Assembly: GCA_022827345.1 (NCBI GenBank)
Contig: JAJDTB010000065.1
Span: 50,024-114,023, forward strand
Origin: Gemmatimonadota bacterium
GTDB lineage: Bacteria; Gemmatimonadota; Gemmatimonadetes; Longimicrobiales; Gaopeijiaceae
Reading direction: 5' to 3'
Length of the DNA stretch: 64,000 nucleotides
The stretch's first letter is position 1. The number at the start of each line of letters is the position of its first letter. The position numbers were made by a program, and so were the translations under genes. Below the pieces are notes generated by a model. The model searched no databases and was not told where the DNA came from. It saw nothing but the letters and a program-made list of their open reading frames with translations. This document shows positions 1-64,000 of this stretch, piece by piece.

Positions 1-2
1 AC

Positions 3-1046
3 ACCGAGCGCATCTTCGAGGGATCGCGCGACAGCTTCGACCGGCCGCTCGTGCCGCTGGACGCGGATCTGGAACGCATGATCGTGAGCCGCGAGGGGAA
101 GAACGCGTTCCCGGACAGTTATCTGTGGACTCGGGGCGGGAGCGCTGCCACCGGCGGCACGCTGGAAAACCTGACCGGCAACGTCGACCCGTTCCCGCGG
201 CTGACGGCGGCGAGGCGGATCGACTTCGAGTTCACCCGCCGCGACGGGCTCGAGATCCAGGGGCGGGTGTCGCTGCCCGTCGACTACGTCGAGGGAACGA
301 AGGTGCCGGCGATCTTCTGGACCTATCCCCGCGAGTACAGGAGCGAGGACGACTTCCACAACGCCACGATCCGGGCGCGCAATCACAATGCCCATACGCA
401 GCTGACCTGGCTGCGCTGGTCCGACATCTGGCTCACCCAGGGCTACGCGCTGATATACCCCGACATCCCGATCGTAGGGCAGAATTACAACGATTACTAT
501 ATCTCGAACATGGTCGACGGGATGTACGCGGCGATCCGCGCGGTGGACGGCCTCGGCATGATCGACATGGACCGGATCGGGCACGGGGGCCACAGCTACG
601 GCGCTTTTGCCACCGCAAACTTCCTCGCGCACACGCCCTTCTTCAAGGCGGGAATCGCGGGGGACGGGGCGTACAACCGGTCGCTGACGCCGATGGGCTT
701 CCAGGCCGAGCCGCGCGACATCTGGGAGGCGCCGCACATCTACATGGAGATGTCGCCGTTCTTCAAGGCGGACCAGATCAACACCCCGCTGCTGTTGTAC
801 CACGGCGCCGACGACAACAATTCGGGCACCTATCCGATCCAGTCGCAGCGGATGATCCAGGCCCTCACCGGGCTCGGCAAGACGGCGGTGCTCTACGAGT
901 ACCCGTTCGAGTCGCACACGCCGCGCGCGATCGAGAACAACCTCGACATGTGGGCGCGCTGGATCGAGTGGTTCGACCGGTTCGTGAAGGGGGAGGGGGG
1001 TGTGAAGCCGGCCGCTACGGACGAGGGCCTCAGCAGCCGCAGCTGA
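3..1046 (+). CDS. S9 family prolyl oligopeptidase-type serine peptidase, C-terminal part (5' truncated by window)
   Basis: The reading frame is already open at the left edge, so only the catalytic alpha/beta-hydrolase half is present. The nucleophile motif reads GGHSYGA (Ser codon at 594-596), followed by the Asp-bearing HGADDNNSG segment near 800 and the catalytic His in ESHTPR near 915. The order Ser-Asp-His and the GGHSYGAFATANF block fit the glutamyl-endopeptidase/dipeptidyl-peptidase branch of family S9, whose members cleave short peptides, usually after export. A GTG at 51 is not a credible start because homologous-looking sequence continues upstream of it. The 3' end overlaps the convergent rhodanese gene by 17 bp. 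Substrate preference cannot be read from this fragment. Confidence 0.88.
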   Translation, partial: TERIFEGSRDSFDRPLVPLDADLERMIVSREGKNAFPDSYLWTRGGSAATGGTLENLTGNVDPFPRLTAARRIDFEFTRRDGLEIQGRVSLPVDYVEGTKVPAIFWTYPREYRSEDDFHNATIRARNHNAHTQLTWLRWSDIWLTQGYALIYPDIPIVGQNYNDYYISNMVDGMYAAIRAVDGLGMIDMDRIGHGGHSYGAFATANFLAHTPFFKAGIAGDGAYNRSLTPMGFQAEPRDIWEAPHIYMEMSPFFKADQINTPLLLYHGADDNNSGTYPIQSQRMIQALTGLGKTAVLYEYPFESHTPRAIENNLDMWARWIEWFDRFVKGEGGVKPAATDEGLSSRS

Positions 1047-1425
1047 TCCCCGTCCCAACCTGTGCGGTTTCGCCTGCCGTGGCGTAACCGTCGCGCTTCC
1101 ACCAATCCAGACCACCCATCAGCTCGCGCACCTGGAAGCCAAGCGTGAGGAGCTTCAGCGCGGTCTTTGTCGAGGCGTTGCAGCCGATGCCGTCGCAGTA
1201 GCAGACGTACAGCTTCGATTTGTCGAGGTGGGCCGTGGTTTCGGCGCTGATCTCGCGGTGGGGCAGGTTCACGGAGCCGGGGATGTGCTCGCGGGCGTAG
1301 GCCTCGGCGGACCGGCCGTCGACCACGACCACCGGCTCGTTGCGGTTGAGGGCTTCGTAGACATCCCACGAGTCGGTCTCGAAGGCAAGCTTCTGCCTGT
1401 AGTGGTTGAGTTGATCGATGTTCAC
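1030..1425 (-). CDS. rhodanese-like domain protein
   Basis: This is a 131-residue single-domain rhodanese. It shows the family's VVDGRSAEAYAREHIPGSVNLP block (about residues 34-55) and an active-site loop CDGIGC beginning at Cys77, followed by the typical ELMGGLDWWKRDGY ending. Rhodanese domains transfer sulfane sulfur through the loop cysteine; the acceptor here is unknown. There is no signal peptide, so it is probably cytosolic. The extra cysteines in the loop (Cys75, Cys82) and the CGC tail are slightly unusual. The gene is convergent with the S9 peptidase and divergent from the permease at 1609. Confidence 0.85.
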   Translation of the reverse strand: MNIDQLNHYRQKLAFETDSWDVYEALNRNEPVVVVDGRSAEAYAREHIPGSVNLPHREISAETTAHLDKSKLYVCYCDGIGCNASTKTALKLLTLGFQVRELMGGLDWWKRDGYATAGETAQVGTGISCGC

Positions 1426-1608
1426 GGTGCGTCCGGGTACGGTGATCGGGTGGAGGGGCGTTCTCGTGTCGAATCTACAAGGATCTTGACAGGGGATGAG
1501 GCGTGTCCCCGACTATGCTTCGGGCCGTTCGCCGCGCCCGCCCCGGGACGGTGCCCGCGGCCCCTGCGTTGACACCACCCGATCGCTCACTTTCGCGAGG
1601 GAATTTCC

Positions 1609-3366
1609 ATGGCATCCGAGCCAGCCGGAAGCGCCCACGGCGTCCGCTACGAACCCGACGAGAAGCCGCCCTGGCCGCTGGCCGCGGGGCTCGCGCTGCA
1701 GTACTCCGTGCTGGCGGTCGGGGGCGTGGTGCTGACGGTGGCGATCGTCCTTCGCAGCGCGGAAAGCAGCGCGGGATACCTGGCGTGGGGGGCATTCGGC
1801 GCGCTTCTGGTGAGCGGGGTGGCCACGATCGTGCAGGCGTGGCGCGTGGGGCGCCTGGGGTCCGGCTACGTGCTCATGATGGGGACGTCGGGTGCGTTCA
1901 TCGCGGTGTCGGTGGCGGCGCTCCAGCAGGGGGGACCGGGGCTGCTGGCCACGCTGATCATCGTCTCGTCGCTCTTCCAGTTCCTGCTCGCGGGGCGGCT
2001 GTCGATTCTGCGGCGGATTCTCACGCCGACGGTGGCGGGGACGGTGATCATGCTGATCGCGGTCAACGTGATGCCGTTCCTCTTCGACTTCATGGACAAC
2101 GTACCGGAGGGGAGCGCGCCGCTGGCCGCGCCCGTGACCGTGATGGCGACGCTGGTGGTGACGCTGGCGATCATGCTCAAGTTCACCGGGCCGGTGCGGC
2201 TGTGGGGACCGTTGATCGGGATCGTCGCGGGGTGCATCGCGGCGGCGTCCTTCGGGCTGATGGATGGCGGACCGGTGAGGGAAGCCATGTGGGTCGGCGT
2301 GCCGGTGGCGGGCTGGCCGGGACTGGGGTTCGACTTCGGGCCGGCGTTCTGGGCGATTCTGCCCGCCTACACCTTCGTGACGCTGGTGGGCGCGATCGAG
2401 ACGATCGGGGACGCGGTGGGCATTCAGCGGGTGTCGTGGCGCGAGCGGCGGGCCACCGACTACCGGGCGGTGCAGGGAGCGGTGGCGGCGGACGGCTTCG
2501 GCAATCTGCTCTCGGGGCTCTTCGCGACGGTTCCGAACACGACCTACTCGAGCAGCGTGTCGGTCGTGGAGATCACGGGGATCGCGTCGCGCCGGGTGGG
2601 GGCGTGCATCGGCCTGATCTTCTGCGTGCTGGCATTCGTGCCGAAGGTTACGCAGGTGCTCCTGATCATCCCCGATCCGGTGATCGGCGCCTACGCCATG
2701 GTCATCATCGCCGTGCTGTTCATGCTCGGCACCCGGATCGTGCTGCAGGACGGAATGGACTACCGGAAGGCCACGGTGGTCGGGTTCTCGTTCTGGGTCG
2801 GGGTCGGCTTCCAGAGCGGCCAGATACCCACCGAAGGCCTGACGCCCTTCCTGCAGCAACTGCTCGACAACGGGATGACGTCGGGAGGCCTGACCGCGCT
2901 CGTGCTGACGGCGTTCATGGAGCTGACGGGGCCGCGGCGCATGCGCATGCAGACGGAGTTGGAGGTCGCTTCGCTGCCGAAGATTCACAGGTTCCTGGAG
3001 GGATTTGCCGGTCGGCGGGGGTTGGGGGATGATATTGCGGGCCGGTTGGCGCACGCCGCCGAAGAGACGCTGCTGCTCCTGATCGGGGAGGGGGCGCAGG
3101 AGGCCGAGGGTGCCGAAGCGACTGGCAAGCGCCGGCTGCGGCTGACGGCTCGGACCGAATCGGGCGGCGCGGAGCTGGAGTTCCTGGCCGCGGGCAGCGA
3201 GGGCAACATCGAGGATCACCTGGCCGTGGTCGGCACCCACGCGGTCGACGCCACGGAAGAGCACGAGTTCTCGCTGCGGCTGCTGCGCCACCTTGCGACC
3301 TCGGTGCAACACCACAAGTACGAGGACATCGATGTGGTGACCGTGCGGGTTGACCCGGCGGCCTAG
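1609..3366 (+). CDS. NCS2/solute carrier 23-type permease with C-terminal cytosolic domain (copy 1)
   Basis: This 585-residue membrane protein has about 12-14 hydrophobic segments over residues 1-450. It carries the nucleobase-cation symporter-2 signature region: AIETIGDAVGIQRVSW, then FATVPNTTYSSSVSVVEITG around residues 260-330. NCS2 proteins are H+ or Na+ symporters for uracil, xanthine or related compounds; the substrate here is not determined. The last ~130 residues are soluble (LGDDIAGRLAHAAEETL ... LRLLRHLATSVQHHKY ... VTVRV). Their spacing reminds me of a degenerate GHKL/RsbW-like ATPase fold, which is inference only. A close paralogue lies at 16512-18257. The ATG at 1609 was chosen for its fit to the family N-terminus. 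The stop is 3 bp from the convergent reductase. Confidence 0.85.
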   Translation: MASEPAGSAHGVRYEPDEKPPWPLAAGLALQYSVLAVGGVVLTVAIVLRSAESSAGYLAWGAFGALLVSGVATIVQAWRVGRLGSGYVLMMGTSGAFIAVSVAALQQGGPGLLATLIIVSSLFQFLLAGRLSILRRILTPTVAGTVIMLIAVNVMPFLFDFMDNVPEGSAPLAAPVTVMATLVVTLAIMLKFTGPVRLWGPLIGIVAGCIAAASFGLMDGGPVREAMWVGVPVAGWPGLGFDFGPAFWAILPAYTFVTLVGAIETIGDAVGIQRVSWRERRATDYRAVQGAVAADGFGNLLSGLFATVPNTTYSSSVSVVEITGIASRRVGACIGLIFCVLAFVPKVTQVLLIIPDPVIGAYAMVIIAVLFMLGTRIVLQDGMDYRKATVVGFSFWVGVGFQSGQIPTEGLTPFLQQLLDNGMTSGGLTALVLTAFMELTGPRRMRMQTELEVASLPKIHRFLEGFAGRRGLGDDIAGRLAHAAEETLLLLIGEGAQEAEGAEATGKRRLRLTARTESGGAELEFLAAGSEGNIEDHLAVVGTHAVDATEEHEFSLRLLRHLATSVQHHKYEDIDVVTVRVDPAA

Positions 3367-3369
3367 CGG

Positions 3370-4131
3370 TTACAGCACCCCCGGAATGCACGCTTTGCGG
3401 TCGGTCGGGTAGTCGTCGAAGCGCTCCCGGTACCACCGATGGTTGCTGAGCGCCCTCGGGCCCAGATTGGCCACCGTGTACACGAAGAACGCGAGTCCCG
3501 CCGTCGACCAGGTCGCCAGCGCCCAACCGCCCCATTCCAGAATCTCTCCCAGGTAGTTCGGGCAGGAGACGTAGCGGAACGGGCCGCCCCTCGGGATCGA
3601 GTAGTCGGCCTCCCCCTTTTTTCGGAGGCGCAGGAGGATGTTGTCGGAGTGAAGGTTCAGGGCGGAACCGGCGAAAAAGAGAGCCACACCGGCCACGAAC
3701 CGCGGGTCGGTCAGCCACTCGACGCCATACTCGCCGAGGTGCGAAATGAAGCGCGCGTTCACATAGGCGTTGAGGACGTTAAAGGTGAACCCGCTCAGCA
3801 CCACGACCGCGGGCATCGTCTTGCCGGCGGTACGCGTGCGGAGGGGGTAGATGAACGTCCGGTTCAGGTAATGAAGCTGCCACATCGCGAGGAACAAAAG
3901 GGGAACGGTCGCCGCGGCCGCCCGTCCGGAGGCGTAGACATAACCGAACAGAACCGTCGCCGGGAGTTCCATGACGATCCAGCCCAGCCTGTTGGGGACG
4001 GCCGGTCCCCAGCCGCTGCCGCCGTAGTGGCGTCCGTAGGGGGCCCTTAAGCGCAGCAGGGGCGTGAAGGTGAGGGCCGCCAGCGCGAACACGGCCCACA
4101 CGATCGTGCGGTGAAATGTTGCCTCGGTCAT
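3370..4131 (-). CDS. steroid 5-alpha-reductase-like membrane oxidoreductase
   Basis: A 253-residue polytopic membrane protein that matches the length of eukaryotic 3-oxo-5-alpha-steroid 4-dehydrogenases. The C-terminal half is strongly diagnostic: SALNLHSDNILLRLR, YSIPRGGPFRYVSCPNYLGE, LEWGGWALATWS, LGPRALSNHRWYRERF and DDYPTDRKACIPGVL. The family reduces an activated C=C bond with NADPH in steroids, polyprenols or enoyl lipids. Given the PKS next door, the substrate may be a polyketide or fatty-acyl-derived lipid (inference). The ATG at 4131 was preferred over an upstream extension because the extension is low-complexity and the family begins near this Met. It is divergent from the ACP gene, with a 174-bp shared intergenic region. 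Confidence 0.85.
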   Translation of the reverse strand: MTEATFHRTIVWAVFALAALTFTPLLRLRAPYGRHYGGSGWGPAVPNRLGWIVMELPATVLFGYVYASGRAAAATVPLLFLAMWQLHYLNRTFIYPLRTRTAGKTMPAVVVLSGFTFNVLNAYVNARFISHLGEYGVEWLTDPRFVAGVALFFAGSALNLHSDNILLRLRKKGEADYSIPRGGPFRYVSCPNYLGEILEWGGWALATWSTAGLAFFVYTVANLGPRALSNHRWYRERFDDYPTDRKACIPGVL

Positions 4132-4194
4132 GGGGCGATTTGACGCGGTAGTGCGACATAAGGCGCCGCCTTGTCGCCAAGGGACGGCGCCCTT

Positions 4195-4223
4195 TTGACA
4201 TGGGGCAAGAGCAGGGTTAGACT
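4195..4223 (+). promoter_or_regulatory. sigma70-type promoter for the free-standing ACP
   Basis: A perfect -35 hexamer TTGACA (4195-4200) is followed after exactly 17 bp by TAGACT (4218-4223), which agrees with TATAAT at four of six positions. It lies about 80 bp upstream of the ACP start codon and points toward it. The same -35, spacing and a near-identical -10 (TACACT) occur before the methionine riboswitch at 36085-36113, which supports both calls. Confidence 0.6.
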
Positions 4224-4305
4224 TGCCATGTCTTGATCCGCGGGGTCGCTGGCCACTGCGGATCTCACCCCACAGCACTGACATCCACAAGAGAGCTGAG
4301 CACAC

Positions 4306-4539
4306 ATGTCAACGACCGCCGATCGTCTTGTTTCCATGATCAACAAGAACCTCGACCTCGACCACGAACCGGATCTGAACAAGAGGTTCGAGGATGCCGG
4401 CATCAGTTCGATGGTCTGCGTCGAGTTCGTCAGGCTCGTCGAAGCCGAGTTCGGGCTCAGCTTCACCCCGGAAGAATGCACTCGCATGGCCACTCTGCAG
4501 GGCTTTTGCGACCTGATCGATTCGCGGCTGGCCAACTGA
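4306..4539 (+). CDS. free-standing acyl carrier protein
   Basis: This 77-residue protein has the four-helix carrier-protein pattern. The phosphopantetheine attachment serine is in the motif FEDAGISSMVCVEF (about residues 28-41), equivalent to the usual DSL motif but with Ser-Met after it. It would carry acyl groups as a thioester on a 4'-phosphopantetheine arm. It is convergent with the PKS, 40 bp from the PKS stop codon, and the PKS terminal module has no ACP of its own, so action in trans with that PKS is a reasonable inference. It is preceded by a good promoter at 4195-4223 and a GAGAG sequence near the start. Confidence 0.88.
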   Translation: MSTTADRLVSMINKNLDLDHEPDLNKRFEDAGISSMVCVEFVRLVEAEFGLSFTPEECTRMATLQGFCDLIDSRLAN

Positions 4540-4561
4540 TTCGGTCGTCTTCCGGGAGCAT

Positions 4562-4580
4562 CCGCCACGCGGCGGTTGTT
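4562..4580. terminator. possible bidirectional terminator hairpin between ACP and PKS
   Basis: A GC-rich inverted repeat CCGCC-ACGC-GGCGG (4562-4575) is followed on the plus strand by TTGTT. It sits in the 40-bp gap between two convergent stop codons, where a terminator is expected. The stem is only 5 bp and the T tract is interrupted, so the call is weak. Confidence 0.35.
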
Positions 4581-7112
4581 CAACTGCCGGGATCGATCCA
4601 GTACCGCCGGCGCTCGAACGGGTAGCCGGGGAGCCAGATCCGCCTCCGCTGTTCGCCGGCGAACAGACCCCCGAACGTGATCGGGAGGCCGGCCTCGTAG
4701 GCCCTCGCCACTGACTCGGCGAAGTCGGTGTGCTTTTCGATCGGCGTCTCCGGCCAGCTGTCAAGCCGGGCCGGGCCCGCCGTCGCACCCGCGCCGATCT
4801 CCAGCACGAGCCGCACATTCAGTTCCGCAAGCCGGGCCTTGCAGCGGCCCGGCCGCGGCCGGGCCCGAATCCGTCTCAGCCAAATGGCGGGATCGGGGGC
4901 CTGGCCGGAGTCGATGGCATGGCTCTCGGCCAGGTTGAGCAGGGTCAGCGAGGGGGCGCGTGTGTCTATTCCGGCGATGGTGGCTTCCACTTCGGCGAGA
5001 GGATCCTGCCTGGCGGCGGATGCACCGCCACCCGCGGGCGCGGCCGCCGCCATGCGCATCCTGGGCTGGGCCATCGCGGTGCCCCTTGCCGCGGCGATGC
5101 GCAATCCGTCGTCCAGGCTGAAGACGCCTGCGGCCCAGGCCGCGGACAGCTCTCCGGCGCCGTCTCCGACCGCCACCGCGGGCCCAACGCCAACGCTTGC
5201 CCAGAGCGCCGTCATCGCGCACTGAACGGAGTACAACGCCGGCTGTGCCCACTCCGGGTCCCGCAGTCTTCCGGCCGCGCTTTCCCGGCCGAACATCACG
5301 TCCAGCAGCGACGCCCCTTCGCGTTCCTCCCGGATCACGGCGTCGCAACGGTCCAGAACGGCTCGCACAACCGGCTCGCGATCGTACAGCTGCTGCCCCA
5401 TGCCGGTCTGCTCGCTGCCTTCGGCGGTGTAGATGCAGGCGACTCTGGGTGAGGTGCCGGTCCCGCGATCGTAGGCAGCTGAGACGTCGACAGCCGCCCC
5501 GGCGACCGCGCGCAAGCCGTCGCGCAGGGAATCCAGATCGCGGAACACGACCCCTGACCGATGAGCGAAGTGGCTCCTCCCAACCCCGGCGGTCCAGGCC
5601 AGGTCGTCCAGACGTGGCTCGGGAGGCGCACCGTTTTCGCCCTCGCGGACGGTGTCCAGCCACACGAGATACCGCTCTGCCAGCTCGCTCAGGGCCGTTG
5701 GCGACTTGCCGGAGAGCGGGAGCAAGCGCGTTTCGCGCGGACTGAGCGCGACCGTGGAGTCGGCGTGCGTTTCCGCCACCTGCTCCGGCAGGCTGACCTC
5801 GACGACCTGGGCCGCACCTGTGGGCCGGGCGCCGTCCATCCCCGGGGGCCCTTCGACGACCACATGCGCGTTGGCCCCTGACAGCCCGAACGAGCTCACC
5901 GCGGCGCGCGGAGGACGATCCGAGTGCTCGGGCCACGCCGTGGCCTCGGCAGTCACCCGGACCGGGATGCCGTCCCAGTCGACGTGGGGGTTCGGGTTGC
6001 GGAAGTGCAGCTGCCCGGGAATGCGGCCCTCGTTCATGGCGAGGATGGTCTTGATCAGGCCGGCGACCCCCGACGCCGCCTCCAGGTGGCCGATGTTCGT
6101 CTTGACCGAGCCGATGAGCAGTGGGCTCTTCGGGTCACGCTCGCGCCCGTAGACCGCCGCCGCGGCCTGAATCTCGATCGGGTCTCCCAGATCCGACCCG
6201 ACGCTGTTGGCCTCCAGGTAGTCGACCTCCGCGGGCGAGACACCCGCCCGGGACAACGCCTCCTCGATCACCCGTTCCTGCGCCGGTCCGTTCGGAACCG
6301 TGAGCGCGGCGGTCGACCCATTGTGATTCACCGCGGAACCCCGGACGACTGCCCAGATTCGGTCGCGGTCGGTCCTCGCGTCGTCCAGGCGCTTGAGCAC
6401 CAGCACCCCGCAGCCCTCGCCCCGCACGAATCCGTCCGCGGCCGCATCGAAGGAGCTGCAGCGCCCGGTCGTCGAGAGCATTCCCGCCTGGTTCATGAAC
6501 TCAGTGATGTCGGCGGACACGACCGCGTGCACTCCGCCGACGAGCGCCGCGTCGACCTCGCCCCGCTGCAGGGCGGACACCGCCTGGTGAACCGCGGCCA
6601 GAGAAGAGGCGCATGCCAGGTCCACCGGCACGGACGGGCCGTTGAGTCCCAGCGCGAAGGAAACCCGGCCCGCGGTCACGCTGATGGTGCCGCCGAGATA
6701 CCCGAGCACCAGACCCGCGGCCAGGGCCAGGTCCCTGTAATCCCCGTCGCCGACCCCGGTGAACACGCCCGTGCGGCTGCCGCGCAGCGTCTCCGGGTCG
6801 ACGCCCGCGTCCTCGAGGGCGTGCCAGGTCGTTTCGAGCAGCAGCCGCTGCCGCGGGTCCATCGACCGTGCCTCGAGGGGATGGATGCCGAAGAACCTGG
6901 CATCGAACTTGTCGAGGTCCTCGAGGTAGCCGCCCGGATGCCGGGCGTCACCGGTGGACTCGGGGTCGCCGTCCACGCCGTGCCACGGACCCGGATCGCG
7001 CCGTGCGTCGGTGACCATGTCCGCCCCGGCATCGAGCAGTCGCCAGTAGGCGTCGAGATCGGGCGCGCCGGGAAGGCGGCACGCCATTCCCACGATGGCG
7101 ATGCCGTCGTCT
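4580..7112 (-). other. degenerate terminal PKS module (KS lacking HGTGT His, AT lacking Ser, no ACP)
   Basis: This is the C-terminal ~845 residues of the PKS. The KS keeps the nucleophile context VDLACASSL (Cys2743) and KTNIGHLEA (His2918). However, the EAHGTGT motif has become EANSVGS, placing Asn at 2878, exactly 135 residues after the Cys, as in module 1. In the AT, GQGSQ has become AEGSE and GHSVGE has become GDGAGE, so Gly3227 replaces the nucleophile. Roughly 60 residues covering the AFHS region are deleted relative to module 1. The usual post-AT linker LPGYPFERRRYWI survives just before the stop. The frame is fully open, so this part is maintained as protein rather than being a broken pseudogene. 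Confidence 0.8.
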
Positions 7113-10100
7113 CCGGGCAGGGCCGGTGCTTCGGGTGCGGAAACGGGTTCGGGCTCCGCTTGGGGAAAGGACGCCGCGCCGTCCTCCTCGAGCTCCTCGG
7201 CCAGGTGGTCGGCCAGGGTCACGATGTCCGGGTAGTCGAAGACCAGGGTATTGGGCGCGGTGTAGGTCCCCGTGAACGCCCGGTTGAGCCGGTTGCGCAG
7301 CTCAACGGCCATCAGGGAGTCCATCCCCAGGTCGAAGAAGCCGACCGTGGGCGCCGGGGCCGATGGCAGCCGGAGAACGGCCTGCACCTCGCCCTGGAGG
7401 AACGAAACCAGCACGTTTTCGCGCTCTCCCGACGGCGCCTGCCGCAGCCGGGTCATGACGTCCTGCGACGAGGCCGCCGCCTCGGCTTCGGTTTCCGCAG
7501 TGGCGGCGAGCAGGTCGTCGAGCAGGGGCGGCCGCTCTTCCACGGCCTCTTCGAACACGGCCCAGTCCATCGCCATTACAACGGCCGAGGTCGCGTCTTG
7601 GCGCACCAGCCGGTCGAATGCCCGAATGCCCTGCTGCGGGGTGAACCAGCGGCCTCCGAGCGCCGAGCGGCGCTGGTCGATGCGCTCGCGCTGCTCCGCC
7701 GCCTCGCCGATCTCCGACCAGGCCCCCCAGGCGATGGCCTGCCCGGCGAGTCCCAGCGCCCGGCGGTGGCCGGCGAGCTGGTCCAGGAAGGCGTTGGCCG
7801 CGCCGTGGTTCGTCTGCCCGGGGTTGCCCATCACGCCGACGCGGCTGGAGAAGAGGACGAACATGTCCAGGTCGCGGTCCAGCGTTGCGCGGTGGAGGTG
7901 CCATGCGCCGAGGATCTTGGGCGAAAGGACCCGCTCGAACCGCTCCCAGCTCTGGTTGGTGAGCGCCCCGTCCGAGAGCACTCCCACGCTGTGAACGACG
8001 CCGCCGAGGGGAGGCAGATCCCGGTCGATGCGGGTCAGCATCCGGTCGATCGCGCCGGTGTCGGTCACGTCCGCCAGCTCTACCTCGACGGTCACGCCCC
8101 GGTCGCGCAGTGCCCGGATGGTCTCTTCGGCGCCGGCGTCCGGTCCGCGGCGTCCGTTCAGCACGATCGTCCCCGCGCCCCGCTCTGCCATCCACTCGGC
8201 CACGGCGCATCCGATCCCGCCGAGGCCGCCTGTCACGAGATAGGTCCGGTCCTGCCGCAGGCGGCCGCCGGTGATGGGCGGAGCCGAAACCGCGATCTTG
8301 CCCAGATGTCGCGCGGATCGCATGAAGCTCAGCGCGGACCCGGCCTCGGCCAGCGGCCAGCGGCTGTGCACGATCGGTTCGAGCTCGCCGGTGGAGATGC
8401 GCGCCATGATGTCCCGCAGGACCCGCCCCGCCCACTCCGGGTCCGTCTTCTTCACCACGTCCAGCTCGAGGATGTGGTAGGGCACGTCGGGACGCACCGC
8501 CGCCATCTCCTCGTAGCTCAGGATGTCCCGCCTCGCCATTTCCACGAACCGGCCGCCTTGCTTGAGGCAGGCCAGGCTGGCGTCGATGTAGCCCTCGCTC
8601 GTCAGGCTGTTGAGCACCACGTCCACGCCTTCGCCGTTCGTCGCCTCCATGATCTCTTCGCCGAAGGCCGTCGTGCGGCTGTCGAAGATGTGCCTGACGC
8701 CCAGTGACCTGAGGTAGTCCTGCTTGGGCGCGCTCGCGGTGGCGAAGACCTCCGCTCCCGCCGCGTGCACCAGCTGGACCGCGGCGAGGCCCACGCCCCC
8801 GGCGGCGGCGTGCACGAGTACGCGCTCGCCGGGTTCCAGGCCGGTGAAGTCGAAGGAAAGCGCCGCCGAAACGAACGCGCTCGGGATCGTCGCGAGCCCG
8901 GTCGCCGAGATTCCCCCGGGTGCGGGCGCGACCAGCTCCTCGTGCGTGATCATGTCCGGCCCGAACGCGCCGAACCCCATTCCGACCACATGATCGCCGA
9001 CGGAAACGTTGGATACCTCGGCGCCGACCTCGACGATGCGCCCGCACATCTCACGGCCCAGCAGTCCCTCTTCGATGAACCCGAGCGACCGGAAAACGTC
9101 CCAGAAGTTCAGTCCGGCGGCCTCGACTTCGACGCGAACCTCCCGCGGATCGAGCGCGCGCACGGGAAGCTTCAGCACGAACGGCCTGTCGAACACGCCG
9201 TCCGGATCGGGGGCGAGCACCCAGCTCGTTTCGTCTGGGAGGGTCAGCCGCGGCGCACCGTCCTCGGTTCGTACCAGGCGCGCCACCGAGCGGCGGCCGC
9301 GACGGTACGCGATGTGATTCTCGAGGTCGGGGTACATCAGTTCGTTCGCCAGGTCCGGTACCGGTGCCATCGGGGCGGGGTCGAGGTCGAGCATTCGTGG
9401 CTTGAGGTGCGCCGCCTCGCGCTCCACGCCCTTGCCGAAGCCCCACAGTGCCGCGCCGGCCAGGCTGCCTCCGCGCTCGCGTTCCAGCACCTGCGCGCCG
9501 CTTGTCACGAGCCACAATCCCATTTCGGGAGTCGCGCCCGCGTCGCCCACGCCCTGAACCATGGCCAGCGCGGACTCGCCAGCGAGTGTCACGTCCCGCC
9601 ACATCTCTTCGGTGGTGGCCTGTTCTCCGGTGCCGTCCAGAGCCACGAGGTGCACGACTCCGCAGAAGGGAACATCGGCGGGCAGGTCGTCAATGAGCGA
9701 CTGCCACGCCTCTCGCCGCTGCATCTCGATGGCCGTGGTCACGCCGGGTGCGGTCGTAACCCGCCCCTCGGCATCCGCTCCCTTGGGGCACGCCAGCACC
9801 ACGGTCTGATTGCGAGCTCGCAGGTCCCCGGCCAACTGCGCCGCCAGCCCGGCCGAGCGACCGCTCGCGCCGCCGGCCACCACCCACGCACCCGCGGGCT
9901 CGGTCACCACCGAGGGCCCCTGCGCCACGATCACGCCCTTGTCGGGCACGGTGACGGTGTCGGCCTCGTCCACGCCCAGCACCTCCACCTCGCCGAAACC
10001 GGCGTTGCCGAGCGCCTGCCTCCAGACCGCCGGGCTCGCGAGCGCGTGACGGGGGCGGTAGTCGTCGGCGAACCTCCACCACCCGTCGAGCTGCCCGAAG

Positions 10101-13100
10101 GTCAGGTCCATCCAGCCCAGGCCGCTGAGGTTCTCGAGTGCGACCAGCTGTCCGGAGGGCGCGAGGAGGCGGCGGCAGTGGTCCAGCGTCTCGTCCAGTG
10201 AGCGCGTCGCGTGCAGGACGTTGGAGGCGATGATGAGGTCGTAGCCGTGCAGGTCGAAACCCTGTCCGACGGGATCCTTCTCGATGTCGAGCGGCCGGTA
10301 CTCGATGCATCCGCCGCCGTCGCCGAAGCGCGCTTCGGCCTCCGAGAAGAAGCCGGCGGAGATGTCGGTGTACACGTAATCGAACCCGCCCTTCGGGAGG
10401 ATCGGCAGGATGGAAGCGGTCGCCGATCCGGTCCCGGCGCCGACCTCGATCACGCGCAGGCGCCTTCCCCGGGGCAGCGAATCGACCAGGGCGCGGACCG
10501 CCACCTCCAGCATGCGGTTCGCGGCGCGCGCGACCGGAGCCTTGAGGTAGAGGTCGGCGGCGGTGGGTTCACCGCTGCTGAAGAGGAGGGTCAGGGGGTC
10601 TTCGCGGCCGTGCAGGACGTCGGGCAGCGCCGCGGCCGAGCGCCGGAACAGTCCGGTCTCGGTCTGGCCGTGGGCGTACCGCTCCAGCATGACGGCGGCG
10701 TGCCCGTCGAGATCGGAGGGCAGATCCGGGGGCCATGGATCCTTCGAGCCCAACTCGACGACGAACGTGCCGTCCTCCTTCTCGCGGAGCGCACCCGCCC
10801 GGGCTGCCATCTCGAGGATTCTCCTGAAGAGGCGGCTGTGCTCGGCCAGGACGCCGAGCCGTTCCCTCAACTCCTCGGAATCGACGACCGCACCCGGGAT
10901 GCGCTGCCAGCCCAGCCGGTCCAGCGTCCCCAGCGCGTAGGACCACGACCACTGCTCCAGATCCCGCAGCAGCGAGTTCCGGTCGTCATGGTCGACCCCT
11001 GACTCGGCCAGGTACTCCGACCAGGTCTGCGCCCCGGCCTTCACCGCCCCCGGAGCCGGGAAGAAGTCCGCGGACGGCATGCCGTCGGCAAGCGCGCATT
11101 CCCGCCATACCACCTCGTAGAGGAGGTCGCTGACGCCTTCGCCCGCCGAGAGCAGCGAGGCGCGGGTCGCACGCTTCACCGTGTACCCGCCGATGATCCC
11201 CAGCAACAGCCCATCGGGGTCGTAGATGCGCATTTCGCCGGTGAGGACCTCGGGGGGCTCGCCCGGCTGCGATTCCGCCTCCCGGGAGGCCTCGCTCAGG
11301 CGCACATGGCAGAACACCCGCTCCGGCAGCTGGCCGGTCGTGAACGAGAGCCGCTCCCAGCCGAAGGGCAGGAAGGTGATGCCGCCATGGGGTCCGTCCA
11401 GGTCGCGCGCCGAGCCCATGACCTGAAAGCACCCGTCCAGGACCAGTGGGTGGAGGTCGAGCCCGCTTCCCCCGGCCCCCTCGGGCAGCCTTACCTCGCC
11501 CAACGCCTCTCCCGGACCGGACCAGAGGCCGCGCAATGTCTGGAAGAACGGACCCAGACCGACCTTGCCTTCCGCGCGGGCCCGGTAGTACCCCGCCACA
11601 TCGGCCGGCGAGAGCCTCGCCTTGATCCCCTCCAGGTCGATTCGCTCCGCGGGATCGCCAGCCACGGCGCCCAGCGGCAACCGGCCCTCCACGTGCACTG
11701 TCCAATCCCCGCCGCTCCCCCGGCTGTAGATCCGGAAGCGCCGCGCCGACACCTGATCCGGCGCGTCGAGGACGAACTGGATCGTCCGGCTCTCGTCGCC
11801 GTCTTCGGCGCTCTTCGGGAAAACCAGCGCGCTGTGCAGCTGCATGTCCTCCACGATCACCGGCCCGCCGCTCAGCAGGGCGGACGCCGATGTGGCCATG
11901 GCCCCGTACAGCGCTCCGGGCACGACGACCTGGCCGAACACCCGGTGGTCTTCGAGCCACTGCGGGTCCGCCACGAAAAGCTCGGACTCGAAGGCGACCT
12001 CGCCGCCAGCCGAGTCGTGACGAGTGCCGAGCAGGGGGTGCCCGGTGCCTCCGCGACGGCGTTTCGGCGCATCGAGCCAGTAGTGAGACCGCTGGAACGG
12101 GTAGCCCGGCAGCGAGATCCGCCTGCGCGATTCCCCGGCAAAGAGGGCCTCGAAACGGATCGGGAGCCCGGCCTCATATGCGCCGGCGACCGCAGGTGCG
12201 AAGGCGCCGATTCCTGCTCCGGCACCCTCTGAGGGCGGCCCGGCCAGAGTCCCCTGGACGCGCGGCGCCGAAGCGCGGGACGATTCCGGCCACGCGGCGA
12301 GCGCCATCGGCAACAGCACCGAACGCGGGCCGATCTCGATGACCATGTCCACCCCGGAGTCGGCCAGGGTCCGGATCCCGCTCGCGAACGCGACCTTCTC
12401 GCGGGCGTGCCGCCTCCAGTAGGCCCCGTCCAGCCGCTGTCCGGACTCGACCGCGCGGCCCGTCAGGTTGCTGACGAAGGTCACGTCCCGCTGCTCGATG
12501 GCGACGCCGTCCAGGGACGCTTCGAGGTCGTCCAGGATCGGGTCGGCCAGCGCGCTGTGGAATGCCTTCGCCGTGTTGAGGCGAACCACGCGGACGCTCT
12601 CCGAATCGAAGCGGTCCGAGAGCGCCTGGATGCCCTCCGCCGGGCCACTCACCACCTGGTGGGTGCCGTTATCCCCCGAAATGCTGACCGGGACCCCGGA
12701 AGACGCCGCGTTGAAGGCCTCGACCTCGGCCGCCACCCTCTCCGGCGGCGCGAACACCGCGGCCATGGCACCCGCCTTCATGCCGGACATCAGCGACCCC
12801 CGCGCGCACGCAAAGCGCATTCCGTCCTCGAGGCTGAATACCCCCGCAGCTTGCGCCGCGGCGATCTCCCCGACGCTGTGGCCCAGCACTACATCCGGGC
12901 GCACGCCCACGCTCGACCAGAGCGCCGTCAGCGCGCACTCCAGCGCGTAGAGGGCGGGCTGCTCCCAGGCCGTGTCGCCCAGGTCACCCACCGCCCCGGC
13001 CCTGCCGAACATGACGTCGAGCAGGGATGTTCCCCGCACTTCCCGGAACACCTCTTCGCAGCGATCCAGCACGGCCCGCGCCACGGGCTCGGCCTCGTAG

Positions 13101-14839
13101 AGGGCACGACCCATGCCGGCCCACTGGCTCCCCTGACCGGTGTACGCAAACGCCACCCGGGAAGACGCCCGCGCCGCTTCGTCGCCGGTCCGCTCGGCCG
13201 CGGCCTCCAGCCCCTCCCGCAGCGACGCGGCGTCGCGAAACACGACCCCGGCGCGGTGATCGAAGTGGCGCCGGCCCACGCCCGCCGTCCAGGCCGCGTC
13301 GGCAAGCAGCGATTCAGGCGCGATCCCGGCGGTGGAAGCGTCGGCATCCAGTTCGTCGAGCCAAGCCAGGTACCGGCCAGCCAATTCACGGAGCGCCGAG
13401 CCGGACCTTGCCGACAAGGGCAGGATGCGCGCGCCGCGCGGTTGAGCCGCACCGTCCAACGGCATGTCCGTCCCGGTGGGAAGCGAAACGGCGACAGCCT
13501 GTGGGGCTCCCAGTGGCTTGCGGCCATCAGCGCGATACTCCTCCACCACCGCGTGCGCGTTCGTGCCCGATATCCCGAAGCAGTTGATGCCGGCGATGCG
13601 CGGCCCTCCGGTCCGGTCGGGCCACTCCATCGTGCTCGTGGTCACCTGGAGCGGCAGGCTGTCCCAGTCGATCGCCGGGTTGGGGTTCATGAAGTGCAGG
13701 TGCTTCGGAATCACCCCGCGCCGCACCGCCAGCGCCGCCTTGATCAGGCTGACCACCCCCGCCGCCGACTCCAGGTGACCCACATTGGTCTTGACGGACC
13801 CGATCAGGAGCGGCCGGTCCGCCACGCGGCCCCGGCAGTAGATGCTGGACACGGCGTCGATCTCGATCGGATCGCCCACCTCCGTACCGGTTCCGTGCGC
13901 CTCGACGTAGTCCACCTCCAGCGGACCGATCCCGGCGGCGGCCAGCGCGTCCTCCATCACTTCTTCGAGCGCGGGCGTGTTGGGAACCGTGAGGCCCACT
14001 CCGGTGCCCCCGTGGTTCACGACCGAGCTCCGGATCACGGCCCAGATCCTGTCTCCGTCCCGCTCCGCCTCGCTGAGCCGCTTCAGGACGACGACCCCGC
14101 ATCCCTCCGCGCGCACATACCCGTCCGCCGAGGCGTCGAAGGTCTTGCACTGCCCGACCGGGGAGAGCATCATCGCGTCGGCGCGGAGTTCGTAGATGCG
14201 GCCGTTGAGGATGGCCTGCACGCCGCCCGCGATCGCCAGATCGGCCTTGCCCTGCTGCAGATCCGCCACCGCATCGTTGATCGCGACCATCGCCGACGCG
14301 CACGCGGCGTCCACCGCCTTGCACGGACCCCTCAGACCGAGGTTGAAGGACACCCGCCCGGCGGTTCCGTTCAGATTGGTGCCGCTGAGGGCGTAGAGGC
14401 AGGACGCGGCGTCGGTGGGTTTCTCCGACTCCACGACCAGCATGCGGTACTCGTCGTTGCTGATCCCCATGTAGACGCCCGTCCGGCTCTCCCGGAGCGT
14501 CCCGGGATCGATGCCCGCGTCTTCGAGGGCCTGCCAGGACACCTCCAGCGTCATCCTCTGCTGGGGGTCGAGGAGTTTGGCTTCGACCGGAGAGATCCGG
14601 AAGAACGACTCGTCGAAATGGTCGATGTCGTCGACGAAGGCCCCGAAGCGGCACCCCTCGCTGCCATGGGACTCGTCGCCGAAGAGCATCCCCCAGCGTC
14701 CCTCGCTGGAATCCGTCTCCCGTTCGGTGACGGCGTTGCCGCCTTCCTCCAGCAGCCTCCAGAAGGACTCGATGTCGTTGGCGCCGGGGAATCGGCAGGC
14801 CATTCCAACGATCGCGATGGGTTCCGAAACTCGAGACAT
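4580..14839 (-). CDS. type I polyketide synthase: KS-AT-DH-cMT-ER-KR-ACP followed by degenerate KS-AT
   Basis: The ATG at 14839 has a GGGAGG ribosome site upstream and gives 3,419 residues. Module 1: KS ~6-430 (Cys180, His315, His355 all present); AT ~560-860 (Ser655 in GHSVGE, KAFHS at ~761, the malonyl-type motif); DH ~930-1210 (His965 in HRVFGQVVVP, Asp1135); C-methyltransferase ~1385-1610 (SAM motif VIEVGAGTG at 1463); ER ~1870-2190 (HAAAGGVG at 2010); KR ~2195-2375 (TGGLGGIG; Ser2332, but His2345 where Tyr is usual); ACP with Ser2508 in GMDSLMAVEL. Module 2: KS ~2576-3005 with Cys2743 and His2918 but Asn2878 in place of the HGTGT histidine; AT ~3128-3370 lacking the serine; no ACP and no thioesterase. 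By family logic, module 1 gives an alpha-methylated, fully reduced two-carbon extension, probably used iteratively. Confidence 0.93.
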   Translation of the reverse strand: MSRVSEPIAIVGMACRFPGANDIESFWRLLEEGGNAVTERETDSSEGRWGMLFGDESHGSEGCRFGAFVDDIDHFDESFFRISPVEAKLLDPQQRMTLEVSWQALEDAGIDPGTLRESRTGVYMGISNDEYRMLVVESEKPTDAASCLYALSGTNLNGTAGRVSFNLGLRGPCKAVDAACASAMVAINDAVADLQQGKADLAIAGGVQAILNGRIYELRADAMMLSPVGQCKTFDASADGYVRAEGCGVVVLKRLSEAERDGDRIWAVIRSSVVNHGGTGVGLTVPNTPALEEVMEDALAAAGIGPLEVDYVEAHGTGTEVGDPIEIDAVSSIYCRGRVADRPLLIGSVKTNVGHLESAAGVVSLIKAALAVRRGVIPKHLHFMNPNPAIDWDSLPLQVTTSTMEWPDRTGGPRIAGINCFGISGTNAHAVVEEYRADGRKPLGAPQAVAVSLPTGTDMPLDGAAQPRGARILPLSARSGSALRELAGRYLAWLDELDADASTAGIAPESLLADAAWTAGVGRRHFDHRAGVVFRDAASLREGLEAAAERTGDEAARASSRVAFAYTGQGSQWAGMGRALYEAEPVARAVLDRCEEVFREVRGTSLLDVMFGRAGAVGDLGDTAWEQPALYALECALTALWSSVGVRPDVVLGHSVGEIAAAQAAGVFSLEDGMRFACARGSLMSGMKAGAMAAVFAPPERVAAEVEAFNAASSGVPVSISGDNGTHQVVSGPAEGIQALSDRFDSESVRVVRLNTAKAFHSALADPILDDLEASLDGVAIEQRDVTFVSNLTGRAVESGQRLDGAYWRRHAREKVAFASGIRTLADSGVDMVIEIGPRSVLLPMALAAWPESSRASAPRVQGTLAGPPSEGAGAGIGAFAPAVAGAYEAGLPIRFEALFAGESRRRISLPGYPFQRSHYWLDAPKRRRGGTGHPLLGTRHDSAGGEVAFESELFVADPQWLEDHRVFGQVVVPGALYGAMATSASALLSGGPVIVEDMQLHSALVFPKSAEDGDESRTIQFVLDAPDQVSARRFRIYSRGSGGDWTVHVEGRLPLGAVAGDPAERIDLEGIKARLSPADVAGYYRARAEGKVGLGPFFQTLRGLWSGPGEALGEVRLPEGAGGSGLDLHPLVLDGCFQVMGSARDLDGPHGGITFLPFGWERLSFTTGQLPERVFCHVRLSEASREAESQPGEPPEVLTGEMRIYDPDGLLLGIIGGYTVKRATRASLLSAGEGVSDLLYEVVWRECALADGMPSADFFPAPGAVKAGAQTWSEYLAESGVDHDDRNSLLRDLEQWSWSYALGTLDRLGWQRIPGAVVDSEELRERLGVLAEHSRLFRRILEMAARAGALREKEDGTFVVELGSKDPWPPDLPSDLDGHAAVMLERYAHGQTETGLFRRSAAALPDVLHGREDPLTLLFSSGEPTAADLYLKAPVARAANRMLEVAVRALVDSLPRGRRLRVIEVGAGTGSATASILPILPKGGFDYVYTDISAGFFSEAEARFGDGGGCIEYRPLDIEKDPVGQGFDLHGYDLIIASNVLHATRSLDETLDHCRRLLAPSGQLVALENLSGLGWMDLTFGQLDGWWRFADDYRPRHALASPAVWRQALGNAGFGEVEVLGVDEADTVTVPDKGVIVAQGPSVVTEPAGAWVVAGGASGRSAGLAAQLAGDLRARNQTVVLACPKGADAEGRVTTAPGVTTAIEMQRREAWQSLIDDLPADVPFCGVVHLVALDGTGEQATTEEMWRDVTLAGESALAMVQGVGDAGATPEMGLWLVTSGAQVLERERGGSLAGAALWGFGKGVEREAAHLKPRMLDLDPAPMAPVPDLANELMYPDLENHIAYRRGRRSVARLVRTEDGAPRLTLPDETSWVLAPDPDGVFDRPFVLKLPVRALDPREVRVEVEAAGLNFWDVFRSLGFIEEGLLGREMCGRIVEVGAEVSNVSVGDHVVGMGFGAFGPDMITHEELVAPAPGGISATGLATIPSAFVSAALSFDFTGLEPGERVLVHAAAGGVGLAAVQLVHAAGAEVFATASAPKQDYLRSLGVRHIFDSRTTAFGEEIMEATNGEGVDVVLNSLTSEGYIDASLACLKQGGRFVEMARRDILSYEEMAAVRPDVPYHILELDVVKKTDPEWAGRVLRDIMARISTGELEPIVHSRWPLAEAGSALSFMRSARHLGKIAVSAPPITGGRLRQDRTYLVTGGLGGIGCAVAEWMAERGAGTIVLNGRRGPDAGAEETIRALRDRGVTVEVELADVTDTGAIDRMLTRIDRDLPPLGGVVHSVGVLSDGALTNQSWERFERVLSPKILGAWHLHRATLDRDLDMFVLFSSRVGVMGNPGQTNHGAANAFLDQLAGHRRALGLAGQAIAWGAWSEIGEAAEQRERIDQRRSALGGRWFTPQQGIRAFDRLVRQDATSAVVMAMDWAVFEEAVEERPPLLDDLLAATAETEAEAAASSQDVMTRLRQAPSGERENVLVSFLQGEVQAVLRLPSAPAPTVGFFDLGMDSLMAVELRNRLNRAFTGTYTAPNTLVFDYPDIVTLADHLAEELEEDGAASFPQAEPEPVSAPEAPALPGDDGIAIVGMACRLPGAPDLDAYWRLLDAGADMVTDARRDPGPWHGVDGDPESTGDARHPGGYLEDLDKFDARFFGIHPLEARSMDPRQRLLLETTWHALEDAGVDPETLRGSRTGVFTGVGDGDYRDLALAAGLVLGYLGGTISVTAGRVSFALGLNGPSVPVDLACASSLAAVHQAVSALQRGEVDAALVGGVHAVVSADITEFMNQAGMLSTTGRCSSFDAAADGFVRGEGCGVLVLKRLDDARTDRDRIWAVVRGSAVNHNGSTAALTVPNGPAQERVIEEALSRAGVSPAEVDYLEANSVGSDLGDPIEIQAAAAVYGRERDPKSPLLIGSVKTNIGHLEAASGVAGLIKTILAMNEGRIPGQLHFRNPNPHVDWDGIPVRVTAEATAWPEHSDRPPRAAVSSFGLSGANAHVVVEGPPGMDGARPTGAAQVVEVSLPEQVAETHADSTVALSPRETRLLPLSGKSPTALSELAERYLVWLDTVREGENGAPPEPRLDDLAWTAGVGRSHFAHRSGVVFRDLDSLRDGLRAVAGAAVDVSAAYDRGTGTSPRVACIYTAEGSEQTGMGQQLYDREPVVRAVLDRCDAVIREEREGASLLDVMFGRESAAGRLRDPEWAQPALYSVQCAMTALWASVGVGPAVAVGDGAGELSAAWAAGVFSLDDGLRIAAARGTAMAQPRMRMAAAAPAGGGASAARQDPLAEVEATIAGIDTRAPSLTLLNLAESHAIDSGQAPDPAIWLRRIRARPRPGRCKARLAELNVRLVLEIGAGATAGPARLDSWPETPIEKHTDFAESVARAYEAGLPITFGGLFAGEQRRRIWLPGYPFERRRYWIDPGS

Positions 14840-15144
14840 CAGCACCCCTCCCAAAGGCTCAATGGTTCCTCAATATCACCATTCAATTACTCCTGGGCCC
14901 TCCGTCCGCCCAACCGGCACTCGGACTCGCGGCTGCTCACGGCGCAGCGGCTTCAGGGCACAATGATCAAAAAGCTACTTGGTGGAGCCGGGATCCGAAA
15001 CAATTACCCGCAGACTTTCGGGTGACCGGGGATTGCGGAGAGCCCGGGCGCTGCACCCGGCTTGCGATTCCAGCCGGAGGGGACCGATAATCCCCCGACT
15101 CCCGGAAAGCCGCCCGTCCCGCCCCCGTTCATCGATGTGCGCCC
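14840..15144. promoter_or_regulatory. divergent intergenic region between PKS and aminotransferase
   Basis: This 305-bp gap separates two divergently transcribed genes and must hold both promoters. The PKS ribosome site GGGAGGGG (minus strand, about 14846-14853) is clear. There are AT-richer patches at about 14860-14895 and 14960-15005, but I find no convincing -35/-10 pair in either direction. A GC-rich inverted repeat lies near 15041-15060 (GCCCGGG...CCCGGC). No small coding region is supported. Confidence 0.4.
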
Positions 15145-16515
15145 ATGCCAACGGTTCAGACGCTAACGCTGCAGCAACTCGCCGCCGATGCGGCCACCCG
15201 ATACGCGGCGGCCAATCCGCTGAGCGAAGCGAGCTTCGAGCGTTCCACGAGATTCCTTCCCGGCGCGGACACCCGCACCGTCAACCACTACGCGCCCTTC
15301 CCGGTGACGATCGTCCGGGGCGAGGGCGCCCGGCTGTACGATCTCGACGGGCACGAGTACGTCGATTTCCTGAATGACCATACGGCGGGCCTGTACGGGC
15401 ACTCCAACCCGGCCATCCAGGCGGCGATCGCCGGGGCGGCGAAGGACGGGCTCACGCTCGGCGGGCCCACGCCGAACCAGCAGCGGTTCGCGGAGCTGAT
15501 CTGCGGGCGCTTTCCCTCCGTCGAGCGTGTCCGGTTCACGAACTCCGGGACGGAGGCCAACCTCATGGCGGTCAGCCTCGCACGCGCGGTCACGGGGCGC
15601 GACGGGGTGCTCGTGTACGACGGCGGCTACCACGGCGGACCGCTGACCTTCACGGGGCCGGATCGGCGTCTCAATGTTCCGTTCCCGTGGGTCGTCGGGG
15701 AATACAACGATGCGGAGGCGGCGCGCTCGACGATCGAGGAACAGCCGGACCGACTCGCGTGCGTGCTGGTCGAGCCCATGCTCGGAGGCGGCGGCTGCAT
15801 TCCCGCGACGCGGGCGTTCCTCGGCGCGCTCAGGGACGCGACGCAGCGCAGCGGCGTGCTGTTGATCTTCGACGAAGTGCAGACCTCGCGCCTCGCGCCG
15901 GGCGGCCTGCAGGAGGTGCTGGGCATCCACGCGGACCTGACCACCTTCGGCAAGTACCTCGGCGGGGGGGCATCTTTCGGGGCGTTCGGCGGCCGCGCGG
16001 AGCTGATGGACCGGTTCGATCCCCGGCGTCCGGATCATTTCAGCCATGCCGGCACGCACAACAACAACGCGCTCACGATGGCCGCTGGCCTCGCGGGACT
16101 GCGAGACGTGCTGACACCCGCCGCCGTCCGCCGGTTGAACGACCGCGGTGATGCCCTGCGCGCGGCACTCAACGGCGTTGCGTCACGGCGGGACGGCCCC
16201 GCCCGCGTGACGGGCCGCGGTTCGATCATGACGGTGCACTTTCAGCGGGCGCCGATTCGGAGCCACGCGGACCTGGCGGCAACGCCTCAGGCAGCCCGCG
16301 ATCTGTTCCACCTCGAGATGCTGCTCGCGGGGTTCTGGATCGCGCGCCGCGGCTTCATGTCGGTCTCGCTTGCCCACGACGACGAGGACTGCGACAGGCT
16401 GGTCGCCGCCTTCGAGGTGTTCCTCGAGCGGTACGGGACCGCCATCGACAGCGCGTCGCCGCGAGCCCGCAGCACAGCCGGCCCATCCCGATCCCCGCAC
16501 GGACGCCACACATGA
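15145..16515 (+). CDS. class III PLP-dependent aminotransferase (glutamate-1-semialdehyde aminomutase-like)
   Basis: A 456-residue fold-type I aminotransferase. It shows the class III hallmarks: RVRFTNSGTEANLMAVSLAR near residue 130, VLIFDEVQTSRL around 240 (cofactor Asp), and the Schiff-base Lys in LTTFGKYLGGGASFGAFGGR around 273. Overall resemblance is to glutamate-1-semialdehyde 2,1-aminomutase and related amino-acid transaminases. The last ~25 residues are a low-complexity extension. Its stop overlaps the start of the next permease (ATGA), so the two are almost certainly co-transcribed and may act on the same compound. It is divergent from the PKS; a role in tailoring the polyketide is possible but unproven. 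A true hemL role is less likely because no haem genes are nearby. Confidence 0.85.
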   Translation: MPTVQTLTLQQLAADAATRYAAANPLSEASFERSTRFLPGADTRTVNHYAPFPVTIVRGEGARLYDLDGHEYVDFLNDHTAGLYGHSNPAIQAAIAGAAKDGLTLGGPTPNQQRFAELICGRFPSVERVRFTNSGTEANLMAVSLARAVTGRDGVLVYDGGYHGGPLTFTGPDRRLNVPFPWVVGEYNDAEAARSTIEEQPDRLACVLVEPMLGGGGCIPATRAFLGALRDATQRSGVLLIFDEVQTSRLAPGGLQEVLGIHADLTTFGKYLGGGASFGAFGGRAELMDRFDPRRPDHFSHAGTHNNNALTMAAGLAGLRDVLTPAAVRRLNDRGDALRAALNGVASRRDGPARVTGRGSIMTVHFQRAPIRSHADLAATPQAARDLFHLEMLLAGFWIARRGFMSVSLAHDDEDCDRLVAAFEVFLERYGTAIDSASPRARSTAGPSRSPHGRHT

Positions 16516-18257
16516 CCCCTCCCGACACGCGCCTGGGCCTCCGCTTCCAGGCCGACGAGTCGCCCAGCTACCCCGTATCGTTCGGGCTCGCATTCCAGTA
16601 CGTACTGCTGAACATCGCGGGAATCGTCATCACGGTGGCGATCGTGGTGCGGGCGGGCGGCGGCAGCAAAGCCTACCTGACATGGGCCGCTTTCGCCGTC
16701 CTGATCGTCTGCGGGATCTCGACCCTGATCCAGGCGCGGCCGATTGCGGGCAGGATCGGGGCCGGGTACATCCTGCTCATGGGCACGTCGGGGGTCTTCA
16801 TCGCGGTGTCGGTGGCGGCGCTCGAACGGGGCGGCCCGGCGCTGCTGGCCACCCTGATCGTGGCCTCGTCGCTCTGCCAGTTCCTGATCTCGTCGCACCT
16901 GTCGCTGCTGAGGCGCATCATCACGCCGACGGTGGCCGGCACCGTGATCATGCTGATCGCGGTCACGGTCATGCCCATCGGCTTCGACCTCCTCTTCCAG
17001 GCGCCGGAGGGTGCGGCCCCCGCGGCGGCTCCGCTCACGGCCCTGGCGACCATCGTGATCACCATCGTGATCGTGCTGCGGGCGAGGGGCGCCCTGCGGC
17101 TGTGGGGGTCGGTGATCGGAGCCGTCGGGGGCTGTCTGGTGGCGACCGCGTACGGCATCTACGACATGGGCATCGTGGGCGACGCACAGTGGTTCGGCGT
17201 CCCGGCGGGCGGCTGGCCGGGCTTCGACCTGAGCCTGAGCCCCGCGTTCTGGGCGATGCTGCCCGCGTTCATCTTCGTCACGCTCGTCGGCGCCATCGAG
17301 ACGATCGGCGACGGGATGGCGATCCAGCGGGTGTCCTGGCGCAAGCGGCGGGCCACCGACTTCCGCGCTGTCCAGGGCGCGGTGGCGGCCGACGGAGTGG
17401 GCAACCTCCTCTCCGGACTCCTCGCCACTGTCCCCAACACGACCTACTCGAACAGCGTCTCGATCGTCGAGATCACGGGGATCGCCGCCCGGCGGGTGGG
17501 CGTCTGCATCGGGCTGACCTTCATCGCGCTGGCATTCTTCCCCAAGGCGACCGCGGTGCTGCTCGCCATCCCCAATCCGGTGGTCGGCGCCTACATCATC
17601 GTGCTGATCGCGATCCTGTTCGTACTTGGCCTGGAGATGGTCACCCAGGACGGCATCGACTACCGCAAGGCCACCATCATCGGCGTCTCGTTCTGGATCG
17701 GGGCCGGGTTCCAGAGCGGCCAGATCCCGTCGGAGTATTTCGGCTGGGCCGGGCAGCTGCTGGAGAACGGAATGACTTCGGGCGGGCTTATCGCGATCCT
17801 GCTGTCGGCGTTCATGGAGCTGACCGGGCCCAGGCGCCGCCGCATGGAGACCAAGCTGAACGTCGAGGCGCAGCCGAAGATCCAGACATTCCTGGAGGGG
17901 TTCGGCGCGCGCTCGGGTCTGGGTGACGACCTGGTCCACCGCATGAGCCTCGCCGCCGAGGAGACGCTGCTGGTCCTCCTCGACGAGATTGCGGAGGACG
18001 ATGCCCTCGGCACGCGCCGCCTGCGGGTGACGGCCCGGGCCGAGGGGGGCGGGGCCGAGCTCGAATTCCTCGCCGCCGCGGGTGAGGGCAACATCGAGGA
18101 CCGCATGGCCTTCGTCGGGGGCAGCGTAACGGAGGTGCCCGTGGAGCATGACTTCTCGCTGCGCCTGCTGCGCCACATCGCGACGTCGGTGCGGCACCAG
18201 AAGTACCACGATACGGATATCGTGACGGTGCGGGTGGATCCGGTGGGGGCGTCGTAA
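16512..18257 (+). CDS. NCS2/solute carrier 23-type permease with C-terminal cytosolic domain (copy 2)
   Basis: This 581-residue paralogue of the permease at 1609-3366 is collinear with it along its whole length. It shares AIETIGDGMAIQRVSW, LATVPNTTYSNSVSIVEITG, a polytopic N-terminal ~445 residues and the same soluble tail (LGDDLVHRMSLAAEETL ... LRLLRHIATSVRHQKY ... VTVRVDP). It starts at the ATG that overlaps the aminotransferase stop by 4 bp, so translation is probably coupled. NCS2 carriers import nucleobases and similar ring compounds; coupling to an aminotransferase suggests an amino-bearing or amino-accepting substrate, which is inference. The conserved tail in both copies argues that it is functional rather than read-through. 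Confidence 0.85.
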   Translation: MTPPDTRLGLRFQADESPSYPVSFGLAFQYVLLNIAGIVITVAIVVRAGGGSKAYLTWAAFAVLIVCGISTLIQARPIAGRIGAGYILLMGTSGVFIAVSVAALERGGPALLATLIVASSLCQFLISSHLSLLRRIITPTVAGTVIMLIAVTVMPIGFDLLFQAPEGAAPAAAPLTALATIVITIVIVLRARGALRLWGSVIGAVGGCLVATAYGIYDMGIVGDAQWFGVPAGGWPGFDLSLSPAFWAMLPAFIFVTLVGAIETIGDGMAIQRVSWRKRRATDFRAVQGAVAADGVGNLLSGLLATVPNTTYSNSVSIVEITGIAARRVGVCIGLTFIALAFFPKATAVLLAIPNPVVGAYIIVLIAILFVLGLEMVTQDGIDYRKATIIGVSFWIGAGFQSGQIPSEYFGWAGQLLENGMTSGGLIAILLSAFMELTGPRRRRMETKLNVEAQPKIQTFLEGFGARSGLGDDLVHRMSLAAEETLLVLLDEIAEDDALGTRRLRVTARAEGGGAELEFLAAAGEGNIEDRMAFVGGSVTEVPVEHDFSLRLLRHIATSVRHQKYHDTDIVTVRVDPVGAS

Positions 18258-18311
18258 GCGCCGCGGGTCGGCTTCCTGTCCATAGCGCGGGAGGGTCCGT
18301 CAGGTTCGCAA

Positions 18312-18350
18312 TGTAATGTAAACATGACAAAATGTAATGGCAACATTACA
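18312..18350. repeat. tandem double-palindrome element, copy A
   Basis: Two 18-bp imperfect palindromes, TGTAATGTAAACATGACA (18312-18329) and TGTAATGGCAACATTACA (18333-18350), are separated by AAA. Each fits TGT-N12-ACA. The second can fold as a perfect 7-bp stem with a GCAA loop. The AT-rich tract stands out sharply from the GC-rich surroundings and lies between the 3' ends of two convergent genes. Copies B and C at 40538 and 50409 have the same 18-3-18 layout. Confidence 0.8.
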
Positions 18351-18376
18351 TGAGCGATTTGCGTTTATCGGCGAAT

Positions 18377-18394
18377 ACGTTTTAGCTGAAACGT
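18377..18394. repeat. short inverted repeat in convergent intergenic region
   Basis: ACGTTT-TAGCTG-AAACGT forms a perfect 6-bp inverted repeat with a 6-nt loop, 27 bp after double-palindrome copy A and 26 bp before the amidohydrolase stop. It could be a weak terminator for the minus-strand gene or a protein site; no T tract follows it. Confidence 0.35.
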
Positions 18395-18419
18395 TGAGCG
18401 CTCACCAGCGAGCCAGGCT

Positions 18420-20105
18420 TCAGTTCCGGCTTGTGTGCCGCAGCAGCCTCCCCGGCCTGGCGTCCGTCAGCTCCCCGTCGTCGATGACGAGCGTGCCGTT
18501 GACGAAGAGATAATCCACGCCTTCCGATTGCAGGGTCGCGTCCGCGCCGAAGTCGGCGCGATCCCGCAGGCGCGCCGGGTCGAATACCACCAGATCAGCC
18601 GCCATCCCCGCCGCGACGATGCCGCGGTCCTCCATCCCCAAACGCACTGCGGCGAGCGATGTCATCCGGCGCACGGCCTCCTCCAGCGAGATCACACCGT
18701 CCTCCCGCACGTACTTGGCGATCACGCGCGGGAAGGCACCGAAGGCGCGGGGGTGGGTGCTCGACACGGAGGCCGGGTTCACCGGGGAGGCGTCGGTGTC
18801 GATCATGACGTACGGCGCGCGCAGGGCGGCCCACTTCTGCTCCTCGTTCATGCTGAGCGGGTTGACGCTGACGCCGCCCGCCTGCACGAGGTCGAAGAAG
18901 GCGTTCCAGGGGTCGGTGCCGAGGACCTCCGCCGCTTCGGCGACGGAGCGGTTGACGACGCCCGGGTCGACGGTGCTCGGCGCCGAGACGATCAGCACGT
19001 TGTTCCAGTCCATGCCGACGTGCTGGTACCAGTTCTCCCACTCGGAATCGGTCTCGACCTCTTCGCGCAGCCGGGTCCGCAGGTCGGGGTCGCCGAGGGT
19101 GGCGAGGAAGGCGCCGGTGCCGCGGGCGTAGTGGCGCGGGTGCAGGAACGAGCCGAGGCCGATGCCGTTGCGGATGTACGGGTAGATGTCGGCCGTCACG
19201 TCCATGCCGGCGGTGCGGGCGGAGTCGATGAGCGCGAGGGCCTCGTCCATGAGGGGCCAGTTGCGCTGGCCGGCCGCTTTCAGGTGGTAGATGTGGACGG
19301 GGACGCCAGCCCCCTCGCCGATGGTGAGGGCCTCGCGGATGGCTTCGAGGACCGCGTAGCTCTCGTTCCTCATGTGCGTGAAGTAGACGCCGCCGTACTC
19401 GCCGGCCACCGCGCTGAGGGCGATCAGCTCGTCCGTGGATGCGTAGATCGCGGGCGGATAGATCAGGGAGGTGGACACGCCGACCGCGCCGTCCTCCATC
19501 CCTTCCCTGACGAGCGACTTCATTTCTTCGAGCTGCTCGGGCGTGGGCGCGACGTCCTCGTTGCCGAGAACCACGCGCCGCACCTGGGTCAGGCCGACGT
19601 CGTGGACCACGTTGATGGGGATGCCGTAGCGCTCCATGATCGCGAAGTACTCGGAGTAGCGGCGCCAGCGCAGCGTGTCGCCGTCGATCACGGGCGGATT
19701 GGCGAGCGTGGCCTCGCTCTGGGGCGCGGCCGAACTTCCCTCGCCGGAGAGGTAGGTCGTGATGCCCTGGCGCAGCTTGCTCTCGGCGCTCGGGGGATCG
19801 GTGATGAGGACGAGGCTGGCCTGGCCCATCATGTCGACGAACCCGGGGGCGACGACGCGGCCGGCGGCGTCGATGGTGCGCGCGGCCTCGCTACCGGAGA
19901 GGTCGCCGACGGCGGCGATGCGGTCGCCGCGGAGGCCGATGTCGGCGTCGGTGGATGGGCCGCCGGTGCCGTCGACCACGCGGGCGCCGGTGATGAGGAC
20001 GTCGAAGGGGCCGGGGTCGGGTGGGGGAGGGGCGTCGGTGCAGGCGGCGAGGAGCGCGGCTGTGAGGAGGGCGGCGGTCGTCGTGGTGCGGTGGTCGGCG
20101 GTCAT
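18420..20105 (-). CDS. exported N-acyl-D-amino-acid deacylase-like amidohydrolase (lipoprotein)
   Basis: The ATG at 20105 has GGAG about 8 bp upstream and gives 561 residues with a lipoprotein signal ending LLAAC, so it should be anchored outside the cytoplasm. The body is an amidohydrolase: FDVLITGARVVDGTGGP near the N-terminus, later HMRNES and HLKAAG, and a C-terminal composite-barrel ending AGMAADLVVFDPARLRD. The D-aminoacylase family normally has an HxH metal motif after PGFVD; here the sequence is PGFVDMMGQAS, with no histidines. It therefore belongs to a divergent subgroup that may use a single metal or have altered chemistry. The substrate is unknown; N-acyl-D-amino acids or dipeptides are the family precedent. 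It is divergent from the sigma factor operon. Confidence 0.82.
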   Translation of the reverse strand: MTADHRTTTTAALLTAALLAACTDAPPPPDPGPFDVLITGARVVDGTGGPSTDADIGLRGDRIAAVGDLSGSEAARTIDAAGRVVAPGFVDMMGQASLVLITDPPSAESKLRQGITTYLSGEGSSAAPQSEATLANPPVIDGDTLRWRRYSEYFAIMERYGIPINVVHDVGLTQVRRVVLGNEDVAPTPEQLEEMKSLVREGMEDGAVGVSTSLIYPPAIYASTDELIALSAVAGEYGGVYFTHMRNESYAVLEAIREALTIGEGAGVPVHIYHLKAAGQRNWPLMDEALALIDSARTAGMDVTADIYPYIRNGIGLGSFLHPRHYARGTGAFLATLGDPDLRTRLREEVETDSEWENWYQHVGMDWNNVLIVSAPSTVDPGVVNRSVAEAAEVLGTDPWNAFFDLVQAGGVSVNPLSMNEEQKWAALRAPYVMIDTDASPVNPASVSSTHPRAFGAFPRVIAKYVREDGVISLEEAVRRMTSLAAVRLGMEDRGIVAAGMAADLVVFDPARLRDRADFGADATLQSEGVDYLFVNGTLVIDDGELTDARPGRLLRHTSRN

Positions 20106-20191
20106 GCGGTGATCTCCGGGTCGGGGATGACCTGCGGCTCGGCGGCGGTCTGCAGACATCGTATCGGACCCGAGCCGGGGGAGCCATAGTA

Positions 20192-20216
20192 GAAACAGGC
20201 AGCTCGCGCGCTTGTC
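20192..20216 (+). promoter_or_regulatory. candidate ECF-sigma autoregulatory promoter
   Basis: GAAAC (20192-20196), 16 bp, then TGTC (20213-20216). This resembles the general GAAC-N16/17-GTC form of ECF promoters and lies about 68 bp before the chosen sigma factor start. It would let the sigma factor drive its own operon. Only one site is visible, so it is weak evidence. Confidence 0.35.
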
Positions 20217-20283
20217 ATGCAGAAGCACCGAGATGATCGGAGCGGGACTTCGATCCAACCCTCACCGTCCACGGATCGGGCGA

Positions 20284-20874
20284 ATGCGAAACGTGCAACT
20301 CATGCGCGACACCGACGACGCACCGGCCAACGCCGTAACCCCCGAGATTGAGCCCCTGATGCTCTCCATCAAGGGCGGGTCGTCGACGGCGCTCGGCCAG
20401 CTGATGGACCTCTGCTGGCCCGAGCTCGTGCGGTACGCCGCACGGCAACTGCAGGACGTGGAGATCGCCCGCGATGTCGTGCAGGAAGCGTTCATCCAGG
20501 TATGGGAGCGCCGGCGTTCGTGGCGCCCCCGCGGATCGGCCCGCGCCTACCTGTACCGGATCGTCAGGCACCTCGTGATCGACGAGAAGCGGAAGTGGAG
20601 TGTGCGGCGGCGGTGGCTGGAGCGGCAGGAGACCGCGGACGCGCCGCACCCCGCGACCCCGGCCGAAGTGCTGGACGCGAAGATGCTGGCCGATGCCTTC
20701 GAAGCCGCCGTGGCCTCGCTCCCCGAGCGGCGCCGCGAGGTCTTCGAGCTGGTCTTCCAGCGGGGCCTCACGCACGCCGAAGCGGCCGCTGTGATGGGAA
20801 TCTCGTTGCCCACCGTCGCAAACCAGATGAGCGCCGCGCTGCGAGCCGTGCGGCAGGCAGTGAAGGAGGACTAG
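20284..20874 (+). CDS. ECF-type RNA polymerase sigma factor
   Basis: About 196 residues from the ATG at 20284. Region 2 is recognisable as LVRYAARQLQDVEIARDVVQEAFIQVWERR followed by RAYLYRIVRHLVIDEKRK. Region 4 is LPERRREVFELVFQRGLTHAEAAAVMGISLPTVANQMSAALRAVRQ, a helix-turn-helix that reads the -35 element. It directs RNA polymerase to a small regulon, probably including this operon. Upstream in-frame starts fall in the candidate promoter, so 20284 (or ATG 20302) is preferred. The stop is immediately followed by the anti-sigma ATG, and the arrangement matches FecI-type surface-signalling systems. Confidence 0.9.
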   Translation: MRNVQLMRDTDDAPANAVTPEIEPLMLSIKGGSSTALGQLMDLCWPELVRYAARQLQDVEIARDVVQEAFIQVWERRRSWRPRGSARAYLYRIVRHLVIDEKRKWSVRRRWLERQETADAPHPATPAEVLDAKMLADAFEAAVASLPERRREVFELVFQRGLTHAEAAAVMGISLPTVANQMSAALRAVRQAVKED

Positions 20875-21909
20875 ATGGACGAGTTGCTGTTGCGGCATCT
20901 GCGCAGACAGACGAGCAGGGAAGAGGACGCGTCGGTGACCGCCTGGCTGGAGGACTCGCCGGATCGCGAGCGCGAGTTGGCGGAGCTGCGGCGCCTGGTC
21001 GAAGCGGGGCATGTGGCGGATCGCCGGATCGACCCCGGTGACGCGCCGAGCCCCGAGGATGTGATCTGGCGAGCGGAGGCGCGGGTGGCGCGGTTGCAGG
21101 AGCGTGGCGTGGCGCGTCTCGGGCGGAGGCTCCGGCCAAGGCGTCCCTGGCTCCGTTGGAGCGATTCACTGGCGGCTGCCGCGGTGGTCGTGGTGTTCCT
21201 GGGGGTGTGGCAGGCGGTCGTCCGGAGCGGCAACAGCGCCGCCCCGTCCATCCACCAGTTCGCCTCGACCGATCCCGGCGAGACCGAGATCGTGCGTCTG
21301 GCCGACGGAAGCGTGATCCGCCTCGGACCCGACAGCTGGCTTGCCGCCTCCTGGCGCACGGAAATCCCGGAAGGAGCGGCCCGAGAGGTGGCGTTCCACG
21401 GAGAAGCCTTCTTCGCCGTTGCAGGCGACCCGGCCCGGCCGTTCCGCATCGCTACCGACGCCGGCACGGCCGAGGTGCTCGGGACGCGCTTCCACCTGGC
21501 CGCCGACGAGGAAGATCTCTCTGTCGCGGTCGTCGAGGGGCGGGTCGCGCTCGCCGGACCTGATCATGAGGTGCACGTCGGGGCGGGGCAGGCGACGAGG
21601 CTGCTGCGCGGCCAGCCGCAGGATGTCGTGGCCGCGCCCCCGATCGAGACCGTCGCCGCCTGGCTGGACGACTTCCTGATCTTTCACGACACACCCCTGA
21701 GTGTCGCGATGCAAGAGGTCGGGGCGCGCTACGGCACCGATGTGATGGTGGACGACCCGGCGCTCCTCGACCGTACCCTGACCATGTGGTTCGAGTCGAA
21801 GTCGCTCGAGGAAGTGATGACGGTGGTGTGCAGCGTGGTCGACGCCCGGTGCAGCGTTGGCGGAGGCGTTGTGAGGGTGCACGGCACCGATTCCGGAGAC
21901 GACTCATGA
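20875..21909 (+). CDS. FecR-type transmembrane anti-sigma factor
   Basis: 344 residues, with AAGGAGG just before the start, within the end of the sigma gene. A short cytosolic N-terminal region of charged helices is followed by one membrane span (about residues 98-112, SLAAAAVVVVFLGVWQAVV) and a periplasmic FecR domain: TEIVRLADGSVIRLGPDSWL, VAFHGEAFFAV and PFRIATDAGTAEVLGTRFHLAA. The C-terminal part (TPLSVAMQEVGARYGTDVMV) resembles the DUF4974/secretin-like segment typical of Bacteroidota-style FecR proteins. It would hold the sigma factor inactive until the TonB receptor at 21906 signals substrate binding. It overlaps that receptor by 4 bp. Confidence 0.9.
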   Translation: MDELLLRHLRRQTSREEDASVTAWLEDSPDRERELAELRRLVEAGHVADRRIDPGDAPSPEDVIWRAEARVARLQERGVARLGRRLRPRRPWLRWSDSLAAAAVVVVFLGVWQAVVRSGNSAAPSIHQFASTDPGETEIVRLADGSVIRLGPDSWLAASWRTEIPEGAAREVAFHGEAFFAVAGDPARPFRIATDAGTAEVLGTRFHLAADEEDLSVAVVEGRVALAGPDHEVHVGAGQATRLLRGQPQDVVAAPPIETVAAWLDDFLIFHDTPLSVAMQEVGARYGTDVMVDDPALLDRTLTMWFESKSLEEVMTVVCSVVDARCSVGGGVVRVHGTDSGDDS

Positions 21910-24686
21910 GCGCCGTGAGGATGGTTCGGCCGATGTCGCGGCACGAGCGGATGACCGACGGACGAGCCTCGGCGCCACGGAGGCACATGGCGGCCCTGGT
22001 CGCATTCGCCTCTGCTCTCGGCACGTTTCTGACAGGGGTCGCCGCACCGCAACTCGCCGCCCAGGACGAGCAGGTGCTGGCCGCGCTCCGGGGCGAAACG
22101 GGCGTCGATCCCGCCCCGGGAACCCTCCTCGCGACCGTCTCCCGCTTTTCCACCGACCAGGCGCTCCTCGCGGATGCCCTCGTGCAGCTCGCCGAGCGGT
22201 CGCAGGTACAGATTGCCTTCAGCCCCAGTCTGCTGCCAGGGAACCTGCGCGTGAATTGCGACTGCGCGATGCTGAACCTGGCCCGCGCGCTGGACCACCT
22301 TCTCGCCGACACCGACCTGGGATATGTCGAGCTGGGCTCCCAGGTCGTCGTCGTACCGAAGGCGGGCCGCGAGTTCCGCGATCTCGAGGGGGTGCTGCGC
22401 GGACGCGTGCGGTCGGAGGTGGCGGTGCCGCTCGAGGATGCGACCGTGCAGGCGCTGCTGGTTGCGGATACCACCCGGCGCAGCGTCACCGGCACCGACC
22501 GACTCGGCTACTTCACCTTCCACCACCTTGTGCCGGGTTCCTATGTCCTGAGCGTCACTCACATCGGGTATGCACCCCACGACCAGCGTGTGGATGTGGC
22601 CCCGGGATCCGACCTCCAGATAGAAGTGAATCTGGCCGCAAAGGCAGTCGAGCTGGCAGGTGTCGAGGCCGAAGGCCGCCGCAGTCGGCAACGCGAGCGA
22701 TTCGAGAGTTCGGCCGGCGAAACGGTCCAGGAGTTCAATCGCCGTGAACTCAAGACCATTCCGGGCGTCGCCGAGCCCGATCCGATCAAGAGCGTGGAGG
22801 TACTGCCCGGGGTCATCAGGGTGTCCGACTTCCACGCCGCCTTCAACGTCCGTGGGGGGTCGGCCGACCAGAACCTGGTTCTTCTGGACGGTGTGCCGAT
22901 CTTCAACCCCTTTCACGCTCTGGGGCTGTTCTCCGTCTTCAACGGCGACATGGTTCAGCGGGCCGAGCTTCACTCCGGCGGCTTCCCGGCCGAGTACGGC
23001 GGGCGGACATCGTCGGTCCTGCTGGTCGAATCCGATCTGGGAGACGGAGAGCTGGGGGTGGACGCGGGGGTCAGTCTCATTGCGAGCCGGGCAGCTGTGA
23101 ACGGTGGCCTGCCGGACGGTGTGGAGGAACGTTTCGGGCTCGCCAGTGCCCGTTGGAGGGTCTCCGGCCGCCGCAGCTACCTGGACGTGCTCACCCGGCC
23201 CTTCCTGGAAGCTCCGTTCCCCTATCGACTCAATGACCTGCAGGCCGGCTTCGAGGCGTGGACCAGAAAGGGAGACCGGGTGCGGATTACCGGCTACTCC
23301 GGCCGCGACGTCGTCAACGTCAGGGATCTCGCGATCCTCGACGGCGATGTTGATGCCGGTCGGGATGGCGACCGGTTTCGCAATGTCGCGTGGCGGTGGG
23401 GGAACGACGCTGTTGGAAGCACCTGGACTCGCCCCCTCGAGGGTGGCGGGGCGGTGGATCTGCACGGATCGGTGTCACGCTTCGACGGAGAATTCGAATT
23501 CGACGAATTCGGAGACATTCGCATCATGACCCGGATCAGCCGTGCCTCGATAGGGGGTGACCTGGAGCAGAGACCGGGGCCGCGCCTCAGTTGGAAGTCC
23601 GGCTGGGTACTCGCCCGGGCGGTTCACGACAACGTGATCGAGGGCGGGGTGCCGCAGGCATTCCCTACGGGACGAGAGAGCGGGGTCGAGTCGGCCGTCT
23701 ATTCACAGGTCCGGTGGACGCCCAGCGCGGGTTGGTTGCTGGAGGGCGGATTGCGGCTTGATGGCTGGCGTCCAGGCGATGGGAATACCGCCACCGTGTT
23801 TTCACCCCGATTCGCTCTCAAGCGGTTTCTGGGCAACAGCAACTGGGCTGTGCGGGCAGCAGCGGGACGCTACTCCCAGTTCATTCAATCCGTGCGGGAT
23901 GAAAAGCTGCCCGTCAGTCCGGACTGGTGGATGATCTCTGGGCGCGCGGCACCCACGGTCGTGTCGGAGCAGATCCAGGCTGGTCTCGAGGGGTTCGCGG
24001 GAAGGGACGACAGGTGGTTTGTCAGTCTGGAGGGGTACTATCGCCGCTTCGACGGGCTGGCCGCGCAGGACTGGGCGGAAGATCCTGACGATCCTACCGA
24101 CGACCTGATGTCAGGCGTTGGACGCTCCTACGGCCTGGACCTGTTGATTCGAAGGGACGTGGGCCGGACCACGGGCTGGCTTTCCGTGTCGCTCCTCAAC
24201 GCCGCCCGCACCTTTCCCGACACCGGCTCGGGACTTCAGCCCGCGCCCGAGATCAGGTTCTCTCCGCCGTTCGACCGCCGTCTCGACATCGACCTCGTGG
24301 CTCGGCGCGACCTGCCCGGAGACATCGAGACCGGTCTGCGCTGGAACTTCGGCACCGGTTTGCCATACACCCGTCCCCTCGGCGTCTTCTCGATCTATCG
24401 CACCCGGATGATTGATCTCCTGGTCGATCCGACCTATGCCAGAGCCACGGTACTGGGTCTCAGGAACGCCCAGCGCTACCCCGTGCGACACCGGCTGGAT
24501 GTCACGTTTCGGCGGACCTGGGAGCGGGGATGGGGTAGGATCACGCCGTACCTCAACGTGATCAACCTGTACAACCGAAAGAACGTCCTGTTCTACTCGT
24601 TCGACTACAGACCGGAGATACCGGTTCGCAATGGGGTATCGATGCTCCCGATTCTGCCCACGATTGGAGTGGAGGTGTCGTTCTGA
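21906..24686 (+). CDS. TonB-dependent transducer/receptor with N-terminal STN and carboxypeptidase-like domains
   Basis: The start ATG overlaps the anti-sigma stop (ATGA) and gives 926 residues. After a signal peptide ending near AAPQLAAQ comes an STN domain (LLADALVQLAERSQVQIAFSPSLL ... ALDHLLADTDLGYVE). Next is a carboxypeptidase-regulatory-like beta-sandwich (VLRGRVRSE ... GYFTFHHLVPGSYVLSVTHIGY), then the plug (SVEVLPGV, FNVRGGSADQNLVLLDGVPIFNP) and a ~650-residue beta-barrel ending IGVEVSF. The STN domain is the hallmark of transducers that signal to a FecR-like anti-sigma factor, which fits the two upstream genes. The ligand (siderophore, sugar, peptide) cannot be inferred. It overlaps the next lipoprotein gene by 1 bp. 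Confidence 0.92.
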   Translation: MSAVRMVRPMSRHERMTDGRASAPRRHMAALVAFASALGTFLTGVAAPQLAAQDEQVLAALRGETGVDPAPGTLLATVSRFSTDQALLADALVQLAERSQVQIAFSPSLLPGNLRVNCDCAMLNLARALDHLLADTDLGYVELGSQVVVVPKAGREFRDLEGVLRGRVRSEVAVPLEDATVQALLVADTTRRSVTGTDRLGYFTFHHLVPGSYVLSVTHIGYAPHDQRVDVAPGSDLQIEVNLAAKAVELAGVEAEGRRSRQRERFESSAGETVQEFNRRELKTIPGVAEPDPIKSVEVLPGVIRVSDFHAAFNVRGGSADQNLVLLDGVPIFNPFHALGLFSVFNGDMVQRAELHSGGFPAEYGGRTSSVLLVESDLGDGELGVDAGVSLIASRAAVNGGLPDGVEERFGLASARWRVSGRRSYLDVLTRPFLEAPFPYRLNDLQAGFEAWTRKGDRVRITGYSGRDVVNVRDLAILDGDVDAGRDGDRFRNVAWRWGNDAVGSTWTRPLEGGGAVDLHGSVSRFDGEFEFDEFGDIRIMTRISRASIGGDLEQRPGPRLSWKSGWVLARAVHDNVIEGGVPQAFPTGRESGVESAVYSQVRWTPSAGWLLEGGLRLDGWRPGDGNTATVFSPRFALKRFLGNSNWAVRAAAGRYSQFIQSVRDEKLPVSPDWWMISGRAAPTVVSEQIQAGLEGFAGRDDRWFVSLEGYYRRFDGLAAQDWAEDPDDPTDDLMSGVGRSYGLDLLIRRDVGRTTGWLSVSLLNAARTFPDTGSGLQPAPEIRFSPPFDRRLDIDLVARRDLPGDIETGLRWNFGTGLPYTRPLGVFSIYRTRMIDLLVDPTYARATVLGLRNAQRYPVRHRLDVTFRRTWERGWGRITPYLNVINLYNRKNVLFYSFDYRPEIPVRNGVSMLPILPTIGVEVSF

Positions 24687-25690
24687 TGTGTTTTCGAAAG
24701 CCGTTTCGATACATCCGCTGGCGGACCGACGGGACTGGCCCAAGAAACTGGCTTGCGCTGTTTGCCTTGTTCCTGCTCTCTGGTTGTGAGCTCACCGAAG
24801 TGCAGATCGAACCCATTTCGGATCTCATCGTTGCCGGAGTGACCGTGACCCTCGCGGTGGACCCGCTCGACCCATCCCGTATCGATACGCATGCCAGGGC
24901 CCTGATCACTCGTTTCCACAGGCAGTGGGAACACGAAGTGCCCGGCGCTTCGGTTGAAATCCGCGGAGAAGCGGGTCAGGCACTGCGCCTTGCAGAAGTG
25001 TCGGAGCCGCTCGTCACCTGCGTGACCCAGCTGGTGGACCTCGTTCGTCCTCCGGCGGGCTCTTGCCACGTCGCCTCCGTCTCCGGGACCCGCTTCGCGC
25101 CGGGCGAACGGCTGAGGCTGACGGTGACCCTCCCGGACGGCGGTGTCCTGACGGCTGAGAGCCGGATGCCCGGTGCCTTCACGCCGTTGGGTCTTTCCCT
25201 GCAGGACAGTCGCTGTCGCCTGGATCCGGACACCCGCCATCGTTTCGACTGGACTCTCTCTGACGGGAGCTGGGGTTACATCGCGGAAGCACGGTTTGCC
25301 GGGCTCGGTGATCTGTGGGCCAGCGAGTACCCGTTGTACCTTGCGGCCACTCTGCGAGGTGCCGACGAGACCGGAATGCTCTTTCCGCGCGACCTGCTCT
25401 TCGAACTTGGCGGCCCCAATTCAACGGACGTGTATCGTGCGTTGCACGAAGGACTTCCGCACGGGGCGTCCGCGGAGGTCTCTGTAGGTGCGGTCGACCG
25501 CAACTGGATCAACTGGACCCGGGAGGGAAGGATCAATCTGGACGGCGAAGTCCTCATTCCCTCCGTCTTTGGAGACGGGACGGGCTGGTTCGGAACCGGG
25601 GTTCGCTGGACGCTCTCCGTCGAGTCACGCGAGGCCACCCCGGATGCAGCCGACGACCATCTCCCCCTCTGCGGCCCCCAATCCGGCTGA
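24686..25690 (+). CDS. DUF4249-like outer-membrane lipoprotein
   Basis: 334 residues; the start overlaps the receptor stop (TGATG). The N-terminus has a signal ending FLLSGC, a lipobox. The rest is beta-rich with features I associate with DUF4249: LIVAGVTVTLAVDPLDPS, VPGASVEIRGEAG, FAPGERLRLTVTLPDG and a late IPSVFGDGTGWFGTG segment. DUF4249 lipoproteins commonly follow STN-type TonB receptors in Bacteroidota, where they are thought to be surface partners of the receptor. Here the coupling is by sequence overlap, so a shared role in capture of one ligand is likely. It is the last gene of the sigma/anti-sigma/receptor/lipoprotein operon. Confidence 0.72.
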   Translation: MCFRKPFRYIRWRTDGTGPRNWLALFALFLLSGCELTEVQIEPISDLIVAGVTVTLAVDPLDPSRIDTHARALITRFHRQWEHEVPGASVEIRGEAGQALRLAEVSEPLVTCVTQLVDLVRPPAGSCHVASVSGTRFAPGERLRLTVTLPDGGVLTAESRMPGAFTPLGLSLQDSRCRLDPDTRHRFDWTLSDGSWGYIAEARFAGLGDLWASEYPLYLAATLRGADETGMLFPRDLLFELGGPNSTDVYRALHEGLPHGASAEVSVGAVDRNWINWTREGRINLDGEVLIPSVFGDGTGWFGTGVRWTLSVESREATPDAADDHLPLCGPQSG

Positions 25691-25786
25691 CGCAACATCA
25701 GTCAGTGAAATCCCACGTCCCACCTAGCTCTTGCGCCGCTTCCGCGCAACAAAAAACGTTGCGCGCCCCCGCACCGCCCTCCGCCC

Positions 25787-28072
25787 CTACCCTCCAAGCA
25801 CGTTGAACTGCCGGGTGAATTTCACGATTAACGACCGCGCCAGCGTCCCGCTCTCGACGAACCGCCCGCCGTCCGGATTCAGCCCGATGGGGAAGTCGAA
25901 TCCCTGCACGTCGTTGTACACGATGAAGAGCCCGGTTCCGGCGGTGTTGAGCCAGCCGAAGCGGAGATTCGCCGACCAGCTGTCGACCTGGTTGCTGTAT
26001 TGGACCAGCGACTGCAGGTAGATCCGCGGCGTGAAGAAGTAGCCGAAGTTCATGCCCAGGAGAGCGGTCTGGAACTGTCCCTCTGGAAGATCGACGTTGA
26101 AGTAGTTGATGCGCGCCGACGTGCTGAACGAGGCGTTCGGCCGGAAGGTGACCGAGCCGTTGCCTCCCCAGCGCGTGCCGGTGAGGAAGCTGCCGAAGTT
26201 GATTCTGGAAGTGGCCGACAGCCTGGCGGCGGCGTTGCTGTTGAAGACGAGCTGGGACTCCCACCCCTGGTGCGTGCCCTCGGGGACTACGACATCGGTG
26301 CCGAGGATCTGGAACGGCTCGTAGATGCCCTCGACGTTGAAGTTGGCGCCGGTGTGGATCTGTGCGCCCGAAGGCCACTCCCAGTGTGAGTCGATGTGCA
26401 GGCGGGAGGACTCGACGAAGCCCTGCTCGATGCCGGTCTTGCGGCTGCGATAGGTGAAGAACGAAACGTGCGGACGAATCTCGCGCAGCCACGACGGGTG
26501 GACTCTGTGCATGACGTAGTACTGGTAGTACCGGTAGCCCCGCCGCGGCAGGAAACCGACTTCGGGGTTGAAACCCTGGCCGATCTCGCGGGCCGTTCCC
26601 GTGAACGTCCAGGTCCGGCTGCTCCAGTTGCCGGACAGGTCCCACGCGTAGCCGTCGCCCGGATCCTCCGGGTCGTCGGTGGCGGAGACGAAGCTGCTGA
26701 TCGTGAAGGCCTCGCCGACGCCGATGGCGACGTCCCCCGCGTAGGTGCGGTTGAAGTCGCCGTCCGGGCCGCTCTTGTTGACGAAGAGGCCCCCGACCCG
26801 CGAGCGATTCGGCAATTCCTTCGCCAGACGGGCAACCGAGTAGCCGTGCGCGTCCTGCAGCCCCATCTCCCCGCCGGTCTGAATATGCAGCAGTCCCAGG
26901 TTCAGCCCAGCAGCCCGGCCGGACAGCCGCGCACCACCGGTGATCGGCACCGGCTGGCCGCTCGCGATCCCGATCCTGCGGCTGAAGAAGAGGTCGGCGC
27001 CCCCGCCGCCCACATTGAAGAACCCGGCATTCTCGAGGAAGAACGGCCGCTTCTCGGGGAAGTTCAGCGAGAATCGGGTCAGGTTCAGCTGCTGGTCGTC
27101 CACCTCGACCTGGGCGAAGTCGGTGTTGTAGGTCACGTCGAGGGTAAGGCCCTGCGTGACCTGCAGCTTGACCTCGCCGCCGAGATTGCCGTCCTGAGAG
27201 AAGCCGGTGGCGGCGGTGTAATCGCGCCCGGTCGACCCCAGCACGTACGGCGTGACGGTGGCCAGGCGCCGGAAGGGCGGCCGCAGCCCCTCCAGATCGC
27301 CCGCATAGTTGAGACGGTAGAGGTTGAACTCGCGCGGCACCGGGGTCCAGAACGACTCCTCGTTCAGGCGCCGGATGCGGCGGATGACGTTGAATCCCCA
27401 GGTCTCGCTGTCCGTCCCGTAGCGCAGGGTGTTGAAGGGGATGCGGAACTCGGCGTACCAGCCCTCGCCGTCGGTGGTGGTCGCCACCGTCCAGCTGCCG
27501 TCCCAGTTCTTGTTGAAGCCGCCGCCCGATCCCGACTGGAAGCGCTGCCGCGAGTTGAAGCCGCCTCCCTGGAAGCGGCCGCCGCCGCGTCCCTCGTTCG
27601 CGACCTGTCCGTCGTACTCGATGCCCGTGGGCGTGGTCCCGAAGACGAAGCCGTTCTGGTCGTCGTTGTAGGTGTCGAGCACGAAGACGATCGCGTCGCT
27701 CTGATTCACCTCGTAGTCGCGGATCCGCTCGCCGTAGGTGATGGCGTCGGCCTGGCTGTCGAAGGCCCAGACGCCGACGTAGAGCGCCTCGTCGTCGAAG
27801 ATCACCCGGACCTCGGTGCGCTCGCTGGCGGGCTGTCCGTCGAAGGGCACGCGCTGGGTGAACCCGGTCATGACGCCAGCCTGCCGCCAAACCGCCTCGT
27901 CGGGACGGCCGTCGATGACGGGGGCCTCGGTCACCTCCACGGCCGTCGCGGTCGTTGGCATGGCGCCGCCCGAACCCCCGCCCGCGGTTCCGGCCTCGGA
28001 GTTCTGTGCGAGGACGGGATTGGCGAATACGAGGACTGTCGCAGCGGCAACGATCGCTGGGGAGAGTTTCAT
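25787..28072 (-). CDS. DUF5916-type outer-membrane protein with CBM9-like N-terminal domain
   Basis: 761 residues with a signal peptide ending ANPVLAQ. Residues ~45-240 look like a carbohydrate-binding-family-9-like sandwich (APVIDGRPDEAVWRQA, TEVRVIFDDEALYVGVWAFDS, WYAEFRIPFNTLRYG). The rest is a DUF5916 beta-barrel-like region containing FSLNFPEKRPFFLENAGFF and many alternating aromatic strands, ending VKFTRQFNVLGG. The family is common in Gemmatimonadota and Bacteroidota; its function is not established. A Gly-rich stretch at ~165-195 (GRGGGRFQGGG) is a low-complexity insert. It is convergent with the DUF4249 operon, with 96 bp between that show nothing notable. Confidence 0.85.
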   Translation of the reverse strand: MKLSPAIVAAATVLVFANPVLAQNSEAGTAGGGSGGAMPTTATAVEVTEAPVIDGRPDEAVWRQAGVMTGFTQRVPFDGQPASERTEVRVIFDDEALYVGVWAFDSQADAITYGERIRDYEVNQSDAIVFVLDTYNDDQNGFVFGTTPTGIEYDGQVANEGRGGGRFQGGGFNSRQRFQSGSGGGFNKNWDGSWTVATTTDGEGWYAEFRIPFNTLRYGTDSETWGFNVIRRIRRLNEESFWTPVPREFNLYRLNYAGDLEGLRPPFRRLATVTPYVLGSTGRDYTAATGFSQDGNLGGEVKLQVTQGLTLDVTYNTDFAQVEVDDQQLNLTRFSLNFPEKRPFFLENAGFFNVGGGGADLFFSRRIGIASGQPVPITGGARLSGRAAGLNLGLLHIQTGGEMGLQDAHGYSVARLAKELPNRSRVGGLFVNKSGPDGDFNRTYAGDVAIGVGEAFTISSFVSATDDPEDPGDGYAWDLSGNWSSRTWTFTGTAREIGQGFNPEVGFLPRRGYRYYQYYVMHRVHPSWLREIRPHVSFFTYRSRKTGIEQGFVESSRLHIDSHWEWPSGAQIHTGANFNVEGIYEPFQILGTDVVVPEGTHQGWESQLVFNSNAAARLSATSRINFGSFLTGTRWGGNGSVTFRPNASFSTSARINYFNVDLPEGQFQTALLGMNFGYFFTPRIYLQSLVQYSNQVDSWSANLRFGWLNTAGTGLFIVYNDVQGFDFPIGLNPDGGRFVESGTLARSLIVKFTRQFNVLGG

Positions 28073-28169
28073 GAGGCGGCCTGACGTGGGGTGCGGAATA
28101 GACCTGTAAATCTCGTTCCGGCCCCCGAATTTCGCCAGTTACATCCGGCGCATGCGGGCCCCGCCGCGC

Positions 28170-29429
28170 TCAGGGACTATACACGTACACGACCGGCAGC
28201 CGGGCGACGTCGGTGATGGCCGTGTCCGTGTGGTGGTAGATGTTCATCCGTCCCGTGCCGCAGTCGCCATAGCGGTCGCAGGTTACCGTCCCGACCAGGC
28301 CGCTCATGGCGGTCGCGCCCACCGCGTCGCGCAGCATCGCGCGGTCGATGAACAGCCTGTCGCCCTCCTCCACCGCAACGGACTCGATGGCCGAGAGCAG
28401 CATGGTTGTCGCGTCGTAGGCGTGCGCCCAATAGGGTGACTGGGGGAAGCCGCCATGCGCTGCCTCGAATGCGGCCAGCACCTGCTCGCCGCTCCGTCCC
28501 GTGACCTCGTTTACGTTCGAGCCATAGTCCGACTCCGGCCCGGCGAAGTACATCCCCTCCGATTGCGGGGTCTCGAGGAAGGACGAGACCAGCAGCGCGG
28601 CCGCCGAGATCAGTGTCGTTCCCTCGAGTCCATCGAAGCTGCGGGCCTGCGCGGCAAAGGCCGACCCCTCGGTGACGAACAGCGGGAAGAAGATGGCGTC
28701 CGGTCCCGCGGCCGCGAACTCGGCGAGCACGTCCGTCATGTCCGTCTCGCCCTTGTCGATCGCGGCCCGGACCGGAACGTCTCCACCGAGAGCCCCGAAC
28801 GCGTCGGCAAACGCCGCCACCAGGGCGGTTGTATACGCGTCGCCGTCGTGAAGGGTGCCGACGCTCCTCAGCTCCAGCTCGTTGTATACGAAGTCCGACA
28901 GGGCACGCGCCTGGTGGAGGTCGTTGGACGCAATGCGAAAGTAGCCGGGGTGATAGTCGGCGTCCGGGTTGCCGGCAAGATCCGAAGTCAGCCGCGGCGA
29001 GGTATTGCTCGGTGAAATCATGAGCAGTCCGGCGCTGCTGACGACGGGCGACGCGGCGACGGCAGCGGCCGAACAGTTGGTTCCGATCAACCCGGCCACC
29101 TGCGGGTCTGCGACGATCCCGCTCGCGCCTGCGCGCCCGCCCGCCGGCGAACAGCTCGTGTCGACGGGGTCGCCCATCTCGATTTCACGTCCGCGCACGG
29201 TCCCGATATCCTCGATCGCGAACTCGGCGCCCTGCCGGGAAACGGCCCCCAGCGTCGGTGCCACCGTGACCGAGGCCAGCATGCGGATCCGGACCGCATC
29301 GCCCGCCTCGAGGGTGACCGCACCGAGCGGCCCCGGCTCGAAACCCGGTGTCTCGGTCAGGGTGTTGCACGATAACAACGCAGCGATCACCGGAAATGCC
29401 GTGCCAAAATACTTCATTCGCTTCCACAT
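28170..29429 (-). CDS. ABC-type branched-chain amino-acid-like substrate-binding lipoprotein
   Basis: The ATG at 29429 has GGAGG 8 bp upstream and gives 419 residues, with a lipobox in IAALLSC. The mature protein follows the type I periplasmic binding fold of LivJ-like proteins: GAEFAIEDIG, GIVADPQVAGLIGTNCSAAAVA, SPSNTSPRLT, YFRIASNDLHQARALSDFVY, PDAIFFPLFVTEG, and YWAHAYDATTMLLSAIESV near the end. Such proteins bind amino acids, amides or other small ligands for ABC import, or act as sensors. No permease or ATPase gene is adjacent, so its partner is elsewhere or it works as a stand-alone binding protein. It lies downstream of the M28 peptidase. Confidence 0.85.
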   Translation of the reverse strand: MWKRMKYFGTAFPVIAALLSCNTLTETPGFEPGPLGAVTLEAGDAVRIRMLASVTVAPTLGAVSRQGAEFAIEDIGTVRGREIEMGDPVDTSCSPAGGRAGASGIVADPQVAGLIGTNCSAAAVAASPVVSSAGLLMISPSNTSPRLTSDLAGNPDADYHPGYFRIASNDLHQARALSDFVYNELELRSVGTLHDGDAYTTALVAAFADAFGALGGDVPVRAAIDKGETDMTDVLAEFAAAGPDAIFFPLFVTEGSAFAAQARSFDGLEGTTLISAAALLVSSFLETPQSEGMYFAGPESDYGSNVNEVTGRSGEQVLAAFEAAHGGFPQSPYWAHAYDATTMLLSAIESVAVEEGDRLFIDRAMLRDAVGATAMSGLVGTVTCDRYGDCGTGRMNIYHHTDTAITDVARLPVVYVYSP

Positions 29430-29616
29430 GAAGCCGACCTCCGTGTAACAATGAACCTCGACCAATCCCCGTCCACCGGCGTGGACACCCGGAAAACTCA
29501 AACGTACCAGCGCAATCGTCGCACATGCCAGTCTGCTCGTGGACGGACCGGACTGGATTACCGCGCCCGGCCGTGGCAACGAACCCGCTATCCCGCCAGC
29601 GGCCGCTTGCCCCGGC

Positions 29617-31263
29617 CTATCGCAAGCTGACTTGCGGCGGACGCTGCGCCAGCCCCCAGCTCGTCTGATAGACCAGCCGCACCACCTTCTCGAGCTTCCC
29701 GTAGTTGATGCGCTCGGGGATGTCGTCCGGCCGGTGATAGTCGGGGTGCAGCCCGGTGTGGTAGAAGAGCGCGGGCACGCCTCCCTGTATGAACGGCCAG
29801 TGATCGCTGCGTCGCAGCAGCTGCAGGGGATGATTGTCGTAGCGGTAGCGCATTTCCAGTCCGGCGGCCTCGTTGGCGCGCTCGACTTCAGCCCGCAGAT
29901 CCGGGCTCCGCAGCGTACCCAGGATGTTGATCGCATTCGCGTTCGACTCCGCACTCTGGACGTCGAGTCCGCGGAACCGCCCCCCGCCTCCCACCACCAC
30001 CTCCTCGTTGCGGCCGATCATGTCCATGTTCAGCACGGCAACGGTCCTGTCCAGGGGATGGAGCGGGTTCTCGACATAAGCCCAGGCCCCCAGCAGCCCT
30101 TTCTCCTCGAAGTCCCAGGCGGCGAGCAGCACGGACCGGCTTGGTCCCCGGCCCATCCGGACCGCCTCCTGGTACGCCTCCGCAATCTCGATCAGCGCCA
30201 CCGTGCCGGAGCCGTCGTCGTCGGCCCCGTTGAAGATCGTCGAGCCGTCCGCGCCGTCGTGGTCGAAGTGCGCGCAGATCACGATCCACTCGTCCTTGAG
30301 TTCGGGGTCCGATCCCTCGATCAGCCCGACGACGTTGCGCGCCGTCTGGCTCCGGCGCCTCACCTCGGTGGTGATCTCGGCGCGGACTCCCGGCAGCGGC
30401 ACGGTTTCGACGCCTCCGACAGCCTCGGAAGATGCGGACAGCGCCTCGAGCGTGCGTCCCGTTCCCGCGACCAGGGTTTCCGCCAGCGTCCGCGAAATTT
30501 GCACCACTGGAATCCGAATGCGGTTCAGGCGGCTCTCGAGAGTGTAGCGCCCCCCTCGCCGCACCGTCTCGGGCCAGTAGCCGGCCGCCTGCCCGCTGAA
30601 GTTCCCGCTTCCCGGGTGATTGTGTACATCGGAGACGATCATCAGCCCGATGGCGCCGGCGTCCTGCGCGGCGGCGGCTTTCCGGTAGGTAGCCGACGCC
30701 TCCGAGGTCACCAGCCCGTCGAAGGGACTGCCTGCGTCGCGCTCGCCGGGCTCGTGGGCGACGATCAGCGCGATCCTGCCGGCCACGGCGTCACCGTAGT
30801 CGTCGTGGCCCAGTTCCGGCGCAGAGATGCCGAACCCCGCAAAGACCACCTCGCCGCCCGCCGTCCCGCTTCCGCTCTCGCGCAGCGGATAGAAGTCCTG
30901 GCCTCGCGTGCGGGTCAGCGTGACGCTGCCGTCCTCGACCCGCAGGCGGTTGTCTTCGCCGATCTCGGTCTGCGCGACGTTGAAGTAGTGGTAGTAGGTG
31001 GCCCCAGGCCCGACCGGCACCAGACCCAGCCGTTCGAAGCGCGACTTGATAAAGGCGCTCGCCACCCGTCCCTCGGGCGACCCGGCCAGGCGTCCGCGCA
31101 GCTCGTCACCGGCCAGGAAATGCAGGTCGGCGCTGAGGTCGGACTGGCGGATGGTCTCGATTCCGGGCGCGGTCTCCTGTGCGTGGAGGGATCCGGGCGC
31201 GACGGTGGCGATGGCGGCAACGAAGGCGGCGGCGGAGCGAACCGGACAGACCAGCGACTTCAT
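29617..31263 (-). CDS. secreted M28 family zinc aminopeptidase with PA-like insert
   Basis: 548 residues, with GGAGG seven bases before the ATG and a signal peptide ending SLHAQ. The N-terminal region includes LSADLHFLAGDELRGRLAGSPEG, typical of this subgroup. Residues ~130-270 form a PA-like insert, and the C-terminal half is the M28 catalytic domain. Metal ligands are visible: HFDHDG, GADDDGSG, WDFEEKGLLG, NMDMIGR and a late FYHTGLHPDYHRPDD. The enzyme should remove N-terminal residues from peptides outside the cytoplasm with two zinc ions. It is divergent from the S8 peptidase at 31490, suggesting a paired extracellular proteolysis locus. Confidence 0.9.
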   Translation of the reverse strand: MKSLVCPVRSAAAFVAAIATVAPGSLHAQETAPGIETIRQSDLSADLHFLAGDELRGRLAGSPEGRVASAFIKSRFERLGLVPVGPGATYYHYFNVAQTEIGEDNRLRVEDGSVTLTRTRGQDFYPLRESGSGTAGGEVVFAGFGISAPELGHDDYGDAVAGRIALIVAHEPGERDAGSPFDGLVTSEASATYRKAAAAQDAGAIGLMIVSDVHNHPGSGNFSGQAAGYWPETVRRGGRYTLESRLNRIRIPVVQISRTLAETLVAGTGRTLEALSASSEAVGGVETVPLPGVRAEITTEVRRRSQTARNVVGLIEGSDPELKDEWIVICAHFDHDGADGSTIFNGADDDGSGTVALIEIAEAYQEAVRMGRGPSRSVLLAAWDFEEKGLLGAWAYVENPLHPLDRTVAVLNMDMIGRNEEVVVGGGGRFRGLDVQSAESNANAINILGTLRSPDLRAEVERANEAAGLEMRYRYDNHPLQLLRRSDHWPFIQGGVPALFYHTGLHPDYHRPDDIPERINYGKLEKVVRLVYQTSWGLAQRPPQVSLR

Positions 31264-31489
31264 GAGATACCTCCAGGGCGGGGGACGTGTTCAACCGCAA
31301 CCTATGCCCCGGGTGGCCCCGGCGGCGAGTCCTCCGATTGCGGACCCGGCCCTGCGGAGCAATTCTGCATACAGCGCCGGCCCGCCGGCCCATGCTGCCG
31401 ACTCCACGGCCCTTTCGGCCGACCACGCGGCCCATGTCGCCGGCCCGCCGGTCCACGTTGTGCGAGCCCCCCGGACCCGGAGAGCCATC

Positions 31490-34400
31490 ATGCGCCAGAA
31501 GTCGATCGTCACCGCACTCCAAACCCTGCTCCTCCTGGGCCTCCTGGCCCCCGTCGCCGACGCCCAGCCCGAGCGCCGTCCCTACCTCTTCAAGGACGCC
31601 CGCGGCGAACTTGCCCAGGCCCGGGTCCGCGGCGACGCCGAGGTCGTCGTGGTGATCGCGTCGATGCCGGGCCGGAATGCCCGCGTGGCCGCCGCGATCG
31701 AGGCCATGGGCGGGCGCATCGGCTTCCGCTTCGACCAGGTGGACTACGTGCGGGCCTGGGTGCCCGTGCAGGGCGCCGAGGACCTCGCGGACCATCCGGA
31801 CGTCCACAGCATCGACGTGTCGATCACGAACCGGTCGCGGTCGTTCGGGCTCGCCGGAGGGGCGCCGGAAGACGACATGCCGCCTCTGCCGGGAGGGTCC
31901 GCAGGGTCCGCGCCAGACAGCCAGACTCCGGACACCGTATGGCCGCCCGTCCTCAGCGACCGTCCAATCACCGACCGCTACAGCCCGATCGGCGACCTGC
32001 GCGCCATCGAGTTCCGCGAGGAGAACCCCACCTTCGACGGCCGCGGCGTCACGATCGCGCAGATCGACATGTTCCCGGACATGCTGCTCCCCGAGCTGCA
32101 GACCGCCTACACCCTCGACGGCCAGCCCGTGCCCAAGATCGAGGTCTACCGCAACGTGCTCGACCCCGAGATCGAGGACGACGGCCGCTGGATCGACATG
32201 GACGACATGGTCGAGGCGTCCGGCGGCACCTTCACCTACCGCGACTCGACCTACACCGCCCCGCGCGACGGCGTCTTCCGGATCGCGCTGTTCGACGAGT
32301 CCAGGGCCGATTCCGCGGGCGTCTTCGGCTTCCAGGGGCTCGATCTCGACGTCAACCGCGACGGGAATCCGGAGGGCTCCAGTCACTTCTTCGCTGTCTT
32401 GTGGGACGAATCCACCGGAGACGTGTGGGTAGACACCGACCAGGACCGCGACCTGACCGACGAGGCCACGCTCGGGGAGTACGACGAGCGGGGCGAATTC
32501 GGCGTCTTCGGCACAGACGACCCCGACACCCCGGTGCGCGAGTCCGTGGGATTCGGCGTGCAGATCGACGCCGACAAGGAGCGCGTCGCCCTCAACCTTG
32601 GAATCGCGCGGCACGGCACGCTGGTCGTAGGCGCGTCGGTCGGCAGCCGGGGCGAAAACGGCCGCTTCGACGGCGTCGCGCCGGGCGCCAGGCTGGCCGC
32701 CGTGGGCGAAGGCGGCTCGGCCTATGGCCAGACCGAAGCGACGATCGTGGCCGCGGCGCACCCCTCGGTCGACATCATCTACTTCGAGCAGAGCTCCAAC
32801 ATCACGCACAACTACCTGTTGCGGGACGGCCGCCTGGTCCCCTCGGTCATCGCGGACCGCCTGGTCGAGCGCTACGGCTCGTCCATCCTCTCACCCACCC
32901 ACAACTTTCCCGTCCTCGGCGCCATCGACGACATCGTGATGGGGCGGGGCGTCATCGGCGTGGGCGGCCACGAGGGCAAGGACAACTTCTTCATGAACCA
33001 CGGGGTGCGCGTCGAGCACGACGACATGCTGCTGATCACCGGCGGCTACGGGCCGATGGGCGACGGGACGCTCAAGCCCGACATCATCTCGCCCTCGAAC
33101 TATGTGAGCACGTCGCAGGGATTCGTGGAGGGGCGCGCGATTCCGGGCCTGTTCGAACTGCCGCCCGGCTACACGATCGCGGGCGGCACCTCGACGGCCA
33201 CCCCAACCGCCTCGGGCGCGGTCGCGCTCCTGATCAGCGCGGCGCGGCAGTCCGGCATGGAAGTCGATCCGTACACGATCAAGTACGCCGTGCAGCGCGG
33301 GGCGAGGTACGTGCCCAACATCGCCGCCTACAAGCAGGGCAACGGCGTGATCAGCGTGGCCGGCGCGTGGGCTATCCTGCAGGAGCTGCACGCGGGTGGC
33401 ATGACGGTCGACATCGAGAGCCGATCGTCGATCGTCACCCCGTACAGCCACATGCTGCCGACCCCGCACGAGGGCTTCGGTCTCTACGAACGCACCGGCT
33501 GGAAGAAGGGGGTGCGGCGCGAGCGCACGGTCACGCTGACGCGCAACTCCGGCCCCTCGGCCCCGATGACCTTCGACGTCAGCTGGGAGGGCAACGACCA
33601 CGGCACGTTTTCGTCTCCGCTGACGGTCGCCCTCCCGCTCGGCACCCCGGTCGAGTTGCCGGTCACGGCGACCCCGCCCGACCACGGCGTCCACACCGCG
33701 CACCTCACCCTCGACCACCCGGACGTCACCGGCTACGCCCACCGCATGCTCGCGGCGATCGTGGCTCCGGAGCCTCTCAACGCCGCCGGCGCATACACGG
33801 TGACGAAAGAGGTCAAGGTCCCGCGCCCCGGCATGCAGAGCCACTTCTTCGACGTGCCCGAAGGCGTGACGGCGCTCAAGGTGGAGGTCGGCTGGGAGGA
33901 GCGTGAGGTTGCGCTGGCGATTGCCCGCCCGGATACCCGCTACCAGCGGGGCGAGATCGTGCGCACCGGCGGGGCCGGGATCACACAGGTGATTCCCGAT
34001 CCGGTTCCCGGGACGTGGGAGGTGCGCCTGGCCGACATCGCGGACACCCGGATCTTCGACTGGCAGCAGGCCAAGAAGGACGAGCCGGTGCCGCCCACGC
34101 CCGCGACGCTGACGGTCTCGGCGCTGGCGGTGGAAGTGGAGGGGGTGACAACGCAGGTCGTCGCCGACAACGGGAACGGAGCCGATAACGGTGCGGCCAA
34201 CGGCGCCAGCCACCAGGTGTGGATGACCAACCGGATGGCGGCCTTCGAGGGCGCCGCCGTGACCACGCCGGTGGGCAGCGCCCGGAGCGAGGAGCGGACG
34301 ATCCGGCCCCGCGAGCAGCAAATCTACGAGGTGGAAGTCCTGCCGGGCTCGACCGCGCTGATGGTGAACACGCGGGTGCTCGGCGAGGGCGACCTCGACG

Positions 34401-34777
34401 TCTACATCTTCGACTGCACGGGCGACGCCTGCTCGGCCGCACGGGCCGATGGCGATCCGGTCGGCGACGAGTCGCTGGTGGTGCACGATCCGGCCGCCGG
34501 GACGTGGAAGGTGGTGGTGGACGCGGCCGCCGTGCCGGACGCGGGAGCCTCGTACGAGTACCTCGATGTCGTGTTCAACGGGGCCTACGGCACCGTCGGC
34601 ACGATCGACATGCCCCAGGAGCGGGCGTCGGGTGCGCGATGGACCACGACGGCCAACGGATGGGTGGCCCCCGCAGCGCATGGCGACGGGCGCGGGCCGT
34701 ACGTGGCGGTGGTGGTGGAAGGGCAGGCCGGCGGCGAACGCTACTGGGTGAGCGTGGGGGAGGTGGCCATGCGGTAG
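31490..34777 (+). CDS. secreted subtilisin-like S8 serine peptidase, large multidomain
   Basis: The ATG at 31490 has GGAG upstream and a signal peptide ending PVADAQ, giving 1,095 residues. The catalytic triad is visible as Asp193 (VTIAQIDMF), His375 (ARHGTLVVGA) and Ser568 (GGTSTATPTASG). A ~180-residue segment separates Asp and His, an expansion seen in tripeptidyl-peptidase-II-like S8 enzymes. An inhibitor-like prodomain precedes the core (residues ~25-110). After the catalytic domain come beta-rich regions, including a pre-peptidase-C-terminal-like module near residues 950-1050 (STALMVNTRVLGEGDLDVYIFD ... GTWKVVVDA). The open frame extends far upstream but that part is not homologous-looking and lacks a ribosome site. 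Confidence 0.9.
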   Translation: MRQKSIVTALQTLLLLGLLAPVADAQPERRPYLFKDARGELAQARVRGDAEVVVVIASMPGRNARVAAAIEAMGGRIGFRFDQVDYVRAWVPVQGAEDLADHPDVHSIDVSITNRSRSFGLAGGAPEDDMPPLPGGSAGSAPDSQTPDTVWPPVLSDRPITDRYSPIGDLRAIEFREENPTFDGRGVTIAQIDMFPDMLLPELQTAYTLDGQPVPKIEVYRNVLDPEIEDDGRWIDMDDMVEASGGTFTYRDSTYTAPRDGVFRIALFDESRADSAGVFGFQGLDLDVNRDGNPEGSSHFFAVLWDESTGDVWVDTDQDRDLTDEATLGEYDERGEFGVFGTDDPDTPVRESVGFGVQIDADKERVALNLGIARHGTLVVGASVGSRGENGRFDGVAPGARLAAVGEGGSAYGQTEATIVAAAHPSVDIIYFEQSSNITHNYLLRDGRLVPSVIADRLVERYGSSILSPTHNFPVLGAIDDIVMGRGVIGVGGHEGKDNFFMNHGVRVEHDDMLLITGGYGPMGDGTLKPDIISPSNYVSTSQGFVEGRAIPGLFELPPGYTIAGGTSTATPTASGAVALLISAARQSGMEVDPYTIKYAVQRGARYVPNIAAYKQGNGVISVAGAWAILQELHAGGMTVDIESRSSIVTPYSHMLPTPHEGFGLYERTGWKKGVRRERTVTLTRNSGPSAPMTFDVSWEGNDHGTFSSPLTVALPLGTPVELPVTATPPDHGVHTAHLTLDHPDVTGYAHRMLAAIVAPEPLNAAGAYTVTKEVKVPRPGMQSHFFDVPEGVTALKVEVGWEEREVALAIARPDTRYQRGEIVRTGGAGITQVIPDPVPGTWEVRLADIADTRIFDWQQAKKDEPVPPTPATLTVSALAVEVEGVTTQVVADNGNGADNGAANGASHQVWMTNRMAAFEGAAVTTPVGSARSEERTIRPREQQIYEVEVLPGSTALMVNTRVLGEGDLDVYIFDCTGDACSAARADGDPVGDESLVVHDPAAGTWKVVVDAAAVPDAGASYEYLDVVFNGAYGTVGTIDMPQERASGARWTTTANGWVAPAAHGDGRGPYVAVVVEGQAGGERYWVSVGEVAMR

Positions 34778-34798
34778 CACACGTGCCCGGGCGCGGGT

Positions 34799-35827
34799 CT
34801 AAAGCTCCCTGGTCCGGTCCATAAGCTCGGCGACCGTCTCGCACTCGATGATCGCATCGGCGAGCACCTCGGTGCGGTCCAGATCCGATGGTGCCTCCAG
34901 CACGTGGGATAGTACCGCAACCCCATCGGGGCCGAATTTCCGAAACGCCAGTTGGCGCAGCAGCGATTCTCGTCCTTCCTGACGTCCTTCCTGGCGCCCT
35001 TCCTGGCGTCCTTCCTGACGCAATTCCTCGTCCCGCTTCCGGAGGTTCTCGGCCAGCCAGGTCTCTTCGTGTCGGATCATCGTCTTCCCCTTCCTCCTGG
35101 ATTCGGGCTCCCGGGTCTCAGCCTCCGGGATGCGCATCCATGGTTCTATCTGCTGTCTAACCGCGCCAAACCCACGAACCATGCCCTCGTCACCGGACTC
35201 CCGCGCAAGTCGCCAGAGCTCGGCAAGACGAGCCGCGTCCCTCGCCCAACGGGCAGCCTCCCATTCGGCCAGTACCGAGAACCAGCTGTCGGGACGCTGG
35301 TCCAAAGGCGGAACCGTCTTCAGATCGACGAGAATATACTTGCGGCGAAGCTGGAAGCCAAGTGCCTGTGCGAGGGTCGCGTCGGCGCCAGGCAAGAGCC
35401 AGTCTGCGAGGTCTGTGGCGGCGTTCCAGGGTGCCGTCCCGTTGTAGATGACGATTGGTACAGCGATCGGTGGGCCACCCCCCGAGCCGACATCGCCGGC
35501 AAGTTCCGCTTCCCGGAGCATCAGGCCGACGTACTCCTGTACCCGAAAGGCCATGTTGCTCACCGGTGTTGACTGGAACTCGAGCGCCAGGTACACGGGG
35601 TGGCGGCCATGCTCCCGCAGCCGGGCCCGCCACAGCATGTCGGCGTGCCGCTGCCGGAGACCCTCGGGTTTGACGAAGCTGGGGGACAGCATCCGAAGAG
35701 TTGGCCAATCGACCCGCTTCGCGAACTCGGGCAGGATGTGGGACACGAGGTCCTCGGCCATGGCCGCGGTGGAGAAGAGCAGCTTGTAGGCTTCGTCGTG
35801 CTTCGATCGGGATGGGTTGGCGGACAC
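34799..35827 (-). CDS. Rpn-family (PD-(D/E)XK) recombination-promoting nuclease/putative transposase-like protein
   Basis: About 342 residues from a GTG at 35827; the start is uncertain because the frame is open further upstream and no ribosome site is clear. The family's N-terminus HDEAYKLLFSTAAMAEDLVSHILPEFA is clear, followed by the nuclease core with DMLWRARL...VYLALEFQSTP and a beta-strand IAVPIVIYNG. The C-terminus has a charged coiled coil with four GRQEG-type repeats and a DUF4351-like end (LLRQLAFRKFG). Rpn proteins cut DNA and promote recombination in E. coli, and some act in phage defence. The upstream neighbour is the S8 peptidase, convergent. Confidence 0.82.
   Translation of the reverse strand: MSANPSRSKHDEAYKLLFSTAAMAEDLVSHILPEFAKRVDWPTLRMLSPSFVKPEGLRQRHADMLWRARLREHGRHPVYLALEFQSTPVSNMAFRVQEYVGLMLREAELAGDVGSGGGPPIAVPIVIYNGTAPWNAATDLADWLLPGADATLAQALGFQLRRKYILVDLKTVPPLDQRPDSWFSVLAEWEAARWARDAARLAELWRLARESGDEGMVRGFGAVRQQIEPWMRIPEAETREPESRRKGKTMIRHEETWLAENLRKRDEELRQEGRQEGRQEGRQEGRESLLRQLAFRKFGPDGVAVLSHVLEAPSDLDRTEVLADAIIECETVAELMDRTREL
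34971..35018 (-). repeat. 12-bp in-frame tandem repeat, four units
   Basis: The unit CGTCCTTCCTGR repeats four times (34971, 34983, 34995, 35007), with a partial degenerate fifth at 35019. On the coding strand it encodes (Q/R)EGR repeats in the C-terminal coiled coil of the Rpn-like nuclease. Units of 12 bp can change in number by slippage without a frameshift, so length may vary between strains. Confidence 0.85.
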
Positions 35828-36084
35828 TCGGGTCGAACTCGGGGGCTGGGATTGGGTGGTCCGTTGGGCATTCGTTAGAGGGTGTCTGGCGTCGGGCGTG
35901 AAGGGTGGCCCCGATTGGCGGGCGTTCCAATAGCCGGATGGGACTGATTTCGGGTGCCGCCCCGCCTGTCCCATCCGGACATGCGAATGTCTCTGGTCAT
36001 TTCCGCGGGCCCTTGGCCGTTTCCGCGCAGGGCCGTGGGCAAGCGCGCGACGGGGGAGCACGAAGCGCCCTCGCGCAATTCTTG

Positions 36085-36113
36085 TTGACATCCACCCGCC
36101 ATCCGCGTACACT
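36085..36113 (+). promoter_or_regulatory. sigma70-type promoter of the methionine operon
   Basis: TTGACA (36085-36090), 17 bp, TACACT (36108-36113). Transcription would begin about 7 bp later, a few bases before the SAM riboswitch 5' strand at 36127. Position, spacing and agreement with the promoter at 4195 make this one of the best promoter calls in the window. The 257 bp between 35828 and 36084 show no other feature. Confidence 0.7.
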
Positions 36114-36124
36114 GCCTACAAGAC

Positions 36125-36243
36125 AACTCATCGAGACCGGCTGAGGGAAAGGCCCTTTGAAGCCGGGGCAACCTGTGGGAATTGGCGTTCCCACAAAGGT
36201 GCCAACTCCTGCGACGGACAAGCGTTCGTGGTAAAGATGAGCC
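36125..36243 (+). promoter_or_regulatory. SAM-I (S-box) riboswitch
   Basis: The aptamer core is recognisable: TCATCGAGACCGGCTGAGGG, GGCCCTTTGAAGCCGGGGCA, ACCTGTGGGA, a hairpin with GGTGCCAACTCCTGC, then the 3' strand. Outer helix P1 is formed by CTCATC (36127-36132) and GATGAG (36236-36241). A later inverted repeat CCACC...GGTGG (about 36246-36265) could be part of the expression platform, but no T-rich terminator follows, so control may be translational or Rho-dependent. By the known behaviour of this class, SAM binding shuts off the downstream methionine genes. Confidence 0.9.
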
Positions 36244-36335
36244 GCCCACCGCCCTCCGGGGTGGTAGCCGGAAGCAACAGGGCGGTCAAATCTCCGGAGT
36301 CCGATGAGGCGAACTCGAGACTCGGAGAGGTCATC

Positions 36336-37373
36336 ATGGCCAACTGCTCTGCCGCTCGCGTTGCCTCGCATGCTGCGCCCGCGCCCCCGGCGCCCGACCC
36401 GACGACGACCGTCCGATCGGGAGTCGTGTGCGCCGACATTTCCTTCGATCACCTCGGGGAGCGCCCCGTGGAGATCGCGTACGAGGCCCAGGGACCGGCG
36501 GCCGCACCGGCGACCATCGTCCTCGGGGGGATTTCGGCGGGACGTCACCTGGCGCCCACTGCCGCCGACCCTTCGCCCGGATGGTGGCCCGGGGTGGTGG
36601 GCGACGGCGCCGCCCTCGACCCGGCGCGCCAGCAGCTCATCGGCATCGACTACCTCGGCGGCGACACGGAGGACGGCCTCCTCCGCCCGGTGACGACCCA
36701 CGACCAGGCACGCGCCCTCGCGGCCGTGCTCGACCACCTCGGCATCGCCGCCGCCTCCTTCGCCGGCGCCTCATACGGCGGGATGGTGGCGCTGGCATTC
36801 GCCGAACTCTTCCCGGCGCGCGTCGCCCGGCTCGTCATCCTCTGCGCGGCACACCGCACGCACCCCATGGCCACCGCGATCCGGTCCGTCCAGCGTTCGG
36901 CCGCGCAGCTCGGCGCCGACACCGGCCAGGCGGGCCGGGGCCTCGCGCTCGCCCGCGCCCTCGCCATGACCACCTACCGCAGCACCCAGGAGTTCGAGCA
37001 GCGCTTCGAATCCGGCCCGCTCGGCGTCGGCGAGCCCGGCGAGCCACCCACCCGCTTCCCCGTCGAGGACTACCTCAACGCGCGCGGCGCCGACTTCATC
37101 ACGCGATTCGACACCGAGCGCTTCCTCGCGCTGTCGGAATCGATCGACCTGCACCGCACCGACCCCGCCTCGCTGCTGCCGCACGCCCTCCTGGTGTCCT
37201 TCGACACCGATTCCCTGGTCCCGCCGTGGCTCGTCGACGAGCTGGCCGCGCGCAGCGGACGATCGCACGAACACGTCACGGTGCCGTCCCTCTTCGGGCA
37301 CGACGCCTTCCTCAAGGAAGTCGGCGCGGTGGCAACGCTCCTCAAGACAGGCACCCCGGAGGTGGTCCGATGA
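36336..37373 (+). CDS. metX: homoserine O-acyltransferase (MetX-like alpha/beta hydrolase)
   Basis: 345 residues from the ATG at 36336, which has GGAGAGG upstream; an earlier GTG at 36228 lies inside the riboswitch and is rejected. The triad is Ser146 (GASYGGM), Asp292 (DTDSLVPP) and His322 (FGHDAFL), in MetX order. MetX acylates the hydroxyl of homoserine with acetyl-CoA (or succinyl-CoA), activating it for sulfur incorporation. The SAM riboswitch upstream and the gamma-synthase overlapping by 4 bp (ATGA) support this over a generic hydrolase. Acetyl versus succinyl specificity cannot be decided by eye. Confidence 0.85.
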   Translation: MANCSAARVASHAAPAPPAPDPTTTVRSGVVCADISFDHLGERPVEIAYEAQGPAAAPATIVLGGISAGRHLAPTAADPSPGWWPGVVGDGAALDPARQQLIGIDYLGGDTEDGLLRPVTTHDQARALAAVLDHLGIAAASFAGASYGGMVALAFAELFPARVARLVILCAAHRTHPMATAIRSVQRSAAQLGADTGQAGRGLALARALAMTTYRSTQEFEQRFESGPLGVGEPGEPPTRFPVEDYLNARGADFITRFDTERFLALSESIDLHRTDPASLLPHALLVSFDTDSLVPPWLVDELAARSGRSHEHVTVPSLFGHDAFLKEVGAVATLLKTGTPEVVR

Positions 37374-38584
37374 GCAAGCTGAACGGTTCCCGTCCCAGGT
37401 CCACCGTGACCCGCACCGTCCGGGCCGGCCTCGGCGCCGACACCACGCACCGCGCGGTCATGCCGCCGATCCACCTCTCCACCAACTTCTTCTTCGACGC
37501 GCCGGGCGTGTACGGGAAGTACGACTATACCCGCACGGCCAACCCGACCCGCGACCTCTCCGCCGAGACCATCGCCGAACTGGAGGGCGGGTGCGGCGCG
37601 GTCGTAACCTCCTCCGGGATGTCGGCGATCGCCGTGGCCACGCGCCTCCTCTCGGCGGGCGACCTCCTGCTCGCGCCCCGCGACTGCTACGGCGGCAGCT
37701 ACCGCCTCTTCTCGGCCGAGGCCAACCGCGGCACCTACCGGGTCGAGTTCGTCGATCCCTGGGACCCCGAATCGCTGCAGCTCGCCCGCGAACTCCGTCC
37801 CCGCATGATCTGGATCGAGACGCCCAGCAACCCGCACCTGCGCATCACCGACATCGCCGCGTGGGCCCGCCTGGCGCGCGAGATCGACGCGATCTGCGTT
37901 GCCGACAACACCTTCCTCTCGCCGGTAAACCAGCGCCCGCTCGAGTTCGGCGCCGACCTGGTCGTGCACTCGACGACGAAGTTCCTGAACGGGCACAGCG
38001 ACGTGGTGGGCGGCACCGTGGTGGCGGCCGACGAGGGCCTGCTGGAACAAGTCGCTTGGTGGACCAACGCCATGGGCGTGTCCGGCGCCCCGTTCGACTC
38101 GTACCTGACGCTGCGCGGCATGCGGACCCTGCACGCGCGCAGCCGTGTACACGAGGAAAACGCGCTCCGCGTCGTCGATACGCTGGTCCGCAGCGATGCA
38201 GTGGCGCGCGTCAATCACCCCAGTCTGCCCGATCATCCCGGGCACGACGTTGCGTCGCGGCAGCAGACGGGGTGGGGCAGTCTCATTTCCTTCGAGCTGA
38301 GGGGAGGACGGGCGGCGGTGGACGCCTTCGTGGACGGGATCGAGCACTTCGCGCTGGCCGAATCGCTGGGGGGCGTGGAAAGCCTGGTCACGCACCCCTG
38401 GACGATGACGCACGCGTCGATGGACGAGCCCGCGCGGGTTGCGGCCGGCATCGGCCAGGGACTGCTGCGCCTGTCGGTGGGGATCGAAGCGGCCGAGGAC
38501 CTGGAGGCGGATCTGGAGCGGGCCCTGGGCCGGGCGGCAGCCGTGAGCACAACGCCGGCAGCGGCGGCTGCGGTACTCGCGTGA
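37370..38584 (+). CDS. cystathionine gamma-synthase / O-acylhomoserine sulfhydrylase family PLP enzyme
   Basis: 404 residues. The family's conserved blocks are clear: GKYDYTRTANPTRD, VVTSSGMSAIAVATRLL, IWIETPSNPHLRITDI, VADNTFLSPVNQRPLEFGADLVVHSTTKFLNGHSDVVGG with the Schiff-base Lys204, and the C-terminal LRLSVGIEAAEDLEADLE. It replaces the acyl group of O-acylhomoserine with cysteine (cystathionine) or sulfide (homocysteine). Which of these cannot be told from sequence alone. It is translationally coupled to MetX (ATGA) and to the downstream aspartokinase (TGATG), within the SAM-controlled operon. Confidence 0.9.
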   Translation: MSKLNGSRPRSTVTRTVRAGLGADTTHRAVMPPIHLSTNFFFDAPGVYGKYDYTRTANPTRDLSAETIAELEGGCGAVVTSSGMSAIAVATRLLSAGDLLLAPRDCYGGSYRLFSAEANRGTYRVEFVDPWDPESLQLARELRPRMIWIETPSNPHLRITDIAAWARLAREIDAICVADNTFLSPVNQRPLEFGADLVVHSTTKFLNGHSDVVGGTVVAADEGLLEQVAWWTNAMGVSGAPFDSYLTLRGMRTLHARSRVHEENALRVVDTLVRSDAVARVNHPSLPDHPGHDVASRQQTGWGSLISFELRGGRAAVDAFVDGIEHFALAESLGGVESLVTHPWTMTHASMDEPARVAAGIGQGLLRLSVGIEAAEDLEADLERALGRAAAVSTTPAAAAAVLA

Positions 38585-39447
38585 TGGAAGCCGCCCTGAA
38601 GCTCCGGGCTCGAGGACGGGCGCGATGCTCGCGGCCTGCCGATATCCACGTCCTCAAGTTCGGCTCCTCCGTCCTGGCCTGTCCGGAGGACTATCCCGTT
38701 GTTGCCGCGGTGATCGGCCGCGAGGTCGCCCGCGGACGCAAGGTGGTCGCCGTCGTCTCGGCCATGGGCGACACGACCGACGCGCTTCTTGCGGCAGCCC
38801 GCTCGGTGGCGGCAGCGCCGAACGACCGGCTGATGGGGGCGCTGCTCGCGACCGGTGAGGAGGCGTCGGTGGCGCTGCTCACCCTGGCATTGGCCGCGAA
38901 GGGAGTCCCGGCGGCGGGGGTGAACGCATGGCGCCTTCCCGTGCGAACGCGGGGATCCCTGCGCGACGCCGACCCCGTCGCCGTCGACACGGGACAGATC
39001 CGCGCGATGTTCGCCAGTCACGACGTGGTCATCTTCCCCGGTTTTATCGGAGTGGACGTGACGGGCGTTCCTTCTCTACTCGGGCGGGGCGGATCGGACC
39101 TCACCGCACTCTTTCTGGCTGACGCTCTGGGGGCCGAGGCGGTCCGTCTCGTAAAGGATGTGGACGGCATTTTCCCCTCGGACCCGCGCCGTCTCTCGGG
39201 GGCGGTTTCGCACCGCCACGGAACACCCGGTTCGCTGCACCGGGGAGGCGCCGGCGAGCGTCCCACGGCCGGTCCGGAGCCCTACTCCACGCTGACCTGG
39301 TCGCAGGCGCAGGAGATCGGCGGTGCGGTCGTGCAGTCGAAGGCGATCGATTTCGCGGAGCGCAGGGGGCTCGCCTTCCGCGTCACCGGGCTGACGGGGA
39401 AGGGGACGAACGTCGGGGAGCGAGGCCCGTGGCAGACGGCGCGCTGA
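38584..39447 (+). CDS. aspartokinase-like amino-acid kinase lacking ACT domains
   Basis: 287 residues from an ATG overlapping the previous stop by 1 bp. The amino-acid kinase fold is evident: VLKFGSSVLACPE (phosphate loop, normally KFGGTS), VVAVVSAMGDTTDALL, LLATGEEASVALLTLALAAKGVPA, GFIGVDVTGVPSLLGRGGSDLTALFLADALGAEAVRLVKDVDGIF and a C-terminal VQSKAIDFAERRGLAFRVTG. Aspartokinases are usually about 400 residues or longer with C-terminal ACT domains that bind lysine or threonine; here the protein stops after the catalytic domain. If active, it would be insensitive to ACT-type feedback and controlled only by the riboswitch. It supplies aspartyl phosphate to the next gene product. Confidence 0.83.
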   Translation: MEAALKLRARGRARCSRPADIHVLKFGSSVLACPEDYPVVAAVIGREVARGRKVVAVVSAMGDTTDALLAAARSVAAAPNDRLMGALLATGEEASVALLTLALAAKGVPAAGVNAWRLPVRTRGSLRDADPVAVDTGQIRAMFASHDVVIFPGFIGVDVTGVPSLLGRGGSDLTALFLADALGAEAVRLVKDVDGIFPSDPRRLSGAVSHRHGTPGSLHRGGAGERPTAGPEPYSTLTWSQAQEIGGAVVQSKAIDFAERRGLAFRVTGLTGKGTNVGERGPWQTAR

Positions 39448-40574
39448 CCGGCCCGCAGCCCGGTGGTCCCGCTTCGGCACGCGACAGGATACCGGCAGCC
39501 GTCCTCGGCGCCACCGGGATCGTGGGACAGCGCCTGGTGCGGATGCTCGAGGGACACCCCCTCTTCCGTCTCGCGGAGGTCACCGGCTCCGGGCGCCGTG
39601 CCGGCCGGTTGTATGCGGAGACGACCCCATGGGCTCTGGGCGGCGATCCCCCGGCCGCCGCAGCGCGGCTGAAACTCGTGGCACCCGGCGAGCCGCTGCG
39701 GAGCCGGCTGGTGCTCTCGGCCCTGCCGTCCGGCGTAGCGGCGGAGACCGAACCGGCCCTTGCGCGGGCCGGGCATGTCGTGTGCACCAACGCTTCAGCC
39801 CACCGGATGCGCCCGGATACGCCGCTCGTCATCCCCGAGGTCAACGCCGAGGCCATCAGCGGGATCATGGCCCAGCCGTGGTCGGCCTCCGGGGGGGCGC
39901 TCGTCGCCAATCCCAACTGCGTCGTGGTGGGGCTGGCCATGGCGCTCGCCCCGGTCGAGAGGGCATTCGGCATCGAATCGGCGACGGTGGTGACGCTTCA
40001 GGCGCTTTCCGGGGCCGGGCTCGGCGGCCTCGGCGCGGTCGAAGTCGCCGGCAACGTCATCCCGTCGATCCGCGGGGAGGAGGAGAAGATCGGTCCCGAG
40101 CTCAACAAGATCCTGGAGGCGAACATCGATGTTGCCGTAGCGGTGAATCGCGTCCCGGTCCTCGACGGCCACACCGCCCACGTCTTCTGCAGGCTGCGCG
40201 ACCCGGTCACGCATGCGGAAGCGGCCGAGGTGCTGCGCGGCTTTCGGCCGCCCCTGGAGGCGGGCGCGCTGCCGTCCCTTCCGGCCCGGCCCCTCGTCGT
40301 GCGCGGCGAACCCGACCGCCCCCAGCCCCGCCTGGACGCGGGCGCCGAGGCGGGCATGGCCGTGACCGTCGGCCGGATCCGCCCGGCTCCTCCTCCGCAC
40401 CACCTGGCTCTGGCGGTGGTCGTCCACAACGGAATACGGGGCGCGGCCGGGGCCTGCCTCGCCAACGCCGAGCTGTGCCTGGCCCACCTGGGTCCGAAGG
40501 CCCTGACACCGGGTGGCGAACCGAGCTACGATCGAAATGTAATACAAACATTACAAAATGTAATGTCGATGTGA
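39429..40574 (+). CDS. asd: aspartate-semialdehyde dehydrogenase
   Basis: 381 residues from a GTG at 39429 with GGGGAG upstream, overlapping the kinase by 19 bp. The N-terminal NADP fold is AAVLGATGIVGQRLVRML. The catalytic cysteine is Cys164 in ANPNCVVVG, and the substrate-binding region GLGGLGAVEVAGNVIPSIRGEEEKIG and the late VVVHNGIRGAAGACL are typical. It reduces aspartyl phosphate to aspartate semialdehyde with NADPH. Together with the kinase it feeds homoserine synthesis; homoserine dehydrogenase is not in this window. The last ~13 residues are encoded by double-palindrome copy B, so the normal stop may have been replaced by the inserted element. Confidence 0.88.
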   Translation: MADGALTGPQPGGPASARDRIPAAVLGATGIVGQRLVRMLEGHPLFRLAEVTGSGRRAGRLYAETTPWALGGDPPAAAARLKLVAPGEPLRSRLVLSALPSGVAAETEPALARAGHVVCTNASAHRMRPDTPLVIPEVNAEAISGIMAQPWSASGGALVANPNCVVVGLAMALAPVERAFGIESATVVTLQALSGAGLGGLGAVEVAGNVIPSIRGEEEKIGPELNKILEANIDVAVAVNRVPVLDGHTAHVFCRLRDPVTHAEAAEVLRGFRPPLEAGALPSLPARPLVVRGEPDRPQPRLDAGAEAGMAVTVGRIRPAPPPHHLALAVVVHNGIRGAAGACLANAELCLAHLGPKALTPGGEPSYDRNVIQTLQNVMSM

Positions 40575-40576
40575 CA
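40538..40576. repeat. tandem double-palindrome element, copy B
   Basis: TGTAATACAAACATTACA (40538-40555), AAA, TGTAATGTCGATGTGACA (40559-40576). It has the same 18-3-18 layout as copies A and C. It covers the end of the asd reading frame, whose TGA stop is at 40572-40574, and precedes a plus-strand membrane-protein gene by 170 bp. The region 40577-40746 has no other recognised feature. Confidence 0.8.
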
Positions 40577-40746
40577 TTTCAATCGATCTTGTCCGCCAGA
40601 TTCCGGCTTTCTTGGCGGACAAGCTCGCGGAAGGCAGGTTGCGGCGGACTCCCGGCTCGCCCGCCGGGTCGGGCAGGCGTACCTTCCCGCATAGCCAACG
40701 GATCCTCCGCGCCCACACCGGATCCCCAGCCCCGACGAATCCGGCG

Positions 40747-41478
40747 ATGCAACCCGTTCCCTTCGAGCTCTTCGGCACCGCGCACAACGTGGTCATGGTG
40801 CTCAACGCGGCCGTCGCCGTCGGCATGGTGTGGGTGGTCCGCCGTTTCGATTCGGAGCGCGTCAGGAGGAGGGTGTGCGTCGGCTTCGCCGTCATTCTCA
40901 TGGCGACCCAGATCGCGAACTGGTGCCACAAGTACATGGTCGACGGGCGGGCGGTCTTCATCGAGGAACACCTGCCGCTGCACGTCTGCGGGATGTCGGC
41001 CATCCTTGCGGTGGTGGTGCTGCTGACCCGGAACCGGCTTGCCTACGACCTGGTGTACTTCTGGGGGCTGGCGGGAGCGACCAACGCGGTCGTCACCCCG
41101 GCGCTCGACGCGGGGTGGCCCGAATTCCACTTCATCCAGTACTACATCTCCCACGGTGGGATCGTGGTTACGGCGGTGCTGATGACCTGGGGACTCGGAA
41201 TGCGGCCGACGTTCAGGTCCCTTCTCAGGGCGTTCATCGTTCTGAATGCGTTGGCGGTCGTGTTGACCGGCTTCAACCTGCTGACCGGAGCCAACTACAT
41301 GTACCTGAGCGAACCGCCGGTCACGGACTCCCCGTTCCTGTTCTTCGAGTGGCCCTGGTACATCCTGTGGCTGGAAGTCGTCGCGCTCGTGTTCTTTGCG
41401 CTGTGCTACCTGCCGGTCTACCTGGAACGGAGGTGGGGGCGTGCGGGTGCGGGCGTGCGCCCCGTCGCACGGTTCTAG
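40747..41478 (+). CDS. TIGR02206/YwaF-like integral membrane protein
   Basis: 243 residues from the ATG at 40747, with about seven hydrophobic segments. It shows the TIGR02206/YwaF pattern: an N-terminal FELFGTAHNVVMVLNA, a central HLPLHVCGMSAILAVVVLLT, WGLAGATNAVVTPAL and HFIQYYISHGGIVVTAVLM, and a late FFEWPWYILWLEVVAL. Conserved histidines and acidic residues lie at membrane edges, but no function is established for the family. An upstream in-frame extension to 40612 is low-complexity and overlaps nothing convincing, so it is not used. It is probably transcribed independently of the methionine operon. Confidence 0.8.
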   Translation: MQPVPFELFGTAHNVVMVLNAAVAVGMVWVVRRFDSERVRRRVCVGFAVILMATQIANWCHKYMVDGRAVFIEEHLPLHVCGMSAILAVVVLLTRNRLAYDLVYFWGLAGATNAVVTPALDAGWPEFHFIQYYISHGGIVVTAVLMTWGLGMRPTFRSLLRAFIVLNALAVVLTGFNLLTGANYMYLSEPPVTDSPFLFFEWPWYILWLEVVALVFFALCYLPVYLERRWGRAGAGVRPVARF

Positions 41479-41544
41479 AATTGGCGACTCTTTGGGGCTA
41501 TCCTACTGCAATCCCGCCAACCGCATCAGAAGGACTCGTGCAAG

Positions 41545-43743
41545 ATGACCAGATCCAGGCTCACGTTTCTCGCATCGTTGTCACTGCTCGCCCTTGTCAA
41601 CGCCTGCGGCGGCGGAGACGCCGGACCCTCGACGCCCTCCGAGCCGCCACGCCCCGCGACGATCACGATCAACCCGGCCTCGGCATCGCTCACCTACATC
41701 AGCCAGTCGACGGCCTTCAGCGCCACCGTGCGCGACCAGTACGGGGCCGCGATGGCCACATCGGTGACCTGGACCAGCTCGGACGAAGGCGTCTTCACCG
41801 TGGACGGCAACGGACTGGTGACCTCGACGGGGAACGGGGCGGGCACGCTCACCGCGGCCGCGAGCGGATTGACCGCGACCGCCGACATCAGCGTGCAGCA
41901 GCGCGCCGCGGCGATCAAGGTGGTGGAGGGGAACAATCAGGAGGCGCTCCGGGGCACCAGGTTGCCGGAGGCGGTGGTGGTGCAGCTGGAAGACCGGGGC
42001 GGACACGGGGTGGCCGGGGTCGAGATCGGCTTCGCGCCGACGGCGCAGAGCGGATCGGTCAGCGTCGAGTCGGTGACGAGCGATGATGCCGGTCAGGGAT
42101 CCACGGAGTGGACGCTGGGCAGCAAGTTCGGCACCCAGGAGCTGGTGATCTCGGTGCCGGGCGGCATCCAGAACCGGGCGCGGGCGATGGCCACCTCGGA
42201 CACGCCGCTCCCCGACCTCAGCGTCGAGACCTTCACGCTCTCGCGGACCGACCTGACGGATCTGGAGGATTTCGATGTGCACGCCACCATCACCAACAAA
42301 GGCGACGCCGCGAGTCCGGACACCTTCCAGGTGCAGCTGACGGTGGACGGCGTGGTGCTCGAAGCTGTCGACGTCGCGCGCCTCGACCCGGAGGGGAGCA
42401 CGGCGCTCGACTTCACCGCCGGCCCCCTGGAGTCGGGCTCGCGCCGCCTCGCGCTGGTGGTCGACCCCGACGGCGGGATCGACGAGTGGGACAAGGAGAA
42501 CAACACCAGGACGGAGAACCTGACGATCCTGCGCCAGGAGGTGATCTCGGTCGGACACACCTCCAACATTTCAGCGAGCCTCGATGAAGTCCTGCACTTC
42601 CGCATCGATATCGAGAACGGATCGAAGGAGGCGCTCAACGTCGAGGTCGGGGCAGCGTCGGGCCAGGATCCCGACCTTTTCGTCAACTACGGCTTTCGCC
42701 CCGATCACCATTACAAGTACAGCTGCCTGAGCGGAGCGCAGCCGGGAGACCGCGAGCTCTGCCAGCTGCTTCCCGCGCGATCCGGCAGCTACCACGTGGC
42801 TGTCCACGCGTACAGCGCCTTCAGCAACCTGGAGCTGAAGGTCACCGTGGGCGGGATCGAGGTGGAGGGCTACGACATCGACGTGGTGTTCATCGAGAAC
42901 GGATCGGCCGAGCAGGACAAGGTGATTCTGGACGCCGCCAGGAGGTGGGAGTCCGCGATCGTCCAGGGCGTCGCAGACATCGACCTTGCGGACAATCCCA
43001 TCGGGCCGGGCCAGTGTGGCAGAGACTCGCCCCTGACCAACGATGTGATCGACGATGTTCGGATGTTCGTGCGCATCGATTCGATCGACGGACCGGGCCA
43101 GATCCTGGCCCGCGCGGGGCCCTGCTTCAGCCGCATTGTCAGGTTTGAGGGGTATCCCGAAATCCCGCGTTCGGTGATCGTCGGCAGCATGGAGTTCGAC
43201 GAGGACGACCTGAACCGCCTGTCTGCCCAGGGCATCCTTGTCTCCACGGTCTTGCATGAGATGGGGCATGTCCTCGGCTTCGGTACGATGTGGGACCGGT
43301 TCGACCTGCTCGAGAATCCCTCGACCGGGGGGAACCCGAATGCCGATACCCACTTCACGGGCCCGCTGGCTACACGGGCTTTCGAAAGGGCTGGGGGCCG
43401 CAACTACAGGGGCGGTGCCATCGTGCCCGTTGAGAATGGCGGGGAGCGTGGCTCGGCGGATTCGCACTGGAGGGAGTCGGTCCTGGGGAACGAGTTGATG
43501 ACGCCCTTCCTGTCGGCCGGTATCGAGCCGTTCAGCGTCATCACGATCGAGGCCATGGCCGACCTGGGATTCAGCGTCGATCCGACGGTAGCCGACAACT
43601 ACCGGGTATCGGCGGCCGCAGCTGTCCGGGCGGATCTGGATCCGGAGTCGGTGATCGACCTGAGCAACGATATCGCCGACTATCCGATCACTTTCATCGA
43701 TCAGAAGGGGCGGATTGTAAGGACGGTGTACCCGCGGCGGTGA
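41545..43743 (+). CDS. lipoprotein with Ig-like and CARDB-like domains and leishmanolysin-like (M8) metallopeptidase
   Basis: 732 residues with AAGGA upstream and a lipobox LVNAC. Residues ~35-120 form a BIG2-like bacterial Ig domain (ATITINPASASLTYISQSTAF), ~130-220 a second beta domain, ~225-330 a CARDB-like domain (LPDLSVETFTLSRTDLTDLEDF), then ~335-440 another beta domain. The C-terminal ~280 residues are an M8 peptidase: HEMGHVLGFG with His571, Glu572 and His575, a third zinc ligand His641 in DSHWRES, and the Met-turn NELMTP. It should be a surface-anchored zinc endopeptidase. Leishmanolysin-like enzymes of this build are frequent in secretory bacteria. Confidence 0.88.
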   Translation: MTRSRLTFLASLSLLALVNACGGGDAGPSTPSEPPRPATITINPASASLTYISQSTAFSATVRDQYGAAMATSVTWTSSDEGVFTVDGNGLVTSTGNGAGTLTAAASGLTATADISVQQRAAAIKVVEGNNQEALRGTRLPEAVVVQLEDRGGHGVAGVEIGFAPTAQSGSVSVESVTSDDAGQGSTEWTLGSKFGTQELVISVPGGIQNRARAMATSDTPLPDLSVETFTLSRTDLTDLEDFDVHATITNKGDAASPDTFQVQLTVDGVVLEAVDVARLDPEGSTALDFTAGPLESGSRRLALVVDPDGGIDEWDKENNTRTENLTILRQEVISVGHTSNISASLDEVLHFRIDIENGSKEALNVEVGAASGQDPDLFVNYGFRPDHHYKYSCLSGAQPGDRELCQLLPARSGSYHVAVHAYSAFSNLELKVTVGGIEVEGYDIDVVFIENGSAEQDKVILDAARRWESAIVQGVADIDLADNPIGPGQCGRDSPLTNDVIDDVRMFVRIDSIDGPGQILARAGPCFSRIVRFEGYPEIPRSVIVGSMEFDEDDLNRLSAQGILVSTVLHEMGHVLGFGTMWDRFDLLENPSTGGNPNADTHFTGPLATRAFERAGGRNYRGGAIVPVENGGERGSADSHWRESVLGNELMTPFLSAGIEPFSVITIEAMADLGFSVDPTVADNYRVSAAAAVRADLDPESVIDLSNDIADYPITFIDQKGRIVRTVYPRR

Positions 43744-43750
43744 CCGGCCC

Positions 43751-45136
43751 CTACTTCACCACCAGGATCCGCTGCGTCACCGGGTACAGCCACTCCACGC
43801 CGCGTTCGGTGACCACCGCATCGTCCTCGAGCGGGATGCGCACCTTGGCGTTGCCCCATTCGGGGTTGGCGGTGTAGGCGAACAGTTCCACCGAGATCAG
43901 GGTGCCGGGGCGCAGTTCGTAGGTCTGGCGCGTCGGGTTGAAGAACGCGAGTGACGGGCCGATGCCGTGCCCCCAGTTGCCGACCGAGTGGGGCCCGATG
44001 ACGACATCGGTGACGTCCGGGTCGTCGGTGGGCTGGTTGAACTCGATGCGGTTGAAGCCGGCGGCCTCGATCGCCGCCCAGGTGGCGTCGACGGCCTGCT
44101 GGGCGGTGGGCGCGGGCTTGATCGACGCCTTCATGACGTCGCGCACCTGTTTGGCGCGCTCGAATGCGTGCCGGATCCCCGGTGGCGGCTCGGTCTCGCC
44201 CTCGCGCAGCACGTAGGCCACGCGCTTCATGTCGGTGTAGAAGTCGAGGAAGCCGACGCCCCAGTCGATCATGAGCAGGTCGCCGCGCTGGATGATGCGG
44301 TCCGAAGACGTGGCCTCGATGCCGGTCGGGCCGGTGATGTAGACCGACGGCATGTCGAAGGAGGAGTCGAGGCCGCGCGCGAGGAGCTGGTCCCACATCC
44401 ACCAGGCTACGTCCTCGAGCGCGGTGACGCCGGGGGTGATGACCTCGTTGGAGAAGGCGCGCTCGGCGATCTCGCGGCTCATCTCGCCGGCCTCGCCGAA
44501 GGCGGCGATTTCGGTGGCCACCCGGGTCGCGCGGAAGTCCGAGACGAAGCGCTCGGCCGAGACGAGGCGGTCGGCGTAGGGCGCGCCGAGTTCTTCGCGC
44601 AAGTGCAGGTAGGAGGTGTGTGAGAGGCCGTCGGCGCCGCCGATCGATGCGGCCATGTTGACGCCGATGCGCTCGGGATCGCGCTCGGCCACGTAGTCGT
44701 GCAGCGAGGCGGCGCTGCCGAAGTGGTCGTAGACGCCGCACTGCTCGAGCATGTAGCCGCCGACGCCCAGCGCGGCCCGTTCGGTGCGCTCGCCGCGGTC
44801 GGTGAAGACGTAGTACGCCCAGTCGCCGACGTAGCCGCGGCCGAGCGCATCCCACATGGGGTCGAGGAGGCCTTCGCGCATGACGACGATCCACATGTCG
44901 AGGTCGTTGTCGTGCATCGCGCCGGGCAGCACGAGGTCGAACTTCTCGGCGCGGATCTGGCACATGCGCTCCCAGCGCCGCCGGGCCTCCTGGCCGTCGA
45001 GGGGTGCGGGCCATGAAGCGGCCAGGGCCGCCGCGATGGCGATCGCGAACCTTCCTCCGCTGCCGTGGCCACGAGGTGCCGCCTGGCGTGACCACCGCCC
45101 CTCGCGGCTCCGGCCGCCCTTCTTCACCCCCATCAT
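43751..45136 (-). CDS. exported M24 family (Xaa-Pro aminopeptidase-like) metallopeptidase
   Basis: 461 residues from the ATG at 45136, which overlaps the upstream M14 gene's stop by 4 bp. A basic N-terminus and hydrophobic stretch FAIAIAAALAASWPAPLDGQ look like a signal peptide. The creatinase-like N-terminal domain is followed by the pita-bread fold with metal ligands in MIDWGVGFLDFYTDMKR, WGHGIGPS, SVELFAYT and RIPLEDDAVVTERGVEWL. These enzymes cleave the N-terminal residue before proline, or act on related amides. The coupling with an M14 carboxypeptidase suggests joint breakdown of extracytoplasmic peptides. Confidence 0.88.
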   Translation of the reverse strand: MMGVKKGGRSREGRWSRQAAPRGHGSGGRFAIAIAAALAASWPAPLDGQEARRRWERMCQIRAEKFDLVLPGAMHDNDLDMWIVVMREGLLDPMWDALGRGYVGDWAYYVFTDRGERTERAALGVGGYMLEQCGVYDHFGSAASLHDYVAERDPERIGVNMAASIGGADGLSHTSYLHLREELGAPYADRLVSAERFVSDFRATRVATEIAAFGEAGEMSREIAERAFSNEVITPGVTALEDVAWWMWDQLLARGLDSSFDMPSVYITGPTGIEATSSDRIIQRGDLLMIDWGVGFLDFYTDMKRVAYVLREGETEPPPGIRHAFERAKQVRDVMKASIKPAPTAQQAVDATWAAIEAAGFNRIEFNQPTDDPDVTDVVIGPHSVGNWGHGIGPSLAFFNPTRQTYELRPGTLISVELFAYTANPEWGNAKVRIPLEDDAVVTERGVEWLYPVTQRILVVK

Positions 45137-46905
45137 CGTACCATCACCCAGCCGGACCGGACGGTGCCACCCTTGTCCGATTCGGCCATCACCCGCACGG
45201 CGCGCTCGCCGCCCGTCGCGCGCACCACCCACGTCACCGTGTGGGACGCTTCAGTCGCGGCCTCAAGAAACGGGTTAGACCCCGCGAGGTGCGGGATCAC
45301 CGTGCGGCTGCGGCCCTCCACGATCTCGAGCCCGGGATGCGTCAGGGTCACGGCCGGCGCGCGGACCACCTGGCGGTCGATGCTGCCGTCGGGACGCTCG
45401 CGCCCCACCGCGCCCCGATCGGTCACGCTCGTGGGCAGGAACCCCGTGTTGGTCACCGTCACGGCGACCCGGAAGGTCCCGTCGCCCAGCGCCGTCACCG
45501 CCGGGTCGCTCACCTCGATCAGCGGGCCCTGCTCGGCCAGGTACAGGATCCAGTGCAGCTGCTGCTCCGTCTCGGCCTCCAGAAACTCCGGCGGCGGGTT
45601 CTGTCCCCAGAACTTCGAGTGCCAGCCCCCGATCTCGACGGCGCCCAGCTGCGGGTGGTCATGCGGCGTCCAGTCCGAGAAGTAGCGGCCGCCCAGTTCC
45701 TCGTCGTTGAAACGGTGCTGTTCGGCCTCGCTGATCTCGCCGTCGCCGTCGAAATCGGTCACCCACGCCTCGGGGCCGGGCGAGAACTCCGGGACCCATC
45801 CGACTATGCCGTGGTCCCAATAGCCCCACGAGATGAGCGTCCCGTAGCGGTGCTCGGTGGGGTGCGTGGCGCTCGGGACCACCGGGCGGCCGGTCGAACG
45901 CGTGTACTCCTCGCCGAGGTGGATGATCAGCGACAGGTCGATCTGCGGGAACAGCGACGGGGCGGACGCCGACGGGAGCCGGTAGACGAAGCCGCCCGAG
46001 GTGTGCCCGTGCACGATCCCCGTGATGTTGCGGTGCGCGTTGATGAACTCCGCCGCGGCGCGCGTCTCGGGCTCGGACAGCGGGTAGTCCCCGGCGCCGG
46101 TCTGCAGGTGCACGCGCTCCCAGTTGCGCGGGAAGTTGCGGTTCATGTCGAGGCCGCCGAGGCCGTCCTCGTTGATCGTGCCGTCGCCGTCGTTGTCGAC
46201 GCCCTCGCGCATGGTCGAGAAACGGAGGCCGGCGCGCTGCATCTCTGGGTCGCGCAGCATGATGCGGTCGTCGTCCGGATCGGCCACCCAGATGCCGTCC
46301 GGGTCGGGGATGCGCATCTGCGTGATCCAGCCGTTGCCGTCGAGGTCCTCGGGGGGGTCCTCGTCGGCGGTGCCGTCCTCGTCGTCGTCGAAGGGGTGGG
46401 GGGTGCTGCGCAGGAACTGATCGTCGATGAGCGCGAGGTCGGAGCCGTCGGGGTTGAACTTGGGGCGCACGTAGAAGGCGCGGCTGTCGAGGAGGGCGGT
46501 GACGCGGGGGTCGTTGCCGTAGCCGTTCAGGAGGTGGCCAATCACGTGCGTCGCCACCGCCGAGCCGGTGAGCTCGCCGGCGTGGATGCCGCCGTCGACG
46601 TAAAGGGCGGGCTTGTCGGCGGCGGGGCCGGTCGCCTCGTTGGTGATGGTGATCAGCATGAGGGGCTGGCCATGGAAGCTCTCGCCGACCTGGTCGAGCT
46701 CGGTCAGCTCCGGGTACAGGGCGTGAAACTCGCGCAGGATCTGGTTGGTCTCGGCAGCCGTGTAGAAGCGGTTCCAGTCGACGTCGCCGGCGGGCGAGAC
46801 GAGGCTGGAGGACTGGGCGGCGGCGGGGGCGGGAGCGCCGGCGAAGGCTGCGGCCGCGAGTCCGGTCAGGAGCAGGCCGGCGGGGTGTCGGGTGCGTCGG
46901 TGCAT
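45133..46905 (-). CDS. secreted M14 zinc carboxypeptidase with Ca-binding-like loops
   Basis: 590 residues from the ATG at 46905 with GAGAGG upstream and a signal peptide ending APAAAQ. The zinc site is His108 and Glu111 (GGIHAGE), with the third ligand in VHGHTSGG (His299 or 301). The family's NPDG and LDMNRNFPRNW blocks are present. Unusual are four acidic loops resembling EF-hand or dockerin calcium sites: residues 173-182, 187-193, 237-248 (DNDGDGTINEDG) and 384-395 (DFDGDGEISEAE). A beta-sandwich follows the catalytic domain (residues ~475-590). It removes C-terminal residues from peptides or peptidoglycan stems. It is in an operon with M24 downstream and the cytochrome upstream. Confidence 0.88.
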   Translation of the reverse strand: MHRRTRHPAGLLLTGLAAAAFAGAPAPAAAQSSSLVSPAGDVDWNRFYTAAETNQILREFHALYPELTELDQVGESFHGQPLMLITITNEATGPAADKPALYVDGGIHAGELTGSAVATHVIGHLLNGYGNDPRVTALLDSRAFYVRPKFNPDGSDLALIDDQFLRSTPHPFDDDEDGTADEDPPEDLDGNGWITQMRIPDPDGIWVADPDDDRIMLRDPEMQRAGLRFSTMREGVDNDGDGTINEDGLGGLDMNRNFPRNWERVHLQTGAGDYPLSEPETRAAAEFINAHRNITGIVHGHTSGGFVYRLPSASAPSLFPQIDLSLIIHLGEEYTRSTGRPVVPSATHPTEHRYGTLISWGYWDHGIVGWVPEFSPGPEAWVTDFDGDGEISEAEQHRFNDEELGGRYFSDWTPHDHPQLGAVEIGGWHSKFWGQNPPPEFLEAETEQQLHWILYLAEQGPLIEVSDPAVTALGDGTFRVAVTVTNTGFLPTSVTDRGAVGRERPDGSIDRQVVRAPAVTLTHPGLEIVEGRSRTVIPHLAGSNPFLEAATEASHTVTWVVRATGGERAVRVMAESDKGGTVRSGWVMVR

Positions 46906-46913
46906 CGTTCCTC

Positions 46914-47477
46914 TCAGGAGGGTGTCCAGATGATCCAGTAGTCGTCGATCGAGTCGTCGTCGGTGGCCAGCTCGCTCGGCCCGGGCGGCAGGCCGTTGAG
47001 CTGGAAGATATAGGTCAGGGCGTCGGTCACCTGCTCGCGGGTCAGGCTGCCCGGGTTGCCGTGGGGCATCCGCTCGTAGATCCAGTACCAGAGGCGGAAG
47101 ACCGAGGCTTCCTCCCATCGCTCCAGGAACGCGGGCTGGGTCCAGTCGGCGGGCTCGTGGCATTCGGTGCAGATCTGCTCGTAGACCTGGCGTCCGCGCG
47201 CCGCCTGCGCCTCGGTGTAGATCCCGTGGGTGGTGTTGGGCTCGTCGGCCCTGGATCGGGGTGCGGCCGCAGCCTCGGGTGCGGGGGCAGCCTCGGGTTC
47301 GGCGGCGGGTTCGGGTGCAGACGTCGGGGCAGGGGATCCGGCCTGGCAGGTGGAGGAAACAAGCGCGACCGCGACGGATGCTGCCGCGAACCCGGCCCGA
47401 GAGCGGGTGGCCGCCTCAGACCAGCGCGAAGGAAAACGAAGGAAGCTGATCGGCTTCGGCCTCGTACGTGGTTCCAA
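46914..47477 (-). CDS. exported single-haem cytochrome c-like protein
   Basis: One CxxCH haem site (ICTECHEPADW) sits in a cytochrome-c-like context: YTEAQAARGRQVYEQ before it and LTREQVTDALTYIFQLNGLPPG after, with MPHGNPG as a probable methionine ligand. The N-terminus has a hydrophobic run ending VSSTC, a likely lipobox, then a Pro/Ala/Glu-rich linker. No ATG fits well; a TTG at 47477 has GGAGG six bases upstream and gives 187 residues. The alternative ATG at 47546 would overlap the upstream hydratase by 131 bp. It may shuttle electrons in the periplasm. Confidence 0.75.
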   Translation of the reverse strand: MEPRTRPKPISFLRFPSRWSEAATRSRAGFAAASVAVALVSSTCQAGSPAPTSAPEPAAEPEAAPAPEAAAAPRSRADEPNTTHGIYTEAQAARGRQVYEQICTECHEPADWTQPAFLERWEEASVFRLWYWIYERMPHGNPGSLTREQVTDALTYIFQLNGLPPGPSELATDDDSIDDYWIIWTPS

Positions 47478-48279
47478 TCGTCGCCTCCACAAGGGGGGTG
47501 AGCGTTCCGGTCGAGACAAGGTAACCTGCGCCACCATCGCCGCCACGCTTCGAGCCCCCGGTCACGCCGTAGCCGGCGGTACGCTCCGCAAGCGGTCCGT
47601 ACAGCTCCGCGAGCACATTGGCCGGCCCATCGAGGACCGCCCGCCCCTTGCCCGCGGCCAGGCGCTCGCCACTCGCCGAGAGGGAGACCACGACATCGCG
47701 CAGGGCCTCGACCGCGTCCGCCGACACGGGCTGAACGCGCGGGCCGATCACCAACCCGGCGTGCAGCCCGAAATCCGCGACCGCGTCGGCGGGGTGCAGC
47801 CGCCAGCCCGCGTAGTGGCAGTCCACCAGCTCTGCGCCCAGCGCGACCCAGTCCGGCATCGGGTGCCGCCCCGCCGTCGTGGCGGGCCCGTCGAAACCGA
47901 ATACCACCTCAACCTCGATCATGAGCGCGGCGCGGCGCCCGGCGGGGACAGGCGGCGGCTCCCGGTTCCGCGCCCCTGTGGAGCCGGTACCCACATCGAA
48001 CACCGTCTCGTCGTAAACCGGCCCGACGATAGGCTGGTCAAGTCCCCACTTCGACCAGATCTCCCGGTTGGTAAACCCGACCTTCCACCCCTTCCAGCGC
48101 CAGCCCTGCCGGATGCGACGCCGGGCGATCAGAGCGCCGATGTGGTAGGCTTCATCGAGCGTCAATCCGTCGGTGATCGAAGGTAGCTCGACCAGGACTC
48201 CCTTCGCCTGGGCGTGAAGGAGGGAGTCCGCCAGAGCGTAGTGGCCAGTCAGTGGCGCGGTATCGCGTAGCCGGGTCAT
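47416..48279 (-). CDS. 2-keto-4-pentenoate hydratase / fumarylacetoacetate hydrolase-family protein
   Basis: 287 residues. It follows the 2-oxopent-4-enoate hydratase pattern: LDEAYHIGALIARRRIRQGWRWKGWKVGFTN near residues 40-70, ALMIEVEVVFGF with acidic metal ligands near 125, LGAELVDCHYAGW near 150, and DFGLHAGLVIGP. Hydratases of this family add water to 2-hydroxy-dienoates in aromatic meta-cleavage pathways and need Mg2+ or Mn2+. No other aromatic-degradation gene is visible, so the pathway is uncertain. Its 3' end overlaps the proposed start of the cytochrome gene. Confidence 0.8.
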   Translation of the reverse strand: MTRLRDTAPLTGHYALADSLLHAQAKGVLVELPSITDGLTLDEAYHIGALIARRRIRQGWRWKGWKVGFTNREIWSKWGLDQPIVGPVYDETVFDVGTGSTGARNREPPPVPAGRRAALMIEVEVVFGFDGPATTAGRHPMPDWVALGAELVDCHYAGWRLHPADAVADFGLHAGLVIGPRVQPVSADAVEALRDVVVSLSASGERLAAGKGRAVLDGPANVLAELYGPLAERTAGYGVTGGSKRGGDGGAGYLVSTGTLTPLVEATIGTTYEAEADQLPSFSFALV

Positions 48280-48331
48280 TGGTGAAAGTTGAGCGCCATG
48301 GCACTCGTCGACAACAACAGAGAGGATCGGA

Positions 48332-48706
48332 ATGGACGCGTTTCTGGAGCTGTTTTCCTTCGACGGACGGGCGAACCGGGCCCGCTACTTCTGGCATGTG
48401 GTACTGGACGACCTGGTGGTCGTCACCATGGCCGGAATGACGGTGTTCATGGGGATGTTCACCTCGCTGGTTACCATTCCCCTCTTCGGGGTCGGGCTGG
48501 CGGCTGCCTGGGCGGCCCTGGCGATCACGGTGAAGCGGCTTCACGACCTCGGTCGGCCGGGGTGGCACGTGTTGCTCTTCATGATCCCTCTGTACAACAT
48601 CTATCTGGCCATTGTTCTCTTCGTGGTCGAAGGTACGGTCGGCGACAACCAGTACGGACCGGATCCGCTGGGCGGGCCCTACGGGACGCATCGCCAACTG
48701 ACCTGA
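48332..48706 (+). CDS. DUF805 small membrane protein
   Basis: 124 residues with three or four hydrophobic segments. The family signature is clear: an N-terminal LELFSFDGRANRARYFWHVVL, an internal ITVKRLHDLGRPGWHVLLFMIPLYNIYLAIVLF, and a C-terminal GTVGDNQYGPDPLG. DUF805 proteins (E. coli YhaH/YhaI-like) are inner-membrane proteins of unknown function. It lies directly upstream of the valine tRNA and is probably a separate unit. Confidence 0.85.
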   Translation: MDAFLELFSFDGRANRARYFWHVVLDDLVVVTMAGMTVFMGMFTSLVTIPLFGVGLAAAWAALAITVKRLHDLGRPGWHVLLFMIPLYNIYLAIVLFVVEGTVGDNQYGPDPLGGPYGTHRQLT

Positions 48707-48711
48707 CCTCG

Positions 48712-48786
48712 GGGCGCTTAGCTCAGTTGGTTCAGAGCGCCTGCCTTACAAGCAGGAGGTCGCTGGTTCGAATCCAGCAGCGCCCA
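48712..48786 (+). tRNA. tRNA-Val (anticodon UAC)
   Basis: The acceptor stem GGGCGCT (48712-48718) pairs with AGCGCCC (48779-48785), and the discriminator A is at 48786. The D arm contains AGCTCAGTTGGTTCAGAGC. The anticodon stem CCTGC/GCAGG encloses the loop CTTACAA, giving anticodon TAC. The T arm is GCTGG-TTCGAAT-CCAGC. The CCA end is not encoded (ATTG follows), so it must be added after transcription. It reads valine codons GUA and, with wobble modification, others. Confidence 0.95.
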
Positions 48787-48867
48787 TTGTGACCGGAACT
48801 TCCAGAGCCTTGGCCGGGTTCTATATTCAGTATAAGCCACATTCCCTACTCTAGCAGGTGACTTCCG

Positions 48868-50337
48868 ATGTCAAGTGCCGTCCGCGCCCGGTTGTCCCTA
48901 CTGGTCAGCGTGCTTTTGCTCGCCTCCTGTGGCGACGACGACGAGTCTCCCGTCGCGCCGCCGCCTCCGCCACCCCCACGCCCCCAGGAACCCAACCAGC
49001 TGCCGACCGCCGGATTCACCATCGACGTGGACCGCGGACAAGCCCCGCTGGACGTCACCTTCGACGCGTCCCCGTCCAGCGACCCGGACGGCAGCCTCGT
49101 CTCCTACAGCTGGGATTTCGGAGACGGCGGCACCGCGGCCGGTGCGCAAGTCACGCACACCTACGACGGCGCCGGTGTGTTCGAGGTCAAGTTGACGGTC
49201 AGGGACGATCGGGACGGAGAGGCGTCGGCAACCGGCGACGTGACCGTGGCGAGCGCCGCCGGAAGCGGCCCCAACGTCATTCAGGGAACGGTCTGGTTCG
49301 ACCGCAACCAGGACGAAGCCATCGACGAGGGCGAGCGTGTCCTGGAGGGCTTCAAGGTCTTTCTCGACCTCGACGCCGATGGCGCCTACGACAACGGCGA
49401 ACCGCTCACCTTCACCGCGGCCGACGGCACCTACGAGTTCGCCGGCCTCGACGCAGGCCGCAACTACCCGGTCTCCCAGATCCTCGACTTCGGCTGGAGC
49501 AGCACCTTTGCCGGACCCGCGGCGCAAGGGGCGGGTGCGCTTCCACCGGACGTCGCAGCGATCGTCAACGGGGATGACGCGGACATCGAGGACTTCCCCT
49601 TCCAGGCCGCGCTGATGGTCCCCGGCACCGATTTCCAGTTCTGCGGGGGCACTCTGATCAACAGCCGCTACCTGCTGACTGCGGCGCACTGTGTGTTCGG
49701 GGCTCCGGCGAACGAGATCGAGGTTCTGCTCGGCAGCGCCGACCTGACTTCAGGGGGTGAGCGGGTGAATGTACAGGCCGTTCGCTCCCACCCCGAGTTC
49801 GGCCAGACCATCGACTATGATGTAGCCCTCTTGCGCCTGGAGGGATCGCATCTGCGTCCGCGGGTTTACCTGCAGAAGCCGGACCAGCCCGAGTATTCGA
49901 TGCCCGGCGACACGTCCACGGCGATCGGGTGGGGGCAGATAGGCGAGGGCACGGATGGCATGGATACCGATATCCTGCAACGGACCAACCTGCCCATAAT
50001 CACAAACGAGCGGTGCGGCCTGGTGGCCGGATTCCTGGCTGGCAGCATTACGGACCGGGTGATCTGCGCCGGAGAGGAGCGGCTTGGGCGCGGTGTCTGT
50101 TTCGGCGACAGCGGCGGTCCGCTGCTGGTCCCCTACGAGGAGTCATGGATCGAGATCGGTGTTTCCAGCTTCCTGGTCAACAGGGACCAGTGCGGCAACA
50201 TCCCCACCGCATTCGCGCGGGTCTCCGAACTGTACAACTACATCGTCGCCGTGGCGCGGATCGAGGATTCGCTGGCGCACGAGGTCGGCTGGAGCGAGGG
50301 GACGACGGCGCGGGTGGATTTCGGCAACTTCCACTAA
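48868..50337 (+). CDS. surface lipoprotein with PKD domain, SdrD-B-like domain and trypsin-fold (S1) protease
   Basis: 489 residues, with the start at ATG 48868 and a lipobox LLLASC followed by a proline-rich spacer. Residues ~45-130 form a PKD domain (SYSWDFGDGGTAAGA, HTYDGAGVFEVKLTV). Residues ~140-215 resemble an SdrD B/Cna-like domain (GTVWFDRNQDEAIDEGE). The S1 protease has His274 (TAAHC), Asp318 (YDVALL) and Ser415 (GDSGGP). The position equivalent to chymotrypsin 189 is Gly, not Asp, so trypsin-like preference is unlikely; small or aromatic P1 residues are more plausible. The propeptide cleavage site is not obvious: IVNGDDADIEDFPFQAAL begins the catalytic domain. Confidence 0.9.
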   Translation: MSSAVRARLSLLVSVLLLASCGDDDESPVAPPPPPPPRPQEPNQLPTAGFTIDVDRGQAPLDVTFDASPSSDPDGSLVSYSWDFGDGGTAAGAQVTHTYDGAGVFEVKLTVRDDRDGEASATGDVTVASAAGSGPNVIQGTVWFDRNQDEAIDEGERVLEGFKVFLDLDADGAYDNGEPLTFTAADGTYEFAGLDAGRNYPVSQILDFGWSSTFAGPAAQGAGALPPDVAAIVNGDDADIEDFPFQAALMVPGTDFQFCGGTLINSRYLLTAAHCVFGAPANEIEVLLGSADLTSGGERVNVQAVRSHPEFGQTIDYDVALLRLEGSHLRPRVYLQKPDQPEYSMPGDTSTAIGWGQIGEGTDGMDTDILQRTNLPIITNERCGLVAGFLAGSITDRVICAGEERLGRGVCFGDSGGPLLVPYEESWIEIGVSSFLVNRDQCGNIPTAFARVSELYNYIVAVARIEDSLAHEVGWSEGTTARVDFGNFH

Positions 50338-50408
50338 ACAGCGGATCCGAGTCGATCCCCGGCGCATCGGTGCCAGGGTGCCGGAAACGGCCCCTTCAAT
50401 CGTTAGTA

Positions 50409-50447
50409 TGTAATATTTACATTACATAATGTAAACTCGCCATTACA
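50409..50447. repeat. tandem double-palindrome element, copy C
   Basis: TGTAATATTTACATTACA (50409-50426), TAA, TGTAAACTCGCCATTACA (50430-50447). Layout 18-3-18 as in copies A and B. It sits in the 125-bp gap between convergent stop codons (S1 protease and creatininase). Confidence 0.8.
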
Positions 50448-50462
50448 TTTGCCAATCGGAAC

Positions 50463-51326
50463 TCACCGTCCCGCTCCCGCCAACACCTGCCGGATCGCCG
50501 CCACCGTCGCCTCCGTCCGGAACTCGATCAGCCTCCGTCCGTGCTCCAGCGTCTGCTCCACGGGCAGGATGCTGATCCCGTTGATCGACGCCTTGCCCGC
50601 ATCGATCCGCTGCTGGAGCCGGACGAACTCGGGGTCGTCGTGCATGATGATCGAGGTGATGTAGTAGTCGTCGTGGAGCCCCTCGAGGCGGGGATCTTCG
50701 TCGATGCCGAGCACGTCGCGCTGATAGGTCAGCACGTCGCCGTAGTTGTAGTACTCGGGGATGTGCGCGATCAGGATGTCGTCGCCCGCCCAGGCTGCCG
50801 ACAGCTCGTCGGCGACCGCCGTCATGCCGCGCAGGTTCCCGCCGCTGTCGCCCATGATGAAGATGCGGGTGAAGCCCTGCGCCTTCAGGCTCGTTGCCAT
50901 GTCGCGCAGCACGGCCATGAAGGTCTCCTGCGAAAGGCGGATGCCCCCCGGGGTGGAGGCGCGCTCGGGGTCGCCGGGCTCGATGGTGACGATGGGTGCG
51001 ACGAGGGTGTTGCCGAGCCGCCGCGCGATTGACTCGCCCATGACGCGCAGCACGTGGTTGTGCTTGCCCGTCGTGAGGTAGGGACCGTTCTCCTCGATCC
51101 CGCCCGTCAGGATGAGGGCCGTGTTCGTGCCGGCGGCGAGAAGGTCGCGGACCTCGAGCATCGTGAGCTCCTCGATCCACACGTTGTCGACCGCCTCGAT
51201 CGGGCGGGGGAAGGTCGCCATGTCCTTCATCCCGTCGCGCTGGGCGAGGAGGGGGGCGGGCTGCAGGGCGAAGGCGGCGAGGGCGGTGGTCAGGCAGGCG
51301 AAAGCGGGGAGTGTGTGTCGCATCAT
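50463..51326 (-). CDS. exported creatininase-family hydrolase
   Basis: 287 residues from the ATG at 51326, with a signal peptide ending PAPLLAQ. The creatininase fold is recognised from VWIEELTMLEVRDLLAAGTNTALILTGGIEENGPYLTTGKHNHV, GGIRLSQETFMAVLRDMA, FIMGDSGGN and the later HDDYYITS. Typical family members use two metals with His and Asp ligands in a GSxEQHGPHLP motif; here the motif is GIEENGPYLTTGKH, so ligands differ. Creatininases act on cyclic amides, and related proteins on formamides. It is the last gene of a likely three-gene unit with the K+ channel and the beta-lactamase-like gene. Confidence 0.78.
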   Translation of the reverse strand: MMRHTLPAFACLTTALAAFALQPAPLLAQRDGMKDMATFPRPIEAVDNVWIEELTMLEVRDLLAAGTNTALILTGGIEENGPYLTTGKHNHVLRVMGESIARRLGNTLVAPIVTIEPGDPERASTPGGIRLSQETFMAVLRDMATSLKAQGFTRIFIMGDSGGNLRGMTAVADELSAAWAGDDILIAHIPEYYNYGDVLTYQRDVLGIDEDPRLEGLHDDYYITSIIMHDDPEFVRLQQRIDAGKASINGISILPVEQTLEHGRRLIEFRTEATVAAIRQVLAGAGR

Positions 51327-51336
51327 GGTTCCGGTC

Positions 51337-52350
51337 TCAGGTGACATAGCCGTGGAGCTGGCGGATCTGGTCCTCGTCGCCGAGGACGATGACGTCGTCT
51401 CCGGCGCCGAGTTCGGTGGCCGCATCGGGGTTGAAGCGAATGTCCCCGGCGTCGCTGTCCCGCTTGTGGATGGCGATCACCAGCAGGCCCGTTTCCGCCT
51501 GGATACCCGCTTCGGCGAGGGTCTTGCCGACGAGCGGCGAGGCCGCGCCGATCGTGGCGTGGTCCACCCGTCGCGAGAGGTGGCGGCCGGGCGCCGTGAC
51601 GTCGAGGATCGACGCGACGGACGGTCGCACCAAAACCGAAGCGACCCACACCGCGCCTGTCACGTTCGGGCTGACCACGTGGTTTGCGCCGGCCCGGTAC
51701 ATCTTCGCGGTGGCAGGCTTGCCCTCCGCCCGGGCCACGACGACGAGATCGGGGTTCAGGTGCCGCGCCGAGAGGCACACGTACAGGTTGTCGGTGTCCG
51801 CCGAAAGGCAGGTGACGAGTCCCTTTGCCCGCTCTACCCCGGCCTCCCGCAGCACCCGGTCCCGGGTCGCGTCGTCGGAAACGATGAGCACCTCCGGGGA
51901 TACCCGTCGCAGCGCCTGCCTGGCCTCCTCGTCGCGCTCGACAACGACGAACTCCTGCCCGGCCTGCTCGAGTTCGTGGACGATCTGGAGTCCCATCCTT
52001 CCGCCGCCGCACACGATGATGTGGTCCCTGATCTTCTTCAGCCTCTTCATGGTCTTGCGTCTCACATAGTTGTTGCCGAGGTCCATCCGCACCATCGAAG
52101 CGGTCACCAGGGCGAACCACATCCCGAGCCCGGTGATGCCGCCGATCAAAAGGAAGCTCGTGAACCAGCGGCCCGTGTTGCTCAGGGCGTGGACCTCGTG
52201 GAAACCGACGGCAGTGATCGTGATCACCGTCATGTACAGGGCGTCGTCCCAGGTCCAGCCCTCGATTACCCTGTATCCGACCGTGCCGCCGACGATCAGG
52301 AGTACGAAGAAGACGGCGACGACCAGCACCTCCGTACGGCGGAAGATCAC
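51337..52350 (-). CDS. potassium channel protein with TrkA-N (RCK) cytosolic domain
   Basis: 337 residues from a GTG at 52350. Two membrane helices (residues ~8-25 and ~65-88) flank a pore loop DALYMTVITITAVGFHEV. The selectivity filter is TAVGFHEV rather than the canonical TVGYGD, but variants of this kind occur in two-helix bacterial channels. Residues ~110-230 are an RCK/TrkA-N Rossmann domain (HIIVCGGGRMGLQIVHELEQAG), and ~255-337 a TrkA-C domain. It should form tetrameric K+ channels gated by a nucleotide or ion ligand. It starts 7 bp after the beta-lactamase-like gene. Confidence 0.87.
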   Translation of the reverse strand: MIFRRTEVLVVAVFFVLLIVGGTVGYRVIEGWTWDDALYMTVITITAVGFHEVHALSNTGRWFTSFLLIGGITGLGMWFALVTASMVRMDLGNNYVRRKTMKRLKKIRDHIIVCGGGRMGLQIVHELEQAGQEFVVVERDEEARQALRRVSPEVLIVSDDATRDRVLREAGVERAKGLVTCLSADTDNLYVCLSARHLNPDLVVVARAEGKPATAKMYRAGANHVVSPNVTGAVWVASVLVRPSVASILDVTAPGRHLSRRVDHATIGAASPLVGKTLAEAGIQAETGLLVIAIHKRDSDAGDIRFNPDAATELGAGDDVIVLGDEDQIRQLHGYVT

Positions 52351-52357
52351 GGGCGCT

Positions 52358-53785
52358 TCAACCCTGCCGCTCGAAGATCAGATCGCGCACGCGCACGCCG
52401 GTAACGGTGAAAGCGGAAATGGCTCCCGACCCGTCCCGCACGAAGCGGAGCTCGGGGAAAATCCGCGGATTGCCGACGAAGGTGTCCTCGCCCGTCGGAG
52501 TGAGGACCTGGGGATCGTTGCGCCAGTGCTCGGCGATCAGCCGCCCCTCGGCATCGATCACGATATCGTAGGTCGAGTCCAGTTCGGGGCTGCGGTATGC
52601 GCCGGTGTATTCGCGCGCCTGCGCCTCCGTGAGCGGCGGGTGTTCGGGCTCATCCTCCGGCGCCGGGGGTTCGGGCGCCTCCGCCATCCGGTCGCCGATG
52701 AAGACCTCCGCCACCCGGCGAGCCCTCCCCGCGGGATCGCAGTCCGACACGTTACAGAAGACCACGATCGAGAGATCCTGATCCGGGAAGCGCACGAAGT
52801 TGGTGCGGTAACCGGCCCACGAGCCGCCGTGCCCGAACGTGGGGAGGCCGCGGTAGTCGGCCACGCTCAGCCCGAAGGCGTAGCCCAGGACCTCGCCGTC
52901 GTTTAGGACGCCGGGCTGGACCATCGTCGCGAGCATGGCCTCGCCGCCCACCTGCGCCGTCTCGTAGTTGCGCATCCAGCGGACGAAGTCGTCGATGTTG
53001 GTGTGCAGCGACGACGAAGCCAGCGCGGTTAGCTGATTCGGCTGGCGCTGGAAGCCGCCGCCGTCGGACGGGCTGTACGATTCGGCGCGGCCGGGGACGA
53101 CTTCGAGGTAGTCATCCGAAAAATGCGTCCGGGTCATCCCCAGCGGCTGGAAGATCCGCGAATCCGTGTATTCGCGGAAGCTCATCCCGGACTGCACCTC
53201 GACGACGCGCGCCAGCAGGTTGTAGCCGGTGTTGGAGTACGCGTACTCGGAGCCGGGCGTGAAGTTGATCGCCTGCTGCCGGTTGAGCATGCGCAGGATC
53301 TTCTCGAAGGAGATGACGTCGGTGTAGGTGATGCCGGCCAGCATCATCGCGTGGGGCCAGTCGCGGATGCCGCTGGTGTGGTGGATGAGGTGGCGGGCGG
53401 TGATGACCTCGCCGAAATCCGGGGCCTCGGGTACGTAGGTGCGCACGTCCGCGTCGAGGTCGAGCCTGCCTTCGGCTTCGAGAATGAGGGCGGCCATGGC
53501 GCCGAACTGCTTCGAGATCGACGCGATGTCGAAGACCGTCTCGGGCGTGATGGGGATGCCGTGGTCGAGGTGCGCGGTGCCGTAGCCGGCGCGGTGGACG
53601 ACCTCTCCGCCGAGCGTGACGGCCACGGCCGCGCCGGGGCGGTCGCCCTCGAGGTCGGCGAAGATGGCGTCGACTTCGGGGTTGGCGGGGCCGCCGGGCG
53701 TGCCCGCCGACGGGGCGCAGGCGGTGGTCAGGGTGGTGGAGAGCGCGGCCAGGCCGGCCGCCGCCGCGACGAGGATCCGGTTCAT
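52358..53785 (-). CDS. serine beta-lactamase/D-aminopeptidase-fold hydrolase (lipoprotein)
   Basis: 475 residues; the ATG at 53785 has AGGAG eight bases upstream. A lipobox TTAC occurs at Cys23. The penicillin-recognising fold shows Ser89-x-x-Lys92 in DIASISKQ, YSN in EYAYSNTGYNLL, and HGGSWAGYRTNF as the third motif. A C-terminal beta domain (~380-475, RSPELDSTYDIVIDAEGRL) follows. Such proteins are usually esterases or D-amino-acid amidases, not antibiotic-inactivating enzymes, although AmpC shares the fold. It heads a tight minus-strand unit with the K+ channel and creatininase. Confidence 0.87.
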   Translation of the reverse strand: MNRILVAAAAGLAALSTTLTTACAPSAGTPGGPANPEVDAIFADLEGDRPGAAVAVTLGGEVVHRAGYGTAHLDHGIPITPETVFDIASISKQFGAMAALILEAEGRLDLDADVRTYVPEAPDFGEVITARHLIHHTSGIRDWPHAMMLAGITYTDVISFEKILRMLNRQQAINFTPGSEYAYSNTGYNLLARVVEVQSGMSFREYTDSRIFQPLGMTRTHFSDDYLEVVPGRAESYSPSDGGGFQRQPNQLTALASSSLHTNIDDFVRWMRNYETAQVGGEAMLATMVQPGVLNDGEVLGYAFGLSVADYRGLPTFGHGGSWAGYRTNFVRFPDQDLSIVVFCNVSDCDPAGRARRVAEVFIGDRMAEAPEPPAPEDEPEHPPLTEAQAREYTGAYRSPELDSTYDIVIDAEGRLIAEHWRNDPQVLTPTGEDTFVGNPRIFPELRFVRDGSGAISAFTVTGVRVRDLIFERQG

Positions 53786-53922
53786 GAGTCGGCTCCTGGC
53801 ATGGAGGAATCGTGAGACTGGCTGACACTCGCGCGAGGCTGCGCCGATTGCAATAGCGGCGGGATCCCGGTAGGCGCCCGGGGGGCGTCCGAAGAGGTGC
53901 GGGCCGGGACCGGAGATCCGGG

Positions 53923-55149
53923 CTAGGCGCCCCTCACGAGTCTGTAGCGGACGATGGATTCCAGATCCAGTTCGTCGCGCTCGACTCCCCAGACGTACTC
54001 GTGGTTGATGTGCATGACCTGGAGATCCGTGGGGAACCAGGCCCGCGCCAGCGGCGCTCCCCGTGGATCGCAAACCCACCATTCGGCCAGGACCTGGTTG
54101 TCGTCGGACACGACGGGATCGAACCTGCGCAGCCAGATGTTGCCGTCCTCGTCGATCATCATCGCTCCCACAGGCGGCACGTATGCCGGCTGGTAGGTGG
54201 CGTCCCTCATCCGCGCTTCCAGACGCGGCCGTGTGAGCCCCGGTTGACGTCGACTCATCCTTTCGAACCAGTCTTCGGTGAGGCTGTCGATCGCAGCGTC
54301 GATGCGCTCCCTGGGTAGCGGGTCCGGCGTATACGGGACGGGGGTGCGGAACACCGTGTCTCCGGCCAGCCCGATCCTCGTCAGTGTGAAAACCGCCTCA
54401 CCCTCGCCCGTCCAGGCCCGGCGGTCGATCGCCACGATTCCGTCATCGACTACCGCAAAGGCCACGCCGTCACCGAAGGGCTGAGAGCCGTACGACCCTC
54501 CGGATCCGTCCTCATTGAGCAGGGCCAGACCGTCGCGCGGCTCGTGAGGATGCATCCAGATGGTGGCCAGCGTCTCACCCGCGGGATCCATATGGACGAC
54601 AGCGGATTCGGTCAGTGCGCCCGTCGCAATCTCGTGCGACCAGGGTAGTTGCATTCCGAAGAAGGTGCCGTCGCGCAACGGCTCGGTCGGACGCGGCGGG
54701 TTTCTTTCCGGGCTGCCGATGTCGACCCTCGGGGCGACTCGGCCCAGGAACTCGGAGTCGAGATCGAAGTAGCTGACGTGGGAGCCCCAGTCCCAGACCC
54801 ACAGGGAGTCTCCGAAGAACCCCATGAGCCAGGGTTCCCGGAACTCGCCGGGGCCCTCGCCGGCCCTTCCAATGGTTCCGTCCGGATGTCCATCCGGTGT
54901 CCAACGCCGCACAGAGGCTTCGCGGGCATGGAGGGAATAAAGTCTGCCGTCAGGTGCGAACTCAAGACCGATCACGGACCCGAAGATGTAGTCGGGATCG
55001 TCGTCTGTCGAACCGATCGTCACCTCCGGGCCGGACAGCGTCCACGGCTCGCCGTCAAAGAGGTCAGGTGACGAGCCTGCGTCACCTCGGCACCCTGCGA
55101 CGGCCAACGACATCAAAAGGAATACGCGGAAGAATCGCTGATCTGACAT
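53923..55149 (-). CDS. 6-bladed beta-propeller lipoprotein
   Basis: 408 residues from the ATG at 55149 (ATG 55161 is an alternative), with a lipobox SLAVAGC. The repeated propeller blades include IGLEFAPDGRLYSLHAREASVRRWTPDG and GTIGRAGEGPGEFREPW, the motif characteristic of this NHL/YncE-like group, and a late blade DEDGNIWLRRFD. No catalytic function is apparent; ligand or protein binding at the surface is likely. A second member with the same GRAGEGPGEF motif lies at 62521-63678. It is divergent from the TonB receptor at 55236. Confidence 0.82.
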   Translation of the reverse strand: MSDQRFFRVFLLMSLAVAGCRGDAGSSPDLFDGEPWTLSGPEVTIGSTDDDPDYIFGSVIGLEFAPDGRLYSLHAREASVRRWTPDGHPDGTIGRAGEGPGEFREPWLMGFFGDSLWVWDWGSHVSYFDLDSEFLGRVAPRVDIGSPERNPPRPTEPLRDGTFFGMQLPWSHEIATGALTESAVVHMDPAGETLATIWMHPHEPRDGLALLNEDGSGGSYGSQPFGDGVAFAVVDDGIVAIDRRAWTGEGEAVFTLTRIGLAGDTVFRTPVPYTPDPLPRERIDAAIDSLTEDWFERMSRRQPGLTRPRLEARMRDATYQPAYVPPVGAMMIDEDGNIWLRRFDPVVSDDNQVLAEWWVCDPRGAPLARAWFPTDLQVMHINHEYVWGVERDELDLESIVRYRLVRGA

Positions 55150-55235
55150 TTCTCGGTCCATGTTGCGACGACAAGGGGCGACGACGATCATATGCGGATA
55201 TTGTCAGCAGCAAACAGCGACGTTGGAGGAATTGA

Positions 55236-58031
55236 ATGGCCGGTGAATTGCACGGAATGGGCCCGAACACACCTCGCAGGGTTCACAGAACCCGACGTAT
55301 CGAATACACTGTTGCCGCGCTCGTGTTCCTCTGGTGGAACCCGGGCCCGGCGTCGGCACAGGCGACCCTCGAGGGCACCATCCGCCACGGCGCAACGGGC
55401 GCGCCGCTCGCCGGGGCACAGGTCAGCCTGCCCGCGCTCGGCCTCGGCGGGATCACCGATCCGGCCGGACACTACGAAGTCGGCGACGTTCCGCCCGGCA
55501 CGCACGCCGTCGAGATCACGCTGATCGGTTTCGCGGCGGAGGCGCGGGAAGTCACCCTGACCGCCGGCCAGACCCTCCACCTCGACCTGGAACTGCACGA
55601 AACCGTCCTCGCACTGGAGGGCCTTGTAGCCATCGGCAGCCGTGCCCGCCCACGCACGGTCACGCAATCGGCGGTCCCGATCGACGCGATCTCGTCGCAG
55701 GACTTCATCGAACAGGGCGACACCGACCTGAACGACCTGCTCCGCACGGTCATCCCGTCCTTCAACGTCAACCCGCAGGCCACGGGCGACGCGGCCAAGA
55801 TCATACGGCCCGCGAGCCTGCGCGGACTGGCCCCCGACCACACCCTCGTGTTGCTCAACGGCAAGCGCCGCCACCGCGCGGCGGTGATCACCTGGATCGG
55901 GGGCGGTTTCGCCGACGGCGCGCAGGGGCCCGACATCTCCTCGATTCCCGCGATCGCCGTGCGCCAGGCCGAGGTGCTTCGCGACGGCGCGTCGGCGCAG
56001 TACGGTTCGGACGCCATCGCCGGGGTCATGAACTTCACGCTCAAGGACGCACCGTCCGGCGGCAGCGTGGAGGTCCGCACGGGGACCTTCCGGGAGGGGG
56101 ACGGCGAATCGTACAGCGTGGCCGGCAACATCGGCCTGCCGCTCGGCGAGGGCGGATTCGCCAACCTGAGCGCCGAGTTCGGGGCCTCGAATCCAACCAG
56201 CCGCAGCGTGCAGCGGGACGACGCGGCCGCGCTGATCGCGGCGGGCAACACCCACGTCAGGGATCCGGCCCAGATCTGGGGCGCCCCCACCATCGACAAC
56301 GACGTCAAGCTCTGGGGCAACTTCGGGCGCTTCCTCGGCGACGGGCTGCAGCTGTACGGGCACGCCAACTACGCGAGCGAGACCGTGACCGGCGGGTTCT
56401 TCTTCCGCAACCCGAACACGCGCGGGGGGGTCTTCAGCCTCGACGGCGGCAAGACGCTGCTCGTGGGCGATGTCCTCGACGCGGAGGACGGGAAGGTGGA
56501 TGGCTCGGCGGGCTGCCCGGTCGTGGAGATCACCAACTGGGTGCCCGACCCGGACAAGCTCGCCCGCGTGCTGGCGGATCCCAACTGCTTCACCTTCCAG
56601 GAAATGTTCCCGGGAGGGTTCACCCCCCAATTTGGGGGGGATGTGATGGACGCCTCTGTCGTAGCCGGGGTGCGGGGCCACACCCACGACGGCCTTCTGT
56701 GGGACGTGAGCGCCAGCTTCGGCCGCAATGCGATCGACTTCTTCATCGACAACACGGTGAACGCGTCGCTGGGCCCCGCCTCGCCGTCGCACTTCGACCC
56801 GGGCATCTACCAGCAGTCGGAAGTGAATCTGAACGTCGACCTCAACTACACGGTCAGCGACGTGGTCAACGTCGCCGGCGGCGCCGAGTTCCGCGACGAG
56901 CACTTCGAGATCGGGATCGGAGAGGTGGACTCCTGGCAAATCGGTCCCTTTGCGGCGCAGGGCTTCAGCGCCGGCTCGAACGGCTTCCCCGGCTTCAGCG
57001 ACATCGCCGCGGGCGACTGGCACCGGACGAACTTCGCGGCCTACGGGGATCTGGAGGTCCGCTCGCGTGACGATCGTTGGACGCTGGGCACCGCCATCCG
57101 CGGCGAGCGGTTCGAGGATTTCGGCACAACGGCCAACTGGAAGGTGGCCGCCCGCTACGGCCTCAGCGATGCCTTCGCGGTCCGCGGCAGCGCGAGCACC
57201 GGGTTTCGCGCGCCGACGCCCGGCCAGCAGAACGCCTTCAACGTCTCGACCCAGTTCGACCGGACCCTGGGCGACCTGGTGAACAACGGCACGATTCCGT
57301 CCACCTCGCGGGTGGCCGAGATCAAGGGAGGCAAGGCTCTCGACGCCGAGAAGTCGCTGAACACCAGCCTGGGGTTCGTCCTCGACGCCGGAGCGTTCAG
57401 GGCCTCGGCGGACTACTTCCGGATCGCGCTGTCCGACCGTCTGGCGCTCAGCAAGGTGTTCGCGCTCGACGCGGCCGAGGCCGAGCGGCTGATCTCGGAA
57501 GGGATCACGAGCGCCAGGAACCTGGCCAATTTCCGCTTCTTCACCAACAACTTCGACACGCGCACCCAGGGCGTGGACGTTGTGGCGTCGTTCGCGCCGG
57601 CCGCGATGACCGGAACCGAGTTCAGCCTGGCCTTCAACCAAACGAACACCACGGTGACCCGTCACGACCCCGAGGTGCTCAGCGAGGTTCGCATCCGCCA
57701 GCTGGAGGACGCGCTGCCCGGGACGCGCTGGATGGCATCGGGCCGCCGCGCCTGGGGCGGCGTATCGGCTCTGGCGCGGCTGAGCTACTACGCCGGCTGG
57801 TTCGACTCACGCGACAACCGCGACTACCCGGGCGAGTATGTGGTCGACCTCGAGGCGACGTACGTCGTGAACGAGTCGATGACGCTCACCATCGGCGGCC
57901 AGAACGCGCTGAACCAGTACCCGGAGGAGAATCCGAACGCGTCAGCGGTGGCGGGCAACCGGTACAGCCCGGCGACGCCGTTCGGCGCGAGTGGCGGATT
58001 CTACTATGTGAAGGCGGGGTATCGCTGGTAG
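55236..58031 (+). CDS. TonB-dependent receptor with carboxypeptidase-like N-terminal domain
   Basis: 931 residues; TTGGAGGA precedes the ATG by about 5 bp. The signal peptide ends GPASAQ. A carboxypeptidase-regulatory-like beta-sandwich (LEGTIRHGATGAPLAGAQVSLP) is followed by the plug (LNDLLRTVIPSFNV, RPASLRGLAPDHTLVLLNGKRRHRAAV, RDGASAQYGSDAIAGVMNF) and a large barrel ending FYYVKAGYRW. It has no STN domain, so it is a transporter rather than a signalling transducer. The plug sequence NGKRRHRAA and the SDAIAGV block are typical of a widespread TonB-receptor subclass; the substrate is unknown. Its promoter must lie in the 86-bp gap shared with the divergent propeller gene. Confidence 0.92.
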   Translation: MAGELHGMGPNTPRRVHRTRRIEYTVAALVFLWWNPGPASAQATLEGTIRHGATGAPLAGAQVSLPALGLGGITDPAGHYEVGDVPPGTHAVEITLIGFAAEAREVTLTAGQTLHLDLELHETVLALEGLVAIGSRARPRTVTQSAVPIDAISSQDFIEQGDTDLNDLLRTVIPSFNVNPQATGDAAKIIRPASLRGLAPDHTLVLLNGKRRHRAAVITWIGGGFADGAQGPDISSIPAIAVRQAEVLRDGASAQYGSDAIAGVMNFTLKDAPSGGSVEVRTGTFREGDGESYSVAGNIGLPLGEGGFANLSAEFGASNPTSRSVQRDDAAALIAAGNTHVRDPAQIWGAPTIDNDVKLWGNFGRFLGDGLQLYGHANYASETVTGGFFFRNPNTRGGVFSLDGGKTLLVGDVLDAEDGKVDGSAGCPVVEITNWVPDPDKLARVLADPNCFTFQEMFPGGFTPQFGGDVMDASVVAGVRGHTHDGLLWDVSASFGRNAIDFFIDNTVNASLGPASPSHFDPGIYQQSEVNLNVDLNYTVSDVVNVAGGAEFRDEHFEIGIGEVDSWQIGPFAAQGFSAGSNGFPGFSDIAAGDWHRTNFAAYGDLEVRSRDDRWTLGTAIRGERFEDFGTTANWKVAARYGLSDAFAVRGSASTGFRAPTPGQQNAFNVSTQFDRTLGDLVNNGTIPSTSRVAEIKGGKALDAEKSLNTSLGFVLDAGAFRASADYFRIALSDRLALSKVFALDAAEAERLISEGITSARNLANFRFFTNNFDTRTQGVDVVASFAPAAMTGTEFSLAFNQTNTTVTRHDPEVLSEVRIRQLEDALPGTRWMASGRRAWGGVSALARLSYYAGWFDSRDNRDYPGEYVVDLEATYVVNESMTLTIGGQNALNQYPEENPNASAVAGNRYSPATPFGASGGFYYVKAGYRW

Positions 58032-58038
58032 GGAGAGA

Positions 58039-59049
58039 TCAGCCCGACCCGGGCCGGTCGCCCCGGTGGCCGCGCAGGAATTCATCCGCGCTTTCCGGCA
58101 ACAGGAGATTGTCCGAGATCTCCGCGATCTCCTCCGCTTCAACCCACGCGCGCTCCAGCAGCCACAGCTCGCCTTCCAGCGCGCGCCGCTCCTGTTCCTC
58201 GTGCAGCGCCATCTCCAGGGCGAGCCTGGTGGTCTTGGGCATCTTGTTGATGTAGCCGGGCACACCCTTCTTGTCCCGGTATCCGTCTCTCCCGGCCACG
58301 TCCACCAGGAAGCGCTCGGGATGTCCGCTCGACTCGATCTTGTCGACTGCCAGCTGCACCGCGTCCTTCTTCCCGCCAGCGGCGTTTATCCTGGGCAGGA
58401 TGTTGCTGGCGAACCGCCTCGCTTCCTCGCCTTCATGCCAGGTCGTCTTCTTTCCCTTCCTGATCTGGATTCTGAATCCGAGTTCGTCGGCGGCGGAGCG
58501 CAGCCGGGTTCCCTGCAAATCGGGCTGCTTCAGCTTGATCACTTTGCCGTCGTCGGGGTGCAGTTTCACCAGGGTGCGGGCGTTCCTCCATATGTTCACC
58601 CAATTGCCGGCCTGCGACGCCATGAATGCGCTGATGGCACCTGTGGCCAATCCCCCGACCACAATCCCCCCGACCACCACAGCCGCGCCCGCCCCATACA
58701 GGATCTGCCGCTTCCTCCTCCGCCCGAACTGGTCCCCATAACGCCACGCGGCAAACTCAGGGCGCATCGGCTCGCCGATCCGGACCAGCGTCAGCCCCTC
58801 GGGGTGCCGCGCGAGGCCGATGTTGTCGGTCGAAACGCGGATGCGGGTACCGCGAAAGATGCGCTCACAGTCCTCCACCGCCTCCCAGCGCTCCTCCAGC
58901 GGCGTCAGGTTCCAGCGCTCACACTTCCGGCAGACCACCCAGAGGCGTCCCCGCGCGGCGTCGAAAGCGAGCCGGCGCCCGACCGGAAACGACTCAATGA
59001 CCTCGTTGGTGCCCAGCGGCTTCCGGCAGAACATACACGTCGTGTACAT
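58039..59049 (-). CDS. hypothetical protein with N-terminal zinc-ribbon and one membrane span
   Basis: 336 residues from the ATG at 59049. I do not recognise a named family. The N-terminus has two cysteine pairs, CMFC (residues 5-8) and CRKC around 40, spaced like a zinc ribbon. A Lys/Arg-rich segment RRRKRQ precedes one hydrophobic helix (about 120-148, ILYGAGAAVVVGGIVVGG). The C-terminal region is charged and helical (ALEMALHEEQERRALEGELWLLE), with a basic stretch that could bind DNA or protein. It is convergent with the TonB receptor. Confidence 0.65.
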   Translation of the reverse strand: MYTTCMFCRKPLGTNEVIESFPVGRRLAFDAARGRLWVVCRKCERWNLTPLEERWEAVEDCERIFRGTRIRVSTDNIGLARHPEGLTLVRIGEPMRPEFAAWRYGDQFGRRRKRQILYGAGAAVVVGGIVVGGLATGAISAFMASQAGNWVNIWRNARTLVKLHPDDGKVIKLKQPDLQGTRLRSAADELGFRIQIRKGKKTTWHEGEEARRFASNILPRINAAGGKKDAVQLAVDKIESSGHPERFLVDVAGRDGYRDKKGVPGYINKMPKTTRLALEMALHEEQERRALEGELWLLERAWVEAEEIAEISDNLLLPESADEFLRGHRGDRPGSG

Positions 59050-59128
59050 GGCTATCCGCCTGCTCGGCTCACGAAGTCCCAAGCGGGTGCGACGGGGTTC
59101 AGGTTCGGTGTTCGGATGTTTGCGGTCC

Positions 59129-59440
59129 TCATCGCAGCAATTCGGCTCCCTCCATTCGCGCCGCCTTTCGCTCAAAGGTATACAGCGGCCGCGCTCCAGA
59201 CCGCTCAGCCGCGGCGAGGATCATCAAATCCGAGAAATCCGGTCCCCCCGCTCGGTAGCGAAATGCGGCTCGGGCCACATCGTCCGCGGCCTCGATGACA
59301 AGATTCAGCGTGGCCACGAGTTCCTGCAGGGTCGCCGCAATGCGGTCGCGCGAAACCCCGTAGGCCCGTTCCAGGACCCAGACGAGCTCGACGACGACCT
59401 CGCGGCAGACAATCCGCGTAGACACTGCGACAGTTCCCGT
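59129..59440 (-). pseudogene. 5'-truncated PIN-domain (VapC-like) toxin relic
   Basis: The C-terminal ~100 residues read as a PIN/VapC toxin: VVVELVWVLERAYGVSRDRIAATLQELV, DFSDLMILAAAERSGARPLYTFERKAARMEGAELL. The conserved N-terminal strand with the first catalytic Asp (usually xxDTNVLxR) is absent: the frame upstream encodes unrelated residues and no convincing start is found. There is no antitoxin gene beside it. It is best explained as a decayed toxin gene. A short intact protein is possible but would lack a key acidic residue. Confidence 0.65.
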
Positions 59441-59554
59441 CCTTGTTGGCAAGTAGTTCGAGCCGCAATATGCATCCGGCCATACGCGACCGCGCGGCCA
59501 TGCGTTCCGGCGGGACTGCCGGCAGGCTGAACGACCGATCACAGGGGAGACACA

Positions 59555-60748
59555 ATGGGGCAGGGGACCACCGCGCTGATCAACGAACCCATGGGCGTCT
59601 TCGCCTTCCTTGCCGCACTCGTGGCGCTCGTCTTCTGGGTCTCGGAGCTGCCGCGCTGCAAGAAGCTCTTCGAGGTGGTGCCCCCGGTCATCTACGTCTA
59701 CTTCCTGCCGATGCTGGCGACCACCGCCGGGATCACCCCGGCCGCGTCGCCGCTCTACGAGTGGACGGTGCCGTATCTGCTGCTCTTCGCGCTGCTGATG
59801 CTGATGGTCTCGGTCGACCTGGGCAGTGTCGCGCGGCTCGGGCCTGTCGCCCTGTTCATGGTGGCGGCGGGCACCGTCGGCATCGTGATCGGCGGGCCGA
59901 TTTCGCTGATGCTCTTCAAGGGCATGCTGCCGCCCGACGCCTGGACCGGCTTCGCCGCACTCTCCGGCAGCTGGATCGGCGGCACGGCAAACATGGTTGC
60001 CATCGCCGAAAGCGTGGGAACTTCGGCCGACGCAATGGGCCCGGTGATCGTGGTGGACACGGTGGTCGGCTACGGATGGATGGGTGTGCTGATCGCCATG
60101 GTCGGGCTCCAGGGCCGATTCGACCGCCGGACCAGGGCACGCACGGACGCCATCGAGCAGACCAACCGCCGCCTTGAGGAGATGAAGAGCGATCGGCGCC
60201 CCCTCACGCTCCGCCACGCCGTCGTGATGATCGGCTTCGGGATGGCGTGCGCGGTGGCGGCGCAGCGGCTGGGACAGCGCATTCCGGCGTTGGGGGATCC
60301 CACGATCATCAGCGGTACCACCTGGGCGATCCTGATCGTCGTGACGGGTGGGCTGGTGTTGTCGTTCACTCGGCTCAGGGAGCTGGAAACGGTGGGTGCC
60401 TCGCACCTCGGGTACACGGCGCTGTACCTCCTCCTGGCCGGGATCGGAGCGCAGGCGGACCTCAGGGCGGTGCTGGATGCTCCGGTGTACCTGCTGGCAG
60501 GCGCCGTCTGGATCGCGATCCACCTGGGCATCCTTCTCATCGCCGCCAGGATCGTGCGCGCACCCTTCTTTTTCGTGGCGACGGGCAGCATGGCGAACAT
60601 CGGCGGAGCGGCCTCGGCGCCCGTGGTGGCAGGCGTCTACCACCGTGCCATGGCCCCGATCGGTCTGCTGATGGCGGTCGCGGGCTACATCCTGGGGATC
60701 TACGCGGCGATCCTGTGCGCGTGGTTGCTGGGGCAGGTGGGGGGGTAG
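59555..60748 (+). CDS. DUF819 family membrane protein
   Basis: 397 residues with GGGGAG nine bases upstream and 10-12 hydrophobic helices. The family's features are present: an N-terminal LVFWVSELPRCKKLFEVVPPVIYVYFLPML, LSGSWIGGTANMVAIAESVG, VVDTVVGYGWMGVLIAM and a C-terminal GSMANIGGAASAPVVAGVYH. DUF819 (YjcL-like) proteins are uncharacterised and resemble sodium-dependent transporters. The GG(T/A)ANMVA and GGAAS repeats in the two halves suggest inverted-repeat transporter symmetry. A basic cytosolic loop (RFDRRTRARTDAIEQTNRRLEEMKSDRR) separates the halves. Confidence 0.82.
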   Translation: MGQGTTALINEPMGVFAFLAALVALVFWVSELPRCKKLFEVVPPVIYVYFLPMLATTAGITPAASPLYEWTVPYLLLFALLMLMVSVDLGSVARLGPVALFMVAAGTVGIVIGGPISLMLFKGMLPPDAWTGFAALSGSWIGGTANMVAIAESVGTSADAMGPVIVVDTVVGYGWMGVLIAMVGLQGRFDRRTRARTDAIEQTNRRLEEMKSDRRPLTLRHAVVMIGFGMACAVAAQRLGQRIPALGDPTIISGTTWAILIVVTGGLVLSFTRLRELETVGASHLGYTALYLLLAGIGAQADLRAVLDAPVYLLAGAVWIAIHLGILLIAARIVRAPFFFVATGSMANIGGAASAPVVAGVYHRAMAPIGLLMAVAGYILGIYAAILCAWLLGQVGG

Positions 60749-60772
60749 GAGTCCCCAGCCGATAGCTGCCGC

Positions 60773-61504
60773 ATGGACACAATCAGGGTCGAGTACCACG
60801 GACCGCCGGGACCTCCCGTAGAGACCAGGGGCGACCGGAAGCCTCCCGGCGGCGGAAAGCCCCGGCGGCGCTCGCTGCACCTGCGCCTCGTCCGCTGGGT
60901 GCTGCTGGCCGTGCTCCTGGCGGTCCTCCCCTTCGTCCTCCTCATTCGGGGCGGCGTCTTCGCCTACAACGCCTGGGGGCTGGGCGCGTGGCTGTCGCTC
61001 GGGCTCTCGGCTACGGCCACCATGCTCCTGCTCGCGCTCTATGCGTGGGCCGTCAGCCGGCGGATCGGCGCGGGCGAGGGGCTCAGGAAGCTGCTCACGC
61101 GCGCGGCGGCCGCGTTGGCGGCGGCGTACGTAACGTGGTCGCTGGTGTTCATCGCCGGCGCGAACGTCAAGTCCGAAGAGGTCCGGGCGGAGTACGTCGC
61201 GCTGCACCCGTTGCTCCGCGTCGCCGCGAGCGCGGTCTTTCTGGCCGACCCGGGCGCGGTCATCACCGATGCCGGCCGCACGCCTGACTTCTACCGGCGC
61301 ATGGGGCTGTCTGCCAACGAGACATCGCTGCACTTCCGCCAGGACGACGGCTTCGTGCACGCGCTGGATCTGCGCACGTTCGGCCGCCCCGAATGGCGGA
61401 ACCAGGCGGTGGCGCTGGCGTTCCGCGCCATGGGATTCCACGCGCTACGCCACGTGGGAACGGCGGATCGCCTGGGGTCTGAATCCCGGCAGGAAATCTT
61501 CTAA
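60773..61504 (+). CDS. hypothetical membrane protein
   Basis: 243 residues, 24 bp after the DUF819 stop and probably co-transcribed. I do not recognise the family. The N-terminal ~35 residues are Pro/Arg-rich and cytosolic in appearance. Three hydrophobic segments follow (about 43-65, 75-95, 112-130), then a ~110-residue C-terminal soluble domain with LHPLLRVAASAVFLADPGAVITDAGRTPDFYRRMGL and a late FGRPEWRNQAVALAFRAMGFHALRHVGTADRLG. The soluble part looks folded, with conserved-looking His and Arg residues, but no catalytic motif is clear. Confidence 0.6.
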   Translation: MDTIRVEYHGPPGPPVETRGDRKPPGGGKPRRRSLHLRLVRWVLLAVLLAVLPFVLLIRGGVFAYNAWGLGAWLSLGLSATATMLLLALYAWAVSRRIGAGEGLRKLLTRAAAALAAAYVTWSLVFIAGANVKSEEVRAEYVALHPLLRVAASAVFLADPGAVITDAGRTPDFYRRMGLSANETSLHFRQDDGFVHALDLRTFGRPEWRNQAVALAFRAMGFHALRHVGTADRLGSESRQEIF

Positions 61505-61616
61505 CTACATACAGGACTGCACGATCTGCGTTTCCTGCCGTTGGGCCGCGACGGGTTCCGCCATTCCAGAATAGCGGGGAGAACTGCGTCAACTGGCGGG
61601 AACGCGGGACGATGGC

Positions 61617-61646
61617 TTGACACGTTCTCGCAGCCGACGTTACCAT
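61617..61646 (+). promoter_or_regulatory. sigma70-type promoter before small secreted protein
   Basis: TTGACA (61617-61622), 18 bp, TACCAT (61641-61646). It lies 57 bp upstream of the small secreted protein start. The -10 is weaker than those at 4218 and 36108, but the -35 is perfect. Confidence 0.45.
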
Positions 61647-61702
61647 TGCTGCCGCCCAACGATGGGCCGCAACCTCACCCTATTTCAGAAGCGAGATCGT
61701 CA

Positions 61703-62041
61703 ATGTTCAACCTCAAGCGCTGGTTCCCCCTCACCGTCACTGCGGCAATTGCCGCTGCGTTCGCTCTCGCGTTTCCGCCTGCTGGGCACATGAGCGCCGA
61801 GGTGCCTCCTGCTGAGTCTTCCTCCGGTACTGCCTTGTCTTCGGACGAGCCTGTCTGGAGTGTGAGCGGCGAGGCAACAGCGGCTGTCTGCACGGCCCTA
61901 GACGGGGACTGCGAAGACGAGGACTTCGAGTGGGCTTCGAAGAAAGTCGAGAAGAAATGTGGCGAATCGGGTGGTTGGGCCGGAATAGAATGCACCGACG
62001 ACGGCGTCAGGATTGATGGTGGGATCCACTGCTTCGAGTAG
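61703..62041 (+). CDS. small secreted cysteine-containing protein
   Basis: 112 residues from the ATG at 61703. A signal peptide is probable (hydrophobic stretch TVTAAIAAAFALAFPPAG). The mature part is acidic and Ser-rich and ends in a ~50-residue segment with five cysteines (CTALDGDC, KKCGES, IECTDDG, IHCFE), suggesting disulfides. I do not recognise a family. Its stop overlaps the start region of the following PDZ protein, so the two may be made together. The local sequence is noticeably less GC-rich than most of the window. Confidence 0.55.
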   Translation: MFNLKRWFPLTVTAAIAAAFALAFPPAGHMSAEVPPAESSSGTALSSDEPVWSVSGEATAAVCTALDGDCEDEDFEWASKKVEKKCGESGGWAGIECTDDGVRIDGGIHCFE

Positions 62042-62501
62042 CTCCGTGGTTCGCATGTCTACTTTTGTGGCCGCCACTCTCGCGATGGGGATGGCTACCT
62101 CGGCGGAGGCGCAACGCAGGGTTGTGGTGGAACCGGATTCAACCGCCATTCGCACGTGGATCGGCATGGGCTGGACCGTTCTCGACCCGATGATGGAGCC
62201 ACTGGAGAGGCGCCGCGCGCCTGTGGTGCGGACTGTCGTACCATGCTCCCCCGCTCACTACGCCGGATTGGAACCGGGCGACCTCTTGCTCAGAGTCAAC
62301 GGAAGGGACGCCCGAGAAGACGATCCCTTCTCAGGTATCGAGGGAACCGAGTATCGGGTGGACGCAGAACGCGGTGGAGAGCCGCTGACAGCAGTATTCA
62401 AGCGCGTTCTGCGTCCAGAGGAAACACTCGAACCCGTTGAGACCGCGCCAATCGGCAGCCCCGACGATTGGGACTGCCCGAGTCAAGCCCTTCGAGAGTA
62501 G
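62016..62501 (+). CDS. secreted PDZ-domain protein
   Basis: 161 residues from the ATG at 62016, with 62055 as an alternative start; both give a signal peptide ending SAEAQ. Residues ~60-125 are a PDZ fold: VVRTVVPCSPAHYAGLEPGDLLLRVNGRDAR, with the carboxylate-binding loop and a C-terminal VDAERGGEPLTAVFKRVLRP. PDZ domains in the periplasm bind exposed peptide C-termini, often regulating proteases, but no protease is fused here. It overlaps the small secreted protein by 26 bp, suggesting a functional pair. Confidence in the exact start is low. Confidence 0.7.
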   Translation: MVGSTASSSSVVRMSTFVAATLAMGMATSAEAQRRVVVEPDSTAIRTWIGMGWTVLDPMMEPLERRRAPVVRTVVPCSPAHYAGLEPGDLLLRVNGRDAREDDPFSGIEGTEYRVDAERGGEPLTAVFKRVLRPEETLEPVETAPIGSPDDWDCPSQALRE

Positions 62502-62520
62502 GCTCTCGCCCTGATTCGCG

Positions 62521-63678
62521 GTGCGCTTCCGACCAAGTATCCGTAGATGCGCTACGATTACGATCCTAGCCAGCGCCGAATGGTTGGCAGGTTGCGATGA
62601 CCCCTCCCCGATTGGAGGGGTTCAAGTTGACACCGTGTATGGAGGTAGGGTCGTCATATCCAGCCCTGACGCGCCGAGGCGCGCTGACGGTGCGGCCCCT
62701 GTCCTTGTAGAAGAACTGCGCATCGGGTCCGCCGATGGGCTCTGCGACGCCTTCGGACGCGTGTTTTCCCTAGCCGTTGACGATGCTGGGCGAACCTACG
62801 TCGCGGACCTCTCGGCGAGCACCATCACCGTCTTCGACGCACACGGCGAGTGCATCCATACGTTCGGACGGGCAGGAGAAGGGCCGGGAGAATTCGGTAT
62901 GCTGGCAGGTATCGCATGGCAGGCCCCCGGTCTGTTGTGGGTTATGGATGCATCTCAGTACCGACTGACAGTGTTCGATTCGGCAGGAAGCGTTCGAGAA
63001 ACCTACGCGCTTCAACCATCTGGATCGGCCAGCCTTCCATGGAGACTATGGGTGGACAACAGCCACGCGCTTCACCTGTGGGATCCCGGCCCGCGCAACA
63101 TCGTTAAGTACCTTCTGGACCCCGACTTAGTCCCGCTCGATACGTTCCCCGTCCCTCGGCTAGAGGCTGAGATGTACGAGCGCGAGCGTGAGTGGGACGG
63201 TGTGAGGATGATGGCGCGCGCACCCATTCCTCATGCCCCTGGGATTGCCTGGACCGTGGATTCGGATGGCGAAGTGTGGTTGGCAACCGAATCGGAGTTT
63301 GAACTGCACGAAACGACGTATCGGGGAGACACGCTACGCACCGTGCGCTTGCGTCGGTCGCCTCCTAGCCTGACCGGGCTGGAGCGTGACAGCTTGGCGG
63401 CTGCTGTCGGGATTGCGGCGGCAAGACTACCGGAGCACAAGACCGTTCTCGATGAGATTTGGATCGCATCCGATGGATGGATTTGGGTTGATCGGGGAGA
63501 ACGGCCAATCACAGTTTGGGACGTCTTCGACGAGCGGGGCTACTACGTCGGAGCGGTCTCCCCTCCGGTGCCCGTCGCCGCTGAGCCCTTCCCTGTCTTC
63601 CGCAGGGGAGCGATAACTGCGGTCACTGAGGATGAACTCGGAGTACAATACGTCGTTCGGTTGCGAGTGATTCGCTAA
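62521..63678 (+). CDS. 6-bladed beta-propeller lipoprotein
   Basis: 385 residues from a GTG at 62521, with a lipobox EWLAGC. It is a paralogue of the propeller lipoprotein at 53923-55149, sharing the block GRAGEGPGEF and similar blades (VFSLAVDDAGRTYVADLSASTITVFDAHG, DGWIWVDRGERPITVWDVF). No catalytic residues are apparent. The sequence lacks a clear ribosome site and the GTG start is the best in-frame choice upstream of the signal peptide. GC content is lower than in most of the window. Confidence 0.78.
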   Translation: MRFRPSIRRCATITILASAEWLAGCDDPSPIGGVQVDTVYGGRVVISSPDAPRRADGAAPVLVEELRIGSADGLCDAFGRVFSLAVDDAGRTYVADLSASTITVFDAHGECIHTFGRAGEGPGEFGMLAGIAWQAPGLLWVMDASQYRLTVFDSAGSVRETYALQPSGSASLPWRLWVDNSHALHLWDPGPRNIVKYLLDPDLVPLDTFPVPRLEAEMYEREREWDGVRMMARAPIPHAPGIAWTVDSDGEVWLATESEFELHETTYRGDTLRTVRLRRSPPSLTGLERDSLAAAVGIAAARLPEHKTVLDEIWIASDGWIWVDRGERPITVWDVFDERGYYVGAVSPPVPVAAEPFPVFRRGAITAVTEDELGVQYVVRLRVIR

Positions 63679-64000
63679 CGGCCTTTCCAGTTTCCCGAGG
63701 AGTCGCGGGTGGCCTGTTCGCCCTCGCCATCAGTGAGGTTGGCGGCCAAGAGGCCGCGTAGCTTCCTCCGATGGTCCGGTGGAGGGCTCTTCCGAGCGGT
63801 GTCCAGAGAGATGTTCTACGAGGGCGTCCCAAAAGGCTGGCTTGAATCACTCTTTTTTGGACAAGCCAGCGTACTCCGTGGGGCCACACTCCGTGCGTCC
63901 CCTGCGGAGGCTGGCGGGGGGCTCTGCCCCCTCTGACCCCGGCGTTTCCGGCCCGCCACGGGAGCGGCGGCCGGGGAGGTGCTCCACCTCTCGAAACCCG
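63679..64000. other. non-coding right end with several strong hairpins
   Basis: No supported gene. Three inverted repeats are present: GCGGCC-AAGA-GGCCGC (63742-63757); GCTGGCTTG (63836-63844) with CAAGCCAGC (63862-63870) around a loop containing a T6 run; and GGGGG-CTCTG-CCCCC (63917-63931). The first could terminate the propeller gene, although no T tract follows. The last resembles GC hairpins that recur between genes in some GC-rich bacteria. The window ends here, so a larger element cannot be excluded. Confidence 0.5.

What the first reader, a model, noticed from the sequence alone, without database searches (positions are those of the whole stretch)
18312..50447. Three copies of an AT-rich tandem double palindrome at gene 3' ends
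At 18312, 40538 and 50409 the same 39-bp layout occurs: TGT-N12-ACA, 3 bp (AAA, AAA, TAA), TGT-N12-ACA, with half-sites TGTAAT/ATTACA. Palindrome centres are 21 bp apart, two helical turns. Two copies lie between convergent genes and one covers the end of asd, so they are unlikely to be ordinary operators. They could be a dispersed non-autonomous repeat, a bidirectional terminator, or sites for a nucleoid or boundary protein. TGT-N12-ACA matches the PpsR/CrtJ operator form, but no photosynthesis genes are here.
Basis: seen in the sequence. Interest (0 to 1): 0.75.

Follow-up and report, generated by a model that had tools for sequence, protein, structure and literature searches.

The report
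Gene-end sites of a molybdate regulator
In all but one of 23 genomes of a genus of Gemmatimonadota bacteria, a paired DNA palindrome found in front of the regulator gene of a molybdate-transport operon also occurs from about fifteen to more than 150 times around the chromosome, mostly just after the ends of genes, where that regulator likely binds and is predicted to help organise the chromosome rather than to switch single genes.

Summary
In detail: the three window sites match the 39-bp tandem palindrome with at most 2 mismatches (0 in 100 shuffles). The own genome holds at least 86 strong copies, nearly always pairs with a 3-bp spacer, a median 23.5 bp from gene 3' ends. They behave as protein-bound DNA, not as RNA hairpins, intrinsic terminators or clean insertions.

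The likely binder is a Cro/C1 helix-turn-helix protein fused to a PBP-like domain, heading modABC. In 17 of 20 non-Gemmatimonadota loci found by the motif, a small protein with the same HTH lies downstream of the site. The regulator's own promoter carries the site in 22 of 22 genomes of the genus that have the gene; G008, which lacks it, has modA but no sites. In five other genera with a relative of the regulator, palindromes number at most three per genome.

Neighbouring genes form no coherent regulon and positions turn over quickly. G010, with 161 strict-pattern sites, has lost much of the ligand-binding lobe. I propose a local operator recruited for a chromosome-wide, collective role; binding and role are inferred, not shown.

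The parts
18312..18350 (.). 39-bp tandem palindrome, spacer AAA, between convergent permease and amidohydrolase genes
   Evidence: PWM 67.1
40538..40576 (.). 39-bp tandem palindrome, spacer AAA, covering the last codons and stop of asd
   Evidence: PWM 57.7
50409..50447 (.). 39-bp tandem palindrome, spacer TAA, between convergent trypsin/PKD and creatininase genes
   Evidence: PWM 61.4
16512..18257 (+). permease gene (PF00860) ending 54 bp before the first site
18420..20105 (-). amidohydrolase gene (PF07969) whose 3' end lies 69 bp after the first site
39429..40574 (+). asd, semialdehyde dehydrogenase (PF01118, PF02774); its stop lies inside the second site
48910..50337 (+). trypsin/PKD protein gene ending 71 bp before the third site
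50463..51326 (-). creatininase-family gene whose 3' end lies 15 bp after the third site

Best explanation
Each 39-bp site is likely the operator of a Cro/C1-type helix-turn-helix protein fused to a periplasmic-binding-like (molybdate-type) domain, encoded at the head of modABC, and its many copies at gene ends are predicted to serve a chromosome-wide role rather than a regulon. Two dimers would sit two helical turns apart on one face of the DNA, one per 18-bp palindrome. Ancestrally the site would control the regulator's own operon. In this genus the same site has multiplied into about fifteen to more than 150 copies around the chromosome, placed after genes, where they disturb coding and promoters least. 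The copies would act collectively, as fixed anchor or boundary points for DNA organisation, with individual positions replaceable. Shown: the sites, their positions, the regulator's presence and absence, and the site before its own gene. Inferred: binding, the ancestral order of events, and the collective role.
For: Shared neighbour: in 17 of 20 non-Gemmatimonadota loci found by the motif alone, a short Cro/C1 HTH protein lies on the downstream side of the site, at -18 to 656 bp by ORF ends. Own genome: the same HTH fused to PBP_like (PF01381 + PF12727) heads modABC, with a site 38 bp upstream. Profile: the regulator is in 22 of 23 genomes of the genus and all 22 have multiplied palindromes (21-316 each); G008 lacks it, has 0 palindromes, yet has modA. 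The regulator's upstream region carries a tandem site in 22 of 22 (PWM 30.6-60.0), and the copy in G033, another genus of the family, has two palindromes 22 bp apart. Constraint: at 10 sites shared by two species, 5 of 200 high-information cells differ against 15 of 80 low-information cells, P 1e-5 (see the caveat under evidence against). Not gene-specific: 5 of 20 G002 loci and 1 of 20 G021 loci sit at genes whose G000 ortholog also has a site, and 40 site-adjacent proteins show no common pathway. G010, with 161 strict-pattern sites in 2.8 Mb, keeps the HTH but lacks 108 of 369 positions, all but one of them from residue 225 on in the PBP-like domain. Sites fall in 17 of 18 bins around the single-contig chromosome of G021.
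Against: No binding data exist. The 22 genomes share ancestry, so the co-occurrence may be one gain and at most one loss, and another genus-specific protein could fit the same profile; G008 is about 94% complete, so a missing gene is possible. Shared sites were recognised by the motif itself, so part of the constraint on contact letters is built in (though all 5 G000 sites of the block whose alignment to G009 spans the site keep it). Of the relatives of the regulator in other genera, those in G035 and G038 have no palindrome upstream and the upstream region of the G034 copy is missing. The regulator's own site is often weaker than the dispersed copies. Half of the G000 sites in one block are not in a close relative, which near-neutral relics would also show. 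G010 is not the richest by every count: by single palindromes G020 (316), G011 (216), G014 (188) and G000 (182) exceed its 179. G021 shows no regular spacing and no clear origin or terminus bias, so nothing positive marks a chromosome-organising role.
Confidence: 0.5

Rival explanations
1. The same regulator likely binds, but as a roadblock terminator: bound at gene ends, it stops RNA polymerase reading through, in both directions between convergent genes.
For: Sites hug stop codons (median 23.5 bp; 12 of 98 gene ends fall 5 bases into the site, so that the TAA of TGTAA is the stop); 27 convergent against 8 divergent among 86; in tandem gaps 30 of 40 sites lie nearer the upstream gene's end (P 0.002); intrinsic-terminator-like sequences are rare here, 7 of 337 gene ends. 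DNA-bound repressors can end transcription in bacteria (passages of PMC10310618).
Against: Gene ends are also simply where a large AT-rich site does least harm. Most genes have none: 86 sites against 684 genes called even in stretches chosen around sites. Positions turn over quickly. Gene ends with and without a site do not differ in terminator-like sequences (1 of 82 and 6 of 255).
Confidence: 0.22
2. The copies are decoys that would titrate an autoregulated repressor and set the threshold of the molybdate operon.
For: One full-length regulator match in G000 and a site before its gene, with many dispersed sites at least as strong.
Against: G010 has the most sites in the strict count yet lacks much of the ligand-binding lobe. 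Keeping over a hundred strong decoys for one operon is a costly design (inference).
Confidence: 0.12
3. A different, unseen protein of the same recognition specificity binds the dispersed sites.
For: Other HTH proteins of this type lie behind nearly the same motif in other phyla; only 17% of the own genome was read base by base.
Against: The six-frame search of the whole genome with the regulator found one match in G000 at E up to 0.001, so no close paralog was seen. G008 lacks regulator and sites together while having modA.
Confidence: 0.1
4. The copies are a short mobile or copied repeat without function.
For: High copy number that varies widely between species; fast positional turnover; a 39-bp site of about 59 bits is hard to evolve from nothing.
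Against: At shared sites spacer letters vary while contact letters are held (partly built in by how sites were recognised). Of the six non-shared sites of one block, three keep part of the site in G009, two are gone within larger changes and one could not be mapped; none shows a clean insertion.
Confidence: 0.06

Closest known systems
HTH_3 + PBP_like molybdate-type regulators at modABC (named by one source 'molybdate-binding protein/DNA-binding XRE family transcriptional regulator')
   Same: Domain make-up and position at the head of modABC; a palindromic site upstream of its own gene
   Different: About fifteen to over 150 extra copies of the site at gene ends in this genus; one species has lost much of the ligand-binding lobe
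SlmA and Noc nucleoid-occlusion factors
   Same: DNA-binding proteins with tens of dispersed palindromic sites; SlmA binds its site as a dimer of dimers (passages of PMC4726725) and also activates one operon in Vibrio cholerae (abstract of PMC5519180)
   Different: Different protein families (TetR, ParB); 39-bp double palindrome here; no terminus depletion found; no link to cell division tested
CylR2 and other short Cro/C1 regulators
   Same: The HTH domain (PDB sequence matches to CylR2 and a PbsX-family regulator); short relatives in other phyla sit behind the same tandem palindrome
   Different: Those look like single local operators, without a PBP-like domain
Tandem ARG boxes of ArgR
   Same: Two 18-bp palindromes with a 3-bp spacer (recalled)
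   Different: Different half-site (recalled); G010 has 161 sites and no ArgR match
Reb1-type roadblock termination
   Same: A bound protein at gene ends could stop RNA polymerase
   Different: Known from yeast; no transcript data here

Membership tests
HTH_3 + PBP_like molybdate-type regulator | Cro/C1 HTH plus PBP_like domain | tested here: met
   PF01381 51.2 bits and PF12727 147.9 bits, both over cut-off; model pLDDT 89.5, first 50 PDB matches are periplasmic-binding-type proteins including ModA and LysR effector domains
HTH_3 + PBP_like molybdate-type regulator | linked to modABC | tested here: met
   modA and modB over NCBIfam cut-offs, modC best match below its cut-off
HTH_3 + PBP_like molybdate-type regulator | binds molybdate and the operator | not testable with these tools
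   no binding assay possible
PpsR/CrtJ operator | TGT-N12-ACA palindromes | tested here: met
PpsR/CrtJ operator | Fis-type HTH_8 protein whose presence follows the sites | tested here: not met
   PF02954 is in 59 of 59 genomes, G008 (no sites) and other genera included; an individual member was not excluded
ArgR / ARG boxes | ArgR in genomes that have the sites | tested here: not met
   G010 has 161 sites and 0 ArgR matches
Nucleoid-occlusion factor (SlmA, Noc) | tens of dispersed palindromic sites | tested here: met
Nucleoid-occlusion factor (SlmA, Noc) | sites depleted near the terminus | tested here: inconclusive
   78 sites in G021 (weak ones included, 150 of 506 candidates scored), largest gap P 0.16; origin and terminus only roughly placed by 20 skew samples
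Nucleoid-occlusion factor (SlmA, Noc) | acts on FtsZ or the membrane | not testable with these tools
   needs experiment
MatP/matS | sites confined to the terminus region | tested here: not met
   sites in 17 of 18 bins around G021
Intrinsic bidirectional terminator | stable hairpin with T-tract and pairing conserved by covariation | tested here: not met
   no covariation or flank pairing; T-tract hairpins at 1 of 82 gene ends with a site
Mobile repeat (REP/MITE) | clean empty sites or target duplications | tested here: not met
   12 G000 sites of one block compared with G009: 6 shared, 3 partly left, 2 gone within larger changes, 1 not mapped

The most novel reading that the evidence does not exclude
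A metabolite regulator has been turned into a chromosome-wide DNA-organising protein within one bacterial genus: its operator was multiplied to over a hundred gene-end sites, and in the reduced genome G010 the protein is shedding its sensor half while keeping its DNA grip.
Probability: 0.4. Interest if true: 0.86.

Novelty: new variant of a known kind. Interest (0 to 1): 0.72.

Why it matters
Bacterial chromosome-organising proteins such as SlmA, Noc and MatP look like recruited regulators or partition proteins, but the recruitment itself is rarely visible (my judgement). Here a probable ancestral local operator, species with few and with many sites, a species that lacks both protein and sites, and a species whose protein has lost much of its sensor half can be compared. 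It also gives a sequence-level prediction of the operator for a class of short Cro/C1 regulators found in several phyla.

Tried and rejected
ArgR: same geometry, but G010 with 161 sites has no ArgR match. Fis-type HTH_8 (TyrR, CrtJ, NtrC types, recalled): present in all genomes, no link seen. RNA structure: four of five sites folded well (z -3.5 to -4.4, the third window site only -1.55), as palindromes do, but halves do not covary, so rejected. Intrinsic terminators: rare with or without sites. Terminus or origin clustering and regular spacing in G021: none seen; gap CV 1.11 against 0.97 in random sets; no dnaA was recognised by eye among the few genes at the start of the G021 contig, so origin and terminus are only rough. 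Coherent regulon: Pfam at E up to 1e-8 of 40 site-adjacent proteins (35 of the 60 gene starts and 5 of the 98 gene ends) gave gyrase A, DNA polymerase III alpha, asd, murB, dprA-type and others, no molybdoenzyme; recurrent families were beta-lactamase-type (3), amidohydrolase (3) and sortilin-type (2), whose background frequency was not measured; 2 of 40 had no family. One search used a pattern of the wrong length by my error and its zero means nothing. The co-occurrence test (P 9e-12) ignores shared ancestry and is not used. Literature: the rows listed by searches (6 to 15 each) show no paper on this; the passages of PMC12565409, on palindromes of XRE regulators, hold none of the words TTTACA, TGTAA, TTGACA or tandem in the main text (figures and supplements not seen). 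Only open-licence papers are held, so this is no proof of absence.
Full report
OBSERVATION. The three window sites are real and far beyond chance. In the own genome (G000, 4.79 Mb, 75 contigs) the pattern with up to 3 mismatches occurs 55 times, with 0 in the reversed control. I aligned the 50 listed copies, made a sequence-only model and searched again; 152 matches on both strands came back, with only 150 of 380 candidates scored, so the count is a lower bound. I then fetched stretches around these places (833 kb with the window) and called genes with a codon-usage script. A weight matrix built from the 50 copies finds 95 places at score 12 or more: 86 at 40 or more, 3 between 20 and 40, 6 below 20, so this is a discrete class. 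Of 184 single-palindrome hits, 170 belong to these 86 pairs; 2 of the other 14 form a pair with a 2-bp spacer (L037), and the rest are single, weak or offset. The summed information of about 59 bits is measured on the selected sites.

POSITION. Among the 86, 40 lie between genes in tandem, 27 between convergent and 8 between divergent genes, 3 at a gene's 3' end, 3 at a called start, 2 inside genes, 3 at contig edges. Ninety percent of the sequence is coding. With the 77 intergenic sites at threshold 20, convergent gaps are enriched and divergent ones depleted against available intergenic bases (29, 40, 8 against 14.7, 36.9, 25.4; P 2e-6); the background is the same stretches, chosen because they hold sites. 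The median distance to the gene 3' end is 23.5 bp over 98 ends, and in 12 of them the geometry makes the TAA of TGTAA the stop codon; 60 gene starts lie within 400 bp, median 65 bp. In loci from other genomes of the genus, mostly fetched because they hold sites, the picture repeats: 85 sites distinct in sequence, 40 tandem, 26 convergent, 9 divergent, 4 at starts, 2 at ends, 1 internal, 3 edge.

DNA, NOT RNA. Paired halves of a palindrome, and paired positions of the whole 39-bp dyad, agree no more often than when shuffled; slight negative values fit a site that tolerates one weak half. Flanks do not pair. The inner half-sites are more conserved than the outer ones at half-site positions 6, 7 and 8, but less at position 4.

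WHO HAS IT. The sample of 59 genomes includes the own. The strict pattern hits 21 of the 22 other genomes of the genus (2-161 copies) and 0 of 36 genomes of other genera. Counting single palindromes with any spacing gives 21-316 in the 22 genomes with sites, 0 in G008, and 0-3 in the other 36, within the range of the reversed control (0-5). With the model, the few-site genomes G001 and G017 hold about 16-17 distinct places at E up to 0.01. A scan of 84,980 species genomes with a related pattern returned 52 stretches: 32 titled Gemmatimonadetes or Gemmatimonadota and 20 others. The genus is not named by the tools. Contig G009:C39 has the length of JAJDUP010000012.1, titled Gemmatimonadetes bacterium. 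That the genus is the sponge-associated Candidatus Palauibacter is my guess from recalled isolate names and passages of PMC10469786; not tested.

THE BINDER. The 20 foreign loci were found through DNA alone. All-against-all protein comparison showed that 17 of them encode a Cro/C1 HTH protein of about 65-80 aa when inner starts are chosen, in 17 of 17 on the downstream side of the site at -18 to 656 bp by ORF ends; L128, L145 and L158 showed none. Looking for that family in the Gemmatimonadota loci gave one gene in G000: L067 11408-12517 (-), within G000:C32, HTH_3 + PBP_like, followed by modA, modB and modC, with a tandem palindrome 38 bp upstream. The same gene is in 22 of 23 genomes of the genus including the own, with a tandem site upstream in all 22 (scores 30.6 to 60.0; G010 lowest). 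G008 lacks the regulator and all sites but has modA. In other genera, relatives of 183 to 368 bits exist in G033, G034, G035 and G038, a partial one in G023, and weaker HTH-only matches elsewhere. Upstream of the gene, G033 has two palindromes 22 bp apart and G023 one clear and one poor; G035 and G038 have none and the G034 contig ends there. None of the five has more than 3 palindromes in the genome. So the local operator may be older than the multiplication. These genomes share ancestry; G008 is the only contrast inside the genus, is about 94% complete, and its place in the tree was not tested.

WHAT IT IS NOT. No pathway unites the neighbours in 40 proteins examined. Site positions turn over: of 20 G002 loci 5, and of 20 G021 loci 1, have a site-adjacent gene whose G000 ortholog is also site-adjacent (G000 orthologs were sought only in the fetched 17%, which is centred on sites, and some G002 loci are cut by contig ends). 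In a block of G000 chosen because it holds the regulator and many G000 sites, 6 of 12 sites are shared with the close relative G009; of the other 6, two keep one palindrome, one keeps a few bases, two are gone within larger changes and one could not be mapped; G009 has no private site there, as the choice of block favours. At 10 shared sites contact letters are held while spacers drift: 5 of 200, 15 of 110 and 15 of 80 changes in high-, middle- and low-information cells. Four of the 10 come from loci fetched because G009 has a site, and sharing was judged by the motif, so part of this is built in; but all 5 sites of the block whose alignment spans the place keep the motif in G009.

THE SENSOR. 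The model of the regulator is confident (pLDDT 89.5). Its first 50 matches among solved structures are periplasmic-binding proteins, ModA among them, and LysR-type regulators or their effector domains. In G010, the genome with most strict-pattern sites (161 in 2.8 Mb; by single palindromes four other genomes have more), the copy lacks 108 of 369 positions, all but one from residue 225 on, while the HTH is intact; modA and, by eye, modB follow. This argues, without proving it, that DNA binding matters apart from molybdate sensing.

FUNCTION. The data fit a protein with many interchangeable sites placed where they disturb genes least. Known proteins of this logic include SlmA and Noc (about 24-52 and 70 sites, under-represented near the terminus; passages of PMC4726725), and SlmA also activates an operon in Vibrio (abstract of PMC5519180). 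Membership is not claimed: the protein family differs and no terminus depletion was found with a rough origin and terminus. Roadblock termination is the main rival (passages of PMC10310618) and is equally testable.

Noticed in passing
L113, L115, L120, L129-L132, L136, L137, L139, L140, L144, L153, L154, L156, L157, L160: Short Cro/C1 HTH proteins in several phyla lie behind tandem TGTMAWG-N4-CWTKACA palindromes with 21-bp period: a predicted operator for this regulator class.
   Followed up: partly
L132:2784-2864; L136:5832-5891: Three palindromes in a row at 21-bp period in a Verrucomicrobia and a WOR-3 locus, suggesting the arrangement can extend.
   Followed up: no
L158:3069-3195: Three tandem-palindrome matches spaced 44 bp apart in a Cystobacterineae locus in which the HTH gene was not found.
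   Followed up: no
L042, L045, L050, L090; L293:11268-11321: A separate repeat of about 54 bp lies near some sites and matches G009 (the L050 match is to another place in G009).
   Followed up: no
G012 and G021 sites: In some species one outer half-site often reads TGTATACT, a lineage variant of the operator.
   Followed up: no
L232, L234, L235, L236: In four few-site genomes the HTH is less like that of G000 (51-52% identity) than the PBP-like part (67-69%); in other genus members the difference is small or the HTH is the more similar part.
   Followed up: partly
window 4580-14803 (-): A single open frame of about 3400 codons.
   Followed up: no
G010: No ArgR match in this 2.8-Mb genome, unlike the other 22 genomes of the genus.
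   Followed up: no
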